From positions 186,001 to 250,000 of the forward strand of contig CM030722.1 of the NCBI GenBank assembly GCA_018127085.1: DNA of 64,000 nt, in the 5' to 3' direction. The position numbers were made by a program, and so were the translations under genes. Under the pieces are notes generated by a model. The model worked only from the letters and a program-made list of their open reading frames with translations. It had not been told where the DNA came from and did not search any database. The first letter of the stretch is position 1. Each line of letters opens with the position of its first letter. This stretch comes from Pneumocystis sp. 'macacae' (Eukaryota; Ascomycota; Pneumocystomycetes; Pneumocystales; Pneumocystaceae). Shown in pieces: positions 1 through 64,000 of this stretch.

Positions 1-2
1 TT

Positions 3-587
3 GGGAATCTTGCTTCTGGGGGTTGTGCTGGTGCAGCATCACTTCTTTTCGTGTATTCACTCGATTATGCTCGGACTCGTCTTGCAAACGATGCTAAGTC
101 TGTCAAAAAGGGCAGTGAGCGTCAATTTAATGGTTTGATTGATGTATACAGAAAAACACTTGCATCTGATGGTATTCGTGGGCTCTATCGTGGCTTTGGT
201 CCTTCTGTTGCTGGTATTGTTGTATATCGCGGTCTCTATTTCGGACTTTATGATTCAGTGAAGCCAGTTGTTCTCACTGGACCTCTTGAGGGAAGTTTTA
301 TTGCTTCTTTTATTCTTGGTTGGATCGTTACTACTACATCTGGGCTCGCTTCTTATCCAATTGACACTGTGCGACGACGTATGATGATGACATCTGGAGA
401 AGCGGTCAAGTATTCTTCTTCTTTCCAGGCGTTTGCACAAATTGTCTCCAATGAGGGTTTTCGTAGCCTTTTTAAGGGTGCTGGTGCCAATATTCTTCGC
501 GGTGTTGCTGCTGCCGGCGTTATTTCTATGTACGATCAACTTCAGATGATTGTTTTTGGAAAGAAGTATTCTGGTGGTTCTTCCTAG
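3..587 (+). CDS. AAC: ADP/ATP carrier, mitochondrial (3' part, cut by window edge)
   Basis: Mitochondrial inner-membrane antiporter that exchanges cytosolic ADP for matrix ATP. The reading frame is open from base 3, so the visible protein starts inside carrier repeat 1-2 ([14 protein letters not shown], then LDYARTRLA). Repeat 2 and repeat 3 follow, with the carrier motifs [13 protein letters not shown]; the RRRMMM hexapeptide (about bases 370-390) is the diagnostic signature of ADP/ATP carriers among SLC25 proteins. The tag stop is at 585-587. No intron is seen in this part. Codon use is clearly less AT-biased than in most of the window, as expected for a highly expressed gene. The N-terminal third lies outside the window. 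Confidence 0.96.
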
Positions 588-1072
588 GAATTCTTATGTA
601 AATTCTGCTACACTTAATGTCGTTTTCTCCATCTAACTAAATATTTGTTTTTTTTGCTGAAATATTCTTCTTAACATGATAGAAATAATGCTATAAAAAT
701 ACAAAAACAAGAAATACTTAGAGTCCTTTCTACAATATATTTTTGATTCATTTGTTGTATTCTTTTTTTTTTTAAATTTTTATTGATTTCTGTTTATTGT
801 GGATGGTGGTGTGTGCCTTGATTAGTATTCTGTGTAATGTGTGTCCATAAATTCAAGTGAATCAGTAGAGCACCGCTTTTTCTTCCGGAACGACGAACGA
901 CGGAGGGACGATCAGCTTGACGTGAATTAGTAGAAGAGGGACAGTGGGTGAGAAACAGGTCTGGATTAGACAGAAAGCAACTTGAAGAGTGGTTAATTAA
1001 TTCTTTTTATATTTAAAAGTTTTTTTGAACGAAGTTGTAGCCTTATTTTGAGCCTTAAAGGTGTTCCAGACA
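588..1072. other. Intergenic, 3' flank of AAC and 5' flank of the KH gene
   Basis: No coding frame or RNA gene is recognisable. The part at about 870-990 is purine-rich and much less AT-rich than typical spacers here and probably belongs to the 5' leader of the KH-domain gene. Confidence 0.6.
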
Positions 1073-2933
1073 ATGTCTGAACTTGGGACAAATTTTGTAG
1101 ATAAGATGGGGCGATTTGGAGGGCGTGGATTAGGAGGAACGCATGCTGGAACACATAGTAATACGCATGGAAATACTCATGGTTCGGGGCACAGCGGTAA
1201 TGCTGGGGGAGGAGCAGAAGGTGTGGATCGTTTATTTGATGGAGAAGGGCGTGGAGAAGAATATGATGGATATGGGGGGAGTCAGGTGACATTGCGGGCA
1301 CTAGTGTCTACAAAAGAAGCAGGGATCATTATTGGACGTCAGGGAAAGAATGTGGCAGAGCTGCGTGGAGCGAACGGTATTAAGGCGGGAGTTAGTAAGG
1401 TTGTTCCGAATATTCACGATCGTGTTCTTACTATTTCCGGCTCTCTTGATGGTGTTAGTAAGGTATGGTGTTTAGAAGATTGAGTGGAGGAGAGTTGTAT
1501 TATGATTGAAATGTTTTTTGCAGAGTAGTATAATAAAACTCTGTGGTAGTATGGCTTTGAGGAATATGATTTGTTATATAACTGTTCAACATATGAGCTT
1601 TGGATGATATTCTATATGTTATCTGTAAGGTTGAAGTGGTGAATGAAATGCCGAACCTGATGAAGTTTTGAATAGAACTTTTAACAAGTGGAGAATAGGG
1701 GATTGGGTAGTAATGTTTAGGGACATGCGTTCGTGTTTTAGTTGATTTGGTTTGTGTATTAGCGGCATCGTATGCAGCTAATGCTGTTATTGAATAACAG
1801 TTTTGAACGCTACTATATATAGTATTAATGATGGCATTAGCAACTGGAGTACTGTTCCAACGCTATGCGATGTTTTTGCTATTCAGCTATTATTATGTTG
1901 AAGATATTATTGAAGGCGTTGTTTTGGAAATGTTGTGTTAGATTTTGTGTATAGCCTTTCTTTGGAAATATTATGTTTTTTATGTTGTTGTTTTGGATTT
2001 TTTTAGATTTAACTCTTTTTGAAGCATCGGGTTTTATCAGGATTTTGTTTGTTTATAGTATTGTAGATCCTGTATTGTAACATTGGACTTATATTGATGC
2101 TGTTTGTGTTATTTTATGCTATTTTTGTTCAGCATCATTATTTTTATTAGTGATATTGGTTCTAACTACCTTAGGCATATGCGGCAATTGCACAGGCATT
2201 TATTGATAATCCAATTGGGCATTCGGTAAATCACACATCTTCATCTGAGCCTCAGTCATCTATTCGGTTGCTTATTTCACATAATATGATGGGCACTATT
2301 ATTGGTCGTCAGGGACTTAAAATTAAGCACATTCAGGATTTGTCTGGTGCAAGAATGATTGCATTCAAGGAGATCCTTCCCCAGTCTACAGAAAGGATAG
2401 TTGAAGTACAGGGTATCGTTTCGTCGATCCAAACTGCAATTTGGGAGATTGGTAAGTGTTTAATTGATGATTGGGAACGAGGTATTGGGACAGTCTTTTA
2501 TAATCCATCTTTAAGACTTTCCTCTACTTTGGTTCCAGGGCATCAAAGCAATAGTATTCTTTCCGGAGCACAACCAGGTCATTATCTTCAATATCAGCGT
2601 CAGAATTCGCAGATGAACTATTCTCGACTGGGAAACATGTCGTCTCATTTTCAAGAACCATTGGATACATCAAGTCAGGATATTCGTGTGCAGAATATTT
2701 CTATTCCTTCTGATATGGTAGGATGTATTATTGGTCGTGGTGGTAGTAAAATTAGTGAAATACGAAGAATTAGCGGAAGTAAAATTAGTATTGCAAAGGC
2801 CCCGCATGATGAGACAGGAGAACGAATGTTTACGATTCAAGGAACAGCTGCTTCTAACGAAAAAGCACTTTATATGCTTTTTCAAACATTAGAAGCTGAA
2901 AAAAATCGACGGGGTCAAGAAAATCTCAAATAG
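1073..2933 (+). CDS. Triple KH-domain RNA-binding protein (Rnc1/Pbp2/PCBP family)
   Basis: Predicted poly(C)-type RNA-binding protein acting on mRNA stability or translation. Exons 1073..1462 and 2175..2933 give 382 aa. After a Gly/His-rich N-terminus (GTHAGTHSNTHGNTHGS, about residues 24-40) come KH1 (about 70-140), KH2 (about 160-225) and KH3 near the C-terminus (about 300-370). All three carry an intact GxxG loop: GRQG, GRQG and GRGG. KH1 is split by the intron: exon 1 ends ...GVSK and exon 2 starts AYAAIAQAFIDN, which restores the last KH helix, so the junction is secure. Three KH domains and this length match fission yeast Rnc1 and budding yeast Pbp2/Hek2; I cannot separate these paralogs. 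Start chosen at the first in-frame ATG (1073). Confidence 0.9.
1463..2174 (+). other. 712-nt intron inside the KH1 domain
   Basis: Bounded by GTATGG and TTAG. It is about fifteen times longer than any other intron in the window. All frames are broken by stops. I looked for a C/D-box or H/ACA snoRNA and found TGATGA-like words but no paired D box or stem; nothing can be called. Confidence 0.75.
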
Positions 2934-3376
2934 TCAACATTTGAACTCATTTTTCACAATATTCTTAAAATATATTCGTATCATGATATTATTTGGTGTT
3001 TTGTCATTTTATGTATTTTTAGATCAAGTTGAACTTTAAACTGTACACTGCCAGTGGTCGAGCTAGTGTTTTATACAATAATATGAAAAGTTCTACAAAT
3101 ATTTCTTTACAATACATTGTGTTTAGGAGAAACTTTTCCAATATTTTTGTTTTTTTATTTGACCTCTACGTTTTATTGTTTGTTAGGTCGATTTTGTATC
3201 GTACATGTTAATTACATGTTTTTAAATAAGGGGTTTCATATTTTGATCATTTCTTTTGAATTTTTAGATTTGTATAAGAAATGTGGATTTTTTGATATTT
3301 TTTCTTTTTTTACCTATTTTACCTAAAAAACTTTATTTAAAAATCCTTTTAATACTTTTGTAATTTTTAAAGAAAT
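2934..3376. other. Intergenic, nothing recognised
   Basis: AT-rich spacer between two head-to-tail genes. Short open frames here have no protein-like composition. Confidence 0.5.
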
Positions 3377-4092
3377 ATGTCGAAATGCGCTAGTTTTAAT
3401 CATAAAGAAGTTTCGGAATTTGTTTTTCCTCCCTTATATGAGTTTCCACCTTTTTTCACGCGTCAGCCAAATGTAGAAACATGGAAATCTCAACTGTTTC
3501 ATTGGGTATCATTGATCTTAGCGTATTGTCGGCACAAACGTATTTTTAGGCTTCATGTTTCCCAAGAATTGCTTGAAACTGAATTGTTTTCTAATAATAA
3601 AATTAAAAGTACTTTTTTTTTCGTAGAAAATAGGTTAATTACTTTTAGGATGTGTTAAAATGGATATGCTCAAAGAGATTCTTAATTTTATGGAAAATAA
3701 GCATAATGGTGAATGGGTAGATAATACTAAGAAAGATATTTTTCTCGTTTATTGGAGAACACTTGATGAATGGGCTAATATGATGATACAATGGGTAAAT
3801 TTATTATGTTAAGTTATTTTTTTCTTATATTAGTACATAGATTGAGAAAACGGGGCAGAGAAATAGCATTTTAACATATTATGAGCTTACAGAAGGCAGA
3901 ACTTTGGCTAATACGGGTATGTGTTTTCTGTAAAGCATATTTTTATTGTATAAAGTATAGATAGAATTTTATAAAATAGATCCGATAGTATTTAAGAAAG
4001 TTATCCAGGTTTTAGTTAAGAAAGATATGGCTCAAGTTCTTAGAGGCACTAATGAAGACGAATTTGGTGTTAAGTTCTTTGGTCGTATTTAA
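3377..4092 (+). CDS. VPS25: ESCRT-II subunit VPS25
   Basis: Component of the ESCRT-II complex, which binds ESCRT-III (Vps20) at endosomes and drives multivesicular-body sorting of ubiquitinated membrane cargo. Exons 3377..3608, 3649..3794, 3841..3916, 3965..4092. The N-terminal winged helix carries the family motif FPPLYEFPPFFTRQPNVET and a Trp-rich WVSLILAYCR helix; exon 1 ends NNKIK. The second winged helix follows with WVDNTKKDIFLVYWRTLDEW, and the last exons give TGQRNSILTYYELTEG and the C-terminal VLRGTNEDEFGVKFFGRI. All three introns (40, 46, 48 nt) were placed by keeping this alignment in frame. It is convergent with ARPC5, with only 56 bp between the two stops. Confidence 0.95.
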
Positions 4093-4148
4093 TTAAAAGT
4101 TTTTTTTGAATTGAATTGAAAATTTCGTGCTAAAATTCATTTTGATTT

Positions 4149-4794
4149 TCAAACAGTCCGTAAATCGCTAAGTGCGCTTCGCACAATACATCCATATCCA
4201 GCAACCTCTACAAGCTATTATAGTAGTCAGTTTTTGTATATCGTATAAATAAGAAATACACCTTTTCGTGCCAATTTAAAAGAATTGTTGAGTTATATGC
4301 TTTTGGATTTGAAAGACCTTTGTATAAATACTTCATTAATACATCCTGTTGTTCTATATTAAAAGCTTTTATTGTATTAAGAATTTCATTAGGTTTTATT
4401 GAAGATAGAGTTTCAAATACGGTATTCATATGTATTATCTGTAATGTATAATGCGATTGGTATTGTTATTTATATTTTTTTACCTTAATATCGTCTATAT
4501 CTTTTCCATACGGTGGATTGATTAGTGCTTTACCTAATGCTTCTACGGCTTTTCCTCTATTAAAATAAGCACAATCTTTCTGCCTAAAGTTATTTTGTAT
4601 ACTTTTTGACCATATAAAGCAATTCTGGTGTCCTTTTAGATATATCTTCCTGTACTTCTTCAGGAGATTGTTCTTCCTTTTGATATAAATCTTCTTTTTT
4701 TAATTTGTCTTTGTCTGCTTGTTTTTAATGTTTGAGAAAAGAATATTAAAACAAAAATACTGAAAATATCAATATTTGCATGTCTAAATGACAT
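4149..4794 (-). CDS. ARPC5: Arp2/3 complex subunit 5 (p16-Arc)
   Basis: Smallest subunit of the Arp2/3 actin-branching complex at cortical patches. Exons (minus): 4761..4794, 4621..4717, 4484..4583, 4262..4438, 4149..4214, about 157 aa, the usual family length. Diagnostic pieces: RGKAVEALGKALINPPYG, then LSSIKPNEI, the strongly conserved QQDVLMKYLYKGLSNP and LLNWHEK, and the C-terminus VEVAGYGCIVRSALSDLRTV. The exon 2/3 junction is uncertain: the choice that fits length and frame is a GC-AG intron (4584..4620); canonical GT choices would make a 31-nt or 76-nt intron. The N-terminal exon (MSFRHANIDIF) is inferred from its resemblance to the family's FRKIDID start. Confidence 0.88.
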
Positions 4795-5607
4795 TTTATC
4801 TATAATAAATTCTTTTTTGAAAATCTTTAAAAATTATTCAACGATGTTTGATTTTAAGAGTGAGTTACAAAAATAATGAGTTATATTAAATAAATGGGTA
4901 TTTTTAATATTTAGAATTGTATTTAAAAGAGTTTAAATTCATATTTCATTCTACAATAGTTATTTTTTGAAATTTTGCAAGGCTTTTGGAAAATGTATTA
5001 TAGTTATACTTGTTATTTAGATAAATATGTAGAATAATATATTTTTATAGAAATACTTAGTTTTAAAGAATTTTTTGTTTTTAGGAATATACTTTGTTCA
5101 TTTTTTGTTTTTATTTGAATTGATTGGATTTGATTTTAAGATTTTTATTTAAAGATGTTAACAAACATATTTAAATTTTTTGATAATAGGTTTTTTGTTT
5201 TTATATTTATTGTATTTATTACTAAAATGCTCTTATGCTAAAGGTTTTAAAATCATGTATGAATTGATTAAACTTGGATTTTTTATATATTGTATTTATA
5301 TCTTATTTTCCTATAGAATTGAGATACTAGATCTTAATAATTTTGAAATGTTTTTTATTTTAGGAACTACCTGTATTAAATAATACTAAAAATAGTTGTA
5401 CCTATTACTTTTTTATTATATATTTTATTAATATAACACTTTTTAATTTATCGATTCTATATACTTTATTTTTTGTATTTTTATGATTTAAGAAATGATA
5501 TACGACTTTATTATGTTTTTAAAAAAAAAAATTGCTAAAGGTTCTAAAAAATAATGTCATGTTTTTTGGTCATATTTCAAATATCCGATTATCCGATTTC
5601 TTTGAGT
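4795..5607. other. AT-rich intergenic region
   Basis: Divergent promoter space between ARPC5 and RPS7. The only open frame (5180..5383 +) is a Leu/Phe/Ile-rich translation of poly-A/T sequence without homology signal. Nothing else is seen. Confidence 0.5.
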
Positions 5608-5619
5608 AGGGTTAACCCT
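5608..5619. promoter_or_regulatory. Telomere-repeat-like palindrome upstream of RPS7
   Basis: AGGGTTAACCCT is a perfect 12-bp palindrome made of two head-to-head AGGGTTA/TAACCCT half sites, 62-73 bp upstream of the RPS7 start codon. Tbf1/Rap1-type Myb factors bind such telomere-like boxes in ribosomal-protein promoters of many fungi. Function here is inferred from position and sequence only. Confidence 0.45.
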
Positions 5620-5680
5620 TAAAAAGTATTCTATGACTTGTTTTTATAACGATTTACTAATATTATCATAAAAAAAGATC

Positions 5681-6383
5681 ATGTCAGCTACGAGAAAGAT
5701 TGTAAAGCCTGAAGGAGTCCCAATAACAGATCTTGAACGCACAGGTTTGATATATTTTTGTTTAAAAGAAGGAAATAATTTTGTAGTTGCGCAGGCGCTT
5801 TTTGATTTAGAAACTGTTCCTGATTTGAAGCGAGATCTTCGTTTGTTGCAAATTACAGCAGCTCGTGAGGTAATGAATTGGAAGTTTTTATATAGTCTTA
5901 TGTGTTTTTTGTTAAGTTTGATGTGGGCCGTGGAAAAAAAGTTATTACAGTTTTTATTTCGCCTGCTTTGCTTAAAGCATTTCATAAAATTCAATTACGG
6001 TTGGTTCGTGAGCTTGAAAAGAAGTTTTCAGATAGACATGTGGTTTTTGTTGCTCAGCGGCGTATTCTTCCGAAACCGTCTCGCAAGAATCGTCAAAAAC
6101 CGCGTCTGCGGTCACGAACACTGACATCTGTCCATGAAAAGATTTTGGAGGATTTGGTATTTCCGGCAGAGATTGTTGGAAAAAGAATTAGGGTATGTTT
6201 AGATGGGAAGAAAATTATGAAAGTGTAGGTTTTTGGTATTTAAAATAATTTGATTTAATGTTTAGCTTCTTGGATAATAAAGATGCCTCTTCAATTGATT
6301 ATAAGCTCGATTCTCTTCAATGTGTTTATAGTAAATTGACATCGCGGCATGTTATATTTAGTATTCAAGAAACAGGATTGTAG
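5681..6383 (+). CDS. RPS7: 40S ribosomal protein S7 (eS7)
   Basis: Component of the small ribosomal subunit. Exons 5681..5869, 5917..6224, 6266..6383 give 204 aa, slightly longer than the usual 190-195. The protein aligns end to end: [18 protein letters not shown], then [20 protein letters not shown], the conserved [20 protein letters not shown], and [19 protein letters not shown] followed by [20 protein letters not shown]. The second junction splits a Val codon (aaa gt | c ttc), which selects the 41-nt GTAGGT...TTTAG intron. A telomere-like palindrome lies 62 bp upstream. The gene is convergent with the m-AAA protease. Confidence 0.97.
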
Positions 6384-6762
6384 TTATAAAAAGTGTATGT
6401 ATCTCTTAGAGCTTTTCTGTAAAGGCATATTTTTAATATTGACTGAAATATATCTATAATTATTTGTTCCTTCTGTTTCATATTATTTGTTGACATATAA
6501 TGGGTTTAGAGCTCATTGTTCCCTTTATTTAATTCTATATTTTTGCAATACATTGGGTTTTTTGGCTTGGTTATTTTAAAATAAATAGTTAATTTATAAA
6601 TTAAATTTTAATTAGGAAATGATAGTATTAAGATATAGGATAAAAAGTATATACTAACAAAGAATATGTTTTTTTGAATTTTATTATAATTTTTTTAAAA
6701 AGTATTAATGTTAATAATATGATAGTATAAATGATCGTATTATATAGTTTAAATAATTATAA
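6384..6762. other. Intergenic between convergent genes
   Basis: 379 bp of 3' flank for RPS7 and the m-AAA protease. Nothing recognised besides A/T runs. Confidence 0.5.
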
Positions 6763-9249
6763 TTATGCAACATTTGGAACATGAGACGGAGGATTATCTA
6801 TTTCATGGGAAGGTTGGTAATTTGGTTCTGGATGCAAACTGATATCTTTAGAAGGATATGATCGAGGACCTAAAAGTTCTTGTACATCTTGAAAACCAAT
6901 AACTTCTTTTTCCAATAAAAGTCTTGCAATTTTCGAAATATCTTCTTTATGCTTTTCAAGAAGCTCATGGCATCTGGAATGCGCTTCTTTGATCAATTTT
7001 CGTACTTCAGAGTCCTAAAAGCTAATTAGATCACTATAAAATTATTATTTTCAAATAGTACAATCATTCGCGCAGTTTCTTCAGAAAATGGCTTTTGAAA
7101 TTGTTCATTATTTATTTGGTATGAAACAGTTCCAAGGTCTGATAATCCCCATGTTGTAACATATTGTGTGGCCATTTTTGTTACTTTAGAAAAATCGTCA
7201 CTTGCACCGGATGTAATCTCTACATTAGGAAAAAAAATTTCTTCTGAAACTCGTCCTGCTAGAGTCATTACCATATTGTCTAAAATATGTCCTCTAGATA
7301 GTAAGTACTTTTCCTAATTATGATTAATAATGGTATTTTTTAGTATAAATATTAATTACTTTCTGTAAATAGCTTGCATAACCCAATGCACCATTAGAAC
7401 GAGGTATAATGGAAACTTTGAGTAGCTGATCTACGTGTTCAAGAAAATAGCCTGCTACAGCATGACCAGCCTAACATTTAAGCTATTTTTTCATCTTTTT
7501 AAAAAAATAATATACCTCATGGTGAGCAACAGTATTTCTTTCTTGAGGACTTAGCACTCTACTCTTTTTCTCAAGGCCTGCTACAACACGCTCAATTGCT
7601 TGTTCGAAGTGAATCATTTCGACTTTATCTGCTCTGTGACGTGCAGCTATTAATGCTCCTTCGTTTACTGTGCTTGCAATATCTATGTATCATTAAATAG
7701 AATCAATAGATATTAAAAAACAATTGCCTGCTCCTGTAAATCCAGGAGTTAAAACAGACAGTCGCTTCGCTATATTTTCTAACTTTTCATCTGTTTTAAT
7801 TTTTTTTAAGTGAACCATAAAAATAGCTTCTCGGCCAGATACATCCGGTCGATCAATTGTAATATGTCTGTCGAATCTCCCTGGTCTAAGGAGCGCATTA
7901 TCAAGCACGTCAGGTCTATTTGTTCCAGCAAGAACAACAACATGTTCTGATGTACTAAACCCATCCATTTCTATTAAAAGTTGATTTAATGTGCTTTCCC
8001 TTTCGTCGTTTGATCCAAACTGATTTCCTCTACCTCTTGCTTTACCAATAGCATCAATTTCATCCATAAAAATAATACATGGTGCATTCTTCCGAGCAGT
8101 TGAAAAAAGATCTCTTACTCTAGAGGGACCTACTCCAACAAACATTTCAACAAATTCTGAACCACTCACACTAAGAAATGGAACATTTGCTTCACCTGCA
8201 GTGGCTTTTGCAAGAAGTGTTTTACCAGTTCCAGGTGGACCTGATAGAATTGCTCCTCTTGGAATCTTAGCACCTAATCTTTCATAATGTGATGGGTTTT
8301 TTAAAAATTTAACAAATTCCATAATTTCTTCTTTAGCTTCATCTGTTCCTGCGACATCTTTAAATTTAATTTTGATATCAGTTTCATGATTAAACATTTT
8401 TGCACGACTTTTGCCTATACCAAAAATCCCACTATGACTCCCTCCAGCACCACTTGCTCTCTTTGAAAGCCAAAATATACTCCCAATTAACAATAAGGTA
8501 GGCGCGAACGAAAGAATAGTACTAATAATTGAAATCTCATCATGAAACGCAACAGGAATTCTTTCATCATGTGAAATTTTCAATTCATCTTGTGCTGCAT
8601 CGAGTCTTCTTTCAAAGGCTTCTACTGATCCAATACTGAAATAATACTGACTTTGATTGGCATTTATACGAGCGCCAGGATACATTTGGCCTGTCTGATT
8701 TGAATGTAAATGAACACGTACTTTGTTTCTGTTAATAACTGTCAATTTATCAACCATACCCTTGTCTAGAAATGCTGTACGAAATTCTTGCCATGTAATT
8801 TCTTTGCTGCTTTTTAGAATAGCAAGTCGATAAACAATATAAGTTACAATGCATAGAGATAAAACAGAGTTTGCGTTAATCCTTATTTCGTTAAAATTCT
8901 GGTTTCCTCTTGTTGATCTTTTTTTATAACCATTTGTTTCTCTTGAGTAGGATTTTTTTGTTGTAGATTTTTTAGGTCTTCCAAAAAAGTTTTCAAATCC
9001 ACGAGGAACTATATCTTCTTCAGACATAGCATTTTCTTTGTTACTTTTGTCAATATCTTTTACATTAAGGTCTTTTTTTTTTTGATTTTTTTCCGGGGTA
9101 TTACTAATTTCATGAGTATATGCTCGGTATATTATCCTTGGCCATTTTTCTTGTATTGAGCTATGGGATTTCCAAAAAGTTATTCTTGTTTTTGGTAATA
9201 TATGTGAGATTTTAAAAAGTTTGTTTTTTTGCCGAAAATTTAGTATCAT
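6763..9249 (-). CDS. Mitochondrial m-AAA protease subunit (AFG3/YTA12, FtsH family)
   Basis: ATP-dependent inner-membrane metalloprotease that degrades or processes matrix-exposed membrane proteins. Exons (minus): 7728..9249, 7516..7682, 7360..7470, 7062..7313, 6763..7014, 767 aa. Order: basic mitochondrial leader (about 1-45), TM1 (about 125-142, [17 protein letters not shown]), TM2 (about 245-262, [20 protein letters not shown]), AAA module with Walker A GPPGTGKT, Walker [13 protein letters not shown], and the arginine fingers in [12 protein letters not shown], then the peptidase domain. The zinc motif HHEAGH is split by an intron (HHE | AGHAVAGY). Intron 1 (7683..7727) must be GC-AG to give the invariant GFTGADIAS. 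It is either Afg3 or Yta12; I cannot decide which. Confidence 0.95.
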
Positions 9250-9641
9250 TAAATTTTTATTTTTAATATTGACTGTTTAATAAATATATATAATTATAGT
9301 TAAATCTAGTTGGAAAAAAATATAAGATATGTTTTTTGCTGTTTTCCTTTGAAAAAGTGGTATTTGGGTTATTTTATGTTGTATTCTTAAATAACTTGAA
9401 TTTTCAGAGTAAGTTTTTTTCTGTAATGAGTCGAAACGATATTCAATGATTCTATGTTAAGAAAAAAGTAGTAATAAATTAAGTATTCATAATTTCGTTT
9501 TATATGTATTTTATTTTTAAATAATGTTATATATTTTTTAATTAATTATAGATTTTTTCAGGCTTAAAAACATTATAGTTTTTATAATTTATGAGTTGTC
9601 AATGAATATAAAAGGTGAAATTCAATAGAAGTGATGTTAAA
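9250..9641. other. Divergent promoter region, m-AAA protease / SPP1
   Basis: 392 bp of AT-rich sequence between divergent start codons. No motif stands out. Confidence 0.5.
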
Positions 9642-11029
9642 ATGAGTCTTTTTGATGTTCCAAATGAAGAAAAATATTCTAAGTGCGACAATGGTGGTGA
9701 TATGGTTATGGATTATGAAAGAAATGTTTCAGAAGATATTTATTTGATGGATACTGCTAATATGTTTGATGATAAAAAATGTGATGAAATACGAGTTGAA
9801 TGTTTAGATATGAGTGATTCTAAGATTGCACTAGCTTATAAGAAAGATGTTAAAAAGGTTTTTGTTACTTTAAGCATGTAATATTTTTAACATATCTTAA
9901 GGAGAAATTGAAAAAACGAAAAATTAACGGATTAAATATGGAAGGAAACTATGTAATGATCTGTTTTAAAAGACTCATTTATCTCCTTACTTTTTTATAG
10001 ATAGGTGACTTGGAAATTGATCATAGGGTAGATGTTTTTCAGAATAATACGATTAAAAAATCACAAACAAATAATTTCAATAATTTTAAGAATGAAAATA
10101 TCGAACTTTATTGTATTTGTCAGAAGCCCGATACTGGATGTTGGATGATTGCTTGTGATGGATGTGATAATTGGTATCATGGTGAATGTGTTAAAATCGC
10201 TAAAACTGATGAAGAACTTTTGGATAAATATTTCTGTAATTTCTTGTTTTACGTATTTTTATGGTTTTAATAATTCTAAGGTGAATCATGTACGAAAAAG
10301 GGTAAAGGTTATACTATTTGGAAAAGAAAATGTCGTCTTTTTTGGTGTCGAAAGCCTGCTTTTGTTTCTTCATTTCCTCCCTCGAAATATTGTTCAAAGG
10401 AGCATGGTGTAGAATATTTTAAAGAAAGGCTATGTTGTTCTGTATTAGAAAAATCAGAAATTGCTGCTTTGGCACGAAGCGTTGATTCAGTTGAAGCTTT
10501 TAAATGTTTAGGTGATTCTTTTCCATTTGAAGATGAATCTATTTTGGATAGTGAAAGTTTATCGCTGTTAAAGTTAATTAACATCCAGCGGGAGGAAATA
10601 TATGAACGCTTAAAACAAATTGAAGTACGAACAATTTATATTAACTATGCTAAAGATAGAGCAAAGAAAATAAATGAAGAAATACGTGTTGATGGATCTA
10701 AAAAAGAAATATGTGCTCTTGATTATCGTTTATCATGGGATGATGATGATTGGAATGCTTGGGTTGTTAGTGATGATGGGAAAAAAATATTTGATGATGG
10801 TAAACTAGAAAGTTATGATTTAATGTGTATTACAGAAAAAAGGAAATGTTTTAAACATAATAACTGGGTTGCAATAAAAATAGAGGAAACGGAGTTGGAA
10901 GAAATAATATGTCGTGAAATGCTTAAAAAGCTTAGAAGACAAGAAAAAAAGATATATAAAAGACAACGGAGATTAAAGGTTTTGGATAGAGAAAATAAAT
11001 GTATTTCTATTACACATACTTTGCAGTAA
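9642..11029 (+). CDS. SPP1: Set1C/COMPASS PHD-finger subunit SPP1 (CFP1 family)
   Basis: Subunit of the Set1 histone H3K4 methyltransferase complex; the PHD finger reads H3K4me. Exons 9642..9857, 9902..9952, 10001..10235, 10281..11029, 416 aa, close to fission yeast Spp1. PHD finger: YCICQKPDTGCWMIACDGCD, then NWYHGECV, completed across an intron by C|ESC, giving the Cys4-His-Cys3 ligands. A second Cys-rich block follows (KRKCRLFWCRKPA...SKYCSKEHG), the SPP1/CFP1 zinc region. The C-terminal half is charged and coiled-coil prone, ending in a Lys/Arg-rich helix (KKLRRQEKKIYKRQRRLK). The intron at 9858 starts GTTTTT, a weak 5' site. Convergent with the LIM gene (119 bp apart). Confidence 0.93.
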
Positions 11030-11148
11030 ATAATGAATGGTTTATTTATATTATATTGCATTGTAATAGTAATGTATTAAATTAGAGTTCTGTTTTAAAA
11101 TGTAGCTAAGTTATTTTGAAATTACTAGAACGAAAATAAAATTCGTCT

Positions 11149-13038
11149 TTAAATATTTCGATTTTCGAAAGTACTAAAATCACGTAAAGTATTACTCATT
11201 ACTAAAGGTATAGCCATTCGTTTTTTTTTTTTAATACTATCCCAGCAAGTTCTACAATAAATTTTCATCTTTCCATCTTTATCTATCTCATTTAAAGCAC
11301 CAGAGTCCATACTTTTACCACATCCTCCTGTACATTTTAAACACTTTTTATGCCATTTAGTAGAATTTGGTCCAGGATGAGATTCAAAAAAAGTTATTGA
11401 ATTGTTACAACCGGTACATTCTAAAACATAATTAGAAGAAGGTAATATAGTAAATAAAATACTATCAAATCCTCCGAATTTTGGAAGAGGTTTTTTTTTC
11501 ATAGAGAACAATTTAGTTGAAGTATTATCTTTTAATGATTCTATATTTATAGTTTCTGATAATATTTTTTCTTGTAATGGAGGTTTTGATAAAAAATTAT
11601 TTCCTAGTTCTGATCTGCACTAAGATATTATTAACAAATATCCATTTAATCTAAAGAGTTACTTTTTTATGATAAATACCATTTTTGTAGAAAATATAAT
11701 TATTTTCCTTAAATGGAGTATTACAAAAATAACATTTAAAACATTCTTGATGATATTTCTTTCCTTCTGCAATACAAATTACAGTATTTGTTACGTTTTT
11801 TTCACAAGAATCACATAAAAACAATTGTTTTTTCTCTTGATCTGAGAGTATTTTTAAATGTCTAGAAAATATTTCTTTCTCTGAAAAAGAGTTGCAATCA
11901 ATAACTGATAAAGCGTTGTTTTCCGATTTAGCAAAATTTTCTGAAAATAATTTGTTTTTGTAGTTTTTAGTTGATATTAAAGTAGGAGGGATATTTTCTT
12001 GAGAAATGCTTGTTTGTGTTTCTGATAAAGCTATAGGTGACATTTTAGATTCTACGTTTTCTTCTTTAATTATTCTATCTGGAGAATTAGATAGTTTAGA
12101 AGAAATATTGATTATGTTAGGTGTGCTAGATGAATTATGTAATCGTTTTACTTCTGTAAAATTTTCTATATGCTTGCGAATATTTAAAGAATTTCTTTTT
12201 TTCTTGATAAGTAGTTCTCGCATTTTTGAATCTTTTAGAGAGATTTGTTGTATGGAAGTACAAATTTGAGAAACATTAGTCTTTTTCAAATTATCCATAA
12301 TTAATGAACTGTTTTTAATAGGAGAATTTAGTATTTTGTTTGTATATTTTTCTGAAGATTTTATAGAGTTCGTATTTTTCTCTAGATTTTTATCTGAATT
12401 TTTTATATTAATAATAAAACTATTCTCATAGCAAGATTGTTTATTAGGCTTTATTTTTAAAATATTTTGAATATTTTTGTTTCTATCGATTTCCTTTAAG
12501 TTCTAATATGTTTAAGTAATATTTTTATAAAGAAGTTCAAGTTTTACTTTTTGAGAATCTTTGTTTTCATATATCTGAATAGTATTATTCATATCATTTG
12601 AACATAGACTATTTGAGTAATTAGAAAGAAAAGTAAAAAAATATGATATGTTTACTTGTAATTCTCTGATAAGAGATGAAGGTAGCAGTTTTTACAATAA
12701 TGAGTTTCTTGTTTTCCGATAGTATTATACATTAATTTATTCTGTAAAATTTCAGAAAATTAAAATATAATATAGAACAAATACAGATGAAAAAGTTTCG
12801 CAACATGAGGAGCATAGCCAAGGTATATCTTTTTTCGGGAATTTAGATGATGGATTTAGATAATTTTTCGTGTTTTTTGCAAAATTACTATAAATGTAAA
12901 TTTTAAAATTTGTTTGAATAAGTAGTATTACTCCATCGAAAAAAAATTATCTGTCTCTATGTTTTTTTTGTTAAATTTAATATCCAACATATTATGGTTT
13001 TTGTGATTATTTTGAGGCAAAGAATCATATTTATTCAT
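11149..13038 (-). CDS. LIM-domain protein (fungal paxillin-like type)
   Basis: Zinc-finger scaffold, probably at actin structures or the septum by analogy with fungal Pxl1-like LIM proteins (inference). Exons (minus): 12932..13038, 12785..12887, 12656..12741, 12548..12608, 11663..12502, 11149..11619, 555 aa. Near the N-terminus is a Cys4 block: CSSC, then about 21 residues, then CKNC, built from exons 2 and 3. A 280-codon low-complexity exon rich in Ser, Asn and Lys follows. The C-terminal half has two LIM fingers: LCDSCEKNV...KKYHQECFKCYFC...YHKKC and LECTGCNNS...KWHKKCLKCTGGC...IYCRTC. Both have the C-x2-C...H-x2-C-x2-C-x2-C spacing. Start is the first in-frame ATG after a stop; the upstream exons are supported by continuous frame only. 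Confidence 0.82.
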
Positions 13039-13551
13039 GGATGTTAATCTTATTTCTTTAGATTTTTTTAATGTTTTTGACTTTTATATTCTCTTTTCTC
13101 TTTTAAATAAATGTAAAAATATATATATTTCTTTATTAATATTTATTTTTGTAATTTTAATACCTTTTGTTATCTAATTTTTAAGTTATCAACATTAGGC
13201 TAACCATGGAAACTGTATCGATAACATTGAACGTTTATTTTTTTATTGTAATAATGTAAAATTTACATTTACATATTATATAATTTTTACAAAGAAATAA
13301 ATTTGCTTTATATTTTAACACTATATAGGTCTTACATGAAAATATTATTTCATATTAGTTTTATATAAGAACTTTTGATATTAAACAAAAATGATTTATT
13401 GAAATATGTAATTTATAGTATTATAAAAAACAAAAAATATATTATTTAATTGTATTTTTATTATAGAATTTATATTTTTTTATGAAAAAATATAATATTA
13501 TGTTTTTGAAGTTGTTGAAAATAGTTAAATATTTAGATATTGACGAACAGA
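13039..13551. other. Intergenic, nothing recognised
   Basis: 513 bp of very AT-rich spacer between two minus-strand genes. Confidence 0.5.
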
Positions 13552-15766
13552 CTATTTATTAATAAATAAATTATGCATATTTTTACGAGATACCTCTTTT
13601 AAAGTATCGACATGCTGATTCGCTTTAATAAATAAGTTTTTGTATTGGTTAATAATATCTTTTAGGAATTCTTCTTTTGAGAATTTACCGTTACATATAT
13701 CTTTTAATTTTAACTCCATCTATATTTTTAAACATTTTGAATCTTGAGATTTCTGAAATATGGTACCTCTTTTCGTAGAAAAGGTTTAGTCAAACTTTGA
13801 CTAAAACCAATTTTATCATAACCATCTACTAGAGCTATACCTAATGTACTAGGTATAAATTCATAGATTTTATCTTTGTTTTTATCGTTTTTATTATTTC
13901 TAAGTTGTCTAAATACATATTTTCGATCTGTAATTTTTTGAATATGTTCTGCTATAGTAGAATCAGTACCAATTCCATTAATATTCATTAAGTTGATTAA
14001 TTCTGATTCAGTTAAATGCCTTGGTGGTTCTGTTCTTCCTTCTGACATTTCAGTATAGTCAAATGTTATTACCTCTCCTTCATTAAAAACAGGTAAACAA
14101 GTAGATGAAATCCATTTTTCATATAAATAAATGTCTAGGTAATTTTTTTCCAATACAACAAGACCTGATGCTGAAAAGAATTCATTTCCCCATTGTACAA
14201 TAATTGTAGTTTGTTCCCCCTGAGCATTTTGAGAGCAAGATGCAAGAAAATGTCTAACAATAAAAGAATAAACTTTATATTCATCAGCAGATTTTAATGA
14301 GTTTTTTTTTACATATGTTGTAGGATGAATTGGAGGGTGTGCTTTATCATTATTTTTCCCTTTCCTAGGATGAGAAAATTTCCCATTTAATAAACTTTAA
14401 GAATTAGTTAAGTTTATTCATTTAGTAAAAACACCTTTGAGCATAATTACCCCATTGTTCATCATCTATTTGTCTTCTAATTAAATTATGTAAATCAATA
14501 TTGTCATCAAATTGGTCTGTTTCTGTTCTTGGATAGCTTATAAAGCCTTTTGTGTAAAGAGTTTCTGCTATCTATTTTTACTATTAGAAAAAATTAATAT
14601 ATGAAAAAAACAATACTTTCATTATATCTTTTGAAGATAATCCTAAATATTTTACTCCCTGTTTTTGAAGCTCAACTGTTGTAAGTGGATATGGTTTCCT
14701 TTTTATAATGAGAAATGCTTTATAAATGATTAGAATACAATTTACTCTTCGGTTTTCGTAAAACATTCTTAACCTTTACTTTATCAAAAAGAAGACAATT
14801 CTCATATATTAAAAATACAGAAAGTCTATCAAAAAGTCTAACTCGTTTCCAATTAAATGATGTTTGATAATTATGAAAATAAATTTTAATAGACCAAAAT
14901 TTTTCAGAAACAAAATTTTCTATTCGTTTCCATCTGTCAACTACAAAACCAAGAGTTGGAAATTGACATGATCCTTTTAAATGTTAATATGATATATTGT
15001 TTATTTTAATATAATAAACCATAGCTAATTATCTCTTTTGCTAAAGGTTCAAAATTTTGCAATGATAAAGTTTGAAAACGTGTAAATGCAGATCCTACTC
15101 TTAAATCGAATTCTATACGTGCAGCAACTGCATTGACTTGCTTTTGATCGATATTGAAAGGTTGGTGAGCCGCTTTTAAAATATGTCTAGGAAAATAAAA
15201 AAAATAAACATTAGATATTTAAAAATATACGTTTTTTCAAGATTATTAAAATGTGCGCGTTTTATTTCGATTTTCGGATTTGCTTTTCGTGCTATATCAA
15301 CTATTTCTGCTGCAATATATTCACCTTCCCTATCACAATCCGTCCAAATATAAAGTCCCTGTGCACATTTACTTTCTTTTAGAAGATTTTCATGAATATT
15401 TTTCATTTCCTGATATCTTTAATGTTTTTTTTTTGCTAATTAAGTATACTTTATTGATTGTTGTGGTTACTTTTGCTTCAAATAAACTTAAAGGATTACA
15501 TGTATTCCATTTTCTAAATGTTTCTTCAAATTCCCATTCTAATAGATGTCCCCTAACAGATGTAAATGTGACAGAACTGTCGCCCCAGTTAAAATTAAAT
15601 TTAAAGTGAATATCATAATTTTTGTTGTAAATATCTTTTGTTTTTCTCTAAACATTAATTTAAATAGGAAAAAATATTGAAATACTGTGTGAACATTTCC
15701 TCCTCCAAGAATATATGAAATTGTTTTTGCAATTGACGGTTTTTCTGCAACACAAAGGATTTTCAT
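13552..15766 (-). CDS. TOP3: DNA topoisomerase III
   Basis: Type IA topoisomerase that with a RecQ helicase (Sgs1/Rqh1) and Rmi1 dissolves double Holliday junctions. Exons (minus): 15686..15766, 15450..15647, 15231..15409, 15020..15186, 14739..14973, 14617..14698, 14435..14571, 13767..14394, 13552..13719, 624 aa, close to the fission yeast protein. Toprim motifs: ILCVAEKPSIAKTI at the N-terminus and LYIWTDCDREGEYI (acidic DxDxE triad). The catalytic tyrosine lies in GFISYPRTETDQF. Other conserved pieces: NWGDSSVTFTSVRGHLLEW, GSCQFPTLGFVVDRW, AHPPIHPT and NINGIGTDSTIAEHI. Introns are 38-47 nt. No C-terminal zinc fingers, as is normal for fungal Top3. Confidence 0.96.
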
Positions 15767-16143
15767 AAATCATTAAAATGATTATGTTGAGAATATTAGT
15801 ATTTTGTTTAACGTGATTAATATTTTAATAAAAAATGTTTGAAATCATATGAAATTTTAAAATATTATTTATAAAAAGATCTTAATATATATATATATAG
15901 AAATGTTTTTAAAAAAAATCTATATTTAATTTTGATTTATGTATTTTTGAATAATGTTTTTTTGAATAATGTTTTTTGAATAATATATATATGTAACATT
16001 TCATTAAAGACTATTGACCTAGAATGTATAATAGTGCGACAAAATATTTACAATTTATTTAGATATCAAAACTTTTTAGCTTTTATAGATATTTTGATTT
16101 TATTTGAAAGTAAATGAGTAATTTTACGATCTATTTTTAGAGT
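15767..16143. other. Intergenic with short A/T repeats
   Basis: 377 bp between TOP3 and DCTN4. It contains a short TA dinucleotide run near 15889 and a small tandem repeat listed separately. Confidence 0.5.
15944..15986. repeat. Three tandem near-copies of TTTTGAATAATGTTTT
   Basis: The word GAATAAT followed by a T-run is repeated three times in a row, a local tandem duplication in AT-rich spacer. Confidence 0.6.
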
Positions 16144-17855
16144 TTAACTTAAACGTAAAACTTTTCCTACGCCAATTACTCCCCAGAATCCTATTTCTTT
16201 AGAAACGATGTTTTCTTTTACGTCAGTGTTTAGATGCTTGAATTCATTTTTGTCGAGGCTAATATTATAAACTATTTTAACAAAGATTGAAATTTCAACT
16301 AAATCATCATTGAAACTAAAATCATTTGAAGGAATTTCCGATGGAATAATTTCAAGAACAACAGTTGTAGAATTTTTTTCACGTTCCCATAAAGTTCCTG
16401 ATACTGGCATTTTTGTTAGATCTTTTACTGTAGATTTAACAGCAGAACTATTATCAGAGACATCATTATTAGCACTTACTTCGAATTCTGGGCATAAAAT
16501 GGTGACATTATGATTATATTTTCCAGAAGTTTGTCGAGGTGTTGCTAAAAAAACCTTTATTTTTTCATAAAGAGGATTTGTTACTGTTAAAAGAAATAAA
16601 TTTGCTACATTTGGTAAAAGTTTCCCAAGAGAACAATTAGAAATTGGTCCAGGAAAACATTTTAAAGAAATAGTAGGTAAAAAGTTCCTATGTAATTAAC
16701 AACATACTAATAATATAGCAAATATTTACATAGCTATTAATTTAACATGAAATTTTGTAGACATAGGCTTGTTTTCTGGATTAATAAGAATATTTTTACA
16801 TGAACGGCATCGTTTTAATCTTTTAGTCCTTAACAAATATGGTATAGGTTTGAGATCACTATTGTTATTAGTTAATAATGAAATATACAATATAATTTTA
16901 CTTTTTAAATATAACATGATTTAATTGATAAAATCTTTGTTTAACTGTAGCAACTATACGCTTTTAGTTCTGTTTTAAAATAACCTTGTTTAACTACTTT
17001 CGTCTAGATTTTTTATTTCAGACATTTTTTTAATAATTTCTTGATCATCTTGTAAATCTCGGGAATTGTTATCAAAATTGAAAATATTTGGTTTTTTTTT
17101 GTTTTCGATGATTTTTCTTTTGCTAATCTTTTCGTATATATTTGTTAATTTTGAGATTGCAGAATGATCGTTTGTATGTAATTTTAAAGTTCCATGTATT
17201 TCTTCATAATATGCTTTTAATTTATTATAAAAAAGCTTTTTTCTCGAAAATTCAGTTGATAAATTTTTCAATTGAGCTATTTATGTGTAATTAATAATAT
17301 AAAAAAAAAAGTAAAACTGAAAATTATTCACCATTAAGCCCTGTAGGTTTTTCAAAAATCATGTTAATTTCAGCTGACGTCCATTGGCAATATGGACACT
17401 CCATAACATAAGAATGAAATTTTTCAGTTGAACTTAATTGTTTTTTGTTTAAATCTTCTTGAAGTTCTATAATTGATAAAGATGTAAAGCAAATGGGACA
17501 TTGAAAACAGTTTCGTAAGCATCTACGGATATTAGTGTGGAATTTGATAATGTATTTAGACTTTCCTATTTCCATAACTATTTATGTTTGATTGAGGTAC
17601 TTCGAAAAGACAGTTTGGACAAAAATAACTAATTGTTTCCTCTTGAATACAACGAGGACATCTTATTACATAGCATTCTTTACAAAAATAAAGATTTTGT
17701 AAAGGATGGAATGAAAAAGATGTCCTTGGATTTTCTGTGTTAATTTTGTTGTTTGGAATTTCTAAAGAGTTTGAAAATGGAATATTTCTTTTTTGCAAAT
17801 TAATTGATGAATCTGAGCATGGACAATAAATATGAACATATGGAAAAATAGTCAT
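16144..17855 (-). CDS. DCTN4: Dynactin subunit p62 (DCTN4)
   Basis: Pointed-end component of dynactin, the dynein activator. Exons (minus): 17566..17855, 17332..17522, 16998..17276, 16902..16953, 16730..16858, 16144..16687, 494 aa. Zinc-binding N-terminus: YCPCSD, then FCKECYVIRCPRC and YFCPNCLFEVP, then CLRNCFQCPICF and ECPYCQW, the Cys-pair series typical of p62. Middle part RFYQLNHVIF, then LRTKRLKRCRSCKNILI, is a strong family signature. The C-terminal beta-rich part is less conserved. The first intron (17523..17565) has no GT at its start: protein conservation (GNR|CLRNC) places it at GAAAGT...CCGTAG. A canonical alternative (40 nt, GTACCT) would replace the conserved loop. Confidence 0.93.
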
Positions 17856-18141
17856 ATAAAAGTAAGAACTGAAGTTATTTACAAGAGTCTATCCAAATGA
17901 AATACCTGTTTAATGTTAGTTCTACGAGAAAATAATTTTGTGAATAGATTAATTTCCTGACGTTTCGTATATATTTAAAAAAAATTAAATTTTATAGAAA
18001 AAAGTAATAATAAATACATTTATTTTAATATAATGTAAATTGATTTTAAAAGGAAATTTTCTTATTCGGTTTCTATTGTTTTTTTTTAAATTTTGATATG
18101 AAAAAATATTAAAATATTGAAATAAAATTTAAAAACGGTAA

Positions 18142-19359
18142 ATGTTTAAATTTATTATAGAAAGAGAAAGATTTATATTTTTTATTGGATTTCCTTTCTT
18201 TTTGTTAAAAAAAAAAATTTATTCTGGCCCTTTGTTGAATCAAAATTATATGTTTAAATTTTATTACTTATTCAAAAATTACTCAACTTTTGATAGAAAA
18301 AATGGCAAAGATTTTCGTGTTTTTGATGAGAATGTCAAGAAAAAACAAAGATTACGGGCTGTTATGGATAAAGTTGAGAGCAGAAAGGTAGATTATTTAA
18401 AAGATGAAGTTGCAAACCGTTTAGTAGAAAGGCTTATGGTAGGAATATAATATATATTTTGTTAAATTATTTTAAAATATATTAGTTTATTAGAAAAAAG
18501 TTTAAAACTGTCCTTGATTTGGGCTCTGGATCAGGACATATTGTTTCATGTCTTTTTAAGATAAATAATAAATACGAATATAGTCTTTCAGGGAAAATAG
18601 AACGGATTATTATGGCAGATGTTTCTGACGAGATTCTTAATAGAGATGATTTTTCTAAAATTCCAGATTTTTTACTAGAAAAAGTATGTATAGACAAAGA
18701 AATTCCTTCATTCCCTGAAAATACTATGGATGTTGTTATAACCAATCTTTATATGCATTGGATTAATAATCTTCCTGGTTTTCTTAAAAAGGTATGGCAT
18801 ATATTAATACCAGATGGTGTTTTTTTGGGTTCTATGATTGGAGGAGATAGTTTATTTGAATTAAGAACATCAATTCAACTTGCAGAGCAAGAAAGAAAAG
18901 GGGGTATTGGTACAAGAATTTCTCCAATGACTGGTGGGATTATAAAATAAGAAAATATATTTTATTGAGTTTTTAAGATGCTCAAGATATGGCTAGTTTA
19001 TTAAATGATGCTGAATTTAAATTGATTACGATCGATGTTGAAGATATTGTTATTGATTATCCTGATATGATTTCTCTTATGATGGATTTACAGAAAATGG
19101 GTGAAAATAATGCTATAATAACTCGTCCCCATATTATTTCTCGAGATGTTCTGTTTGCAGCTGAAGCAATATATAAAGAACTTTATGGAAATAGTAATGG
19201 TACACTTCCTTGTACTTTTTGTATAATTTATATGGTAAATTTGTTTTTGTTATTGTTAATTGTTTGACAATTGGAAAGATCGCATGGAAGCCATCACTTA
19301 ATCAGCCTTTGCCGTTAGAGAAAGGTAGTGGAAAAATAAATCTTAAAGATATATTTTGA
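18142..19359 (+). CDS. NDUFAF5: Complex I assembly methyltransferase-like protein NDUFAF5
   Basis: Mitochondrial class I SAM-dependent enzyme; the human protein hydroxylates an arginine of NDUFS7 during complex I assembly. Exons 18142..18438, 18486..18933, 18978..19234, 19279..19359, 360 aa. Hydrophobic/basic N-terminus consistent with mitochondrial import. Family markers: FDENVKKKQRLRAV (the FDRxLKxxQRxRAA motif), SAM site VLDLGSGSGHIVSCL, VVITNLYMHWINNLPGFL, GGDSLFELRTSIQLAE, and the C-terminus IYM then AWKPSLNQPLP. The intron at 18934 starts GTGGGA. Presence implies a proton-pumping complex I, which fission yeast lacks. Confidence 0.93.
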
Positions 19360-20228
19360 AAAGAGTAATTTTTAAATATAGTAATGTAGTAATGAGTATA
19401 TTACTTTTCGGAAAAAATCTACTATTAAAAAGGTATAATTTCAAGAAATATCTTTTAAATATATTGGTTGAATTTTTAAATATTTATTAATTTTATATAT
19501 GGTTTTATAAAAATAGTAAAATTTATGTAATTTAAAGATATTATCTAATGATTTGTAATTCAAATTTTAAAAAAAAATAAAACATTAAAAATTTTAAGTT
19601 TGTACTAGGTTGCTTTAAATTTATGATATAAGATTTAAAATAATTTAAATAATTTAAATTAAAAATTTTTATAAATATTTAGTGATTATTAGCTATTTAT
19701 GTGTTTAGTCTTAAGTTATTAATATATTGTTATTTGGATCTAAAAAATATGAGTAATTTGATGATTTCTTGATATTTTTTAATTTAAATCAGTGAAAATG
19801 TTTTTAAAAGTATTTTATATATAAATTATTAAATGATTTTATAATTTCATAAGAGTATTAACAGTTTTACTATATTTAAATATAAAAAATATGAATATCT
19901 GAATTTTATTTAATCCTGTTTTTAAGATGTTTATATTGAAATTTGTATAATATTTATTAAAAAAAATAGAATTATATTTAAAAAAGCATTTGTATTTTTA
20001 TCATTTCGATTGAGTATTTTTATAATTAATGATTTTTTTAATTTTTCTTGTTCAAGTTTTTATTATTTTTTCTTTTATATGTTTTTTCCTTACCTTAACC
20101 AATTTATAATTATCATATATATTGATAAGTTTAAATTATGTTTTGTTAAATTAGTAGAGATTGTTTTTATTTAAAAAGTTCATGTAGTAATTTATAAAAT
20201 AAATAGAATTAATGATTATTTATAGAAA
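19360..20228. other. Intergenic between convergent genes
   Basis: 869 bp of extremely AT-rich sequence with no coding frame, RNA gene or clear repeat. Confidence 0.5.
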
Positions 20229-21761
20229 TTATTTATTAAGGTCTTCATGTTTACGTTTATTATTTTCTTTTAATTTTCCAAAATTAGTCATACTTATTTC
20301 TGCCTCTATTTTAGCAGAAGAGACTGTGTTTAATTCTTGAGTTACTTTGAAATCACTGATATGTGGATTTTTTTTCATTTTAGCATTTACATGTTTTTCA
20401 ATTGCTTGAATAAGTAAAATGTCTCTTTGGGAAACAAATGTGATACTTTCTCCTGATCTTCCGGCACGAGCTGTTCTCCCTACTCTGTGAATATAATCGT
20501 TTGGATCCTTAGGAATATCGTAATTTATAATAAGTTCAACAAATGGGATATCTAAACCGCGACTAGCAATATCTGTAGCAATTAGAATTTTACTTGTTTC
20601 TGCTTTGAATCTTTCAAGAGATTGGATTCGTTTTTTTTGCGGCATTTCAGAATGTAATGCCATAACCTTTAATTCTAATATATGAAACATTCTGAAAAGT
20701 AGCTCGGTTGTTTTAGTTCTATTTGTAAAAACAATTGTTGATTTTTCTTTGTATTCTTGTGTATTGAAAATGCGGTAAAGATATGCTTCTTTTACATATG
20801 AAGGAATAAATACATATGTTTGAATTAAAGATGAAGGAATTGAGATACTGTATTTATTAAAGTATTTTTATAGAAAGTTGGGGAATACCTGGATTTTATA
20901 ACATTATAAAAGAATAATTGCTTTTTTCCCGGTTTTGATGATTGGGTTTGCAATTTTTTTATTGTATCGGTAATAGTTGCTGTAAATAATAAAGTTTGTC
21001 GATTGTCTGCATTTGGCAAAACACGTATGCATTCTTGAATATCTTTTGAAAAGTTCGGAGTTAAAAGTCGATCTGCTTCATCTAGTACTAAGAATCGAGC
21101 TCGCTTAAATGCATTAATAGTTTCTTGTCCACTGCTTCTTATATGATCTGCAAGACGTCCTGGTGTTGCAATAACAATATGTGGACGTTTTACTAGTACT
21201 AATGCTTGCGTCATCATATCCAGACCACCAATGATAGTTGTATGTTTTAAATCTATGGAAGTACCTAGAATAGCTAACTGATCTGAAATTTGTAGTGCTA
21301 ATTCTCTGATTTATAATTAATTCTGTTTTATTTTTTCTTCATGAAATAATGAAACCTTGTAGGTGTTAAAATTAGGGCAAATATTCCATATGGATCTTCA
21401 GACAATAATTGGATAATTGGTAGTGCAAAAGCCATTGTTTTTCCTGAACCTGTTTTGGCATTTCCTATGCAGTTTTTTCCTATATTATTATTGGTTAGTA
21501 TTATTTAGCCTATGAACTAGTAAAACCTTGTAAAATGGGTCCAATACATGCAGCTTGGATAGCTGTTGGCCTTTTGATGGCAATTTTTTTGAGTGTTTCA
21601 ATAAGCCATGTATGTAAACCACAGGCTTTGAAAGAAGTATCTAGAATTATTGAATCTGTTTGTTGTTTCCGATGATTTAGAGAAGGGGATAATTTAGTTT
21701 GTTTGTTTATGTCTTTTTGTTTATTATCTAAACTTGTCATTTTTATATTATTTGTAGTCAT
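20229..21761 (-). CDS. DBP8: DEAD-box RNA helicase DBP8
   Basis: Nucleolar ATP-dependent helicase for early 18S rRNA processing. Exons (minus): 21527..21761, 21356..21479, 20889..21305, 20229..20847, 464 aa. Motifs in order: Q-motif region ending [14 protein letters not shown], motif I AKTGSGKT (split from GK by an intron), Ia PTRELALQ (also split), Ib [32 protein letters not shown] region [41 protein letters not shown]. The DBP8-specific segment is [16 protein letters not shown]. The basic N-terminal extension is about 45 residues. DBP8 rather than DBP3/RRP3 is chosen from that SYVKEAYL region and overall length. Confidence 0.93.
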
Positions 21762-22361
21762 TAATCGAAAATGAATATTAAGTCGATGTTTAATTATAGT
21801 AGGTATAAAAATGATTTATATGTGAATTGATCATGTTGTTTAATTGAAGAATCGTTTGAACTGAATAAAAAGAATATATAGGTGTATTGTTTGTTGCATG
21901 TACACGTTATATATGTGCTATTTTAAAATGTATTATTAGTGATATTTTGATATTGTTAAAAGAACTTTAGTCTATATATTTTAGAAAAGAGGACAGGTTT
22001 TTTGTAGATATTTAGTTGCGTACATACAATATAAATATTTGTTGCGTAAAATAATGCGTGCAATTTTGTATATTTAATATATATTTGTATTTTTATGCAG
22101 CTTTATATTGTTTTTATTATACTTATAAGCCGCACATGTTTTTTTATAAAATATATGGTATTTCATAAAATATATCTTTTTTTATCTTTTTGAGTTCGTA
22201 TTGATATGGGCTGTTGACGGTTGACAATTGTATTAAGCGACGTTTTTTTTCGCTTGGACAAGACGGTCGGTAAGAAATAAAAGATGAAATATATTTGATT
22301 TTAAATTAGATAACGTTTGTTTTCTTTGATTATTATTTATCCATTTTGAATTCTTGAAATA
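21762..22361. other. Divergent promoter region, DBP8 / EB1
   Basis: 600 bp with no coding potential. AT-rich, with a slightly less AT-rich patch near 22230-22270. Confidence 0.5.
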
Positions 22362-23339
22362 ATGTCAGAGTCTCGACATGAATTGCTTGCATGGTTGAAT
22401 CAGGTAGTAGATAGATAGGATGTTTAGAAATATATTTATAGTTCGAAATAGCTAACAAGTTTGGCTATTACGAAAGTTGAGCAATGTGGAAAGGGTTAGT
22501 TGTTATTTGTATGGGGTTGGCATTTGTTAATTAAGGAAGGATATGTTTATGCACATGTATTTGATTCAATATATGGTGAGAAGAAGTAAATTATGGCCAG
22601 CATGTTAATTTGTATTAAGGAGATGTTCCCTTTAGGAAAATTAATGTTCTTACTTCGCAATTAGAAGAAGAGTGTTAATTATATGTAGTTTAATTGTAAC
22701 AATGAGTATCAATATATTCAAAATTGGCGAGTTATTCAGAGTATTTTCACTCAACACAAGATTGAAAAGATCATTTGTGTTGATAGACTTATAAAATGCA
22801 AATTTCAAGATAATTTAGAATTTCTTCAATGGGTTAAAAAATTTTGGGATCAGCATTATAATGGTGTTGAATATAATGCTTTGAGCAGAAGAGAAGTTAA
22901 ACCTAGTAATCCAATAGTGTGCTCTACGAGACCTGTTTCAGCGCATAGTGTGCAGAATCGAAAAACTTCAATAGTTAGTACTACATCTATGCGTGCATCA
23001 CCGAATCCTACTACTACTTTTTTAAATTCTCAAATACAAACATTGCAAGAAAATGTTTCTGGGTTGGAAAAGGAGAGGGACTTTTACTTTAATAAGCTAC
23101 GGGATATAGAAATCCTTATTCAAGCTGCTATCGATATAGATCCTTTGACTGCTCAAAATGAAGAAAGTCTTTTAAAACAAATACAGAACATATTGTATTC
23201 TACAGAGGTGGTTATATATACATGTGTATGTATTTAAGTTTTAAATTGATAATAGGAAGGATTTGAAGTCCCTGATATAAATGGAGATGAAATTAATAAA
23301 CAAATAGAAAACCTTCAAATAGAAGATGAGACTTTTTGA
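22362..23339 (+). CDS. mal3: Microtubule plus-end tracking protein EB1 (Mal3/Bim1)
   Basis: Binds growing microtubule tips and recruits other +TIPs. Exons 22362..22403, 22452..22494, 22540..22575, 22620..22645, 22689..23207, 23256..23339, 249 aa. The calponin-homology domain is cut into five exons: MSESRHELLAWLNQ, LTSLAITKVEQCGK, GYVYAHVFDSIY, GDVPFRKIN, then FNCNNEYQYIQNWRVIQ and LEFLQWVKKFWDQHYNG, which match EB1 closely. A Ser/Thr/Pro-rich linker follows, then a coiled coil with the EB1 cargo signature (ERDFYFNKLRDIEILIQ). It ends EDETF, an acidic tail with terminal Phe instead of the EEY/F seen in animals. Exons 3 and 4 are only 36 and 26 nt. Confidence 0.95.
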
Positions 23340-23524
23340 AACCAGTTTTTGTATAAAGGTATCTTGATTCTTTATATTTTTAGGATTTCTTTTTTTTAAT
23401 AAGATTTTTTTATATATAAATGAATTGATATTTTATTTTATTATGTACTGCTGTTTTGTCTATAACTGCTTTGTAAAATATAGAATATTATTTTATTTTA
23501 TTGCTTTGTTTTGTATACATGTAT

Positions 23525-24656
23525 CTAGGGTTCATTGGATACACTTTTATTAAATAAGTTTTCTACTATTTCTTTTAAATTCTGAGGAGCAGCGTCACCT
23601 TGTATCTATGGCTTGATTAATATTAATTTTGGGATATACATATATATACTTTTTCGATGAAAGTTGTTAATCTTTTTGAATCAATTTCCGTTTTTCCTCG
23701 TGGTCCTAAAAAATAAATACAGCCTTTTTCTTTGTTATTTGTAGATACAAAGTCGTCTTTTATTTTATCTAAATATCCTTTTTTTATCATCTCTTTTAAA
23801 ATTTTATCAATATTTCCAATTGGTGTATCATTATTTATTTGTAAATGTAGCAAATATTTTGTAAGAAGTTCTATATAATTAAAGTTTTTTATAAAAATGT
23901 CTATTTACCTTCTGAAATTACACCACTATTCATAATAACAATACTTAATATTATCATAATTATTCCAGAAAATGCCCCTTCTTTTATTGTTGGAACTTGA
24001 GAAACTAGTTCTGAATATTTGGGATCTAAAACACTACATAATATCCAGCTTTTATTTGGTTGTACGATAGAGGATGGATTTTTTATATGAGAACTCTTGC
24101 TCTTGTGCAATTTAGATGCTGACATGTATTTATTTCTGTTCTTATATGGTAATTCTACAAGTTCCATGCCAAAAACATTTCTAAGTTTTTCTTGTGTCTT
24201 TTCAAATACTAGAGCAAAAGACCGTAGATGTGATGGTAAAAGAACTAATAGTGATAAATATTTGAATAAAATTATGTTTCAGATACTTTTTTTTGTAATA
24301 TCTTCTCTTTTTATAGGTGTTCTGGTATGTTCAAGAGCGAGAGCAAGTCGGACAAAATTTTTGACCATAAGATTAAGATCATCCTGCTTTAATGTAAATT
24401 TTGTTAGTAAAATGATAGATTTTTGTTAAATACGTTGTTTATAGTATGTTTTGTCTGCAAACAATTTTTTGTTTGCGCTGATATTATGTCAGTTGATATA
24501 TTTTGTTTTTGATTCTGAGATAACGATTCTGGTGTATACTTTTGTATTTTACTTGAAATGTCTATATTTTCTTTATTTTCCTAATATTCAGTTGGTTTAA
24601 TATTTATGATAAAATTTTTATATTACTTTTTGTTTTGTATGTTGTCTTGTTTTCAT
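23525..24656 (-). CDS. NSE3: Smc5/6 complex subunit NSE3 (MAGE homology)
   Basis: Non-SMC subunit that with Nse1 and Nse4 bridges the Smc5/6 heads in DNA repair. Exons (minus): 24627..24656, 24434..24580, 24287..24386, 23909..24244, 23650..23870, 23525..23605, 304 aa. The MAGE domain is clear: NFVRLALALEHTRTPIKRED, RSFALVFEKTQEKLRNVFGM then ELVELP, GAFSGIIMIILSIVIMNSG, and the second winged helix with IYFLGPRGKTEID. The N-terminal about 60 residues are polar and unconserved; the 30-nt first exon (MKTRQHTKQK) is inferred from an open frame with good splice sites. It is divergent with MAK11, 157 bp between starts. Confidence 0.93.
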
Positions 24657-24813
24657 TTATTTTTTATTAATAAAATTTAATATTATATTTGAGAACTTAA
24701 AAAGTGAAAAATATTTTTTATGTTTGTTTTTTGTTTTTATTTGATTCAGTAATTTATTTTTTCTTAAAGATAAATTTTGACTATGATTATTTGTTTGAAA
24801 CTGTTTAAAAAAA

Positions 24814-25944
24814 ATGAATCAAGATAATAAGGATTTTAAGAGATTTAAGCATTTTGAATCTTCTTTCCGTATTATTGCTTGCACTTATGAAGGCTTTCTT
24901 TATGGGATTGATACGACATTGTTTTTGAAAGAGGATACAAAGATAAATACACATTTTGATTTAGTTTGGATGTTTGAGTCGAACACTGGTAGTGTTCATT
25001 CAATTGCAATAGGAGGGAAATATCTTGTATGTGGTGGTATAGATGAAGTAATTAAGTATGTTTTTTTGTTTAAAATATTATTTTTGATAAAAAAAGGTTA
25101 TATGATTTGAAAAAAAGAAAAGATATTGGGTCTCTTTATCATCATTCTGGAACAATTACAGATTTGACATTCTCCTCGAAAATTTCCCCTAAGTTTCTTA
25201 TATCTGTTTCTGAAGATGGTACAATGGCTATTTTTCGTACTAGAGATTGGCTACCTTTTATTACAATAAAAACACATCATGGTCGTGTAAATTCTATTTC
25301 TATTCATCCAAGTGGAAAGGTTGCACTCACTGTTGGATCAGATAAAAATATTCGACTATGGAATATGATAACTGGCAAAAGAGCCGGGAAATATAATTTA
25401 AATAGTACTGAGCCTTTTTGTATTCAATGGAATACATTAGGTGACCATTATGCAGTATTGTTGAGAAAAGAAGTAATGGTATATGATATGGTAAAAGAGT
25501 GTTTTAAATAAATATTTTTTTGAATAATTTAGTCTGCAACACTTGTGTATCGTTTTTCATCATTAGTTCAACTTAATTCAATTCATTATACTATATCTGA
25601 AAAAAATCGTTGTGAAATGCTTGTTTTGGGTACTCAGAATGGATATTTACAAATTTATGATTCAAAGAATGGGAAATTATTGGAAAGTTTTGTCGCACAT
25701 GAAAATAGGTAAATGTTTTCTAAATCCATTAAAATATATTTATTATTATTTAAGTAGGGTTAAGGCCATTACATCATATACATGCAGTTTTGCTAATACT
25801 TCTTTTTTAATTCTTGTAACTGCATCATCGAATGGTTTAATAAAACTATGGTTGGAATTTCAAGAATTTTCTTTTCTTGAAATAGGAAAGTATAATTGTG
25901 GAGAAAATAGGATTACTTGTATAGCTGTTGTTGATTCTTTCTGA
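24814..25944 (+). CDS. MAK11: WD40 protein Mak11/Skb15 (PAK1IP1 family)
   Basis: Nucleolar beta-propeller needed for 60S subunit assembly; the fission yeast ortholog Skb15 also inhibits the PAK kinase Shk1. Exons 24814..25055, 25097..25490, 25533..25708, 25758..25944, 332 aa. Repeats recognisable by GTITDLTFS...LISVSEDGTMAIFRTRDW, GRVNSISIHPSGKVALTVGSD followed by KNIRLWNMITGKRAGK, and RVKAITSYTC...TASSNGLIKLW. The KNIRLWNM repeat with ALTVGSDK is characteristic of PAK1IP1/Mak11. The protein lacks the long basic tail that some family members have. Confidence 0.92.
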
Positions 25945-26403
25945 GAATTTAAAGAAAAAAAAAAAAAACAGAAATCGTTAATTTAGAAAACAGTTATGAG
26001 ATATGATATTGTGATTAATGTTGAATTAGATAAGAAATAAATTTAATGAAAAAAAAGAAATTGATTATAGATGTTTGGTTTTGTCTTAAAGAAATATTTA
26101 ATTATTTTTCATTATATACAGTTTATATTTTTAACATATTTAATGTTTATAACTTTAAAATTTTATTGTTTTAAATTTTTTTGGGCAAAATTATGTTAAA
26201 TTCTTTGTATTGAAATTATTTTAAATTTAAATATATATTTAGGATTAGGTTTAGACTGTATTATAAAACGATTTTATTACTAAATTTTATCTATTTTTTA
26301 ATATGATTCAAATATAAATTATATTTTAAATGATTTAAAAATTATATTTTAAATGATTTAAAAATCATATTTAATGGTTAGGTTTGATAAGGGTAGAAGG
26401 GAT
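25945..26403. other. Intergenic with tandem duplication
   Basis: 459 bp between MAK11 and the tRNA gene. Contains the 23-bp tandem repeat listed separately; otherwise A/T-rich with no signal. Confidence 0.5.
26318..26363. repeat. Perfect 23-bp tandem duplication
   Basis: The unit ATTATATTTTAAATGATTTA plus AAA occurs twice without mismatch (26318-26340 and 26341-26363). It ends 40 bp before the tRNA-Val gene. Confidence 0.85.
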
Positions 26404-26477
26404 GATTCGGTGGTCTAGTTGGTCATGGCGCCAGCCTAACACGCTGGAAGTCGGGAGTTCGAGCCTCCCTCGAATCA
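26404..26477 (+). tRNA. tRNA-Val (anticodon AAC), no intron
   Basis: A 74-nt cloverleaf. Acceptor GATTCGG pairs with TCGAATC (one G-U), D arm GTC/GGC with loop AGTTGGTCA, anticodon stem CCAGC/GCTGG with loop CTAACAC (anticodon AAC), T arm GGGAG-TTCGAGC-CTCCC with an intact B box, discriminator A. It is followed by a T-rich stretch that could end Pol III transcription. Confidence 0.96.
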
Positions 26478-26724
26478 TTTTAATTTAATAGATTTTGTGC
26501 TTTATAAATTATGTAGTATTCTTCTGTAAAATTTATTTGCTTAAGTATTTGCTTAGGAAATATAAAAATTTAAATATTTAAAATAATTTGATAGAAGTTA
26601 ATGTAATATAAAAATTATATTTTAAGATTCATTAAAATACTGTATGAAATGTATGAAAAATATTATAATGAGGTTTCTATAAAATAGAACAGTTTTTAGA
26701 AAATAAATTAGTAAATAGTAAAAT

Positions 26725-27539
26725 TTAATCGATATTCATTTTATCAATATGAAATTTGACTGATTTTTTTTTGGATAATAAAGGAATTTTTATTGTTTCT
26801 GTTTCTTTTTGAGATGTTTGTTCTAATTCTTTTTGTTGTTTTGTTAACTCTTTGTTAGAAAATTGCTCGGGATTCATTTTGATTAGTTTTTTAGCATCTT
26901 CTAAGAGTCTTGTTTTATTTCCTGCCATGCGATGTTTGTAAAATACACGTTCTCGTCGTGAATGAATTTCAGATACACGATTAATTGCCTTAAGAGTATT
27001 TGCAACAATATCCCTATTATAGCGAACAGGAATATTTCTACGAGAAGCAAATGTAAGTGTAGTATCCTGATTTTAATAAATATAATTTAATACTATATTT
27101 TTGTTAACTTACGATAGTCATTTCTTTGCCAGTAGCTTTTCTAAAAGCTTTTGTGATATGTTAGAAATAAATAACAATATTAAATGAAAAGAAACCTTTT
27201 GTCCATGCCATCTAAAAAAGTTAGTTTTTTGTTTTAATAAATTTGAAACTGATAAACCTTTCTAGGATTGCGTCTCATTTTAAAGTTCTTATGACATTTT
27301 GATCTACAGAATCGAAATTCTTTAGCATCATTTCTTATAAACATAATCTATAATAAAATTATTTTTTTTAAATATGGTTTTTTTATTACACCATGTCCTG
27401 GATAAATTGGTCCTGAACAAAACTAATAAATTAGTATAGGCTTCTTCTTATTAAAAAATATGTCATAGTTACATAACATGTATAAATCCTAATTGAATAT
27501 TAGTGTGTTGTATTATATAATGATAATATATTACCTCAT
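26725..27539 (-). CDS. RLP24: Ribosome biogenesis protein RLP24
   Basis: Paralog of ribosomal protein eL24 that occupies its site on pre-60S particles and is released by the AAA-ATPase Drg1/Afg2. Exons (minus): 27535..27539, 27473..27488, 27390..27422, 27258..27347, 27196..27211, 27113..27147, 26725..27066, 178 aa. Translation across all junctions: [18 protein letters not shown], then [20 protein letters not shown] with the CxxC...CxxxC zinc site, [40 protein letters not shown]. Three exons are micro-exons (5, 16 and 16 nt), yet each junction restores the family sequence exactly, so the model is firm. The C-terminus is Lys-rich. Confidence 0.94.
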
Positions 27540-28110
27540 TTGATAAATTTTTTCTTAATGAAATATTTTAGAAAAAATGAAATTTAAAAATCAAAAGTTT
27601 TGAAAATATAAGTAGTTTGCTTTCTAAACTTTTGTAATAAGTATTTTGTATTAAAGCTTATTGAATAAAAGATAATTTTTTGTTATCTTAAGTCTCCGAA
27701 GAATAAATTTATATTAAAGTTGATTTGATTTTGAGAAATTATATTTAATAAATAAATTAATTAAAATGATTTATATGAACTTTATATTTTTAATACATTT
27801 TAAAAATAAATAAAAAATAAATACAATAGATAATAGAAAAAATATTACTTATATATAAATAAAATATTTATAATTCTTTTTAGGATAGTTATGACTAAAG
27901 AAACAAAAGTTACTCTAACATTGATTTTTTCTTAGAATAGAGAATTTATTTGGGGTGAAAGTTAAATTAACAGTATTCGAGTTGAATTTTATTTCAAATG
28001 TATAAAGTATTTTATATTTAAAAGATCCATTAGTATTTTTCTTGCTATAATATTTATTGTTATAATAATTGGTAATATATTGTTGAGATTAGTTAAATTT
28101 TTCTTTGAAT
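27540..28110. other. Intergenic upstream of RLP24
   Basis: AT-rich, no gene recognised. Confidence 0.45.
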
Positions 28111-28830
28111 TTAATGTTTTTTACGAGAGTTTTGAGAATTTTGCAATATCTTTGCAGTATTAGAATGATAAATGTTAAGATTATCTTTTCTAGAAAACTT
28201 TTTCTATTTAGAACTGTTGATATTTTTTAGTTGTCGAGTAGTAGAAAGAGCTATATCAAATAATTTTTTTGCATCTTTTATAAAATAATTTTTAACAGTT
28301 TTACGTATATTTTTTTGATTGAGTATTTGATTTTTAAAAATATTACACTTGGTTTTATAGTCATGAGATATTAAAGAATTATTATTTTAGAATTGATATT
28401 TTACACTACATATTATTTTTATTTGTTATGATAATATTAGAATTTTAAATATGAATAAATGTTATTGATATGGTTTTTTGTATAGTTATTGTTTTTTGTT
28501 TTTTAATATTTGCATTTTTGCTTTCTGTAAATTTAGAGTGTTATATATTTCCTTTTTTTTCTAATTTTTTTTTTATTTTAAGGATATTTTCTGAACCTGA
28601 GGTATCTTCTGTACTATTTTTATTTAAATTATAATGTTATTATACGAAATTTAAGATTTATTTTGTATAAAATATTAGTATTTACGATAACTATATAATC
28701 AGTATTTCAAATATATTCTTTTTTAGTTAATTCAATGTTTTTATACTTTTTTTTCTTATCTTTAATATTAAACGTATAGTTAACTCTTTGAATAGATTAA
28801 AAGTCTTTTATGTTCGATACCTATTTTCAT
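28111..28830 (-). pseudogene. Possible broken or cryptic basic-protein gene
   Basis: No family recognised. On the minus strand several protein-like blocks line up in one direction: a possible start MKIVNYTFNIKDKKKKYK near 28830 (if a 36-nt GT-AG intron is removed), then NSTEDTSGSENILKIKKKLE (about 28540-28612), then a block with IRKTVKNYFIKDAKKLFDIA (about 28204-28389). That last block hits an in-frame TAG (28204-28206) and continues open for 30 more codons to a taa at 28111-28113. No set of GT-AG introns that I tried joins all blocks. It could be a decayed gene, a gene with unusual introns, or chance composition. Confidence 0.35.
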
Positions 28831-29270
28831 AGGTGCTTGATTGTTAAATAAATAGAGTTAGGTTTGTGTGATGCATTTGTTATTTGGCTTAGAATTATTT
28901 TATTTGGTAATTTTAATGTTTTATATAAAACGCATACTTTATGCATTTTATCTTTATATATGGTTCTGTGAATGAAGGGTAATGAGAAAAGGTAATGATT
29001 TATGTTTTAAAGTATAAAAATAGATTTTCTTATATATTAAGCGTAAATGCTGAATGTGTTTGTCGATAGGTTTAGGGTTTTGACGTATCAATTTGAAAAC
29101 GTTATAAGCTTTTATTCAAGTTGATCATGAATGATGAAAAGATAATAAAGGATTGTAAATAAATTGATTATTCTGAATGAGTATCCAAGGTAGTTCTTTT
29201 TCCTTTGAAAATGCTATTTCTAAGATAAAATTTAGAATTTTCATCAAACAATCCGTTTCGATCGATTTTG
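28831..29270. other. Promoter region of PAL1
   Basis: No coding signal. Somewhat less AT-rich just before the PAL1 start. Confidence 0.45.
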
Positions 29271-30522
29271 ATGGCTTCAACTGCAGCTTCTGAAGGATCT
29301 AACCCGTTTCTTGATAAGGCAGAATACAAGAAAAACACTGATAATGCGACCTCTGTTACATTGGTGTGTTTTTTTGAAAAAAAGGGGTAGGTTAAAGAGT
29401 TATAGAAGCCTATATCATCTCATGTATCGTCACGTATGATTTCTTCTCGAGATTATAAATCAGCTTTGCATTCAAAGCAAGAGACAGGGACCATGGTTTC
29501 TCGCCATGAGTGTTCGAGAAGTAATTCAGAAAGTAACGTTCTTGATTCACATAAAAATGCCCATCGAGATTATAAACATTTTCCCTTTAATAAAGAGAAA
29601 ATTCATGAAAGGACTTTGTTGGAGGAAAATTCTAAAGAAAAGATTAAATCTAGTGTTTATGATAAGGGAAGACGGTCACGTACACATGTAGATCGTATTG
29701 ATTTACTTGATGTGACTGCTGTATATGGATCAGGAGGTATGTGTTAATTGTTCATTTTAGGTTTATAGATTTTTAGCATTTCATCATGATGGGCCGTTTG
29801 ATGCTTGTAATCCATGTCGTAATAAAAATTCTCGAAAAGATCCTTTATTTGCTTTTCCTAAAGATAGCACTTCTATGTCTTTTGTTAAATTAGAAACTGA
29901 GAGTTCAGGATTTCCGATTGACAAATATTTTGGCCGTCGAGATATTGAAGCATATAATGAGTTTTCTCCTAGTGCTTTTTATTCTAGGAAAAAATGTTCT
30001 TCGAGTTCATCTAGAAGTTTTACTTATGAACCAACTCAAAAAGTAGAGTTGCTTCATGGTTCTGAGAGTACTGGTCTTGGTACTCCAACTTTTATAGAAG
30101 GTAGCTATGCTAGTCGAGTAGCTATGCAATGCGCTGCATCATTATTTGATAATGAAAAATTTGATAATGAAAAGAATGAAAAAGAAAATAGATTTTTTGG
30201 CTTCCGAGGTCATTCGAATATTGATAATACTGATTTGAATTGCAAACGTAGTTTTGTTCAACGTATTCGTGGTTCGAAAAAAAATTCCCAATCCAATGAT
30301 TCATCTATTCAAGGTCTAGTTAATTCCTCTCTTGGGATTCCGAAACAATTAGATGTAGAAAAAAGTACATTTAATAGTAAGAAGAAAAAAGGTTCAGTAC
30401 CGCAAAGTACTTTTTCTGTAACTTCATCTGATAATTCTGAGTCATGTGGTAGTAAAGGATTTCTTAATCGTGTTCGTAGTTTAAAAGTAGGAGGCACTAG
30501 AAATAGTCATACAGAGAATTAG
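29271..30522 (+). CDS. pal1: Pal1-family cell-morphogenesis protein
   Basis: Fungal endocytic-patch and cell-tip protein; in fission yeast it maintains cylindrical shape and binds Sla2. Exons 29271..29363, 29406..29736, 29777..30522, 389 aa. It opens with an NPF motif (SNPFLDKAEY), the EH-domain ligand expected for this family. The signature stretch VYGSG|AFHHDGPFDACNPCRN is formed across intron 2, which fixes the 40-nt intron (29737..29776). Downstream is Ser/Asn/Lys-rich disordered sequence, with GFLNRVRSLK near the C-terminus, typical of Pal1. All splice sites are GT-AG. Confidence 0.93.
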
Positions 30523-31453
30523 TGATTGTTTTTTTTTGAAAAAAAAGATATATTATGGAGTTATCTAAGGTTTTAAAATAAGATAAATCTACTTTAAAAA
30601 ATATTCTTGATACTATGTATATGTTTGATTTTTTTTTTTAGAATTATGCTTTTATACAAAGTTGATCTGATTTGATATTTTTTATTTTTAAATTTGGATG
30701 AGTTTATTTTATTTTGTTCTGTTATTTTGATGATATAGTTTAAAGTTTTGTATTAAATATTGTTTTATTTTTAAAAATTTTGTTAAATTCTATTACAATT
30801 TTATATGGAGTTATTGTATGCAAAAATTAAAATATTTAATTTATAAGAGTGAGTATAATATTTGTTTATGTATTTAATAAAATTATATATTTTTACAATT
30901 TATTTGAATTTTATGATGTTAATATTTATAATAAATAATTTAATAGGAAAAAATATAGTTTTAAAATGCTTTTTATTATAAATAGATTTTTTTTTAATAT
31001 AAATGATAAAATTTAATAAATTTATTATAATTATTGAATATTTATTTTAAAAAAAAAATTAGAAATTTAATTTTTTAAAAATTGAATTAGTTTATAAATT
31101 TATATATTATTCAAGGGTTTTATTTGATGTCTATCATAAGAAAATAAAAATTTAATATAATAATTTGTTGTTGTTTTCTAATGTTTACTATTTTTAGTAT
31201 AAAATATATTAAATTTGTTTAGAAATAGTTTAAAATTAATTATATTTATTTAATAAAAATTGTATAATTTTTATAAAAAGATATTATAGAAAACTTTAAA
31301 TTGTAATTATAACAAATATATTTGTATAAAAAGCAAATTCATTATTGATTATAATAGAATATTTTAGCTGAGTTAAGCTAGGTTATATTAAGAAATTTTA
31401 TTTTTTATGTACTATTTAAAAGCATAAAATATGTATTTGAAAATATTAAATTA
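30523..31453. other. Intergenic between convergent genes
   Basis: 931 bp of near-pure A/T sequence, nothing recognised. Confidence 0.5.
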
Positions 31454-34400
31454 TTAATTCGATAACGCAGATGGTATAAATTCATCTTCATCACTAATTT
31501 CGAGATTTTTTTCGTTATCTGAGTTATGTCTTTTATGTGTAAAATCTTCACAGTGTTTTCGTTGATATAATGATGCCGCAATTGCAATGTTGAAAAATCT
31601 ATGTTTTGAATCTTTATTTTTTAGTGCTGTATTCTCTATAATAATTTCTTCGTCTTTTTTTTCTAAAGTAAAATATTTATAAGGTAATGGTATATTACGA
31701 CTAACTTTCAAATGTAAAACATTAGTTGAATGTTCATTTTCAACCTTTATAAAGTAAGTTAAATATTATAAAATAATTTCTTACTCTGAATATATTCCAT
31801 AGAAACCTTCGAAAAATTTCAATTACACCAACAATGAATGTAACAAGTGGCAAATATTTGACATTTTTAATATAAATGAAATGTAATATCCATGAAAATC
31901 TTAATATCGGGTCAAAGATTATTATTAAGTAATAAACCTTTAAAAATAAGCTAATATATTAATAATTAGAAATATTTACCCAATAATTTTTAAATATTAA
32001 ATTGTTTTTTAGAAAAGGATAATTTGCGTATGGTTGCATTAATGAAAAATCCATAAATATATCCCAAAAGCCTAGTATATTATAAATTTAACATTATGTA
32101 AATATATGAAGCTTACTAGTATAGAAAGAATTGATTAAAGCAAAAGTAATATATAATATTTTATGTGTTGAATTATTATTTATTTTCCAAAAAGAAAAAA
32201 AAATATATGTTAAAACTGTACATGCATATTTCCCTGAATTAATAAGGTGCGGAAATATGTTTCTGGAATCATAATATCTTCTTAAACATTGTAAAAAACG
32301 AAAAATCCCAGGAATTGTTTGGAAAAATCCTGTTAATCTAGAATATGTGCTGCATTGAATTAAATTTTCAAAGTGATGATTATAAAAACAAAAAAATAAC
32401 TATTTTTAATTAACATCGTTTATAAAAAAATAAGAATTACTTCCTTTTATATTACCAAAGCAATATATTAAACTATTATATTGATCTCCTAAAAAAAAAT
32501 CCCGAAACTGAACAGAACATAATCCTGAAAAAAGTAGGCGAATCTAAATAAAATTAATATTTAATAATAAATATGTCTATTTTACGTTCGAAACAATGAA
32601 CCATTTACGCGATTCTTTATGAAAGTATGGTAATGGATTGAATAATATTATAGAAATTATTGTAACAAAAAACAATGGATAATAATTAGTTAAAGGTATT
32701 GAAAAGTTTTTAAAGTTAAGCCAAAAAAATAGTGAAAATATTAAAAAAATAAAAGATGGTATCTAGATTTATAAGATTTAAAATAAGAATTATAGTATAA
32801 AGATACTTCTAAATATTGCTTCCAGTCTAAATTATGCCTCGTATCAAATTCAAAAATAAATACATAGTTTATCCTTGATTTTGTCCAAATATAACAATTA
32901 AGACCAAAAAGAAGTAAAAATAATAATATAATAAAAAACCCTCCCCATATTTGAAGAAGATATTTTTTTATTAAGTTTAATTCATTAACTAACGTTCTAT
33001 TTGCTAAAATATGTTACTAATAATTATTTTATAGTCTTCTAAAATACCATAAATTAGCCCTTCTATAAGAAGAGGTAATGAAAATCCAAGATATAGACCA
33101 ACTCTAAACAAAGTATTTGCATAATCCTTTTTATTAATATTAGTAATATTTGTATTAAGAAATAACATACTGTAGTTTTTTGTCTAGTTCGAAGTTTTTC
33201 TATAGCACTTTTTCTATTATTTTTTTCGAAATAATATGCAAAAATATTCTTAATAATATAAGTTTATAATAATATATGTATAATATTTATACTTCTAACT
33301 CTGTCATTAGATCATTATTTATTTCACTAGATCCGAAATGACTTTCAGTAATTTTAGGCATATAAAATTTTAAATAATTGATGCCAGTAACTTTAGTTAT
33401 TTTTTTCAAAGCCTTTCTAAATGCTTCTATGTTCATTGTACGGTAATCTTTTAAAAGTTCTGTTTCATGGTAAAAATCAATAATAGCCTAAAGGTTTGAA
33501 GTTAAAAAATATGAAATAAATACTTACTATTTTTAAGCGTTTTTTAGCAATTTTATAAGCAATGTTTTTAGAAATGCAATTTTTTTTTTCATAGAGAATA
33601 TTTTTCTTTTTTATAAATCCAAAAGATGTGTAAACTTGATGCAATGGTGCTAAAGAATTATTTATCCAATTTAAAGAGCTTTTATTTTTTTTTATTCCAT
33701 TTATCTAAAATTAATATGAATTTAAAAATAAAAAATAATTAAATAGTTACATTTTTGTTTCTTTGCCTGTTATTCATTTCGAGCAATTGTTTTTTTATTT
33801 GTTCAGAACGTAATATTATTTCTTTTTCTTTTTCTTTATAAAAATTATCAACTTTTTGAAGTTCTTCATTTAAAAATGTAAAAAATTGAAATATTTCTTC
33901 ACTATTATCAAGTAATTTAAGATATGAATTTGAATTTGTATTGTTAATATTATATCTTCTGTGACCTGCTATGTATTGAGAATATGAATCTGGAATGTAT
34001 GAATTATTTTCAGAGTAAAATATGTCATCAGATATTTTTGTTGGAAAAAATGAACTTACATTATAATCTTTGTTATTTTCGTGTGATCCTTTATGTTTTG
34101 TAATATTAGATTGAAACTTTGTATTTAAAGTAAATTCTGTTGATTCTGATATATTTTTAAATAAATGTGCATTTAAAACATTGTCATAGTTTAAATCATC
34201 TTTTGAAAGATTATTTAAATTTTGATTTTTTACTAAATTATTTATAAATGGTTTTTCATATAAGATTTCATAATTTGATAATTTTAGATTTTTTTTTTGG
34301 GAAACTTTTGTTACAAGTTTTTTTGCTATAAATGTTATAAATTATAGAAAGTATACTATTAAATATAATACCTTTTTTATAGTTGAGATATTTTTCACTC

Positions 34401-34525
34401 CATTCTGAAATATTAATAAGGCAATAAAAGTAATATTAAATACCAGATATTAAATTATTTTCAAGTTTTCTAAAGAAATTTAGATATTTTAAAACTTTTT
34501 TTGAAAATTACTTAGCATATTTCAT
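31454..34525 (-). CDS. SYG1: SPX-EXS membrane protein (SYG1/XPR1 type phosphate exporter)
   Basis: Polyphosphoinositol-sensing phosphate exporter family. Exons (minus): 34512..34525, 34444..34469, 34372..34404, 33751..34325, 33528..33704, 33293..33487, 33171..33248, 33048..33126, 32807..33003, 32586..32762, 32445..32543, 32117..32399, 31980..32071, 31785..31937, 31454..31744, 822 aa. The SPX domain starts MKYAKKLENNLISEWSEKYL (first three exons 14, 26, 33 nt) and continues after a Ser/Asn-rich insert with LLKDYRTMNIEAFRKALKKI. The EXS part has several TM segments and WTKSRINYVFIFEFDTR, VQFRDFFLGDQYNSLIYC, RLTGFFQTIPGIFRFLQCLR, YWDIFMDF-like FWDIFMDFSLMQP, and EIFRRFLWNIFRVENEH. The junction after exon 11 needs a GG-AG intron (32400..32444). 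Confidence 0.93.
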
Positions 34526-35484
34526 TGAATTTTGATTTGATCCTTGATGAATTGAGTATTACTTTTATGAGTTTTTTTATATACAATTTAAAATAAAAAT
34601 GTTATTATTTATTTTCTTTTAGAAGGTTTAGTATTTAACGCATTAAAATTATATTAATTTTGTTTTTATTTTAAATTATTTTTAATAATTTTATTGTAAT
34701 TAAATTTTTAAAACTTCGTTAAATTCTATTTTTTAATACAAAAAATGTTAATTATATAATAAATTATAGAATGTTATTTTATAACGATGGTTATTATTTA
34801 AAAATTACTTAAAAATTAATATATATATAATATTTGAATATACATTTTTATTAAATATTTTAAGATTTATAAAAATTTTTTAATATTATAATATTTATTA
34901 TATAAATAGTTGTAAATGATGTAATATTGTTAAAAGTAAATGAATTTTATTTTGAATTTGTTTTTTTAGAAAAAATGTAAAAGATTCTGGTTATTTATGA
35001 TTTTTTTTAATTTCTAATATTTTTAAAGTACTTTAATTGTAACAATCTGAATAATTTTGAAAATTTTTATTTTTAATATTTTGAATTATATTTAAATATA
35101 ATAGTTTTAATAGATATATAATTTTTGAAATTTTGATCCCTTTATTTTTATATTCTGTTATTTTATGATTTAATATTTTTAAAGTGAAAATGGCAGATTT
35201 ATTTTTTTTGTAAAAAAATAATAATTATTATTATGAAACGTCTTTAGATCTGAATTATTATATTATATTTTAAAAATATATATTTTTAATTTTTCTAAAA
35301 TTTATGCTATTAATTTAATTTTCGATGTCACGTGATGATAACGTTTTTTCAAAATATTTTGAAAGTTCGACGTGTTAAACAAAGCTCAGTGTAAAATTAT
35401 TTTTATTATAAATTTTATTTTATTGATTTTTTGTTTTTTTTTTTTTTTTATATTTTAAATATTAATAATTTAGTGTTTACAAAT
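34526..35484. other. Divergent promoter region, SYG1 / arrestin
   Basis: 959 bp, nearly all A/T, with one E-box listed separately. No coding frame. Confidence 0.5.
35328..35335. promoter_or_regulatory. E-box TCACGTGA upstream of the arrestin gene
   Basis: A perfect CACGTG palindrome with flanking T/A, 150 bp before the start codon, in otherwise A/T-only sequence. Fungal bHLH factors (Cbf1, Pho4, SREBP-like) bind this word. Position on the SYG1 side also makes a phosphate-regulator link conceivable, but nothing else supports it. Confidence 0.35.
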
Positions 35485-37824
35485 ATGGTTTCTTCAAATT
35501 ATAATAAAAGTCACAGGACTGATGAGTTTATGATTGCATCTGAAATTAGGGCAGCGGTATGTTTATTATAATCTTTTTTATTTTCTTATTTTATTGGAAG
35601 TCTTCGAAGTACAGTATGAGTCCCTGTCGTTCTGGTTCTAAATTTCATAAAAAGGATCCTTTTTACACCCAAATCTATCAAGATTCCTATTCGAATGACG
35701 ATGTTTTGTCATGTAATGAGCATGATGATTTCAAAAGATATTCTCAATCATCTAATGAACATGTTTTTGAATTAAACAATCGTCGAGCTTTACGTTCTAT
35801 TGATAATCATTTTGCAGACAATATAAATAACACTAAATTGCAAAATAGTTGTGCTTCTCATGAACATAATAAACAAGTTCAATCATATTTAAATGGACAT
35901 GATATATCTAGGTATATTCAAGACGATAATTTTGATTTATTGTACCCTATTGTTAATAATGGGATATTTGTGCGAGAATATCCTCCTTTAGATTTGTTAT
36001 CTAATTCTCGAATTAAAGGACCGAAAGTTGGAATAGATATGTCTCTTAATGCGGCTGTTCATGTTGGCGGGGGATTTATTCGTGGACATTTGCGGATTTC
36101 AATCGAATCATCTAAAGTATTATTAGGTAGTATTTCTCTTGATTGTTTGGGTGTTGAAAGTATTTTTATAGTATTTAATTTTGGATTAGATTAACGTTTT
36201 TGAGGTGTAAGGAATAATAAGTCACATATATTGTTCAGTGTTGCGAAGGAAATGATGGAATTTGAGGATTCGCCATTAAACCAACTCGTATATACTGATA
36301 TTGGACAATGCCCAGAAGATGGATTTTGGCCTTCACAAAAATGTAAAGCATCTGTTCCATTTGATTTGCATCTTCCTTTAAATGTAGGTCCTGGAACATT
36401 TGAATGTAAAGATGGACAAATAAAATATTATATGTTTGCGTATTAAAACAATTATGTTCCGTTTTTGTACTAACTACTAAAGAACGCTTCGTTATAAATT
36501 AAAAGATAAGATTTTTTTGTCACGAGTATGCAAAAATTTGCTATTATTTACCGCTCTGCATCCAGATCGAGCTCTTGTACCAACTGAGCATCCTATAACA
36601 TGTATTGAAGAAGGACCTTTATTTTGCGGGGGAAAAGGTTCTTTAAAAGTTGAAGCAAAACTGCATAGACCTGTTTGGATTTCTGGTCAATTAGTATTTG
36701 TAGAAGTATGCACAACTAATCATTCAACGCGTACTGTAAGTATCAATATAATAAATAAAATAATTTTACATTATTAGGTTAGGAAAATAAAACTTGAATT
36801 GGTAAATATATGATACTTAAAATTTTATAATAATAATAATATATAAAGATTCGTCAAGTTATTATATATAATAGTCCGCCTGCTAATACTAAAGAGCAAA
36901 CACTTGTTCATGAAAGAGTACCTGATTGTATTAAAACAAAAATCTTGTCAACATCAATATTATATGCAAATGATCCTGAGGATACAAGAGCTTGGAAGGG
37001 TGTTGAACCGGATACTAGTGATTCTGTTATTTGTCAATTATTAATTCCTTCTGCACAACTTACAGTAAATGCTGGAAGACATTTAGCAGTTAAATATTTT
37101 ATTAATATTTCAGTGGGAACTGCTTTTACGTAACTATATGATAATAATAATAGCATATTAATGCATTTTTAGATCGAAGGTAGTAGTTCAAGTGCCTATA
37201 TTGGTTGCAAATTTATTATCACTTGACATTGCATCACATAATGTTACTGATGTAGCACTTACTATGGCAAAATATCATGATTCAAAAGTACCTGTTGATA
37301 ATACTTCTTCTCGTGCATTTAAAAGCTCTTGTAGAGATGTAAGTTCGCCACAACATGCTATTGGATGTGGTAGTAGTGAAGAAAGCGAGGATATTTTATC
37401 TGCTGTCCTTCGAGAAAAGCTTAAACCTCTTGATATAGAAAAAGTTAACGATGAGGGTTCTTCGCATTTTGTAATTAAAGAAACAAGTAATATCAATAAT
37501 CATCATTGTCCTCGACGATCTAAATCGGTGTTTCATCCACGAAAAAGATATTCAAATTGTAGTGGACACTATGAACACTTAAAGGTTGTTCCTAGAGACA
37601 ATGATGATGTAAGACTTGCATTATCTCATGAATACCGTGCTCCTAACATGGATATTTCTACTACTGCATTCGGATTTAGTAATGAATTATCTCCTATTTC
37701 CTTAATAAAATTAAATCAAAAACAATTGCATCCTAGAAATAATCGAGGAAGAAGCAATAGTGATCCAAATAGTGATCGTACTAATCGACGTACTGATCTT
37801 CCTGAGACTGTACAAGAAGAGTAG
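35485..37824 (+). CDS. Alpha-arrestin-like protein
   Basis: Likely ubiquitin-ligase adaptor for plasma-membrane transporters (Rsp5/Pub1 partner), inferred from the arrestin fold. Exons 35485..35556, 35601..36159, 36205..36439, 36483..36735, 36778..36801, 36849..37129, 37173..37824, 691 aa. After a disordered Ser/Asn-rich N-terminus of about 160 residues, the arrestin N and C lobes show VHVGGGFIRGHLRIS, PFDLHLPLNVGPGTFECKDG, IKYYMFATLRYKL, VEAKLHRPVWISGQLVFVEV, and LRHLAVKYFINISV-like AGRHLAVKYFINISVG. The C-terminal 200 residues are disordered and basic. I see no clear PPxY motif. Exon 5 is only 24 nt. The 36440 intron contains a perfect TACTAAC branch site. Confidence 0.82.
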
Positions 37825-37985
37825 TAGTTTTATAATAAAAAATTGCATTTAATTTATTGCTGTGTAGTTTTAGGATAAAATTGCTAGATAACTCGCTTTG
37901 AACTAAAAGATAAAAACTGTTTTTTTTCTTTTTTTGTAATTATAAAATGTTTAGGATTTGTAGATATGTTTAAAATATAACTTTC

Positions 37986-38552
37986 TTAATTTTTATTTGT
38001 ATTTTTTAGTATTTTTTCAACTTCATTTGTCATGTTTGGAAAATTGTTTTTGATATCTTGGGCTAAAATATTGCGGAAATTCTGTATGATTAGTAACGAT
38101 TTTAATTTATAATTGATAGTATACAGTTATTGCAATAGATTTTCCGTTAACATATTGATTGTCTTTTTGAACAAGTTCACTAAATTGCCTAGTGTAAACG
38201 TCTGGATTTTTACCATCTTCTATATAACTAATAAAAAGTTAATATGTGTGAATTTGAGAAAATACAATTAACTCGATGATATCTTGAGGTATCATTTCTG
38301 AAGTAAAATTTTTATTTGTATATAGAAATTTATAATTGTTTATTATATTTTTTCTAAAATTAATTTAGAGATATTTTATAGGATAAAAATAAACAACATT
38401 CTCTTATATATTGTTTGATTTGTTTTCGGATCTTCGAAATTATTAACGATTATGCTGAGATCATGAAGATTATAAATAAGAGATTCTAAATGTTTTTCTA
38501 GATCCAGAAGGCTAACTAAAGAGAAATAGTTACTAAATAAAGATTCATTCAT
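37986..38552 (-). CDS. MED10: Mediator subunit 10 (Nut2)
   Basis: Middle-module subunit of the RNA polymerase II Mediator. Exons (minus): 38398..38552, 38273..38353, 38125..38227, 37986..38081, 144 aa, the normal family size. N-terminal helix LLDLEKHLESLIYNLHDLSI then VNNFEDPKTNQTI, followed by IPQDIIDYIEDGKNPDVYTR and the C-terminal FRNILAQDIKNNFP. The DYIEDGKNPD block is the MED10 hallmark and spans an intron with a GTTAAT 5' site. The gene is convergent with the arrestin gene (161 bp). Confidence 0.93.
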
Positions 38553-39531
38553 GCGATAAAATAATAAATAAATCTTTTTTATAGTATTTTGAAAACTATA
38601 TGCACTTTTTTTAATTAGATTTTTGTTTCAGATAAATTTGTCTACGAAATTTATTTATAGAATTATAAAATTTAAAGTTTTTATTGTATTTGTATAATTA
38701 ATGAATAAGGTTTTATGAGATTGATATAATAATAATTATATATGAATTTTTACAGTTTAATTGAAAAAGCATATATAATATTTGGAATTATTTTAATTAA
38801 TAAAATATTTTATTGATTACTTTTAATTTTATATATAATTAACGTTTTGAGTAATTATTATGTTTAAAATGTGAGTTATTGTATTTCATATAATTTGTAT
38901 TTTTATTTTGTATAATATATATCTTATTAAAGTCTTTTAAATTTATACATTTTTAATGAAAAAACATTATAGTAAAATATTACTTTTAAAACTTGTGTTA
39001 TATTAATAGATATAATATTGTATATTCAAAAAAAAACAACTGATTATGTATTAAAAATGGATAAGTCACTTGTGTTAAACTTTAATAATTATAAAATAAT
39101 CGATAAAAAAAATTATATTAATTGATACATATGTATATGATAAATTTATACATAAATATGTATGCACATATTTTATTTCTTTTAAAAATACATGTAATTA
39201 TTGAGTTAGAGTTGAGTTAGAAAAGTATATATATTTTTAAATATGTGCATTTTCTGAAAATTTATGAAAAATATGTTGAAAATACGTTTTGTATTTATAG
39301 AAATGATAAAAATATATTAATACGTATAAGAGTGAAGAATGTTAGTTTTTGAATTATATCTTTTTTGGGTTTCTGATTTTAATTTTATATGTGTGATTTT
39401 GTTAATATATTTTTATTATTTTTTTATAATTTTCTTTTGTCAAATCAATTATCCGTTAAAATTCTTATTTTTATTTTAATAATTATAATATTTAGCATGA
39501 AATCGATATTTTGATAAATAATTTTATTTTT
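38553..39531. other. Divergent promoter region, MED10 / PXA gene
   Basis: 979 bp of A/T-rich spacer. A short imperfect direct repeat (GAGTTAGA/GAGTTAGA) lies near 39200-39222. No gene seen. Confidence 0.5.
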
Positions 39532-41022
39532 ATGGGGAATTATAGAAGTAATTCTTTAATAAGACGATATTTGTCTTTCTTGAGAGACTGTAGTTCTTCT
39601 GATAAACTTCCTTCTTTAACTAGTTCAGCATTGGTAGATGTTGAACTTTATTCTATTATTGCTATTATTTGTAGAGACTATATTAATGTATGGTATGAAC
39701 AAATGACTCATGATAAGAATTTTATTGAGGAGTTGTTATTTTTGGTTTCTCATATTGTTAAAGAACTGGAAAAAAGATTTTTCATGGTATAATTTTATAT
39801 AAAATTAATATTTATTATGATTAAAAAATAATATAGATAAGACACGACATTTTACTTTTGGATAGTATACCTATGATTGCTGTTAAGCATATAAATGGGA
39901 TGTGGTTTTTTCTATTGTGTAGGTTAAATTAATCTATATCAGATATTCGTAGAGCACAGAAAATATTGCTAACAGATATTAATTCTCATAAAACTTTTGA
40001 TGATGTATTTCGTGGATTTCAGCTGCATACTGCTTTAGATTCTTATGAAAGTGAGCATTTATATTTGCGTTTAGTGGCTGATGGTTTGATTACATTTCTT
40101 TTGCCATCTAGTGATCTTGGATCCGAATGTGAAAGAGTTATAATAAGAGAAATTCTTTCTGATCTTGTTCTTAAAAGGATTATAGATAAACTTAGTGAGC
40201 CTTCAATTTTGTTTGAGATTATTACAAAGGTAAGTTTGTATATTTATTTTTCGCTCTTTTGATTTTTAGTTAATAATTAATTTAAAAGAAAAGTCTAGTA
40301 AAACTAAAAAATGTAGATTTTCTAATATAATTATACTTATAAAACTATATAGTTTTATCTTATTTTTATGGAAAATTTTATTTATGTCTATTATAAATCC
40401 TCCACAGTTTGAGGTATTAAATATTTTTGATCTAGCTGGTTTCGATTTTATGTTTGAAGTTTTAGAACTTAAGACTGAAAATCCTTATATATATGTATTT
40501 ATTCGTTTTTTCTTAATTCCATGTTTTTTTGTCTTCGTTGGTGATATAATTTCAATGTAAGTAAATAATTAGATAGTAATATATTAAGGTGTTTTAGTAA
40601 ATTTTCGAAAATTTGGAATCAGCATATATTCACAGAAGAGCTTGCGATTAATTGTTTTCGATTATTGAGAACTTTAATTTGGTCTAATAATTCTTCTGAT
40701 GTTTCTAAAACTCAGTATTCTAGACTTGATAATTATGAAATTAAAGAAAAATTAGTCTTAGAAGTATATACCATTATACCAGGTTTTTTATTTTACTAAT
40801 TTAAATCTATTATTAAATTTAAAATTAGTATTTTTTAGAAAATTCTTTTTTAGCTCTAATGATGCCCTTAAAATTAGGATTAAACGCATTTTTAGCTTAT
40901 TTGATTCAAAATTAGCTAATAAGAATTTTATATTTTATATTCTTGATCTTATATTAAGAAATATAGTATGTGAGTTGTCTGATACTACTCCTGAGCGTAT
41001 TTTTATGCAAAGAATTGTGTAG
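39532..41022 (+). CDS. PXA-domain membrane protein
   Basis: PXA (PX-associated) domain protein related to the N-terminal part of Mdm1/Snx13-type and fission yeast Pxa1; probably an endomembrane contact or trafficking protein. Exons 39532..39786, 39837..39897, 39943..40229, 40270..40556, 40598..40782, 40829..41022, 422 aa. PXA signature: ELYSIIAIICRDYINVWYEQ, then HDILLLDSIPMIAVKHIND, and FHTALxxxxxE-like FQLHTALDSYESEHLYLRLV with LSDLVLKRIIDKLSEP. Hydrophobic segments follow the PXA domain (IIILIKLYSFILFLWKILF and FIRFFLIPCFFVFV). No PX or RGS domain is present. The junction after exon 2 requires a GG-AG intron (39898..39942). Confidence 0.85.
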
Positions 41023-41596
41023 TTAATATATGAATCTAATATTGAATTAAATTAAACTCATGTTTTTGTTTTGACTGAATATTTGTAATTTTTGTTTGGT
41101 TTTTTTGTTCTATTTATTTTTATTAAAAATATATTTTTAGAAAATTAAGTTAATGATATTGATTTAATATTAATAAATAGAAATATTAAATAGAAATATA
41201 ATATTTTTAGTGGTTTAAATGCTTTGAATTACTAAATGATTTTTAGATGTTTATATAAATGAGTAATCTTTAAATGTTATAATTACATATAATAAAAAAT
41301 TTGATTTATATAATTGATTTTTTTTAAAAAAAATATATTGTATAATTTAGATGTTTTGTATTTATTTTTCATTTTTTTTTATAAATATCAGATGAGTTTT
41401 ATGTTCTTTATTTAATTTGTAAATTTTATATTTAAATGCTTTTTAAAAAAATGTTAATATTTAATAAATATTTAATACTAATACTAATGATATTGAATAT
41501 TCGATTGTTAACGTAATAGCTTAATTAATTAATAAAATATACTATATATTTCTCATATTTATATTGTTTATATTAATTACGTACTATTTTTATTGT
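41023..41596. other. Intergenic between convergent genes
   Basis: 574 bp, A/T-rich, nothing recognised. Confidence 0.5.
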
Positions 41597-43363
41597 TTAT
41601 TTTTTGATAATAGTACATACATCTTCATCCATTAATACATGATTAGCACCAACTCTTTGATGATTATGTTTTACCGAGTTACCCCACACATATGCACTGA
41701 TAAATATTAAATATATTTTTATAAAAATGGTAGTTACTGTTTAAATTGTTTAAATATTGATTTATGTATAGCATTGCACTTAATAATTAGTATTTAATTA
41801 TTTTTTTTAGGACTCACAAAATTTTCTATAGTGCATGAATTTTTTTTTAAAACTATTGGATCAGAATAATCAGGAGGTAATCCTTTAGGTTTTGTATAAA
41901 CTCTTATTAATTCTAGATGTTCCCACCTGAATTAATGTCAAATAATTAAAAATAAAAAAAAAAACTCAATTTTAATACATTTTTTCCTAAATTTATATTA
42001 ATAATAATAATTTTATATAATAATTATTACAAGTAGTTCGTCAAAATTCCATCCCTGTTGCAATTTATAAATATATAATTAAGATAGTAATAAAACTTAC
42101 ATGTTGTGCTGAAATAGGTACTGCATGTGGTATTTTATAAACTAGATTGAGTTCTTCTATGGAAATTTGATCGATTTTATTAAGAGCATATATAGCAGGA
42201 ATATACACTCTATTTCCTTCAAGCACATCGATAAATTCGTCTACCTGGCAAAATAATTTGTACATATTTATATTTATAAAATTATATGCATACTGTTGCA
42301 TCACATCTAAATGTTATATCTGCGTTATTGATGCGATATTCACTTAATATTGTTTTGATTTCATCATAATCCATATTTGTTAGTGGAACTGTATTTGATA
42401 TTGTAATTCCTCCTTTTTCTTTTTTTTTGAATATAATTAATGGTGGTTTTTTGTTTAATCTAATTCCAAAACCTTCAAGTTCATCTTCAATAATCTTTTT
42501 ATCTGTAAGAGGTTTAAGAATGTCAAGAATTATATAAATAAGACTACAAGTTCTGGCAACAGCGATAACCTGCCGACCTCTGCCTTTTCCATCTTTTGCC
42601 TTAATTATGTTTAGAATATAAAATTTGAAAATATCTATTTATTACTCCTTGAATAATACCGGGTAAGTCCAAAATCTTAGACATATATATATGTGTATAT
42701 ATAATATAAAATATATTTTACCTGAATTTTAGCACCTTTATATTTAAGTATACCAGGTACAGTAGTTAGCGTTGTAACTATCATATTATTATTTTGTGTC
42801 AATTAAACGAAAAATTACATTCATATGCAGCTGCTTCACTATATGTTCCTGTAAGTTTAGACATTAATGTACTTTTTCCGGCAGAAGGAAATCCTTTATA
42901 TGTCAATAATATAATTAATTATTGAATTTACCAATAAATCCGATTGATGCTGCACCTGTTCTTGAAACATCAAAACCGACTGTTTTATTAGAAAATATAA
43001 TTATAAATAATAAATAATATATTACTTCCCGACCCTCCACTTGTACTACTAGATGATATAAGTTCACGTTTTAATTTTGCTAGTTTAGCCTTTTATTTTA
43101 TTAATATAATAATAAAATTGATTTAAAATACTTTTAAAAGGCCAAGATGTTTAGCAGTACTGGTATAATTAATGACATTTTATAATTAAAAATATGATTA
43201 TATTACGCTTTGTTTTTTCTAATTCTATTAAATTTTTTTTATATAATAAAATAAATAACTTACTGTGTACGTGCCATTTCATCTTCTATTTCTTTAATCT
43301 ATAACATGAATAAGAATTTATATAAATATACAATGCTAAATAAACCTTATCAATTGTTGTCAT
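41597..43363 (-). CDS. RBG1: DRG-family translation GTPase RBG1 (DRG1)
   Basis: Obg-type GTPase that with its Tma46/DFRP partner helps stalled ribosomes. About 16 exons encode some 367 aa. Translation across the junctions: [39 protein letters not shown]1 [30 protein letters not shown]3 [21 protein letters not shown]4 ALNKID, then [20 protein letters not shown] and a TGS domain ending [18 protein letters not shown] and TIIKK. Every block matches DRG1. Exons include 12 nt (43207..43218) and 8 nt (41978..41985), the latter encoding only E-K plus part of a codon between LL and [13 protein letters not shown]. First exon is 18 nt (43346..43363). Confidence 0.95.
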
Positions 43364-44191
43364 ATTAAAATTACACTTGAACACTTGAATTTTCTATTGT
43401 ATATTAAGTGAATATTATTTAGAAAGAAAAATTTGAAATAATAAAATTTGATAAAAAAATATACATATCGATATTTATTGTACTAATATTAATATTTAAA
43501 AGTAATATTTTTTTCTAAAAATTAAAATTTTAATATAAATATTAAATAAATATTAATATATAGAATAACATTATCATATAACCGTTTTGTTAATATTAAT
43601 CTAAATTTTATAAATTATAAATAAATACATTTATTAATAAACTAATAATTATAATTTTAATTGATAACATATTAAACGTAAAAATAAATGATTATTATTT
43701 AATTTAATATTACTATATACTGTAAATTTATAATATACGATAATTATTTTAATGGTATAATATAAATGTGAAGTTTATACATTATGTATAGTTATAATAT
43801 ATTCATAATATGAAGATATTTAAATTTTCCATATTGTAAAACTGATAATGGATATTCACATATATTCTAAAAATAGAATCAATATTTTTTAATACATAAA
43901 TTGTAAATTATTTTGACATCTTTTATATAATTTTAATATTATATTTAATAATTATATATAACAATAGATCTAAAATTTCAATATTCTAAAATATAAAATA
44001 TCTATGATCTATGTATCATTTTTCCAAATATATTCAAAAAATACAGAATATTGTTAATATTTTTTACAAATAAAAGATATCTATACTATTTTATGAAAAA
44101 TTATAATATATTAAAACATAAATTAAACTACAATACAATATATTATTACGCATATTTACATTTATAATCATATTTTTAGCATTTATTTCAC
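43364..44191. other. Intergenic, nothing recognised
   Basis: 828 bp of extremely A/T-rich spacer between two minus-strand genes. Confidence 0.5.
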
Positions 44192-47100
44192 CTATAAAAC
44201 TATAACAGCTAAAATTTGTTCATTATCATCTAATCTGATCATAAATTAATTATAATATCAAATTATTTTTAAAATATTAACATACTCAAGCAATTTAAAT
44301 GACTTGGTAGATACACTTTTATTTGAATTATATTTATCATGATTACATATAAAATATGGTTTTTTTACGTCAAGAGTAGGTATTATCTAATAAAAATTAA
44401 CATTCCCATATTTTAATAATTTTTTACCTTTATTAAAACTTCATACAAGATTTCATACCCTTTAATTTTTAATTCAAAAACAACATCATAAATCTTTTCA
44501 AGATAATTAGTTATTAAATGTGTTTTTAATTCAACTATCCAAGGTACATTTTCTGATATACACTAAAAATTACATTAATTTTCTTTTAAAAAATATAATT
44601 ACCAATTTAGCTAAACATAAAAACCCAAGCTGTAAATCAGTAGGAACTAAAGTACACTTTTTACATGTTTTTTTTTTATCATCCATATTATCTAATGAAA
44701 TACTATTATAACAATCCATACAAAGATAGCCATATAAAATTTCCTTTAAAACATAAAGTAAAAATTCCATATTCTGTATATCACTAGAAATTAATTCCCC
44801 TAAAAGTTTGTAAATCATATTTTAATACTAAAAAAGATTAAATACAAAATATAGATCCATTAGTTTCTCTAAAAAGTTGTATTGTATCATTGATTTTATT
44901 AATCAAAAAAGAATCACATTTATTATCCTATTATTTATTAATCATAAACAATTAAAATCGCCAAACTACAAAGAATCTGATAGATCTAATAATTGACATA
45001 GTTAAACATATAACATCAGTACTATCAGTTCTCCACTCATCCTTATATATTTTTATCAAATCTAAAATAACTCCTAACAAATTTTGAATAGTTTTTTTTT
45101 TTTTCAAAAAACATACCAATTATTATATCCATTCTGGAAAAACTATAAACAATAATTTCAATAAAACGAGAAAATTTTAATTCTGGCATGTTAATACTAT
45201 CAATTCCCTGTCTTGACAAAATAGCAAAAAGTTGAAGATTTGTTAAAATAAAATTAACTAACAAATGATCTAAAAATGTTCTAATAGCCCGAAACCATAA
45301 AATATATTTAACATCTATAACACTAGAACTAAGTAAAGAAATAAGTTCATATTGTGAACAAGCATATTGAGTAATCAAATGTCCTGGAGGTAGATAAATA
45401 AGAATAATAATTAAAAATTGATTTATTCCTATAATTTTACGAAAAAGATTTAAAATGTGAGTTTCGCATTCATCTGAATTTACTAAAGTATTCAGAACTT
45501 TAAATTCTCTAAAAAGAATCAATCTATAAAGCCAAATTATCATCTCTACCGTATTAAAGTAGATATTACTAAAAATTCTCAAAAAAAAAAAAAAGTATTT
45601 TTAAACTTACAATACATTATCCTGGAAAATAATTTCAAAGTTTTCGTCTCAGAATCATTCGAAGGAGCATTCACAGGACTATTATTTTTATAATATTTTT
45701 TAGAAATAAATGTATCACTAAACTTAACAACTAATGTTTCCTTAATAAGAACCTCAACAAGAATGTTTTTTGAGACAGAATGCAAGAAATATATAAGATT
45801 ATTCCAACCTAACAATTAACTCTTAAGCAAAATGATAATATTACTTACATTGAAATTCAACCCAATATATATCGTAATCTAAGAAAATAAATAATACAAA
45901 CTCAATAACACTTTTTTCTTGAGCAGGTTCAAGTATAGAAAGAGAACATAATTTTTCAAACCATCGAAGCAATTCAGTCAATACAGTAATAAACATAGTT
46001 TTATGTTCATGAACATCTAAGCATAGTGACCAAGTTTCTGAATTCAACAATCTCTAAAAAAATAATAATTTTTATAAACAAAATCCAATAATACTACCTT
46101 TAATATTATGAGTGACCTATCTAACTCATTTTTACAAAAACCCCTTTCATAAACCTGAGTTTCTTTATCATTATCAATCTTTCCAGCAGTTAAAACAAAA
46201 ATTACTAAATGTTCAAATTCAGAAGTAATAGAACAATTAATTTTAGCAAAAAATTCTCGTCGTAAAAGCCAAAATAAAGTCTAAAAATCATTTAGTATTA
46301 TTAAAAAGTGATATATTCAAACTGGACAAATTCATTCGAAAACATCAATATATGTCTATTAGAGCATCTTAAAGAGCTTTCCCATAACCAACTAAAAAAA
46401 TGTAAAGATTGATATTTTGACACAATTAACAAATTCATCTGTTCTGCAAATTCAGTTCGCCTTACAATATCCAAAAGCATTATAATGCGTTTTATTATAA
46501 AACTCTGGTCCGCTAAGTCAATTAATAACCAAAACTTAACATCTAATGCAAATTTACATGTAATCTCATCCAATTGCAAACAAAATATAAAAGACATAGA
46601 TACTTGAAAAGAAAGTTCAGGATTAGAACTTATAATTTTAAATCGTATATTATCAATTATTGCCCTTGATATCTGACTATTAAGCTTACAACAATAATTT
46701 GTAAACTCGCTAAATAATTATTAAATATTATCAATCATAAAGATAATATTAACCAATCATTATGCCAATTAGGCATAAGCCAGGAAGAAATAAAAAGAGG
46801 AGGAAGCCATAATTTGTATTGAAATTGAACCCAATTCAAACTTTCAAGTTCAATATAATCTAAAAGCCCCCAAACCACAACTATATCATATTAAAATATG
46901 ATTATTATAGATATAAATCTAAACATTTTTGTTCCATAAGAACAGCAATAGACCGCCCAAACATTATCTTAGAAATTTCATCATAAACATGCCTAATGAG
47001 TCTAATAATATCATTATATTCAGGAGTATCCTTTGCTTTAAATAAAATATGAAGAAAAATATCAAAACCTTTAAAATTAACTACAAAATCAGAAAAAAAA

Positions 47101-48002
47101 CATAAAAAAACTGCCTTACAACATCGCAAAATATTTTTTTTAATAGTATTTTTAATATCATTTTTTAAATAATTATTATTATAAAAAGAAATCACTAATT
47201 CAATGCACTGAATATATATCAAAGCATCAGTTTTAATATCATCAAAAAAAGTGTCTGAAATATCAGTATTTTTATGAGAAAAATATGTCTATAAATTAAT
47301 TCAAATCATCACACCAACTAAACAAGTTTAAACTAACCTGAAACAAAATAAAAATAATTTGTGATATCAAAGCACTAATATTTAGTATGCAATTATTCAA
47401 ATTATCAATATTATTTAAATGAGACTCATTAAACCCCTTATCCAATTCAATAATAATTCTCATTATCCCGTTCAATATTTCATATACAAAAAGCAACACT
47501 AATTTCATTAATAAAACATATAATATAAAATCAAAATTACAATTATGGATATGATTAGATAAATGTCTTTTTTGAAACTCAGTGCCAGAAAATAAAGAAA
47601 CTTTTGATATTACGTTAAAAGAATAATGACGAATAATAGAACAAACAACAAAATCATAAAAAATAATAGCAGAATCAGAAGAATAACTCTCTATTTTCTT
47701 AAAATATTTTAATATATCATGAAAAACATCAGAAAAATTTGTCAAATTAGTTATACTCATAGAAGATAAAGCTAAATTATTAAGTTAAATATAACTAAAA
47801 TTTAGTATAAAACCAAAAATTTTTGTAACTGATTTTTCCAGAATTTCTATATAAGTTTCATCCATTATATCATACTATAAGAAAAACCAACAATTAACAA
47901 TTTAAAACAAAAATTCAAATAAAAACATACACATAAAACATTATGTCCACAAATATCATGTTGAATATTATCCATTTCATTTTTCTTATAAAAACATTTC
48001 AT
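44192..48002 (-). CDS. Large unassigned helical protein
   Basis: I do not recognise the family. A chain of minus-strand open blocks separated by 40-50 nt introns runs from a possible start at 48002 (MKCFYKKNEMDNIQHD) to a stop at 44192-44194 (last residues NEQILAVIVL). Long exons lie at about 47335-47760, 46920-47280, 46320-46660, 45850-46060, 45070-45810 and 44590-44818. The product would be about 1,000 residues, Leu/Ile/Phe-rich with many amphipathic helices, suggesting a HEAT-like or Mediator/nucleoporin-type solenoid. A CxxC pair (CMDCYN...TCKKC) lies in the penultimate part. The N-terminus is uncertain: an upstream ATG at 48129 is possible. A Mediator Med12-type large subunit was considered but no diagnostic motif supports it. 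Confidence 0.6.
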
Positions 48003-48334
48003 TTGTAAAATTAAATTAAATACAAAAGGAAATAAAAAAGGTTCTAAAAATCATATTATTATTTTACACTTAAAATATAACCAAATATATAATTTACCGT
48101 TTTAAAGATAAAACCATCGTAATATTCATTTTACAAATTACATTATTTCCCTACTACTAAATAATATTAAAAATTCAACAAAAACAAAAAACATTATATT
48201 ATTAACTCTGTCAGGATAGATAATTTTTATAATTTTTGAATCTCATAAAATTTAAATTTATACAAATTAAATTAACATTCAAAGATTATAAAAAAATCAA
48301 TATTTTATAATAAAATATTGTCAAAACAAATCAT
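48003..48334. other. Divergent promoter region
   Basis: 332 bp, A/T-rich. May include an upstream 5' exon of the large minus-strand gene (possible ATG at 48129). Confidence 0.4.
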
Positions 48335-49783
48335 ATGGGAACATTCTCAAAATATTTAGATTTTCAAAAAAAAGAAGATAAATCTATAAATAACAATATA
48401 TTTTTAAATCTTACAAATTCAGAAATTTCAAAACTATTAAAAAAACAAAATATAGAGCTAGTTCATTATTTCTTCGACTAATTTATAAATTTTTAGGTAC
48501 TAAATTTTCCATTATCTCACCTAAAACTAAATAAAAATATGAACTATAAATCATGTCCACATTCTATTGAAAAAGAAAACACCAATTCTATGAAAAAAGA
48601 CCAACAATCTACATCGTCTTTATTCAATGTAAATGAATTATGGGGTTCAACAAATGAACTACTAACAGATAAATTATCTGATTCGTTCAAAAAAGAGAAT
48701 CATCAAATAAATAATTTATCAACTAAAAGTGATTCTATTAATAAACATAATTATTTCTCAAATAAACACATTAATACATCTAAAGATATACTTTCCAAAA
48801 CAACAAATTCATACAATTTCCATATGGTATTTCAAAATTCAAAAAATATTTATATTATCATTCTAATAAAATATAAGTCATCACCACCATATTCAGAAAC
48901 AAGTCCTGTCTATTCATACCTTCCTGATAATACGACTTTGACAGATACACAAATGTCTATAGTATGGAGTGAATTATCTGAATTAAAAGTTCGCGTTAAG
49001 AAACTCGAAATAGCTGACAAATGGAGAAAATCATTTAAATTTAACAATTTAGAAACACCTGAAATGTTACCTGAAAACGTGTTATCAAATAACTTAAGTT
49101 TAAATAGAGAAAAATACGAAACATTTCATCTTCTGCTTCATGCATCATTAGAAAAAATGAAATTAAATGGTGTATCTAAAGAATTATGGGCACCACTAGA
49201 ACATATAATGAATGAAGTACTAACATTTCAAGATAACAATTGTGAAAAAACAAAAAAAAAAATTAATAGTATTCTAAGAAATTTAACAGAACTTTCATTA
49301 GCGATTTATGACTATCACCAAAGCATCGCAGAACTAAATTATTCAGAAAGAAAGAAACGTTTGGATCATTTATTACTAAGAAGAGCTAATAGTGAACAAA
49401 ATATTACACCACTTAATCGAAGGTCTAGTTTTTTTATAAAACAATACCAAAAAAATGTAAAACCTTTTCGAAGTTTTAGTAATATAGAAAATATTGGAAA
49501 TAAAAATTTAAAAGATTTTTATCAATCTAATAGTCATCAGTTATACATGAAATGTAACTGTAATAGTAATCAATACATAAATAACATACATTCTACATAT
49601 TCCAAACAAAAAATACATGAAGCTCCAGAGGATTCTAAAATATCACCTGTCAATGAGGATAAAACTGTTAGTTCTATAAATCCAACCTTTTTAAACACAC
49701 CTTTACGATCAAACTTTATAAACAATACTAAGTATAGATCTCTAAATGAATATCGAAATAATATATCTACATATTTTTCATAG
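48335..49783 (+). CDS. Unassigned coiled-coil protein
   Basis: No family recognised with confidence. Exons 48335..48460, 48497..48826, 48878..49783, 453 aa. The N-terminal 140 residues are polar (Asn/Ser/Lys). A conserved-looking core follows: SIVWSELSELKVRVKKLEI, a heptad-type coiled coil, then a helical block around YETFHLLLHASLEKMKLNGV and ELWAPLEHIMNEVLTF. This WSELxxLKxRxxxLE plus helical repeat layout resembles fungal spindle-pole or septum proteins, but that is only an impression. The C-terminus is disordered. The second intron (51 nt) is a multiple of three without stops, so reading through it keeps the frame. The first intron (36 nt) begins GTTCAT. Confidence 0.72.
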
Positions 49784-50543
49784 CAAAACAATAAGTGATA
49801 TCACAAAATAGCATTCATATATTTATAAAATGCGTATTTAGGAGTTTTCCACAATTAACAGTATTAAAGGGTCAATAAATTATATGAGTAACATAATATA
49901 TAACTTTTAGATGTTTCAAAAAATATTAATTTCCAACATAAAAATAAAAAAGCTTATTACATATATCATTATTTTTATTATAATATTTTTTAAATAAACA
50001 TAATTTCTTAAATTATGATATGTATAAAACACTTCATAAACATTTTTTCATAAAATATTTTTAATAGCCCAGTATTATACATTTTTTGCAGGAACATAAG
50101 TATTCATTAGTTCTCAAAAATATAATCAACGATAAGATTAATAAAATAAAATCGTAAATTATTTCAATCATTATTCAAAACATCGAGTTTTTACAAAAAA
50201 AATAATTTAAAATAATACTTTTTTCTACATAATGCTAAATTCCAAAAGAAATAATGACCAAGTGCAAGTATACAAAGTAACTATAAGCGTTTTTTATATC
50301 TTGATTTTTATAAAACTAATTTTTTAGATACAATTCAAATTTCAATAAAATATTGTTCCGCTAATTACTAATCAAAGAAATATCTTTTTCAAACATACTA
50401 ATATTTAAATATTAGGAAAAATTAAAATAACCTATATTTTATGATATGTAAAAAATCTCATCATTTCAAAATTCATGTAACATTTATAAATTTTAAAAGA
50501 AAATAAATCATAATATTACTCATATCAATTAAATATATAAAGA
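49784..50543. other. Intergenic, nothing recognised
   Basis: 760 bp of A/T-rich spacer between two plus-strand genes. Confidence 0.5.
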
Positions 50544-51665
50544 ATGCGAAACCAGTCATCTCAAAAGAAAATCCAGGAATTATCAGATTCTTTAAACACG
50601 AAAGACAGAAATTATTTTTCAAGTCAACCTATATCTTCAAAAAAAGTACGAAATACAAAAAATCTTTCTTTAAAAAATATTAATAACACAAATCAATATA
50701 TTAAAGAAATTTCTACTGTTATGTCACCATTATCAAAACAATGTTCAATTAAACAAAAGTTTTATACATCTCCTTTAATTCGTATTTCTAATGTTATTAG
50801 TTATGAAAACGAAAGCTTTACATCCACTAATAATCATACATTATTAAACATAATTTTTAAAAATAAAATTTATTCTCAGAACACACAAATGTTGTTTGAG
50901 AACGATTATAACTCCAAGAAGAAATTAAATATTTACAATAATAAACCAGTTTGTATAATTGAACCAAATCTTTGGCTTTTTGCAGAACCAGAAACTCATA
51001 TTGCTGAGGAATTTAATGTTGTAATTAATGTTGCAAAAGAAGTGAAAAACCCATTTTTATCTGAATTATCTTTAGATGGAGATTTATCAAAGAAAACAGA
51101 AAACATAGCCGATGAAAAAATTTTTCAAAAAAATCATTTACCAATAGAAAGTTCTATTCTTCCTCCGATTATTATTAATAAAATAGAATATCTTCATGTA
51201 TTATGGGATCACAATGCTAGCACATTATCTATTGACTTGCCTCCTCTTATAGATTATATAACTAAAAAATCTATACAGGAAAACAAAAAAGTTTTAATTC
51301 ATTGTCAGGTAAATTTGTATATGTTATCGAATATTATAACCTCATATTTAAAGTGCGGAATTTCACGATCAGCATCACTGATAATAGCCTATGTTATGAA
51401 ATCTCTTGGTTTAAATATTGATTCAGCTTATTCATATGTTAAAGACAAATCTCCTTGGATTGGACCCAATATGTCTTTAATATATCAGCTTTATGATTTC
51501 AACAATTTCCTTTACGGAAAAAAATCATCAGATAATAAAAAACAAACTAGTCCTAATATTGAAATCCCAGAATCAAATAATTATTGCAAAGTGATTCTAA
51601 ATAAACAGAAAAGTATGGATACGCTAGAAACACTAGAGTCACTGAATAGTAGATTTAAAGAATGA
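50544..51665 (+). CDS. Dual-specificity (MAPK-type) protein phosphatase
   Basis: Cys-based phosphatase of the DSP class, resembling fungal MAPK phosphatases (Msg5/Pmp1). Exons 50544..51308 and 51354..51665, 358 aa. The N-terminal about 130 residues are disordered and could hold a MAPK docking site. The catalytic domain starts near PVCIIEPNLWLFAEPE; VLWDHNAST supplies the general-acid Asp loop. The P-loop is HCQ|CGISRSASLIIAYVMK (HC-x5-R), cut by a 45-nt intron. The intron has no stop and a length divisible by three, so the unspliced frame also reads through. Which MAPK pathway it serves cannot be told from sequence. Confidence 0.92.
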   Translation: MRNQSSQKKIQELSDSLNTKDRNYFSSQPISSKKVRNTKNLSLKNINNTNQYIKEISTVMSPLSKQCSIKQKFYTSPLIRISNVISYENESFTSTNNHTLLNIIFKNKIYSQNTQMLFENDYNSKKKLNIYNNKPVCIIEPNLWLFAEPETHIAEEFNVVINVAKEVKNPFLSELSLDGDLSKKTENIADEKIFQKNHLPIESSILPPIIINKIEYLHVLWDHNASTLSIDLPPLIDYITKKSIQENKKVLIHCQVNLYMLSNIITSYLKCGISRSASLIIAYVMKSLGLNIDSAYSYVKDKSPWIGPNMSLIYQLYDFNNFLYGKKSSDNKKQTSPNIEIPESNNYCKVILNKQKSMDTLETLESLNSRFKE

Positions 51666-52328
51666 TCTGAAATTAAAAATTTAAAACATAGAAATTATAT
51701 TACCAATCAAAACATACAAGTACATTAACTAGTTAGCATTCATTTTGTAGAAAATATTGTCAATTAATTATTATTATCATTAATCTTATTATTTTTATTA
51801 TTCATATTTCATTAAATGTTTATCCTATAATTTAATAACTATTAAAAAGATATAAAATTGACTATGTAATTCTTATTAAAATCACATTTGTTATTTATAA
51901 TGAATATATGAAATGAAATTATGTTAAAATTTTCAATAGTTCGGAATATCATAAAAATAATGTTAACTATTAATATATTTAAATTTTGATTTTACTAATA
52001 AATTCGAAAAACCATATATAAAACATTTTTAAAGATAATTTAAAAGATTTAATAACAATTTAAAATATATAAAAAAATAAATGTATTCATTGCCAATAAA
52101 TATAATTATAAAACTCATTTTAAAAATCTTTATTTTAAATTATCATTAAAGATACTTAATTACAAATAAAAAAGCTAAATTATTTTTCAATTAGTTTTAT
52201 ATGAATTTTTCAATAAAATTCATATATATATATATTAACTTATTTATATAACATAGAATCAGATTTGTTTTCTACGATTAAAAAACAAAAAATTATATAC
52301 ATTAAATCATTAAACTTAATATTTTTTT
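51666..52328. other. Intergenic, nothing recognised
   Basis: 663 bp, A/T-rich. Confidence 0.5.
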
Positions 52329-53364
52329 ATGGAAAAGTCATCAATAGAATTCTTCATATGTATTTCAGGGGTTTTGTAATCTTTTATAGTTAATTAAACT
52401 AATAATATAGATATATATTTCATTTCTTTTATGGGGAGTTTTACAAGAACGTATAACAACTAAATTTTATGAAAAACAAAAAGGGTTATTTATTTCAGTA
52501 ATAATATTAAATGTCACACAATCGTTTATTGCAACTATAATATCCTTTATTTTTACATTTTTTTCTACAAAACATTCAAAAAAAAAAAAACCTTTATCAA
52601 AACCTTTACTCTTAAAAATTATTCTAGTAGCACTAAGCTCATCTTTAGCATCTCTAACTAGTTATCTATCTCTTAAACATATTGATTATCCTACTCATGT
52701 TCTTGGAAAATCTTGCAAACTAATTCCTGTTATGGCTATCCATACCATCTTTTACAAAACACGGTTTGCTCATTACAAATATTTAATAGTAGCTATAGTT
52801 ACATCTGGTATTGTTATATTTACTTTATGTGATTATCAATTGCCATCAAAAACAAAAAAAAAACATCTATCAAATAATATATGGGGACTTTTTCTTCTTA
52901 GCATTAACCTTCTTTTAGATGGGTATACTAATTCAACACAAGACCATATTTTTAAAGTATTTCCACATGTTTCTGGCCCATGGATGATGATGTCTATGAA
53001 TATCGTGTCTACAATAGGTATGATAACATACCTATTTTGTTTTACAAATGAATTAACAACAACATACGAATTTATTAAAAAATACCCATTGGTTACTCGT
53101 GATATTATTTTTTATGGCTGTTTAGGAGCAATTGGACAGTTATTTATTTTTCATACTTTAGAAAAATTTGGTAGTTTAATACTAATAACTATTACACTTA
53201 TTAGAAAAATGTTAACATTGTTAATAAGTCTTATTTGGTTTAATCATAAATTAACAATTGGTCAATGGATTGGCGTGGGCTTAGTATTTTATGGAGCAAG
53301 CTTAGAAGCGTATATTAAACATACTCAGCTAACTAAGAAAAATCGTAAACATAATGAGAATTAA
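52329..53364 (+). CDS. HUT1: ER nucleotide-sugar transporter HUT1 (SLC35B1 family)
   Basis: Multi-span ER membrane protein; yeast Hut1 is linked to UDP-galactose transport and ER redox homeostasis, and animal SLC35B1 to ATP/ADP exchange. Exons 52329..52370 and 52411..53364, 331 aa. Family markers: GIYISFLLWGVLQERITT at the exon join, SLASLTSYLSLKHIDYPTHV and LGKSCKLIPVM, LLLDGYTNSTQDHIF, and KFGSLILITITLIRKMLTLL with QWIGVGLVFYG. About ten TM segments are visible. It ends with a Lys-rich tail (KHTQLTKKNRKHNEN) compatible with ER retrieval, although no strict KKxx. The 40-nt intron GTTTTG...ATATAG is fixed by phase. Confidence 0.94.
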
Positions 53365-53553
53365 GTATATCCCAAACCTGAAAAATTATAATTACGTTTC
53401 AACAAAAACTTTTTTAAAAAATAAATTATATAAATAACTTAAAACAAAATTTAAAAAATAAATTTATAAGTTATTTAAAAAAGAAAATAAAAACATACAT
53501 TTTAGTCGTGCTACATAGTTATACATTAATGATACTAATAACTATTCACTTGT

Positions 53554-55445
<1,892 letters not shown>

Positions 55446-56775
55446 TTATCTAAATTTAAACACACCATCATCCATTTTAGGATATAAGTTAATGTATTGA
55501 CAAGATGCAGATGGATCGAAATAATATCCTGTATAACAAATTAAATAAGCTAAAATCAATAAAATATAAAAACTATACCTTCAATAAAACCATCATTACG
55601 TCGAAGACAGCAAAAATACGAACCAGATGCAACTAATCCACTTTCAAATATAGAAGATCCAATAGACTCAGATTCTAGCAAAACGTAAATATATTCTTTA
55701 AACTATTTATATATAAATTAAAAATCTTACATACCTTTCCAACGCATAAATATATACTTATTACAAATATCCGAAATCTTTTCTTTTGTAAAGAGTAAAT
55801 TTAAAAATCTACAAAACAATTAATTATAACACTAAGAATCAACAATACATCATACTCATAATCATCCATCCCTTTAAATGGTTCTAACTTACGCCAACAA
55901 GAAACATCTGTTTTCCATGTAACACATCTTTTAACTGACAATAAATTATAATAACCGATAAAATCTACAATTTCACCGTGCCACCAAATCATAATACTAC
56001 CGTCAAAACCAATATCGGACGAATTAAAAACTTCTATCTGCCCTGAAAGAGACATCCCAGAAAAATCAATATCTTGAATTATAACCTTAATCTTCTTCTC
56101 ATTTCTAGAAGACGATTCTGACAAAAAAACAGAAGCCTGATCAGAAAAAATTTGAATACCCTGAAAAATAGATCCAGATTTAAGCCAACTTGTGTATTCA
56201 ATTTTTGCATAATTGTCAGAGAGAGGAATATCTTGAGAATTTATTTGATCCCATGTCAAAGGATGAACAAGAGTATTCTCAAGAAAATGCAATACTTCTT
56301 CCAAATAATGAGAAGATCCTTCCCTATTGAAAGGAACAACACTTCCTGGAAGATAATTCCTACGACGAACAGGATAACGTTCAAATGTGGAAGCAATATA
56401 ATCATTATCAAGAGATCGCAACGCATTTCTCATGTAATAATGATCGAAAATATTAATTCCGTTGTTATTAAATCCATTATTATCCACAACTATTGCTCGT
56501 AACGCAGATAAACGTATAGGAAAATTGTCAACATTATTATCAAAATTTACAGAATTCTCATCTACATCAATATTCCGTAATTCATCATTCCTATTTATTT
56601 GAAACCATTGATTAGGTCTTTCATTACGATTTCGCATACGACGATGACGCTGAAAAATAGATGTCCTAAGAGGCTCTTGAGTAACTCTGCTATGCTGCTC
56701 AAACGCTAAACCTTATAAATCAAAAATCTTATCGTAAATAACCTTACCAGTAGACATATAAAAAGGAGCTCTCAT
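55446..56775 (-). CDS. GID4: GID/CTLH E3 ligase substrate receptor (Gid4/Vid24 family)
   Basis: Binds Pro/N-degrons and presents substrates such as gluconeogenic enzymes to the GID ubiquitin ligase. Exons (minus): 56748..56775, 55856..56711, 55735..55808, 55579..55695, 55446..55528, 385 aa. The C-terminal beta-barrel shows LKSGSIFQGIQIFSD, KVIIQDIDFSGMSLSGQIEV, WWHGEIVDFIGYYNLLS, SCWRKLEPFKGMDDYEF, EKISDICNKYIFMRWKE and GLVASGSYFCCLRRNDGFIE with GYYFDPSASCQYINLYP, the Gid4 signature including the YIFMRWKE strand. The N-terminal about 170 residues are disordered and Asn/Arg-rich. Upstream of the ATG the frame is open to a TAG-ending splice-like site, so an additional 5' exon cannot be excluded. 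Confidence 0.87.
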
Positions 56776-57859
56776 GCGTTCTTCTAAAAATTGAATAACC
56801 TATTAGCAAAAATTCAAAAGCAAAACAACTAATGTAAATATGAGACAATAACACGTCGTTATATAGTATTCTAATATTTCTTGTTTGCTAATATTATACC
56901 GAAATCAAGATATTAAATAATACTCTTAAAATATAACAGAAAAGAAAACAAGAAAAAATAAATATAGAAATATAACTAGTATCCGGTACTGATCCTTAAA
57001 TAGTAGACAGAGAATAGAATATTAACAATAAATATTAAGATAACTTTTAATTCATTAAATAATCTAAAATGTTAAAAAAAGGTAAATACAAATAAAAATA
57101 CACCTACAAGATGAATATACATCAAGAAATATTATAAAAATAATGCCCTTCTCTTTTCACTTCCCTTACGGTTATTTTTTAAATTTAAATGTTTTTGAAT
57201 GTTGCCGATAAAACTGCCTTAAAAATATTAGTTTAAATTAACTTTCAAAATTTAAAACATATATATAAATATAATAAAATAAACCTTAATGAAGGAAAAT
57301 AAAATTATATTAAATTATAAAAAAGACTTAAAGTTTTTAAAATAAACATTTAATATATTTAAAAATAATATATATTTTCAATAAATATCGAAAAATCTAT
57401 ATTTAAAAGCTTAATATATATCTTTTAAATACCAAATAAAGTATTATTAAAAAAATAAATATTTTAACATTTCAATAAAATTTTAAATAATAAAATATCA
57501 TATATATAATATTTTAAAATATATCCTTTTTCCTTTTTTTTTTAGATCTTAATTTTCAATTATAAATATAAAATACTAATCATTAATTTTTCACTTTTTA
57601 ATACTAATATATAAGTTACAATAACATAAAATTTCAATAAATTTCAAAAATCTTACCATTGTTAGAAAAATATTATAATATCACTAAACATTACCATAAA
57701 ATTAATAAACACTAACTATAAAAATAAAAATCAATTATATAAAACCACAAAAAAATAAAATATGAATATACAGTATTTAAAACACATTTTTCAATAATAT
57801 TTATACAAAATTCAAGTTATTATTTTTTTTTCTAAAATAACACTAAATTAACATTTTAA
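56776..57859. other. Intergenic, nothing recognised
   Basis: 1,084 bp of A/T-rich sequence between two minus-strand genes. The part next to GID4 (56776-56890) may carry an extra 5' exon of that gene. Confidence 0.45.
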
Positions 57860-58669
57860 TTATTGACGTACAAAAATAACAGTAGAGAATCTTGAACCAT
57901 GACTTCCACCAAAAGACAATATAGGTGTCTCTATATATGAATAATATATAAGATCTAAATAATTAGTTCTATAAACTATAGTACATATAAATAAACCTTG
58001 AGAAGAAAAATTAGATATTAATTCTTCCTTTGTCCAATTACAACTTGTTATAATGAAAAACCCATCTTTTTTAATTAACTTCTTGACATTTATAAGATAT
58101 AATAAACTCATTCTAGTACGTCCGTTAACTCCTGTATTAAGGGATATAGAATCAAAAGTTCCCTTATCTAAAACAATATCCCATTCCCCATTAAAATAAT
58201 CATCAAAATCCAAAATATCTAGTGTTTTAAAAGTAATATTTTTTACTCCTTGTTCATTAGAAATATTTTTTGACAGTTCAATAGCAATATTTGAATAATC
58301 TATCCCAACAAGAGTACAACTTTCATAACCTTTATTACTCAAAGAACATAAAAAATGTCCATTTCCACAACCAATATCAAGAACTCTAAGATTTGAATGT
58401 GGCGGTATATTCTTTTTTAACCAATCAATTATTTTATTCTCTAAACCTTTACCGAACCTAAAACAGAATAAAAACGTTATCCCTAAATAATAATAGGCAT
58501 CCAAACCATATTTCTCCAACGTCTTTAAAACTTTCAAAATTTTCAAGTTCGTTTTTAAAAATAGAATCCCAACTTTTAAACGATCAGTTATAATCAAGTA
58601 TATTACAAAAAAAGAAATATACTAATCTTTCGTCCCAAAAACAGGAGACTCATGCTGATCAATAAACAT
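57860..58669 (-). CDS. EFM4: eEF1A lysine methyltransferase EFM4 (See1/METTL10)
   Basis: SAM-dependent enzyme that methylates a lysine of eEF1A in yeast. Exons (minus): 58623..58669, 58507..58572, 57860..58457, 236 aa. N-terminal family motif SPVFGTKDYWDSIFKNELEN, then GEI|WFGKGLENKIIDWL across intron 2, SAM motif I VLDIGCGNGHFLCSLS, GIDYSNIAIELSKNI, motif post-I DIVLDKGTFDSISL, and the C-terminal GSHGSRFSTVIFVRQ. All parts agree with METTL10/Efm4. It lies only 62 bp downstream of the SLS1 stop on the same strand. Confidence 0.93.
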
Positions 58670-58731
58670 TTTATTAAACCTGTTTAATACTTTTAAACAA
58701 TTTAAAATTACATATAAATATCTAAATAAAA

Positions 58732-61078
58732 TTACAATCGAGATAATTCATTTACAATTATATTTGCGTCATTTATAAAATCTTCCCAATCTTGACTACT
58801 TAATACTGTTTCTAAAAAATCTTTACCAAAATCTAAAAAAAGCAATTTTAATTCAATTCTTCTACCACTATGCGTATTTCCTTCTATATTCAAAAGACGA
58901 AGTAAAAATTTATTGAACTTAAAATCACTTTGATTTATATACTCTACTGTTACTAGAACATATTCTTGTATTTTATAAATATTTTTAAACTCCAAAGGAA
59001 GGTCAAGATATAAAACAGAAGACGTTTGTAACTTATCGATTGACATACTGCTAAGACAAATTTTATTTAAGTATGCCATTAGTGATTTATTATTCAAATC
59101 CAAAAAAAAAAACACTTTCTTAAAAATACGTATATCATTCCTACTACAAAAATTAATTTTATAAATAAAATATTAAACCAATTAACCATTGTGGAAGAAG
59201 AACGTCCAAAATATTTTCATCAAATACATATTTTACTTTAATATCTGAAAAGTCACCTTTATGATCCATTTCCAAATCAATTTCAATATAAGGAAGACCA
59301 TTTATACTTAAACAAGTCCGAGGAGATGGAACAAATTTCAACCTAAAAATTTTTTTATATGATTCATTTAAAAACCGATCTTTATAATTAGATTTTAATT
59401 TATAAATAAACATGGATGCATGAGATATACTAACAAAAATTAAACATATGTAAAACTAAAAACAATTACTAACTTAGAACAAAATATTTTCGGAATCATA
59501 TAATTCTTTTGATTTTCTTCAAAATGTTCCATTAACCCAGAAATAAAAGACTGTTTATATACATTTTTTAACGAAAAATCGTGTAAAATATATCCAAATC
59601 TAAAAATATTAAAAGCAACAACATATAACAAAAAACATACGTAATATCATAATACGTTCTTTTAGAAAAAATAGTTGAATATGTTACATAATTATCAAAA
59701 AACGCAGGAACATCATAAAGCATCAAAGTAAGATCAGAGTTCGACTTGATAAAACCATTTTCTATTGCTACTTTATATTTACTTTCTAATAGTTTTTTTG
59801 AAAATTCCTTTTTAAAAAAAATATTTCTGAACAATAAATCAAAAATAAAGGAAAATATAAAACAAAAATCTTACTTATCTTTATTAAGTATACTTCTCCA
59901 TCTTACCCATTCCTTTTTTCTTAAAAACAATGGCAAACTAAATTTTTCTCCAAAATAATAAAATGAATTATTGCTTTGTGAATTATCATAAATAAGAGAA
60001 TAACTTTTATGATCATTAACAGTTAAAAGCATATACAGTAACCTTTTGGCATCCTCTAAAGACTCTTGATTACCTAACGTCATAATCCTAATCTGATAAT
60101 TATCAATAAAAAAAACATTCTATCCAATTATTTTACCCTATTAACACTAATTTTTTCAATAAATGTTTCAGTCAAAGAAGATATTTCTGAAATATATATA
60201 TCATTAAAATAACTAGACTTAGAAAGATATTCAATATCAATATCTTCTATATTAATTCTCTTTTCTTTAAAATTAAATTTAAAAAAATAATAGTAATAAA
60301 AATATCACCTCAGCCATTTTAATCATCTCCATCTCAAGTTTCTCAATATTAGACCTAGCAGCCTTAACTTGAAGTACTAATCTATCAAAATCAATATATA
60401 TTTTAGCTTGATAATCCAATTCCCATTGTCTCAAAATAAGTCCATCTTAAAATATTAAAATTTTTAAAAACTTTAAGCTCAATACTTAATCTTGTAATAA
60501 AAAATATATCTCGTTTATTACTTCGAATTTCTAATAAAGTAAGATTTTAAAACTAACCAAAATTTATAGCTACCTTTAACCATAAAAATATCAGAACAAA
60601 TATCACTTGAAACTTGTAATTTCCATACTTCTTTAAGAATTCTTTTTATTAATTGACTACGACTAGAGCTGGACATATTCTTAAGCCCATTAAATTGAGC
60701 ATATTTCTGAATCTGCTTTCGATTAAAAGAAAATTCAATATTTTTTACTATTTGATCAAAAAAATCATGAGAAACAAGAGTATTATTAGGCTTCATCTTA
60801 TCTATTTCACTCATAGATGTATCAATCATTCTATTAGGACAACCATAAATGAGCTTTTGAGAAAGTAACTCTAAAGATTTTTCTTCTAAAGGTTGAACTA
60901 AAGACTTAACATTATACCGAAACTTCGACCTCTGCTTTCGAAGAACAATAATTGACCTTTCCTGAGGGAAAGAATCAGAAAGGATAATATTTTTTTTATA
61001 AAAATTCCCATAATTTCTCCATAATACTTTATAAACAAAAAAAAAGGACTTCTGCTTAAAATTCAAGAAATACACCAT
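58732..61078 (-). CDS. SLS1: Mitochondrial inner-membrane protein SLS1
   Basis: Fungal protein that couples mitochondrial transcripts to membrane-bound translation. Several exons; first exon 60540-61078. Start chosen at 61078, with a hydrophobic/aromatic and basic N-terminus suitable for mitochondrial targeting. The SLS1 core is LLSQKLIYGCPNRMIDTSMS, EIDKMKPNNTLVSHDFFDQI, the SAP-like FSFNRKQIQKYAQFNG and SRSQLIKRILKEVWKLQVSS, which match the family closely. After introns come KAARSNIEKLEMEMIKMAE, a KH-like RIMTLGNQESLEDAKRLLYM, and a beta-rich C-terminal part ending SSQDWEDFINDANIIVNELS. Exact boundaries of the middle exons (59400-60500) were not all settled. Confidence 0.82.
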
Positions 61079-61286
61079 AATATAAAGAAAAATGGCAAAA
61101 AGACAGAAAAATAATCTAAATTACTACGTTTATCATCTTGAAGTTTTGATAAAAATATTTTTTTTTAAAGTCATCGTACACCATTTTCATTTATAAATGA
61201 GAAAATGTAAAAACATTTTAAAATAACAAAAATAGTAAAGGGTTTTTTAAACAAACTATAAAATATTTTTTATTTTTTTACCAAAA

Positions 61287-64000
61287 ATGAACATATTTTT
61301 TAAAAGTAAACATACAAAACTAATTTTAAGATGTTATCCCAAAAGTCAGACCTCAGAACATAAGCCTAATTCATCGGAACTATCATATTTATGCTATTAT
61401 GGTTTTACAAAGCCGAGCAAACTCCCAAAAGTAGGCCTTTTCTTGGAGCGTAAACTGTCTAAAGATGTTTATCGTAGAAAACAAGGGTAAATTAATTGAA
61501 TTTTATAAACATATAGATTAACGATTATAGAGATATAATTGTTTCATTATATATATGTAAAGCATTAATAGAAAGATGTCATAAAGATTTAAATCTTTAC
61601 GCAGCAAATGTTGTTAATATATTAAATTCAGTTCTTCGATCAGGTGATGTTGAAGCCATTGAACATAGTATTGACTGTGTATATTTATAACAATATAAAT
61701 TATAAATTCATCTAATTATTTTAAGTTTACATCTTTCATTTCGAATCACAATGGACTAATATTATCATCTGATGAGAGTTATGCAAAACAATTTAATATT
61801 CTTATAACATCTTTTGTAGACTTTGCTATGGCACAAAGTGGTCCAAAAATGACAAGGTTTAATTATTAATCATATCTAATACGAATATTTACTAATTAAA
61901 GGTATCGTCTTATAGGAATGCAAGCAGCTCAAGCTATTACATCATGCGAAGCCATTCAAAATTCTAATTTACGTTATTTAACAGCAAAAATTATTCCAGG
62001 TATTTTACATAACTTGGAACATAAGAATGAAGAATTTTTATTGCATCTTCGCTCCAAGTAAATAATAGAAATATTTATGAATTAGAATTAATTATTTAAG
62101 AACAGATATCTTTAACGAAAAAGAAAATCGACACAATAATCTTATATCATACACTAATCATATTATTAATGAGCATGATCCATTAACTGATGAGTTAAAT
62201 GAAATATTGGCTCTTGAAAATCTTAAGCGTATATATGAAATTAACGATGGTGCACATATCAGAAATGCAACACTAGCTTTAATATCTCATATTAAAAATT
62301 TAACTAAAAATAAATCAATCATAAATTGGGCAGTGACACTAATAACTATAATTACAAAATGGACACATGTACAATATAGATACATAATTCTTATAATTAC
62401 AGTAGAAATACTTGAATCATTACCAGATAAAGACATACCATCGAAAGAATACTTTCTTCTCACATCTCTTATACATGCATTGCTTTCATCAAATGTAAAT
62501 TTGATTGGACTTTCTGTTATGGATATTATACATGCATTAACAGGGAAAATTATTGGACAAATCAAAGAATTAAATATTCCAGATACAGCAAAACTTTCAA
62601 GAATAATACTTTCAAAAAGATCATATCTTTTTGAAGACACCATAGAAAGACTAAGTTTTGATTCTGAACAAAGAGAATTTTTTATTTCAGAATTAATACA
62701 TTGTTTAGGTGCATTAGCAACACATATATATTATAGAGACCAAATTATAGACATGGTAGCATCTTTTTTGAGTTGCCTTAGGCCTCTTTCTAATACACTA
62801 TCAGCATCAGCTAATGAAGTAAGAATTGGAAAATTATTAGCTTTGGCAGCAGTTAAAGAAATTTTTATTATTGTTAATTTGAAATGCAATCAAAGTGGAA
62901 TTTCTAGATCTAGAGTTTCTTTAGATATATGGAATTATACTGCTGTTATATTAAAAGATAATGATCCTGGTAATTTATCTAAGTACTTACATATCTAATT
63001 AACTCAAATAGTATTACGTTTAGAATACATATCAGTTTTAACAACTTTTCTTAATGTTGAATTCAATTCTACTGATGAAGAATCTCTTTATGATTCTGAT
63101 GTAAGTATATTTTGCAAAAAATGTTTATTAAAATAATTCAAAGACTTCTAAAATATCTTCTTCAAATTATCTTCAATCTCTTCATTCATATATATATGTA
63201 TATTCTCTTTTAGTTAACAACACTGAAACAGATTATCAAGCAATACAATACCTTTTATTTGTTTTAACTGAAAAATTTGGGTCCAAAGAAACAATAAGAC
63301 TTGTTCCAGTTATGTTGCATCTTCAAGAGTCTATAGATGAAAAAAATATAACTTTATCATCACAACAAAAAAGTACTGTATTAAGCATTATTATATGGTA
63401 TATGATAATTGTTTCAAAAAAAATAAATAATCAAAAGCTTTTTGAAAAAGTAAATGAAGTAGTAATTTTTTTTTTGACAAGAATTATATTAACTATTTTT
63501 TAAGGAAATGAATAAACGAAAACAGGACAAATCATGGCCAGATTTTATTACTTTAAATCCTTCATTTCTACCATCATCAGTATGTTCACCACAACCACTT
63601 TCAAAAACTATTGCACCTTCAAACTCATTTTTAAATAAAGAAGAAATAATCGATATTTTAATTATCTATACACCTAAGTTCCCGGAAAATGCAAAAAAAG
63701 ATCTTATGGAAGCATGGTCACCCGAATCATCGCTGATTTTAGGTAAAGCCTACTCTTATATAAACTATACTTACAATGTCTCTATAGAAGATATATCTCG
63801 ACCTGATTTTTTTATAGGAATTGACCCAGCAAATTATGAAAAGCATTCATCTCCTAACTCATTGTCACAAATAACATCGACTCAAGAAGAAATTCTGTTG
63901 AACGATACACATTCTTCTATTATAAAAGTGGACTCATTAAGACGCACTTTAACAGAACCACATATCAATAACATAAAAAAATCCTATAATATTTCAAATA
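61287..64000 (+). CDS. EFR3: EFR3-family plasma-membrane PI4-kinase anchor (5' part, cut by window edge)
   Basis: Palmitoylated or basic-patch peripheral protein that tethers PI 4-kinase Stt4 at the plasma membrane. Exons 61287..61486, 61531..61678, 61726..61856, 61902..62057, 62101..62969, 63012..63100, 63144 to about 63460, 63505 to beyond 64000. N-terminus: KLILRCYPKSQT, then ELSYLCYYGFTKPSKLPKVG and LERKLSKDVYRRKQG, the most conserved EFR3 region. HEAT-like helical repeats follow. The last exon is open to the window end and Ser/Pro-rich. It is divergent from SLS1 with 208 bp between starts. Confidence 0.92.

What the first reader, a model, noticed from the sequence alone, without database searches (positions are those of the whole stretch)
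4584..39942. Relaxed +2 position of 5' splice sites as a property of this genome
About 120 hand-read introns in the window include at least four where +2 is C, A or G, always with +1 G and mostly an intact AAGT/ATGT-like +3 to +6. Several other sites are weak GT (GTTTTT, GTTCTT, GTGGGA, GTTAAT). GA-AG and GG-AG introns are very rare in fungi as far as I know; together they suggest U1/U6 recognition that leans on +3 to +6 and on exon definition.
Basis: inference. Interest (0 to 1): 0.78.

Follow-up and report, generated by a model that had tools for sequence, protein, structure and literature searches.

The report
Rare non-GT introns in Pneumocystis macacae
In this lung fungus a few introns appear to begin with GC, GA or GG instead of the usual GT, and one GA intron seems old enough to have upset the gene models of several related species, but such introns are rare and do not show a changed splicing machine.

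Summary
The window is Pneumocystis macacae, contig C3. Of four non-GT introns implied by the finding, three hold and one falls. Holds: GA-AG 17523-17565(-) in dynactin p62; GG-AG 39898-39942(+) in a PXA gene, less certain; GC-AG 7683-7727(-) in Yta12. Each restores conserved protein sequence that GT readings lose. Falls: ARPC5 at 4584 is a GT-AG intron, 4557-4602. In 260 kb a gene model gave 452 well-supported GT introns against GC 4 (one dropped as junk), GA 1, GG 1 and, as control, AT 1; 2 GA/GG of 457 is no excess over the published fungal rate (P=0.33). The one U1 and one U6 found have normal splice-site-pairing sequences. 'Relaxed +2 as a genome property' is not shown. Notable: the GA donor may be genus-wide (murina, carinii and wakefieldiae protein models imply AAR at +2 to +4; jirovecii and canis models break at the same junction), and GT donors here are weak at +5 (G 31%), the reverse of 'leaning on +3 to +6'. 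Likely mechanism: standard spliceosome, +2 mismatch tolerated in otherwise strong donors.

The parts
17523..17565 (-). GA-AG intron, 43 nt, tag|GAAAGT...CACTAAT...CCGTAG|atg, in dynactin p62
   Evidence: Best of five frame-keeping donor/acceptor pairs (4.9; the only GT pair scores -5.6, under the 1st percentile of GT introns); product SYGNRCLRNCFQCPIC matches three Pezizomycetes EGNRCTRNCF[SQ]CPIC and P0002; Pfam 338.1 v 313.1 bits for the NCBI GT model
16144..17855 (-). dynactin subunit p62 (DCTN4/ro-2), 6 exons, 494 aa
   Evidence: PF05502 338 bits; homologues
39898..39942 (+). GG-AG intron, 45 nt, atg|GGATGT...AATTAAT...ATCAG|ata, in a PXA-domain gene (less certain)
   Evidence: Intron score 3.7 v 0.2 for the GT alternative 39902-39952; Pfam PXA 128.7 v 120.2 v 114.7 (NCBI model P0123) bits; IR[RK]A kept in P0121, P0124, P0125, P0126, not in P0122
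39532..41018 (+). PXA-domain protein gene (gene-model reading)
7683..7727 (-). GC-AG intron, 45 nt, cag|GCAATT...ACATAG|ata, in Yta12 (m-AAA protease)
   Evidence: Product TPGFTGADIASTVNE aligns without gap to AFG3L2 6nyy TPGFSGADVANVCNE; AAA_lid_3 31.3 v 12.5 bits for the GTTTTT alternative, scored on pieces of 62 and 64 aa
6763..9249 (-). Yta12/AFG3-like m-AAA protease gene
   Evidence: Seven aligned Pneumocystis rows and Neolecta keep KRTPELLYMVKKGKAVEAL-like sequence; S. pombe Arc5 109.7 v 101.7 bits
4149..4794 (-). ARPC5 (Arp2/3 p16) gene

Best explanation
Pneumocystis macacae uses an ordinary major (U2-type) spliceosome on an intron-rich genome with short (about 44 nt), degenerate donors. 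About 1-2% of introns carry a non-T base at +2: mostly GC, with rare GA and GG. They are removed because U1 and then U6 still pair with the rest of a strong donor (AG|GNAAGT or ATG|GNATGT), leaving one mismatch at +2, and because branch site, acceptor and spacing are normal. The donor sequences, the preserved protein frames and the normal U1/U6 RNAs are shown; the splicing itself is inferred. The dynactin p62 GA-AG intron is probably an old donor shared across the genus, hidden because annotation programs prefer GT. A neighbouring GT (4 nt downstream of both the GA and the GG cut) may help to recruit U1, as a GT upstream does in the published FGFR case; this step is speculation.
For: GA. GG. 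GC. U1 5' end AUACUUACCUG and U6 ACAGAGA intact; one match each. Branch-like CACTAAT 11 nt from the 3' splice site in the GA intron, at the main peak of distances in GT introns. The five C3 variant donors are stronger at the other positions than GT introns recovered under the same handicap (P=0.0014). P0002 (492 aa on a 1640-nt contig, source label lgn) leaves no room for the five introns of this gene at their P. macacae lengths (227 nt in all), so it is probably transcript-derived, and it reads GNRCLRNC across the junction.
Against: No spliced reads of P. macacae were seen here; every call rests on frame and conservation. The GT alternative of the GG intron has an acceptable intron score (0.2) and is separated by only 8.5 Pfam bits. 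The P. jirovecii RU7 model reads KHIN-IRRAEK, one residue shorter, so its donor may be GT; the P. oryctolagi model lacks IR there. P. murina's model (GNRKGLYICPIC) could be a real GT splice 4 nt downstream in rodent species. The donor-strength result rests on five introns.
Confidence: 0.77

Rival explanations
1. The GA and GG cases are assembly errors or one-base indels, and the real donors are GT.
For: The assembly is Nanopore polished with Illumina, so residual errors are possible. For the GG intron the jirovecii model differs by one residue.
Against: The gene models of five other Pneumocystis species break at the same dynactin junction: murina, carinii and wakefieldiae read GNR-K, which implies AAR at +2 to +4 if the exon ends at the same place; canis has an insertion; jirovecii starts inside. 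Separate assemblies would hardly share an error.
Confidence: 0.1
2. Genome-wide relaxation of +2 recognition, with U1/U6 selection resting on +3 to +6 and exon definition.
For: GA and GG both seen among 457 introns; recall-corrected +2 variants about 2%.
Against: GA+GG do not exceed the fungal baseline (P=0.33), GC is not high (P=0.84); +5 is weak; the U1 and U6 found are normal. The interval for GA+GG (0.05-1.57%) still allows an excess.
Confidence: 0.12
3. The real transcripts use nearby GT sites (NCBI models PMAC_001971, PMAC_001982), and the conserved residues are lost in this lineage.
For: P. macacae annotation had RNA-seq hints and these models avoid the GA and GG donors.
Against: The NCBI dynactin model loses conserved FEVP..GNR, 25 Pfam bits, and uses an intron scoring -5.6; mappers and annotations that force GT are a documented artefact.
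Confidence: 0.12
4. These are minor (U12-type) introns.
For: U12 introns allow other termini (recalled).
Against: Branch and spacing look like the other introns here; U12 RNA was not found, but its control rang nowhere.
Confidence: 0.02

Closest known systems
GA-AG introns of Eurytemora affinis and Oikopleura dioica (PMC7072748, passages and one section seen)
   Same: GA donor preceded by AG and followed by A, as in TAG|GAAAGT here; AG acceptor
   Different: There GA outnumbers GC, GA is 3.2% of the supported sites in one of the two species, and a variant U1 isoform is proposed; here 1 of 457 introns, and the only U1 found is normal
FGFR GA-AG U2-like introns of vertebrates (PMC4176328, passages seen, citing earlier work)
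   Same: Evolutionarily conserved single GA-AG intron of the major type, with a GT nearby
   Different: [quoted passage not shown] here the nearest GT downstream is 4 nt away and no dependence was tested
GC-AG introns of fungi
   Same: Yta12 intron CAG|GCAATT; frequency in line with the fungal average of 1.0%
   Different: Nothing
Fritillaria non-canonical introns (PMC13326754, abstract seen)
   Same: Core spliceosome kept while non-GT introns are removed
   Different: 95% of introns escape GT/AG there, with U2AF duplication and changed U1/U6 m6A; nothing like that scale here

Membership tests
U2-type intron with GA-AG ends | GA at the donor, AG at the acceptor, conserved frame kept only by this pair | tested here: met
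U2-type intron with GA-AG ends | branch site and spacing like the GT introns of the genome | tested here: met
   CACTAAT, 11 nt from the 3' splice site
U2-type intron with GA-AG ends | spliced reads across the junction in this species | not testable with these tools
   no RNA-seq held; a congener's probable transcript P0002 reads the expected join
U2-type intron with GG-AG ends | GG donor favoured over every GT option | tested here: inconclusive
   3.7 v 0.2 intron score, 128.7 v 120.2 Pfam bits; jirovecii model one residue shorter
Genome with relaxed +2 (E. affinis type) | GA as frequent as or more frequent than GC | tested here: inconclusive
   GA 1, GC 3 of 457 on C3; GA 1, GC 4 over 319 kb; against it, but the counts are small
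Genome with relaxed +2 (E. affinis type) | variant U1 isoform | tested here: inconclusive
   one U1 match, standard 5' end; 41 of 60 candidates were scored, so a second copy is not excluded
Minor-spliceosome (U12) introns | U12 snRNA present | tested here: inconclusive
   no match; the control rang nowhere
GC-AG intron | GC donor needed for a conserved protein | tested here: met

The most novel reading that the evidence does not exclude
The dynactin p62 GA-AG intron has kept A at +2 through the whole Pneumocystis radiation (origin put at a minimum of 100 My in PMC7940399, passage seen), so it is maintained rather than merely tolerated, perhaps as a deliberately slow intron; and the genus carries tens to a few hundred further GA/GG introns hidden by GT-only annotation.
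Probability: 0.25. Interest if true: 0.65.

Novelty: new member of a known kind. Interest (0 to 1): 0.4.

Why it matters
If the dynactin GA donor is genus-wide, it is a natural long-term test of how far the +2 position can vary under a standard U1 and U6, in a fungus whose donors are weak generally and whose relatives show intron retention at 42-49% of introns (PMC4764891, passages seen). In practice, a preference for GT seems to have upset the same gene in the annotated proteins of six Pneumocystis species, P. macacae included, and perhaps other genes.

Tried and rejected
ARPC5 at 4584 as a non-GT intron: rejected. Further non-GT calls in the window were not accepted because an exon beside them is tiny or the score is poor: GA 895-933, GG 60962-61008, GC 57104-57146. 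One GC call outside the window (agt|GCTAAC, score -8.0) was 'good' by the automatic rule and was dropped by me. 'Good' calls with other dinucleotides (CG 2, CC 1, AT 1, AG 1) were not accepted as introns; CG and CC lie in GC-rich stretches, AT scores -6.8, and the AG call (L027:1895-1933) was not followed up. The first gene model joined genes through tiny exons and was replaced. A pattern search of the genome for GA donors was considered and left out, since chance matches would swamp it.

Limits: recall of a +2 variant by the gene model is 0.53 (238 of 452), so the tally undercounts. The 5 variants counted there come from C3 alone. Loci gave 19 usable pieces of 30 (59,121 bases). Of 305 dynactin homologues 120 were listed and 10 aligned; no P. 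oryctolagi row is among the 120. Of 9 ARPC5 homologues 8 were aligned (P0136 left out); one of the seven Pneumocystis rows is P. macacae's own NCBI model and one (P0131) is unnamed and taken as Pneumocystis by similarity. The P. murina, carinii and wakefieldiae +2 bases are deduced from protein models, not read from DNA. Genome-search counts are lower bounds by the tool's own statement (U1: 41 of 60 candidates scored; U6: 48 of 1074; U5: 46 of 1132). On print: searches; none of the listings (66 and 74 list 12 of 79 and 10 of 48) showed a GA-AG intron in Pneumocystis, and subscription papers are missing.
Full report
What the window is. The window is G000:C3:186001-250000 of an 8.27-Mb, 19-contig assembly. 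The dynactin homologue search returns PMAC_001971 of Pneumocystis sp. 'macacae' on a contig of 571200 bases, the length of C3. The assembly paper reports Nanopore reads polished with Illumina, and RNA-seq hints for gene models (PMC7940399, passages seen).

How introns were read. Introns are short: median 44 nt, 5-95% 39-55, in 419 training introns. 'Good' introns have exons of 30 nt or more on both sides with coding scores of 3 or more. GT 452, GC 4 (one dropped later as junk), GA 1, GG 1, AT 1 (a 32-nt call scoring -6.1), CT 0, TT 0. With all 15 non-GT dinucleotides allowed and 59 kb more sequence: GT 546, GC 4, GA 1, GG 1, against CG 2, CC 1, AT 1, AG 1. In the window alone: 104 good introns, 101 GT, 1 each GC, GA, GG.

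The GA intron, 17523-17565 minus. TAG|GAAAGTC...CACTAATATCCGTAG|ATG. Of the five donor/acceptor pairs with G at +1 that keep the frame open, GA scores 4.9 without any dinucleotide term; the only GT pair (GTACCT, whose product is the NCBI model's) scores -5.6, below the 1st percentile of GT introns, -5.0. The GA product reads FEVPQSNINSYGNRCLRNCFQCPICF, which matches Pezizomycetes FEVPSSTVKTEGNRCTRNCFSCPICF without a gap; the NCBI model reads FESKYIIKFHTNIRRC. Pfam Dynactin_p62: 338.1 against 313.1 bits. P0002, a 492-aa protein on a 1640-nt contig with source label lgn, reads GDGNRCLRNCFQCPIC; since the five introns of this gene (227 nt in P. macacae, coordinates) would not fit on that contig, it is probably a transcript of another Pneumocystis (inference). 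The five other named Pneumocystis species seen all go wrong at this junction: murina, carinii and wakefieldiae continue GNR with K, which, if the exon ends at the same place, means A or G at +1 and AAR at +2 to +4, then lose CLRNCFQ; canis has an insertion; jirovecii starts at MHRCLRNC. The simplest reading is that the donor is not GT in any of these six species and is GA in at least four (one read from DNA, three deduced). The DNA of the others was not available here, and murina's model could instead be a real GT splice 4 nt downstream.

The GG intron, 39898-39942 plus. ATG|GGATGT...AATTAAT...ATCAG|ATA gives KHINDIRRAQKILL. Score 3.7 against 0.2 for the GT option GTGGTT, 39902-39952. PXA: 128.7 bits (GG), 120.2 (GT), 114.7 (NCBI PMAC_001982), 122.2 (jirovecii). 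IR[RK]A is present in jirovecii and three canis models; oryctolagi lacks IR; the seventh hit, P0127, is a fused model with a dehydrogenase in this region. P. canis Ck2 reads through the intron (NGKLFLCTVWRIKLICID), which fixes +1 G and +3 to +5 AAR but not +2. P. jirovecii is one residue shorter, so it may use GT. I put the GG case at about 0.65.

The GC intron, 7683-7727 minus. CAG|GCAATT gives TPGFTGADIASTVNE, aligned without gap to human AFG3L2. The GTTTTT option inserts two residues and loses the conserved D: 12.5 against 31.3 bits for AAA_lid_3, scored on pieces.

The case that falls. The lower bound 4584 lies in ARPC5. The GT-AG intron 4557-4602 scores 2.2 against -2.6 for GACACC. Its product fits S. 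pombe Arc5 better (109.7 against 101.7 bits), although 1k8k slightly prefers the other (61.1 against 62.5). The seven aligned Pneumocystis rows (P. macacae's own NCBI model and one unnamed row among them) and Neolecta keep the GT product.

Is it a genome property? GC 3, GA 1, GG 1 of 457. When each of the 452 GT introns was scored as if it carried the variant penalty, 238 were still found, so recall is 0.53 and the corrected rates are about 1.2% GC and 0.8% GA+GG. Published fungal averages are 98.715% GT-AG, 1.009% GC-AG, 0.019% AT-AC and 0.257% others (PMC7072748, passages seen). Two GA/GG of 457 has P=0.33 under 0.257%; GC has P=0.84. No excess is shown; the interval (0.05-1.57%) also allows one.

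What carries recognition? The variant donors are strong elsewhere: 98th, 98th and 87th percentile (GA, GG, GC in the window), and as a group stronger than GT introns recovered under the same handicap (P=0.0014, n=5). But ordinary donors are degenerate: +3 A 71%, +4 T 46%/A 38%, +5 G 31%, +6 T 56% (n=452); +5 G is 27% in 138 introns with no competing frame-compatible GT, against 12.9% G inside introns. So the genome as a whole does not lean on +5. Weak donors fit the high intron retention reported in P. murina and P. carinii (42-49% of introns, PMC4764891, passages seen).

The machinery. One U1 (5' AUACUUACCUG), one U6 (ACAGAGA intact) and one U5 were found; the tool scores only the best candidates, so further copies are not excluded. 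The U12 search gave nothing, but its control rang nowhere. The families of Prp8, U1C, Luc7 (one locus), METTL16 (Methyltransf_10, which also rings in bacteria) and SNRNP27 all match; their residues were not read. The +4 T/A mix is therefore not explained by plain loss of METTL16 or SNRNP27, the association reported for Saccharomycotina (PMC10581693, abstract and one section).

Comparison. GA preceded by AG and followed by A is the pattern of the GA-AG introns of Eurytemora affinis and Oikopleura dioica (section seen). A conserved GA-AG intron exists in FGFR genes, reported to depend on a GT 6 nt upstream, and non-canonical introns are known to be mis-annotated to a nearby GT (PMC4176328, passages seen). 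So the kind is known; what is new, as far as the searches listed under Tried and rejected show, is a fungal case that seems to be shared by a genus.

Noticed in passing
C3 donors, window and flanks: GT donors are weak at +5 (G 31%) although the U1 found is standard; robust to exon-length filters and to competing GT sites.
   Followed up: partly
39532-41018: The NCBI model PMAC_001982 (268 aa) lacks stretches present in the jirovecii model (421 aa) and in the gene-model reading here.
   Followed up: partly
C3 about 152440-152820 and 308650-308930 (outside the window): GC-rich coding-like stretches in an AT-rich contig, seen as false non-GT calls.
   Followed up: no
P0004, P0006, P0007 (dynactin p62 of rodent Pneumocystis): The annotated proteins lack the CLRNCFQ segment with conserved cysteines; either mis-annotation or a real change in rodent species.
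   Followed up: partly
L027:1895-1933: A well-supported call with an AG donor (cat|AGATAT) in a locus fetched for a WD40 match; could be a frameshift, an odd intron or an error.
   Followed up: no
26404-26477: tRNA-Val (AAC) gene.
   Followed up: no
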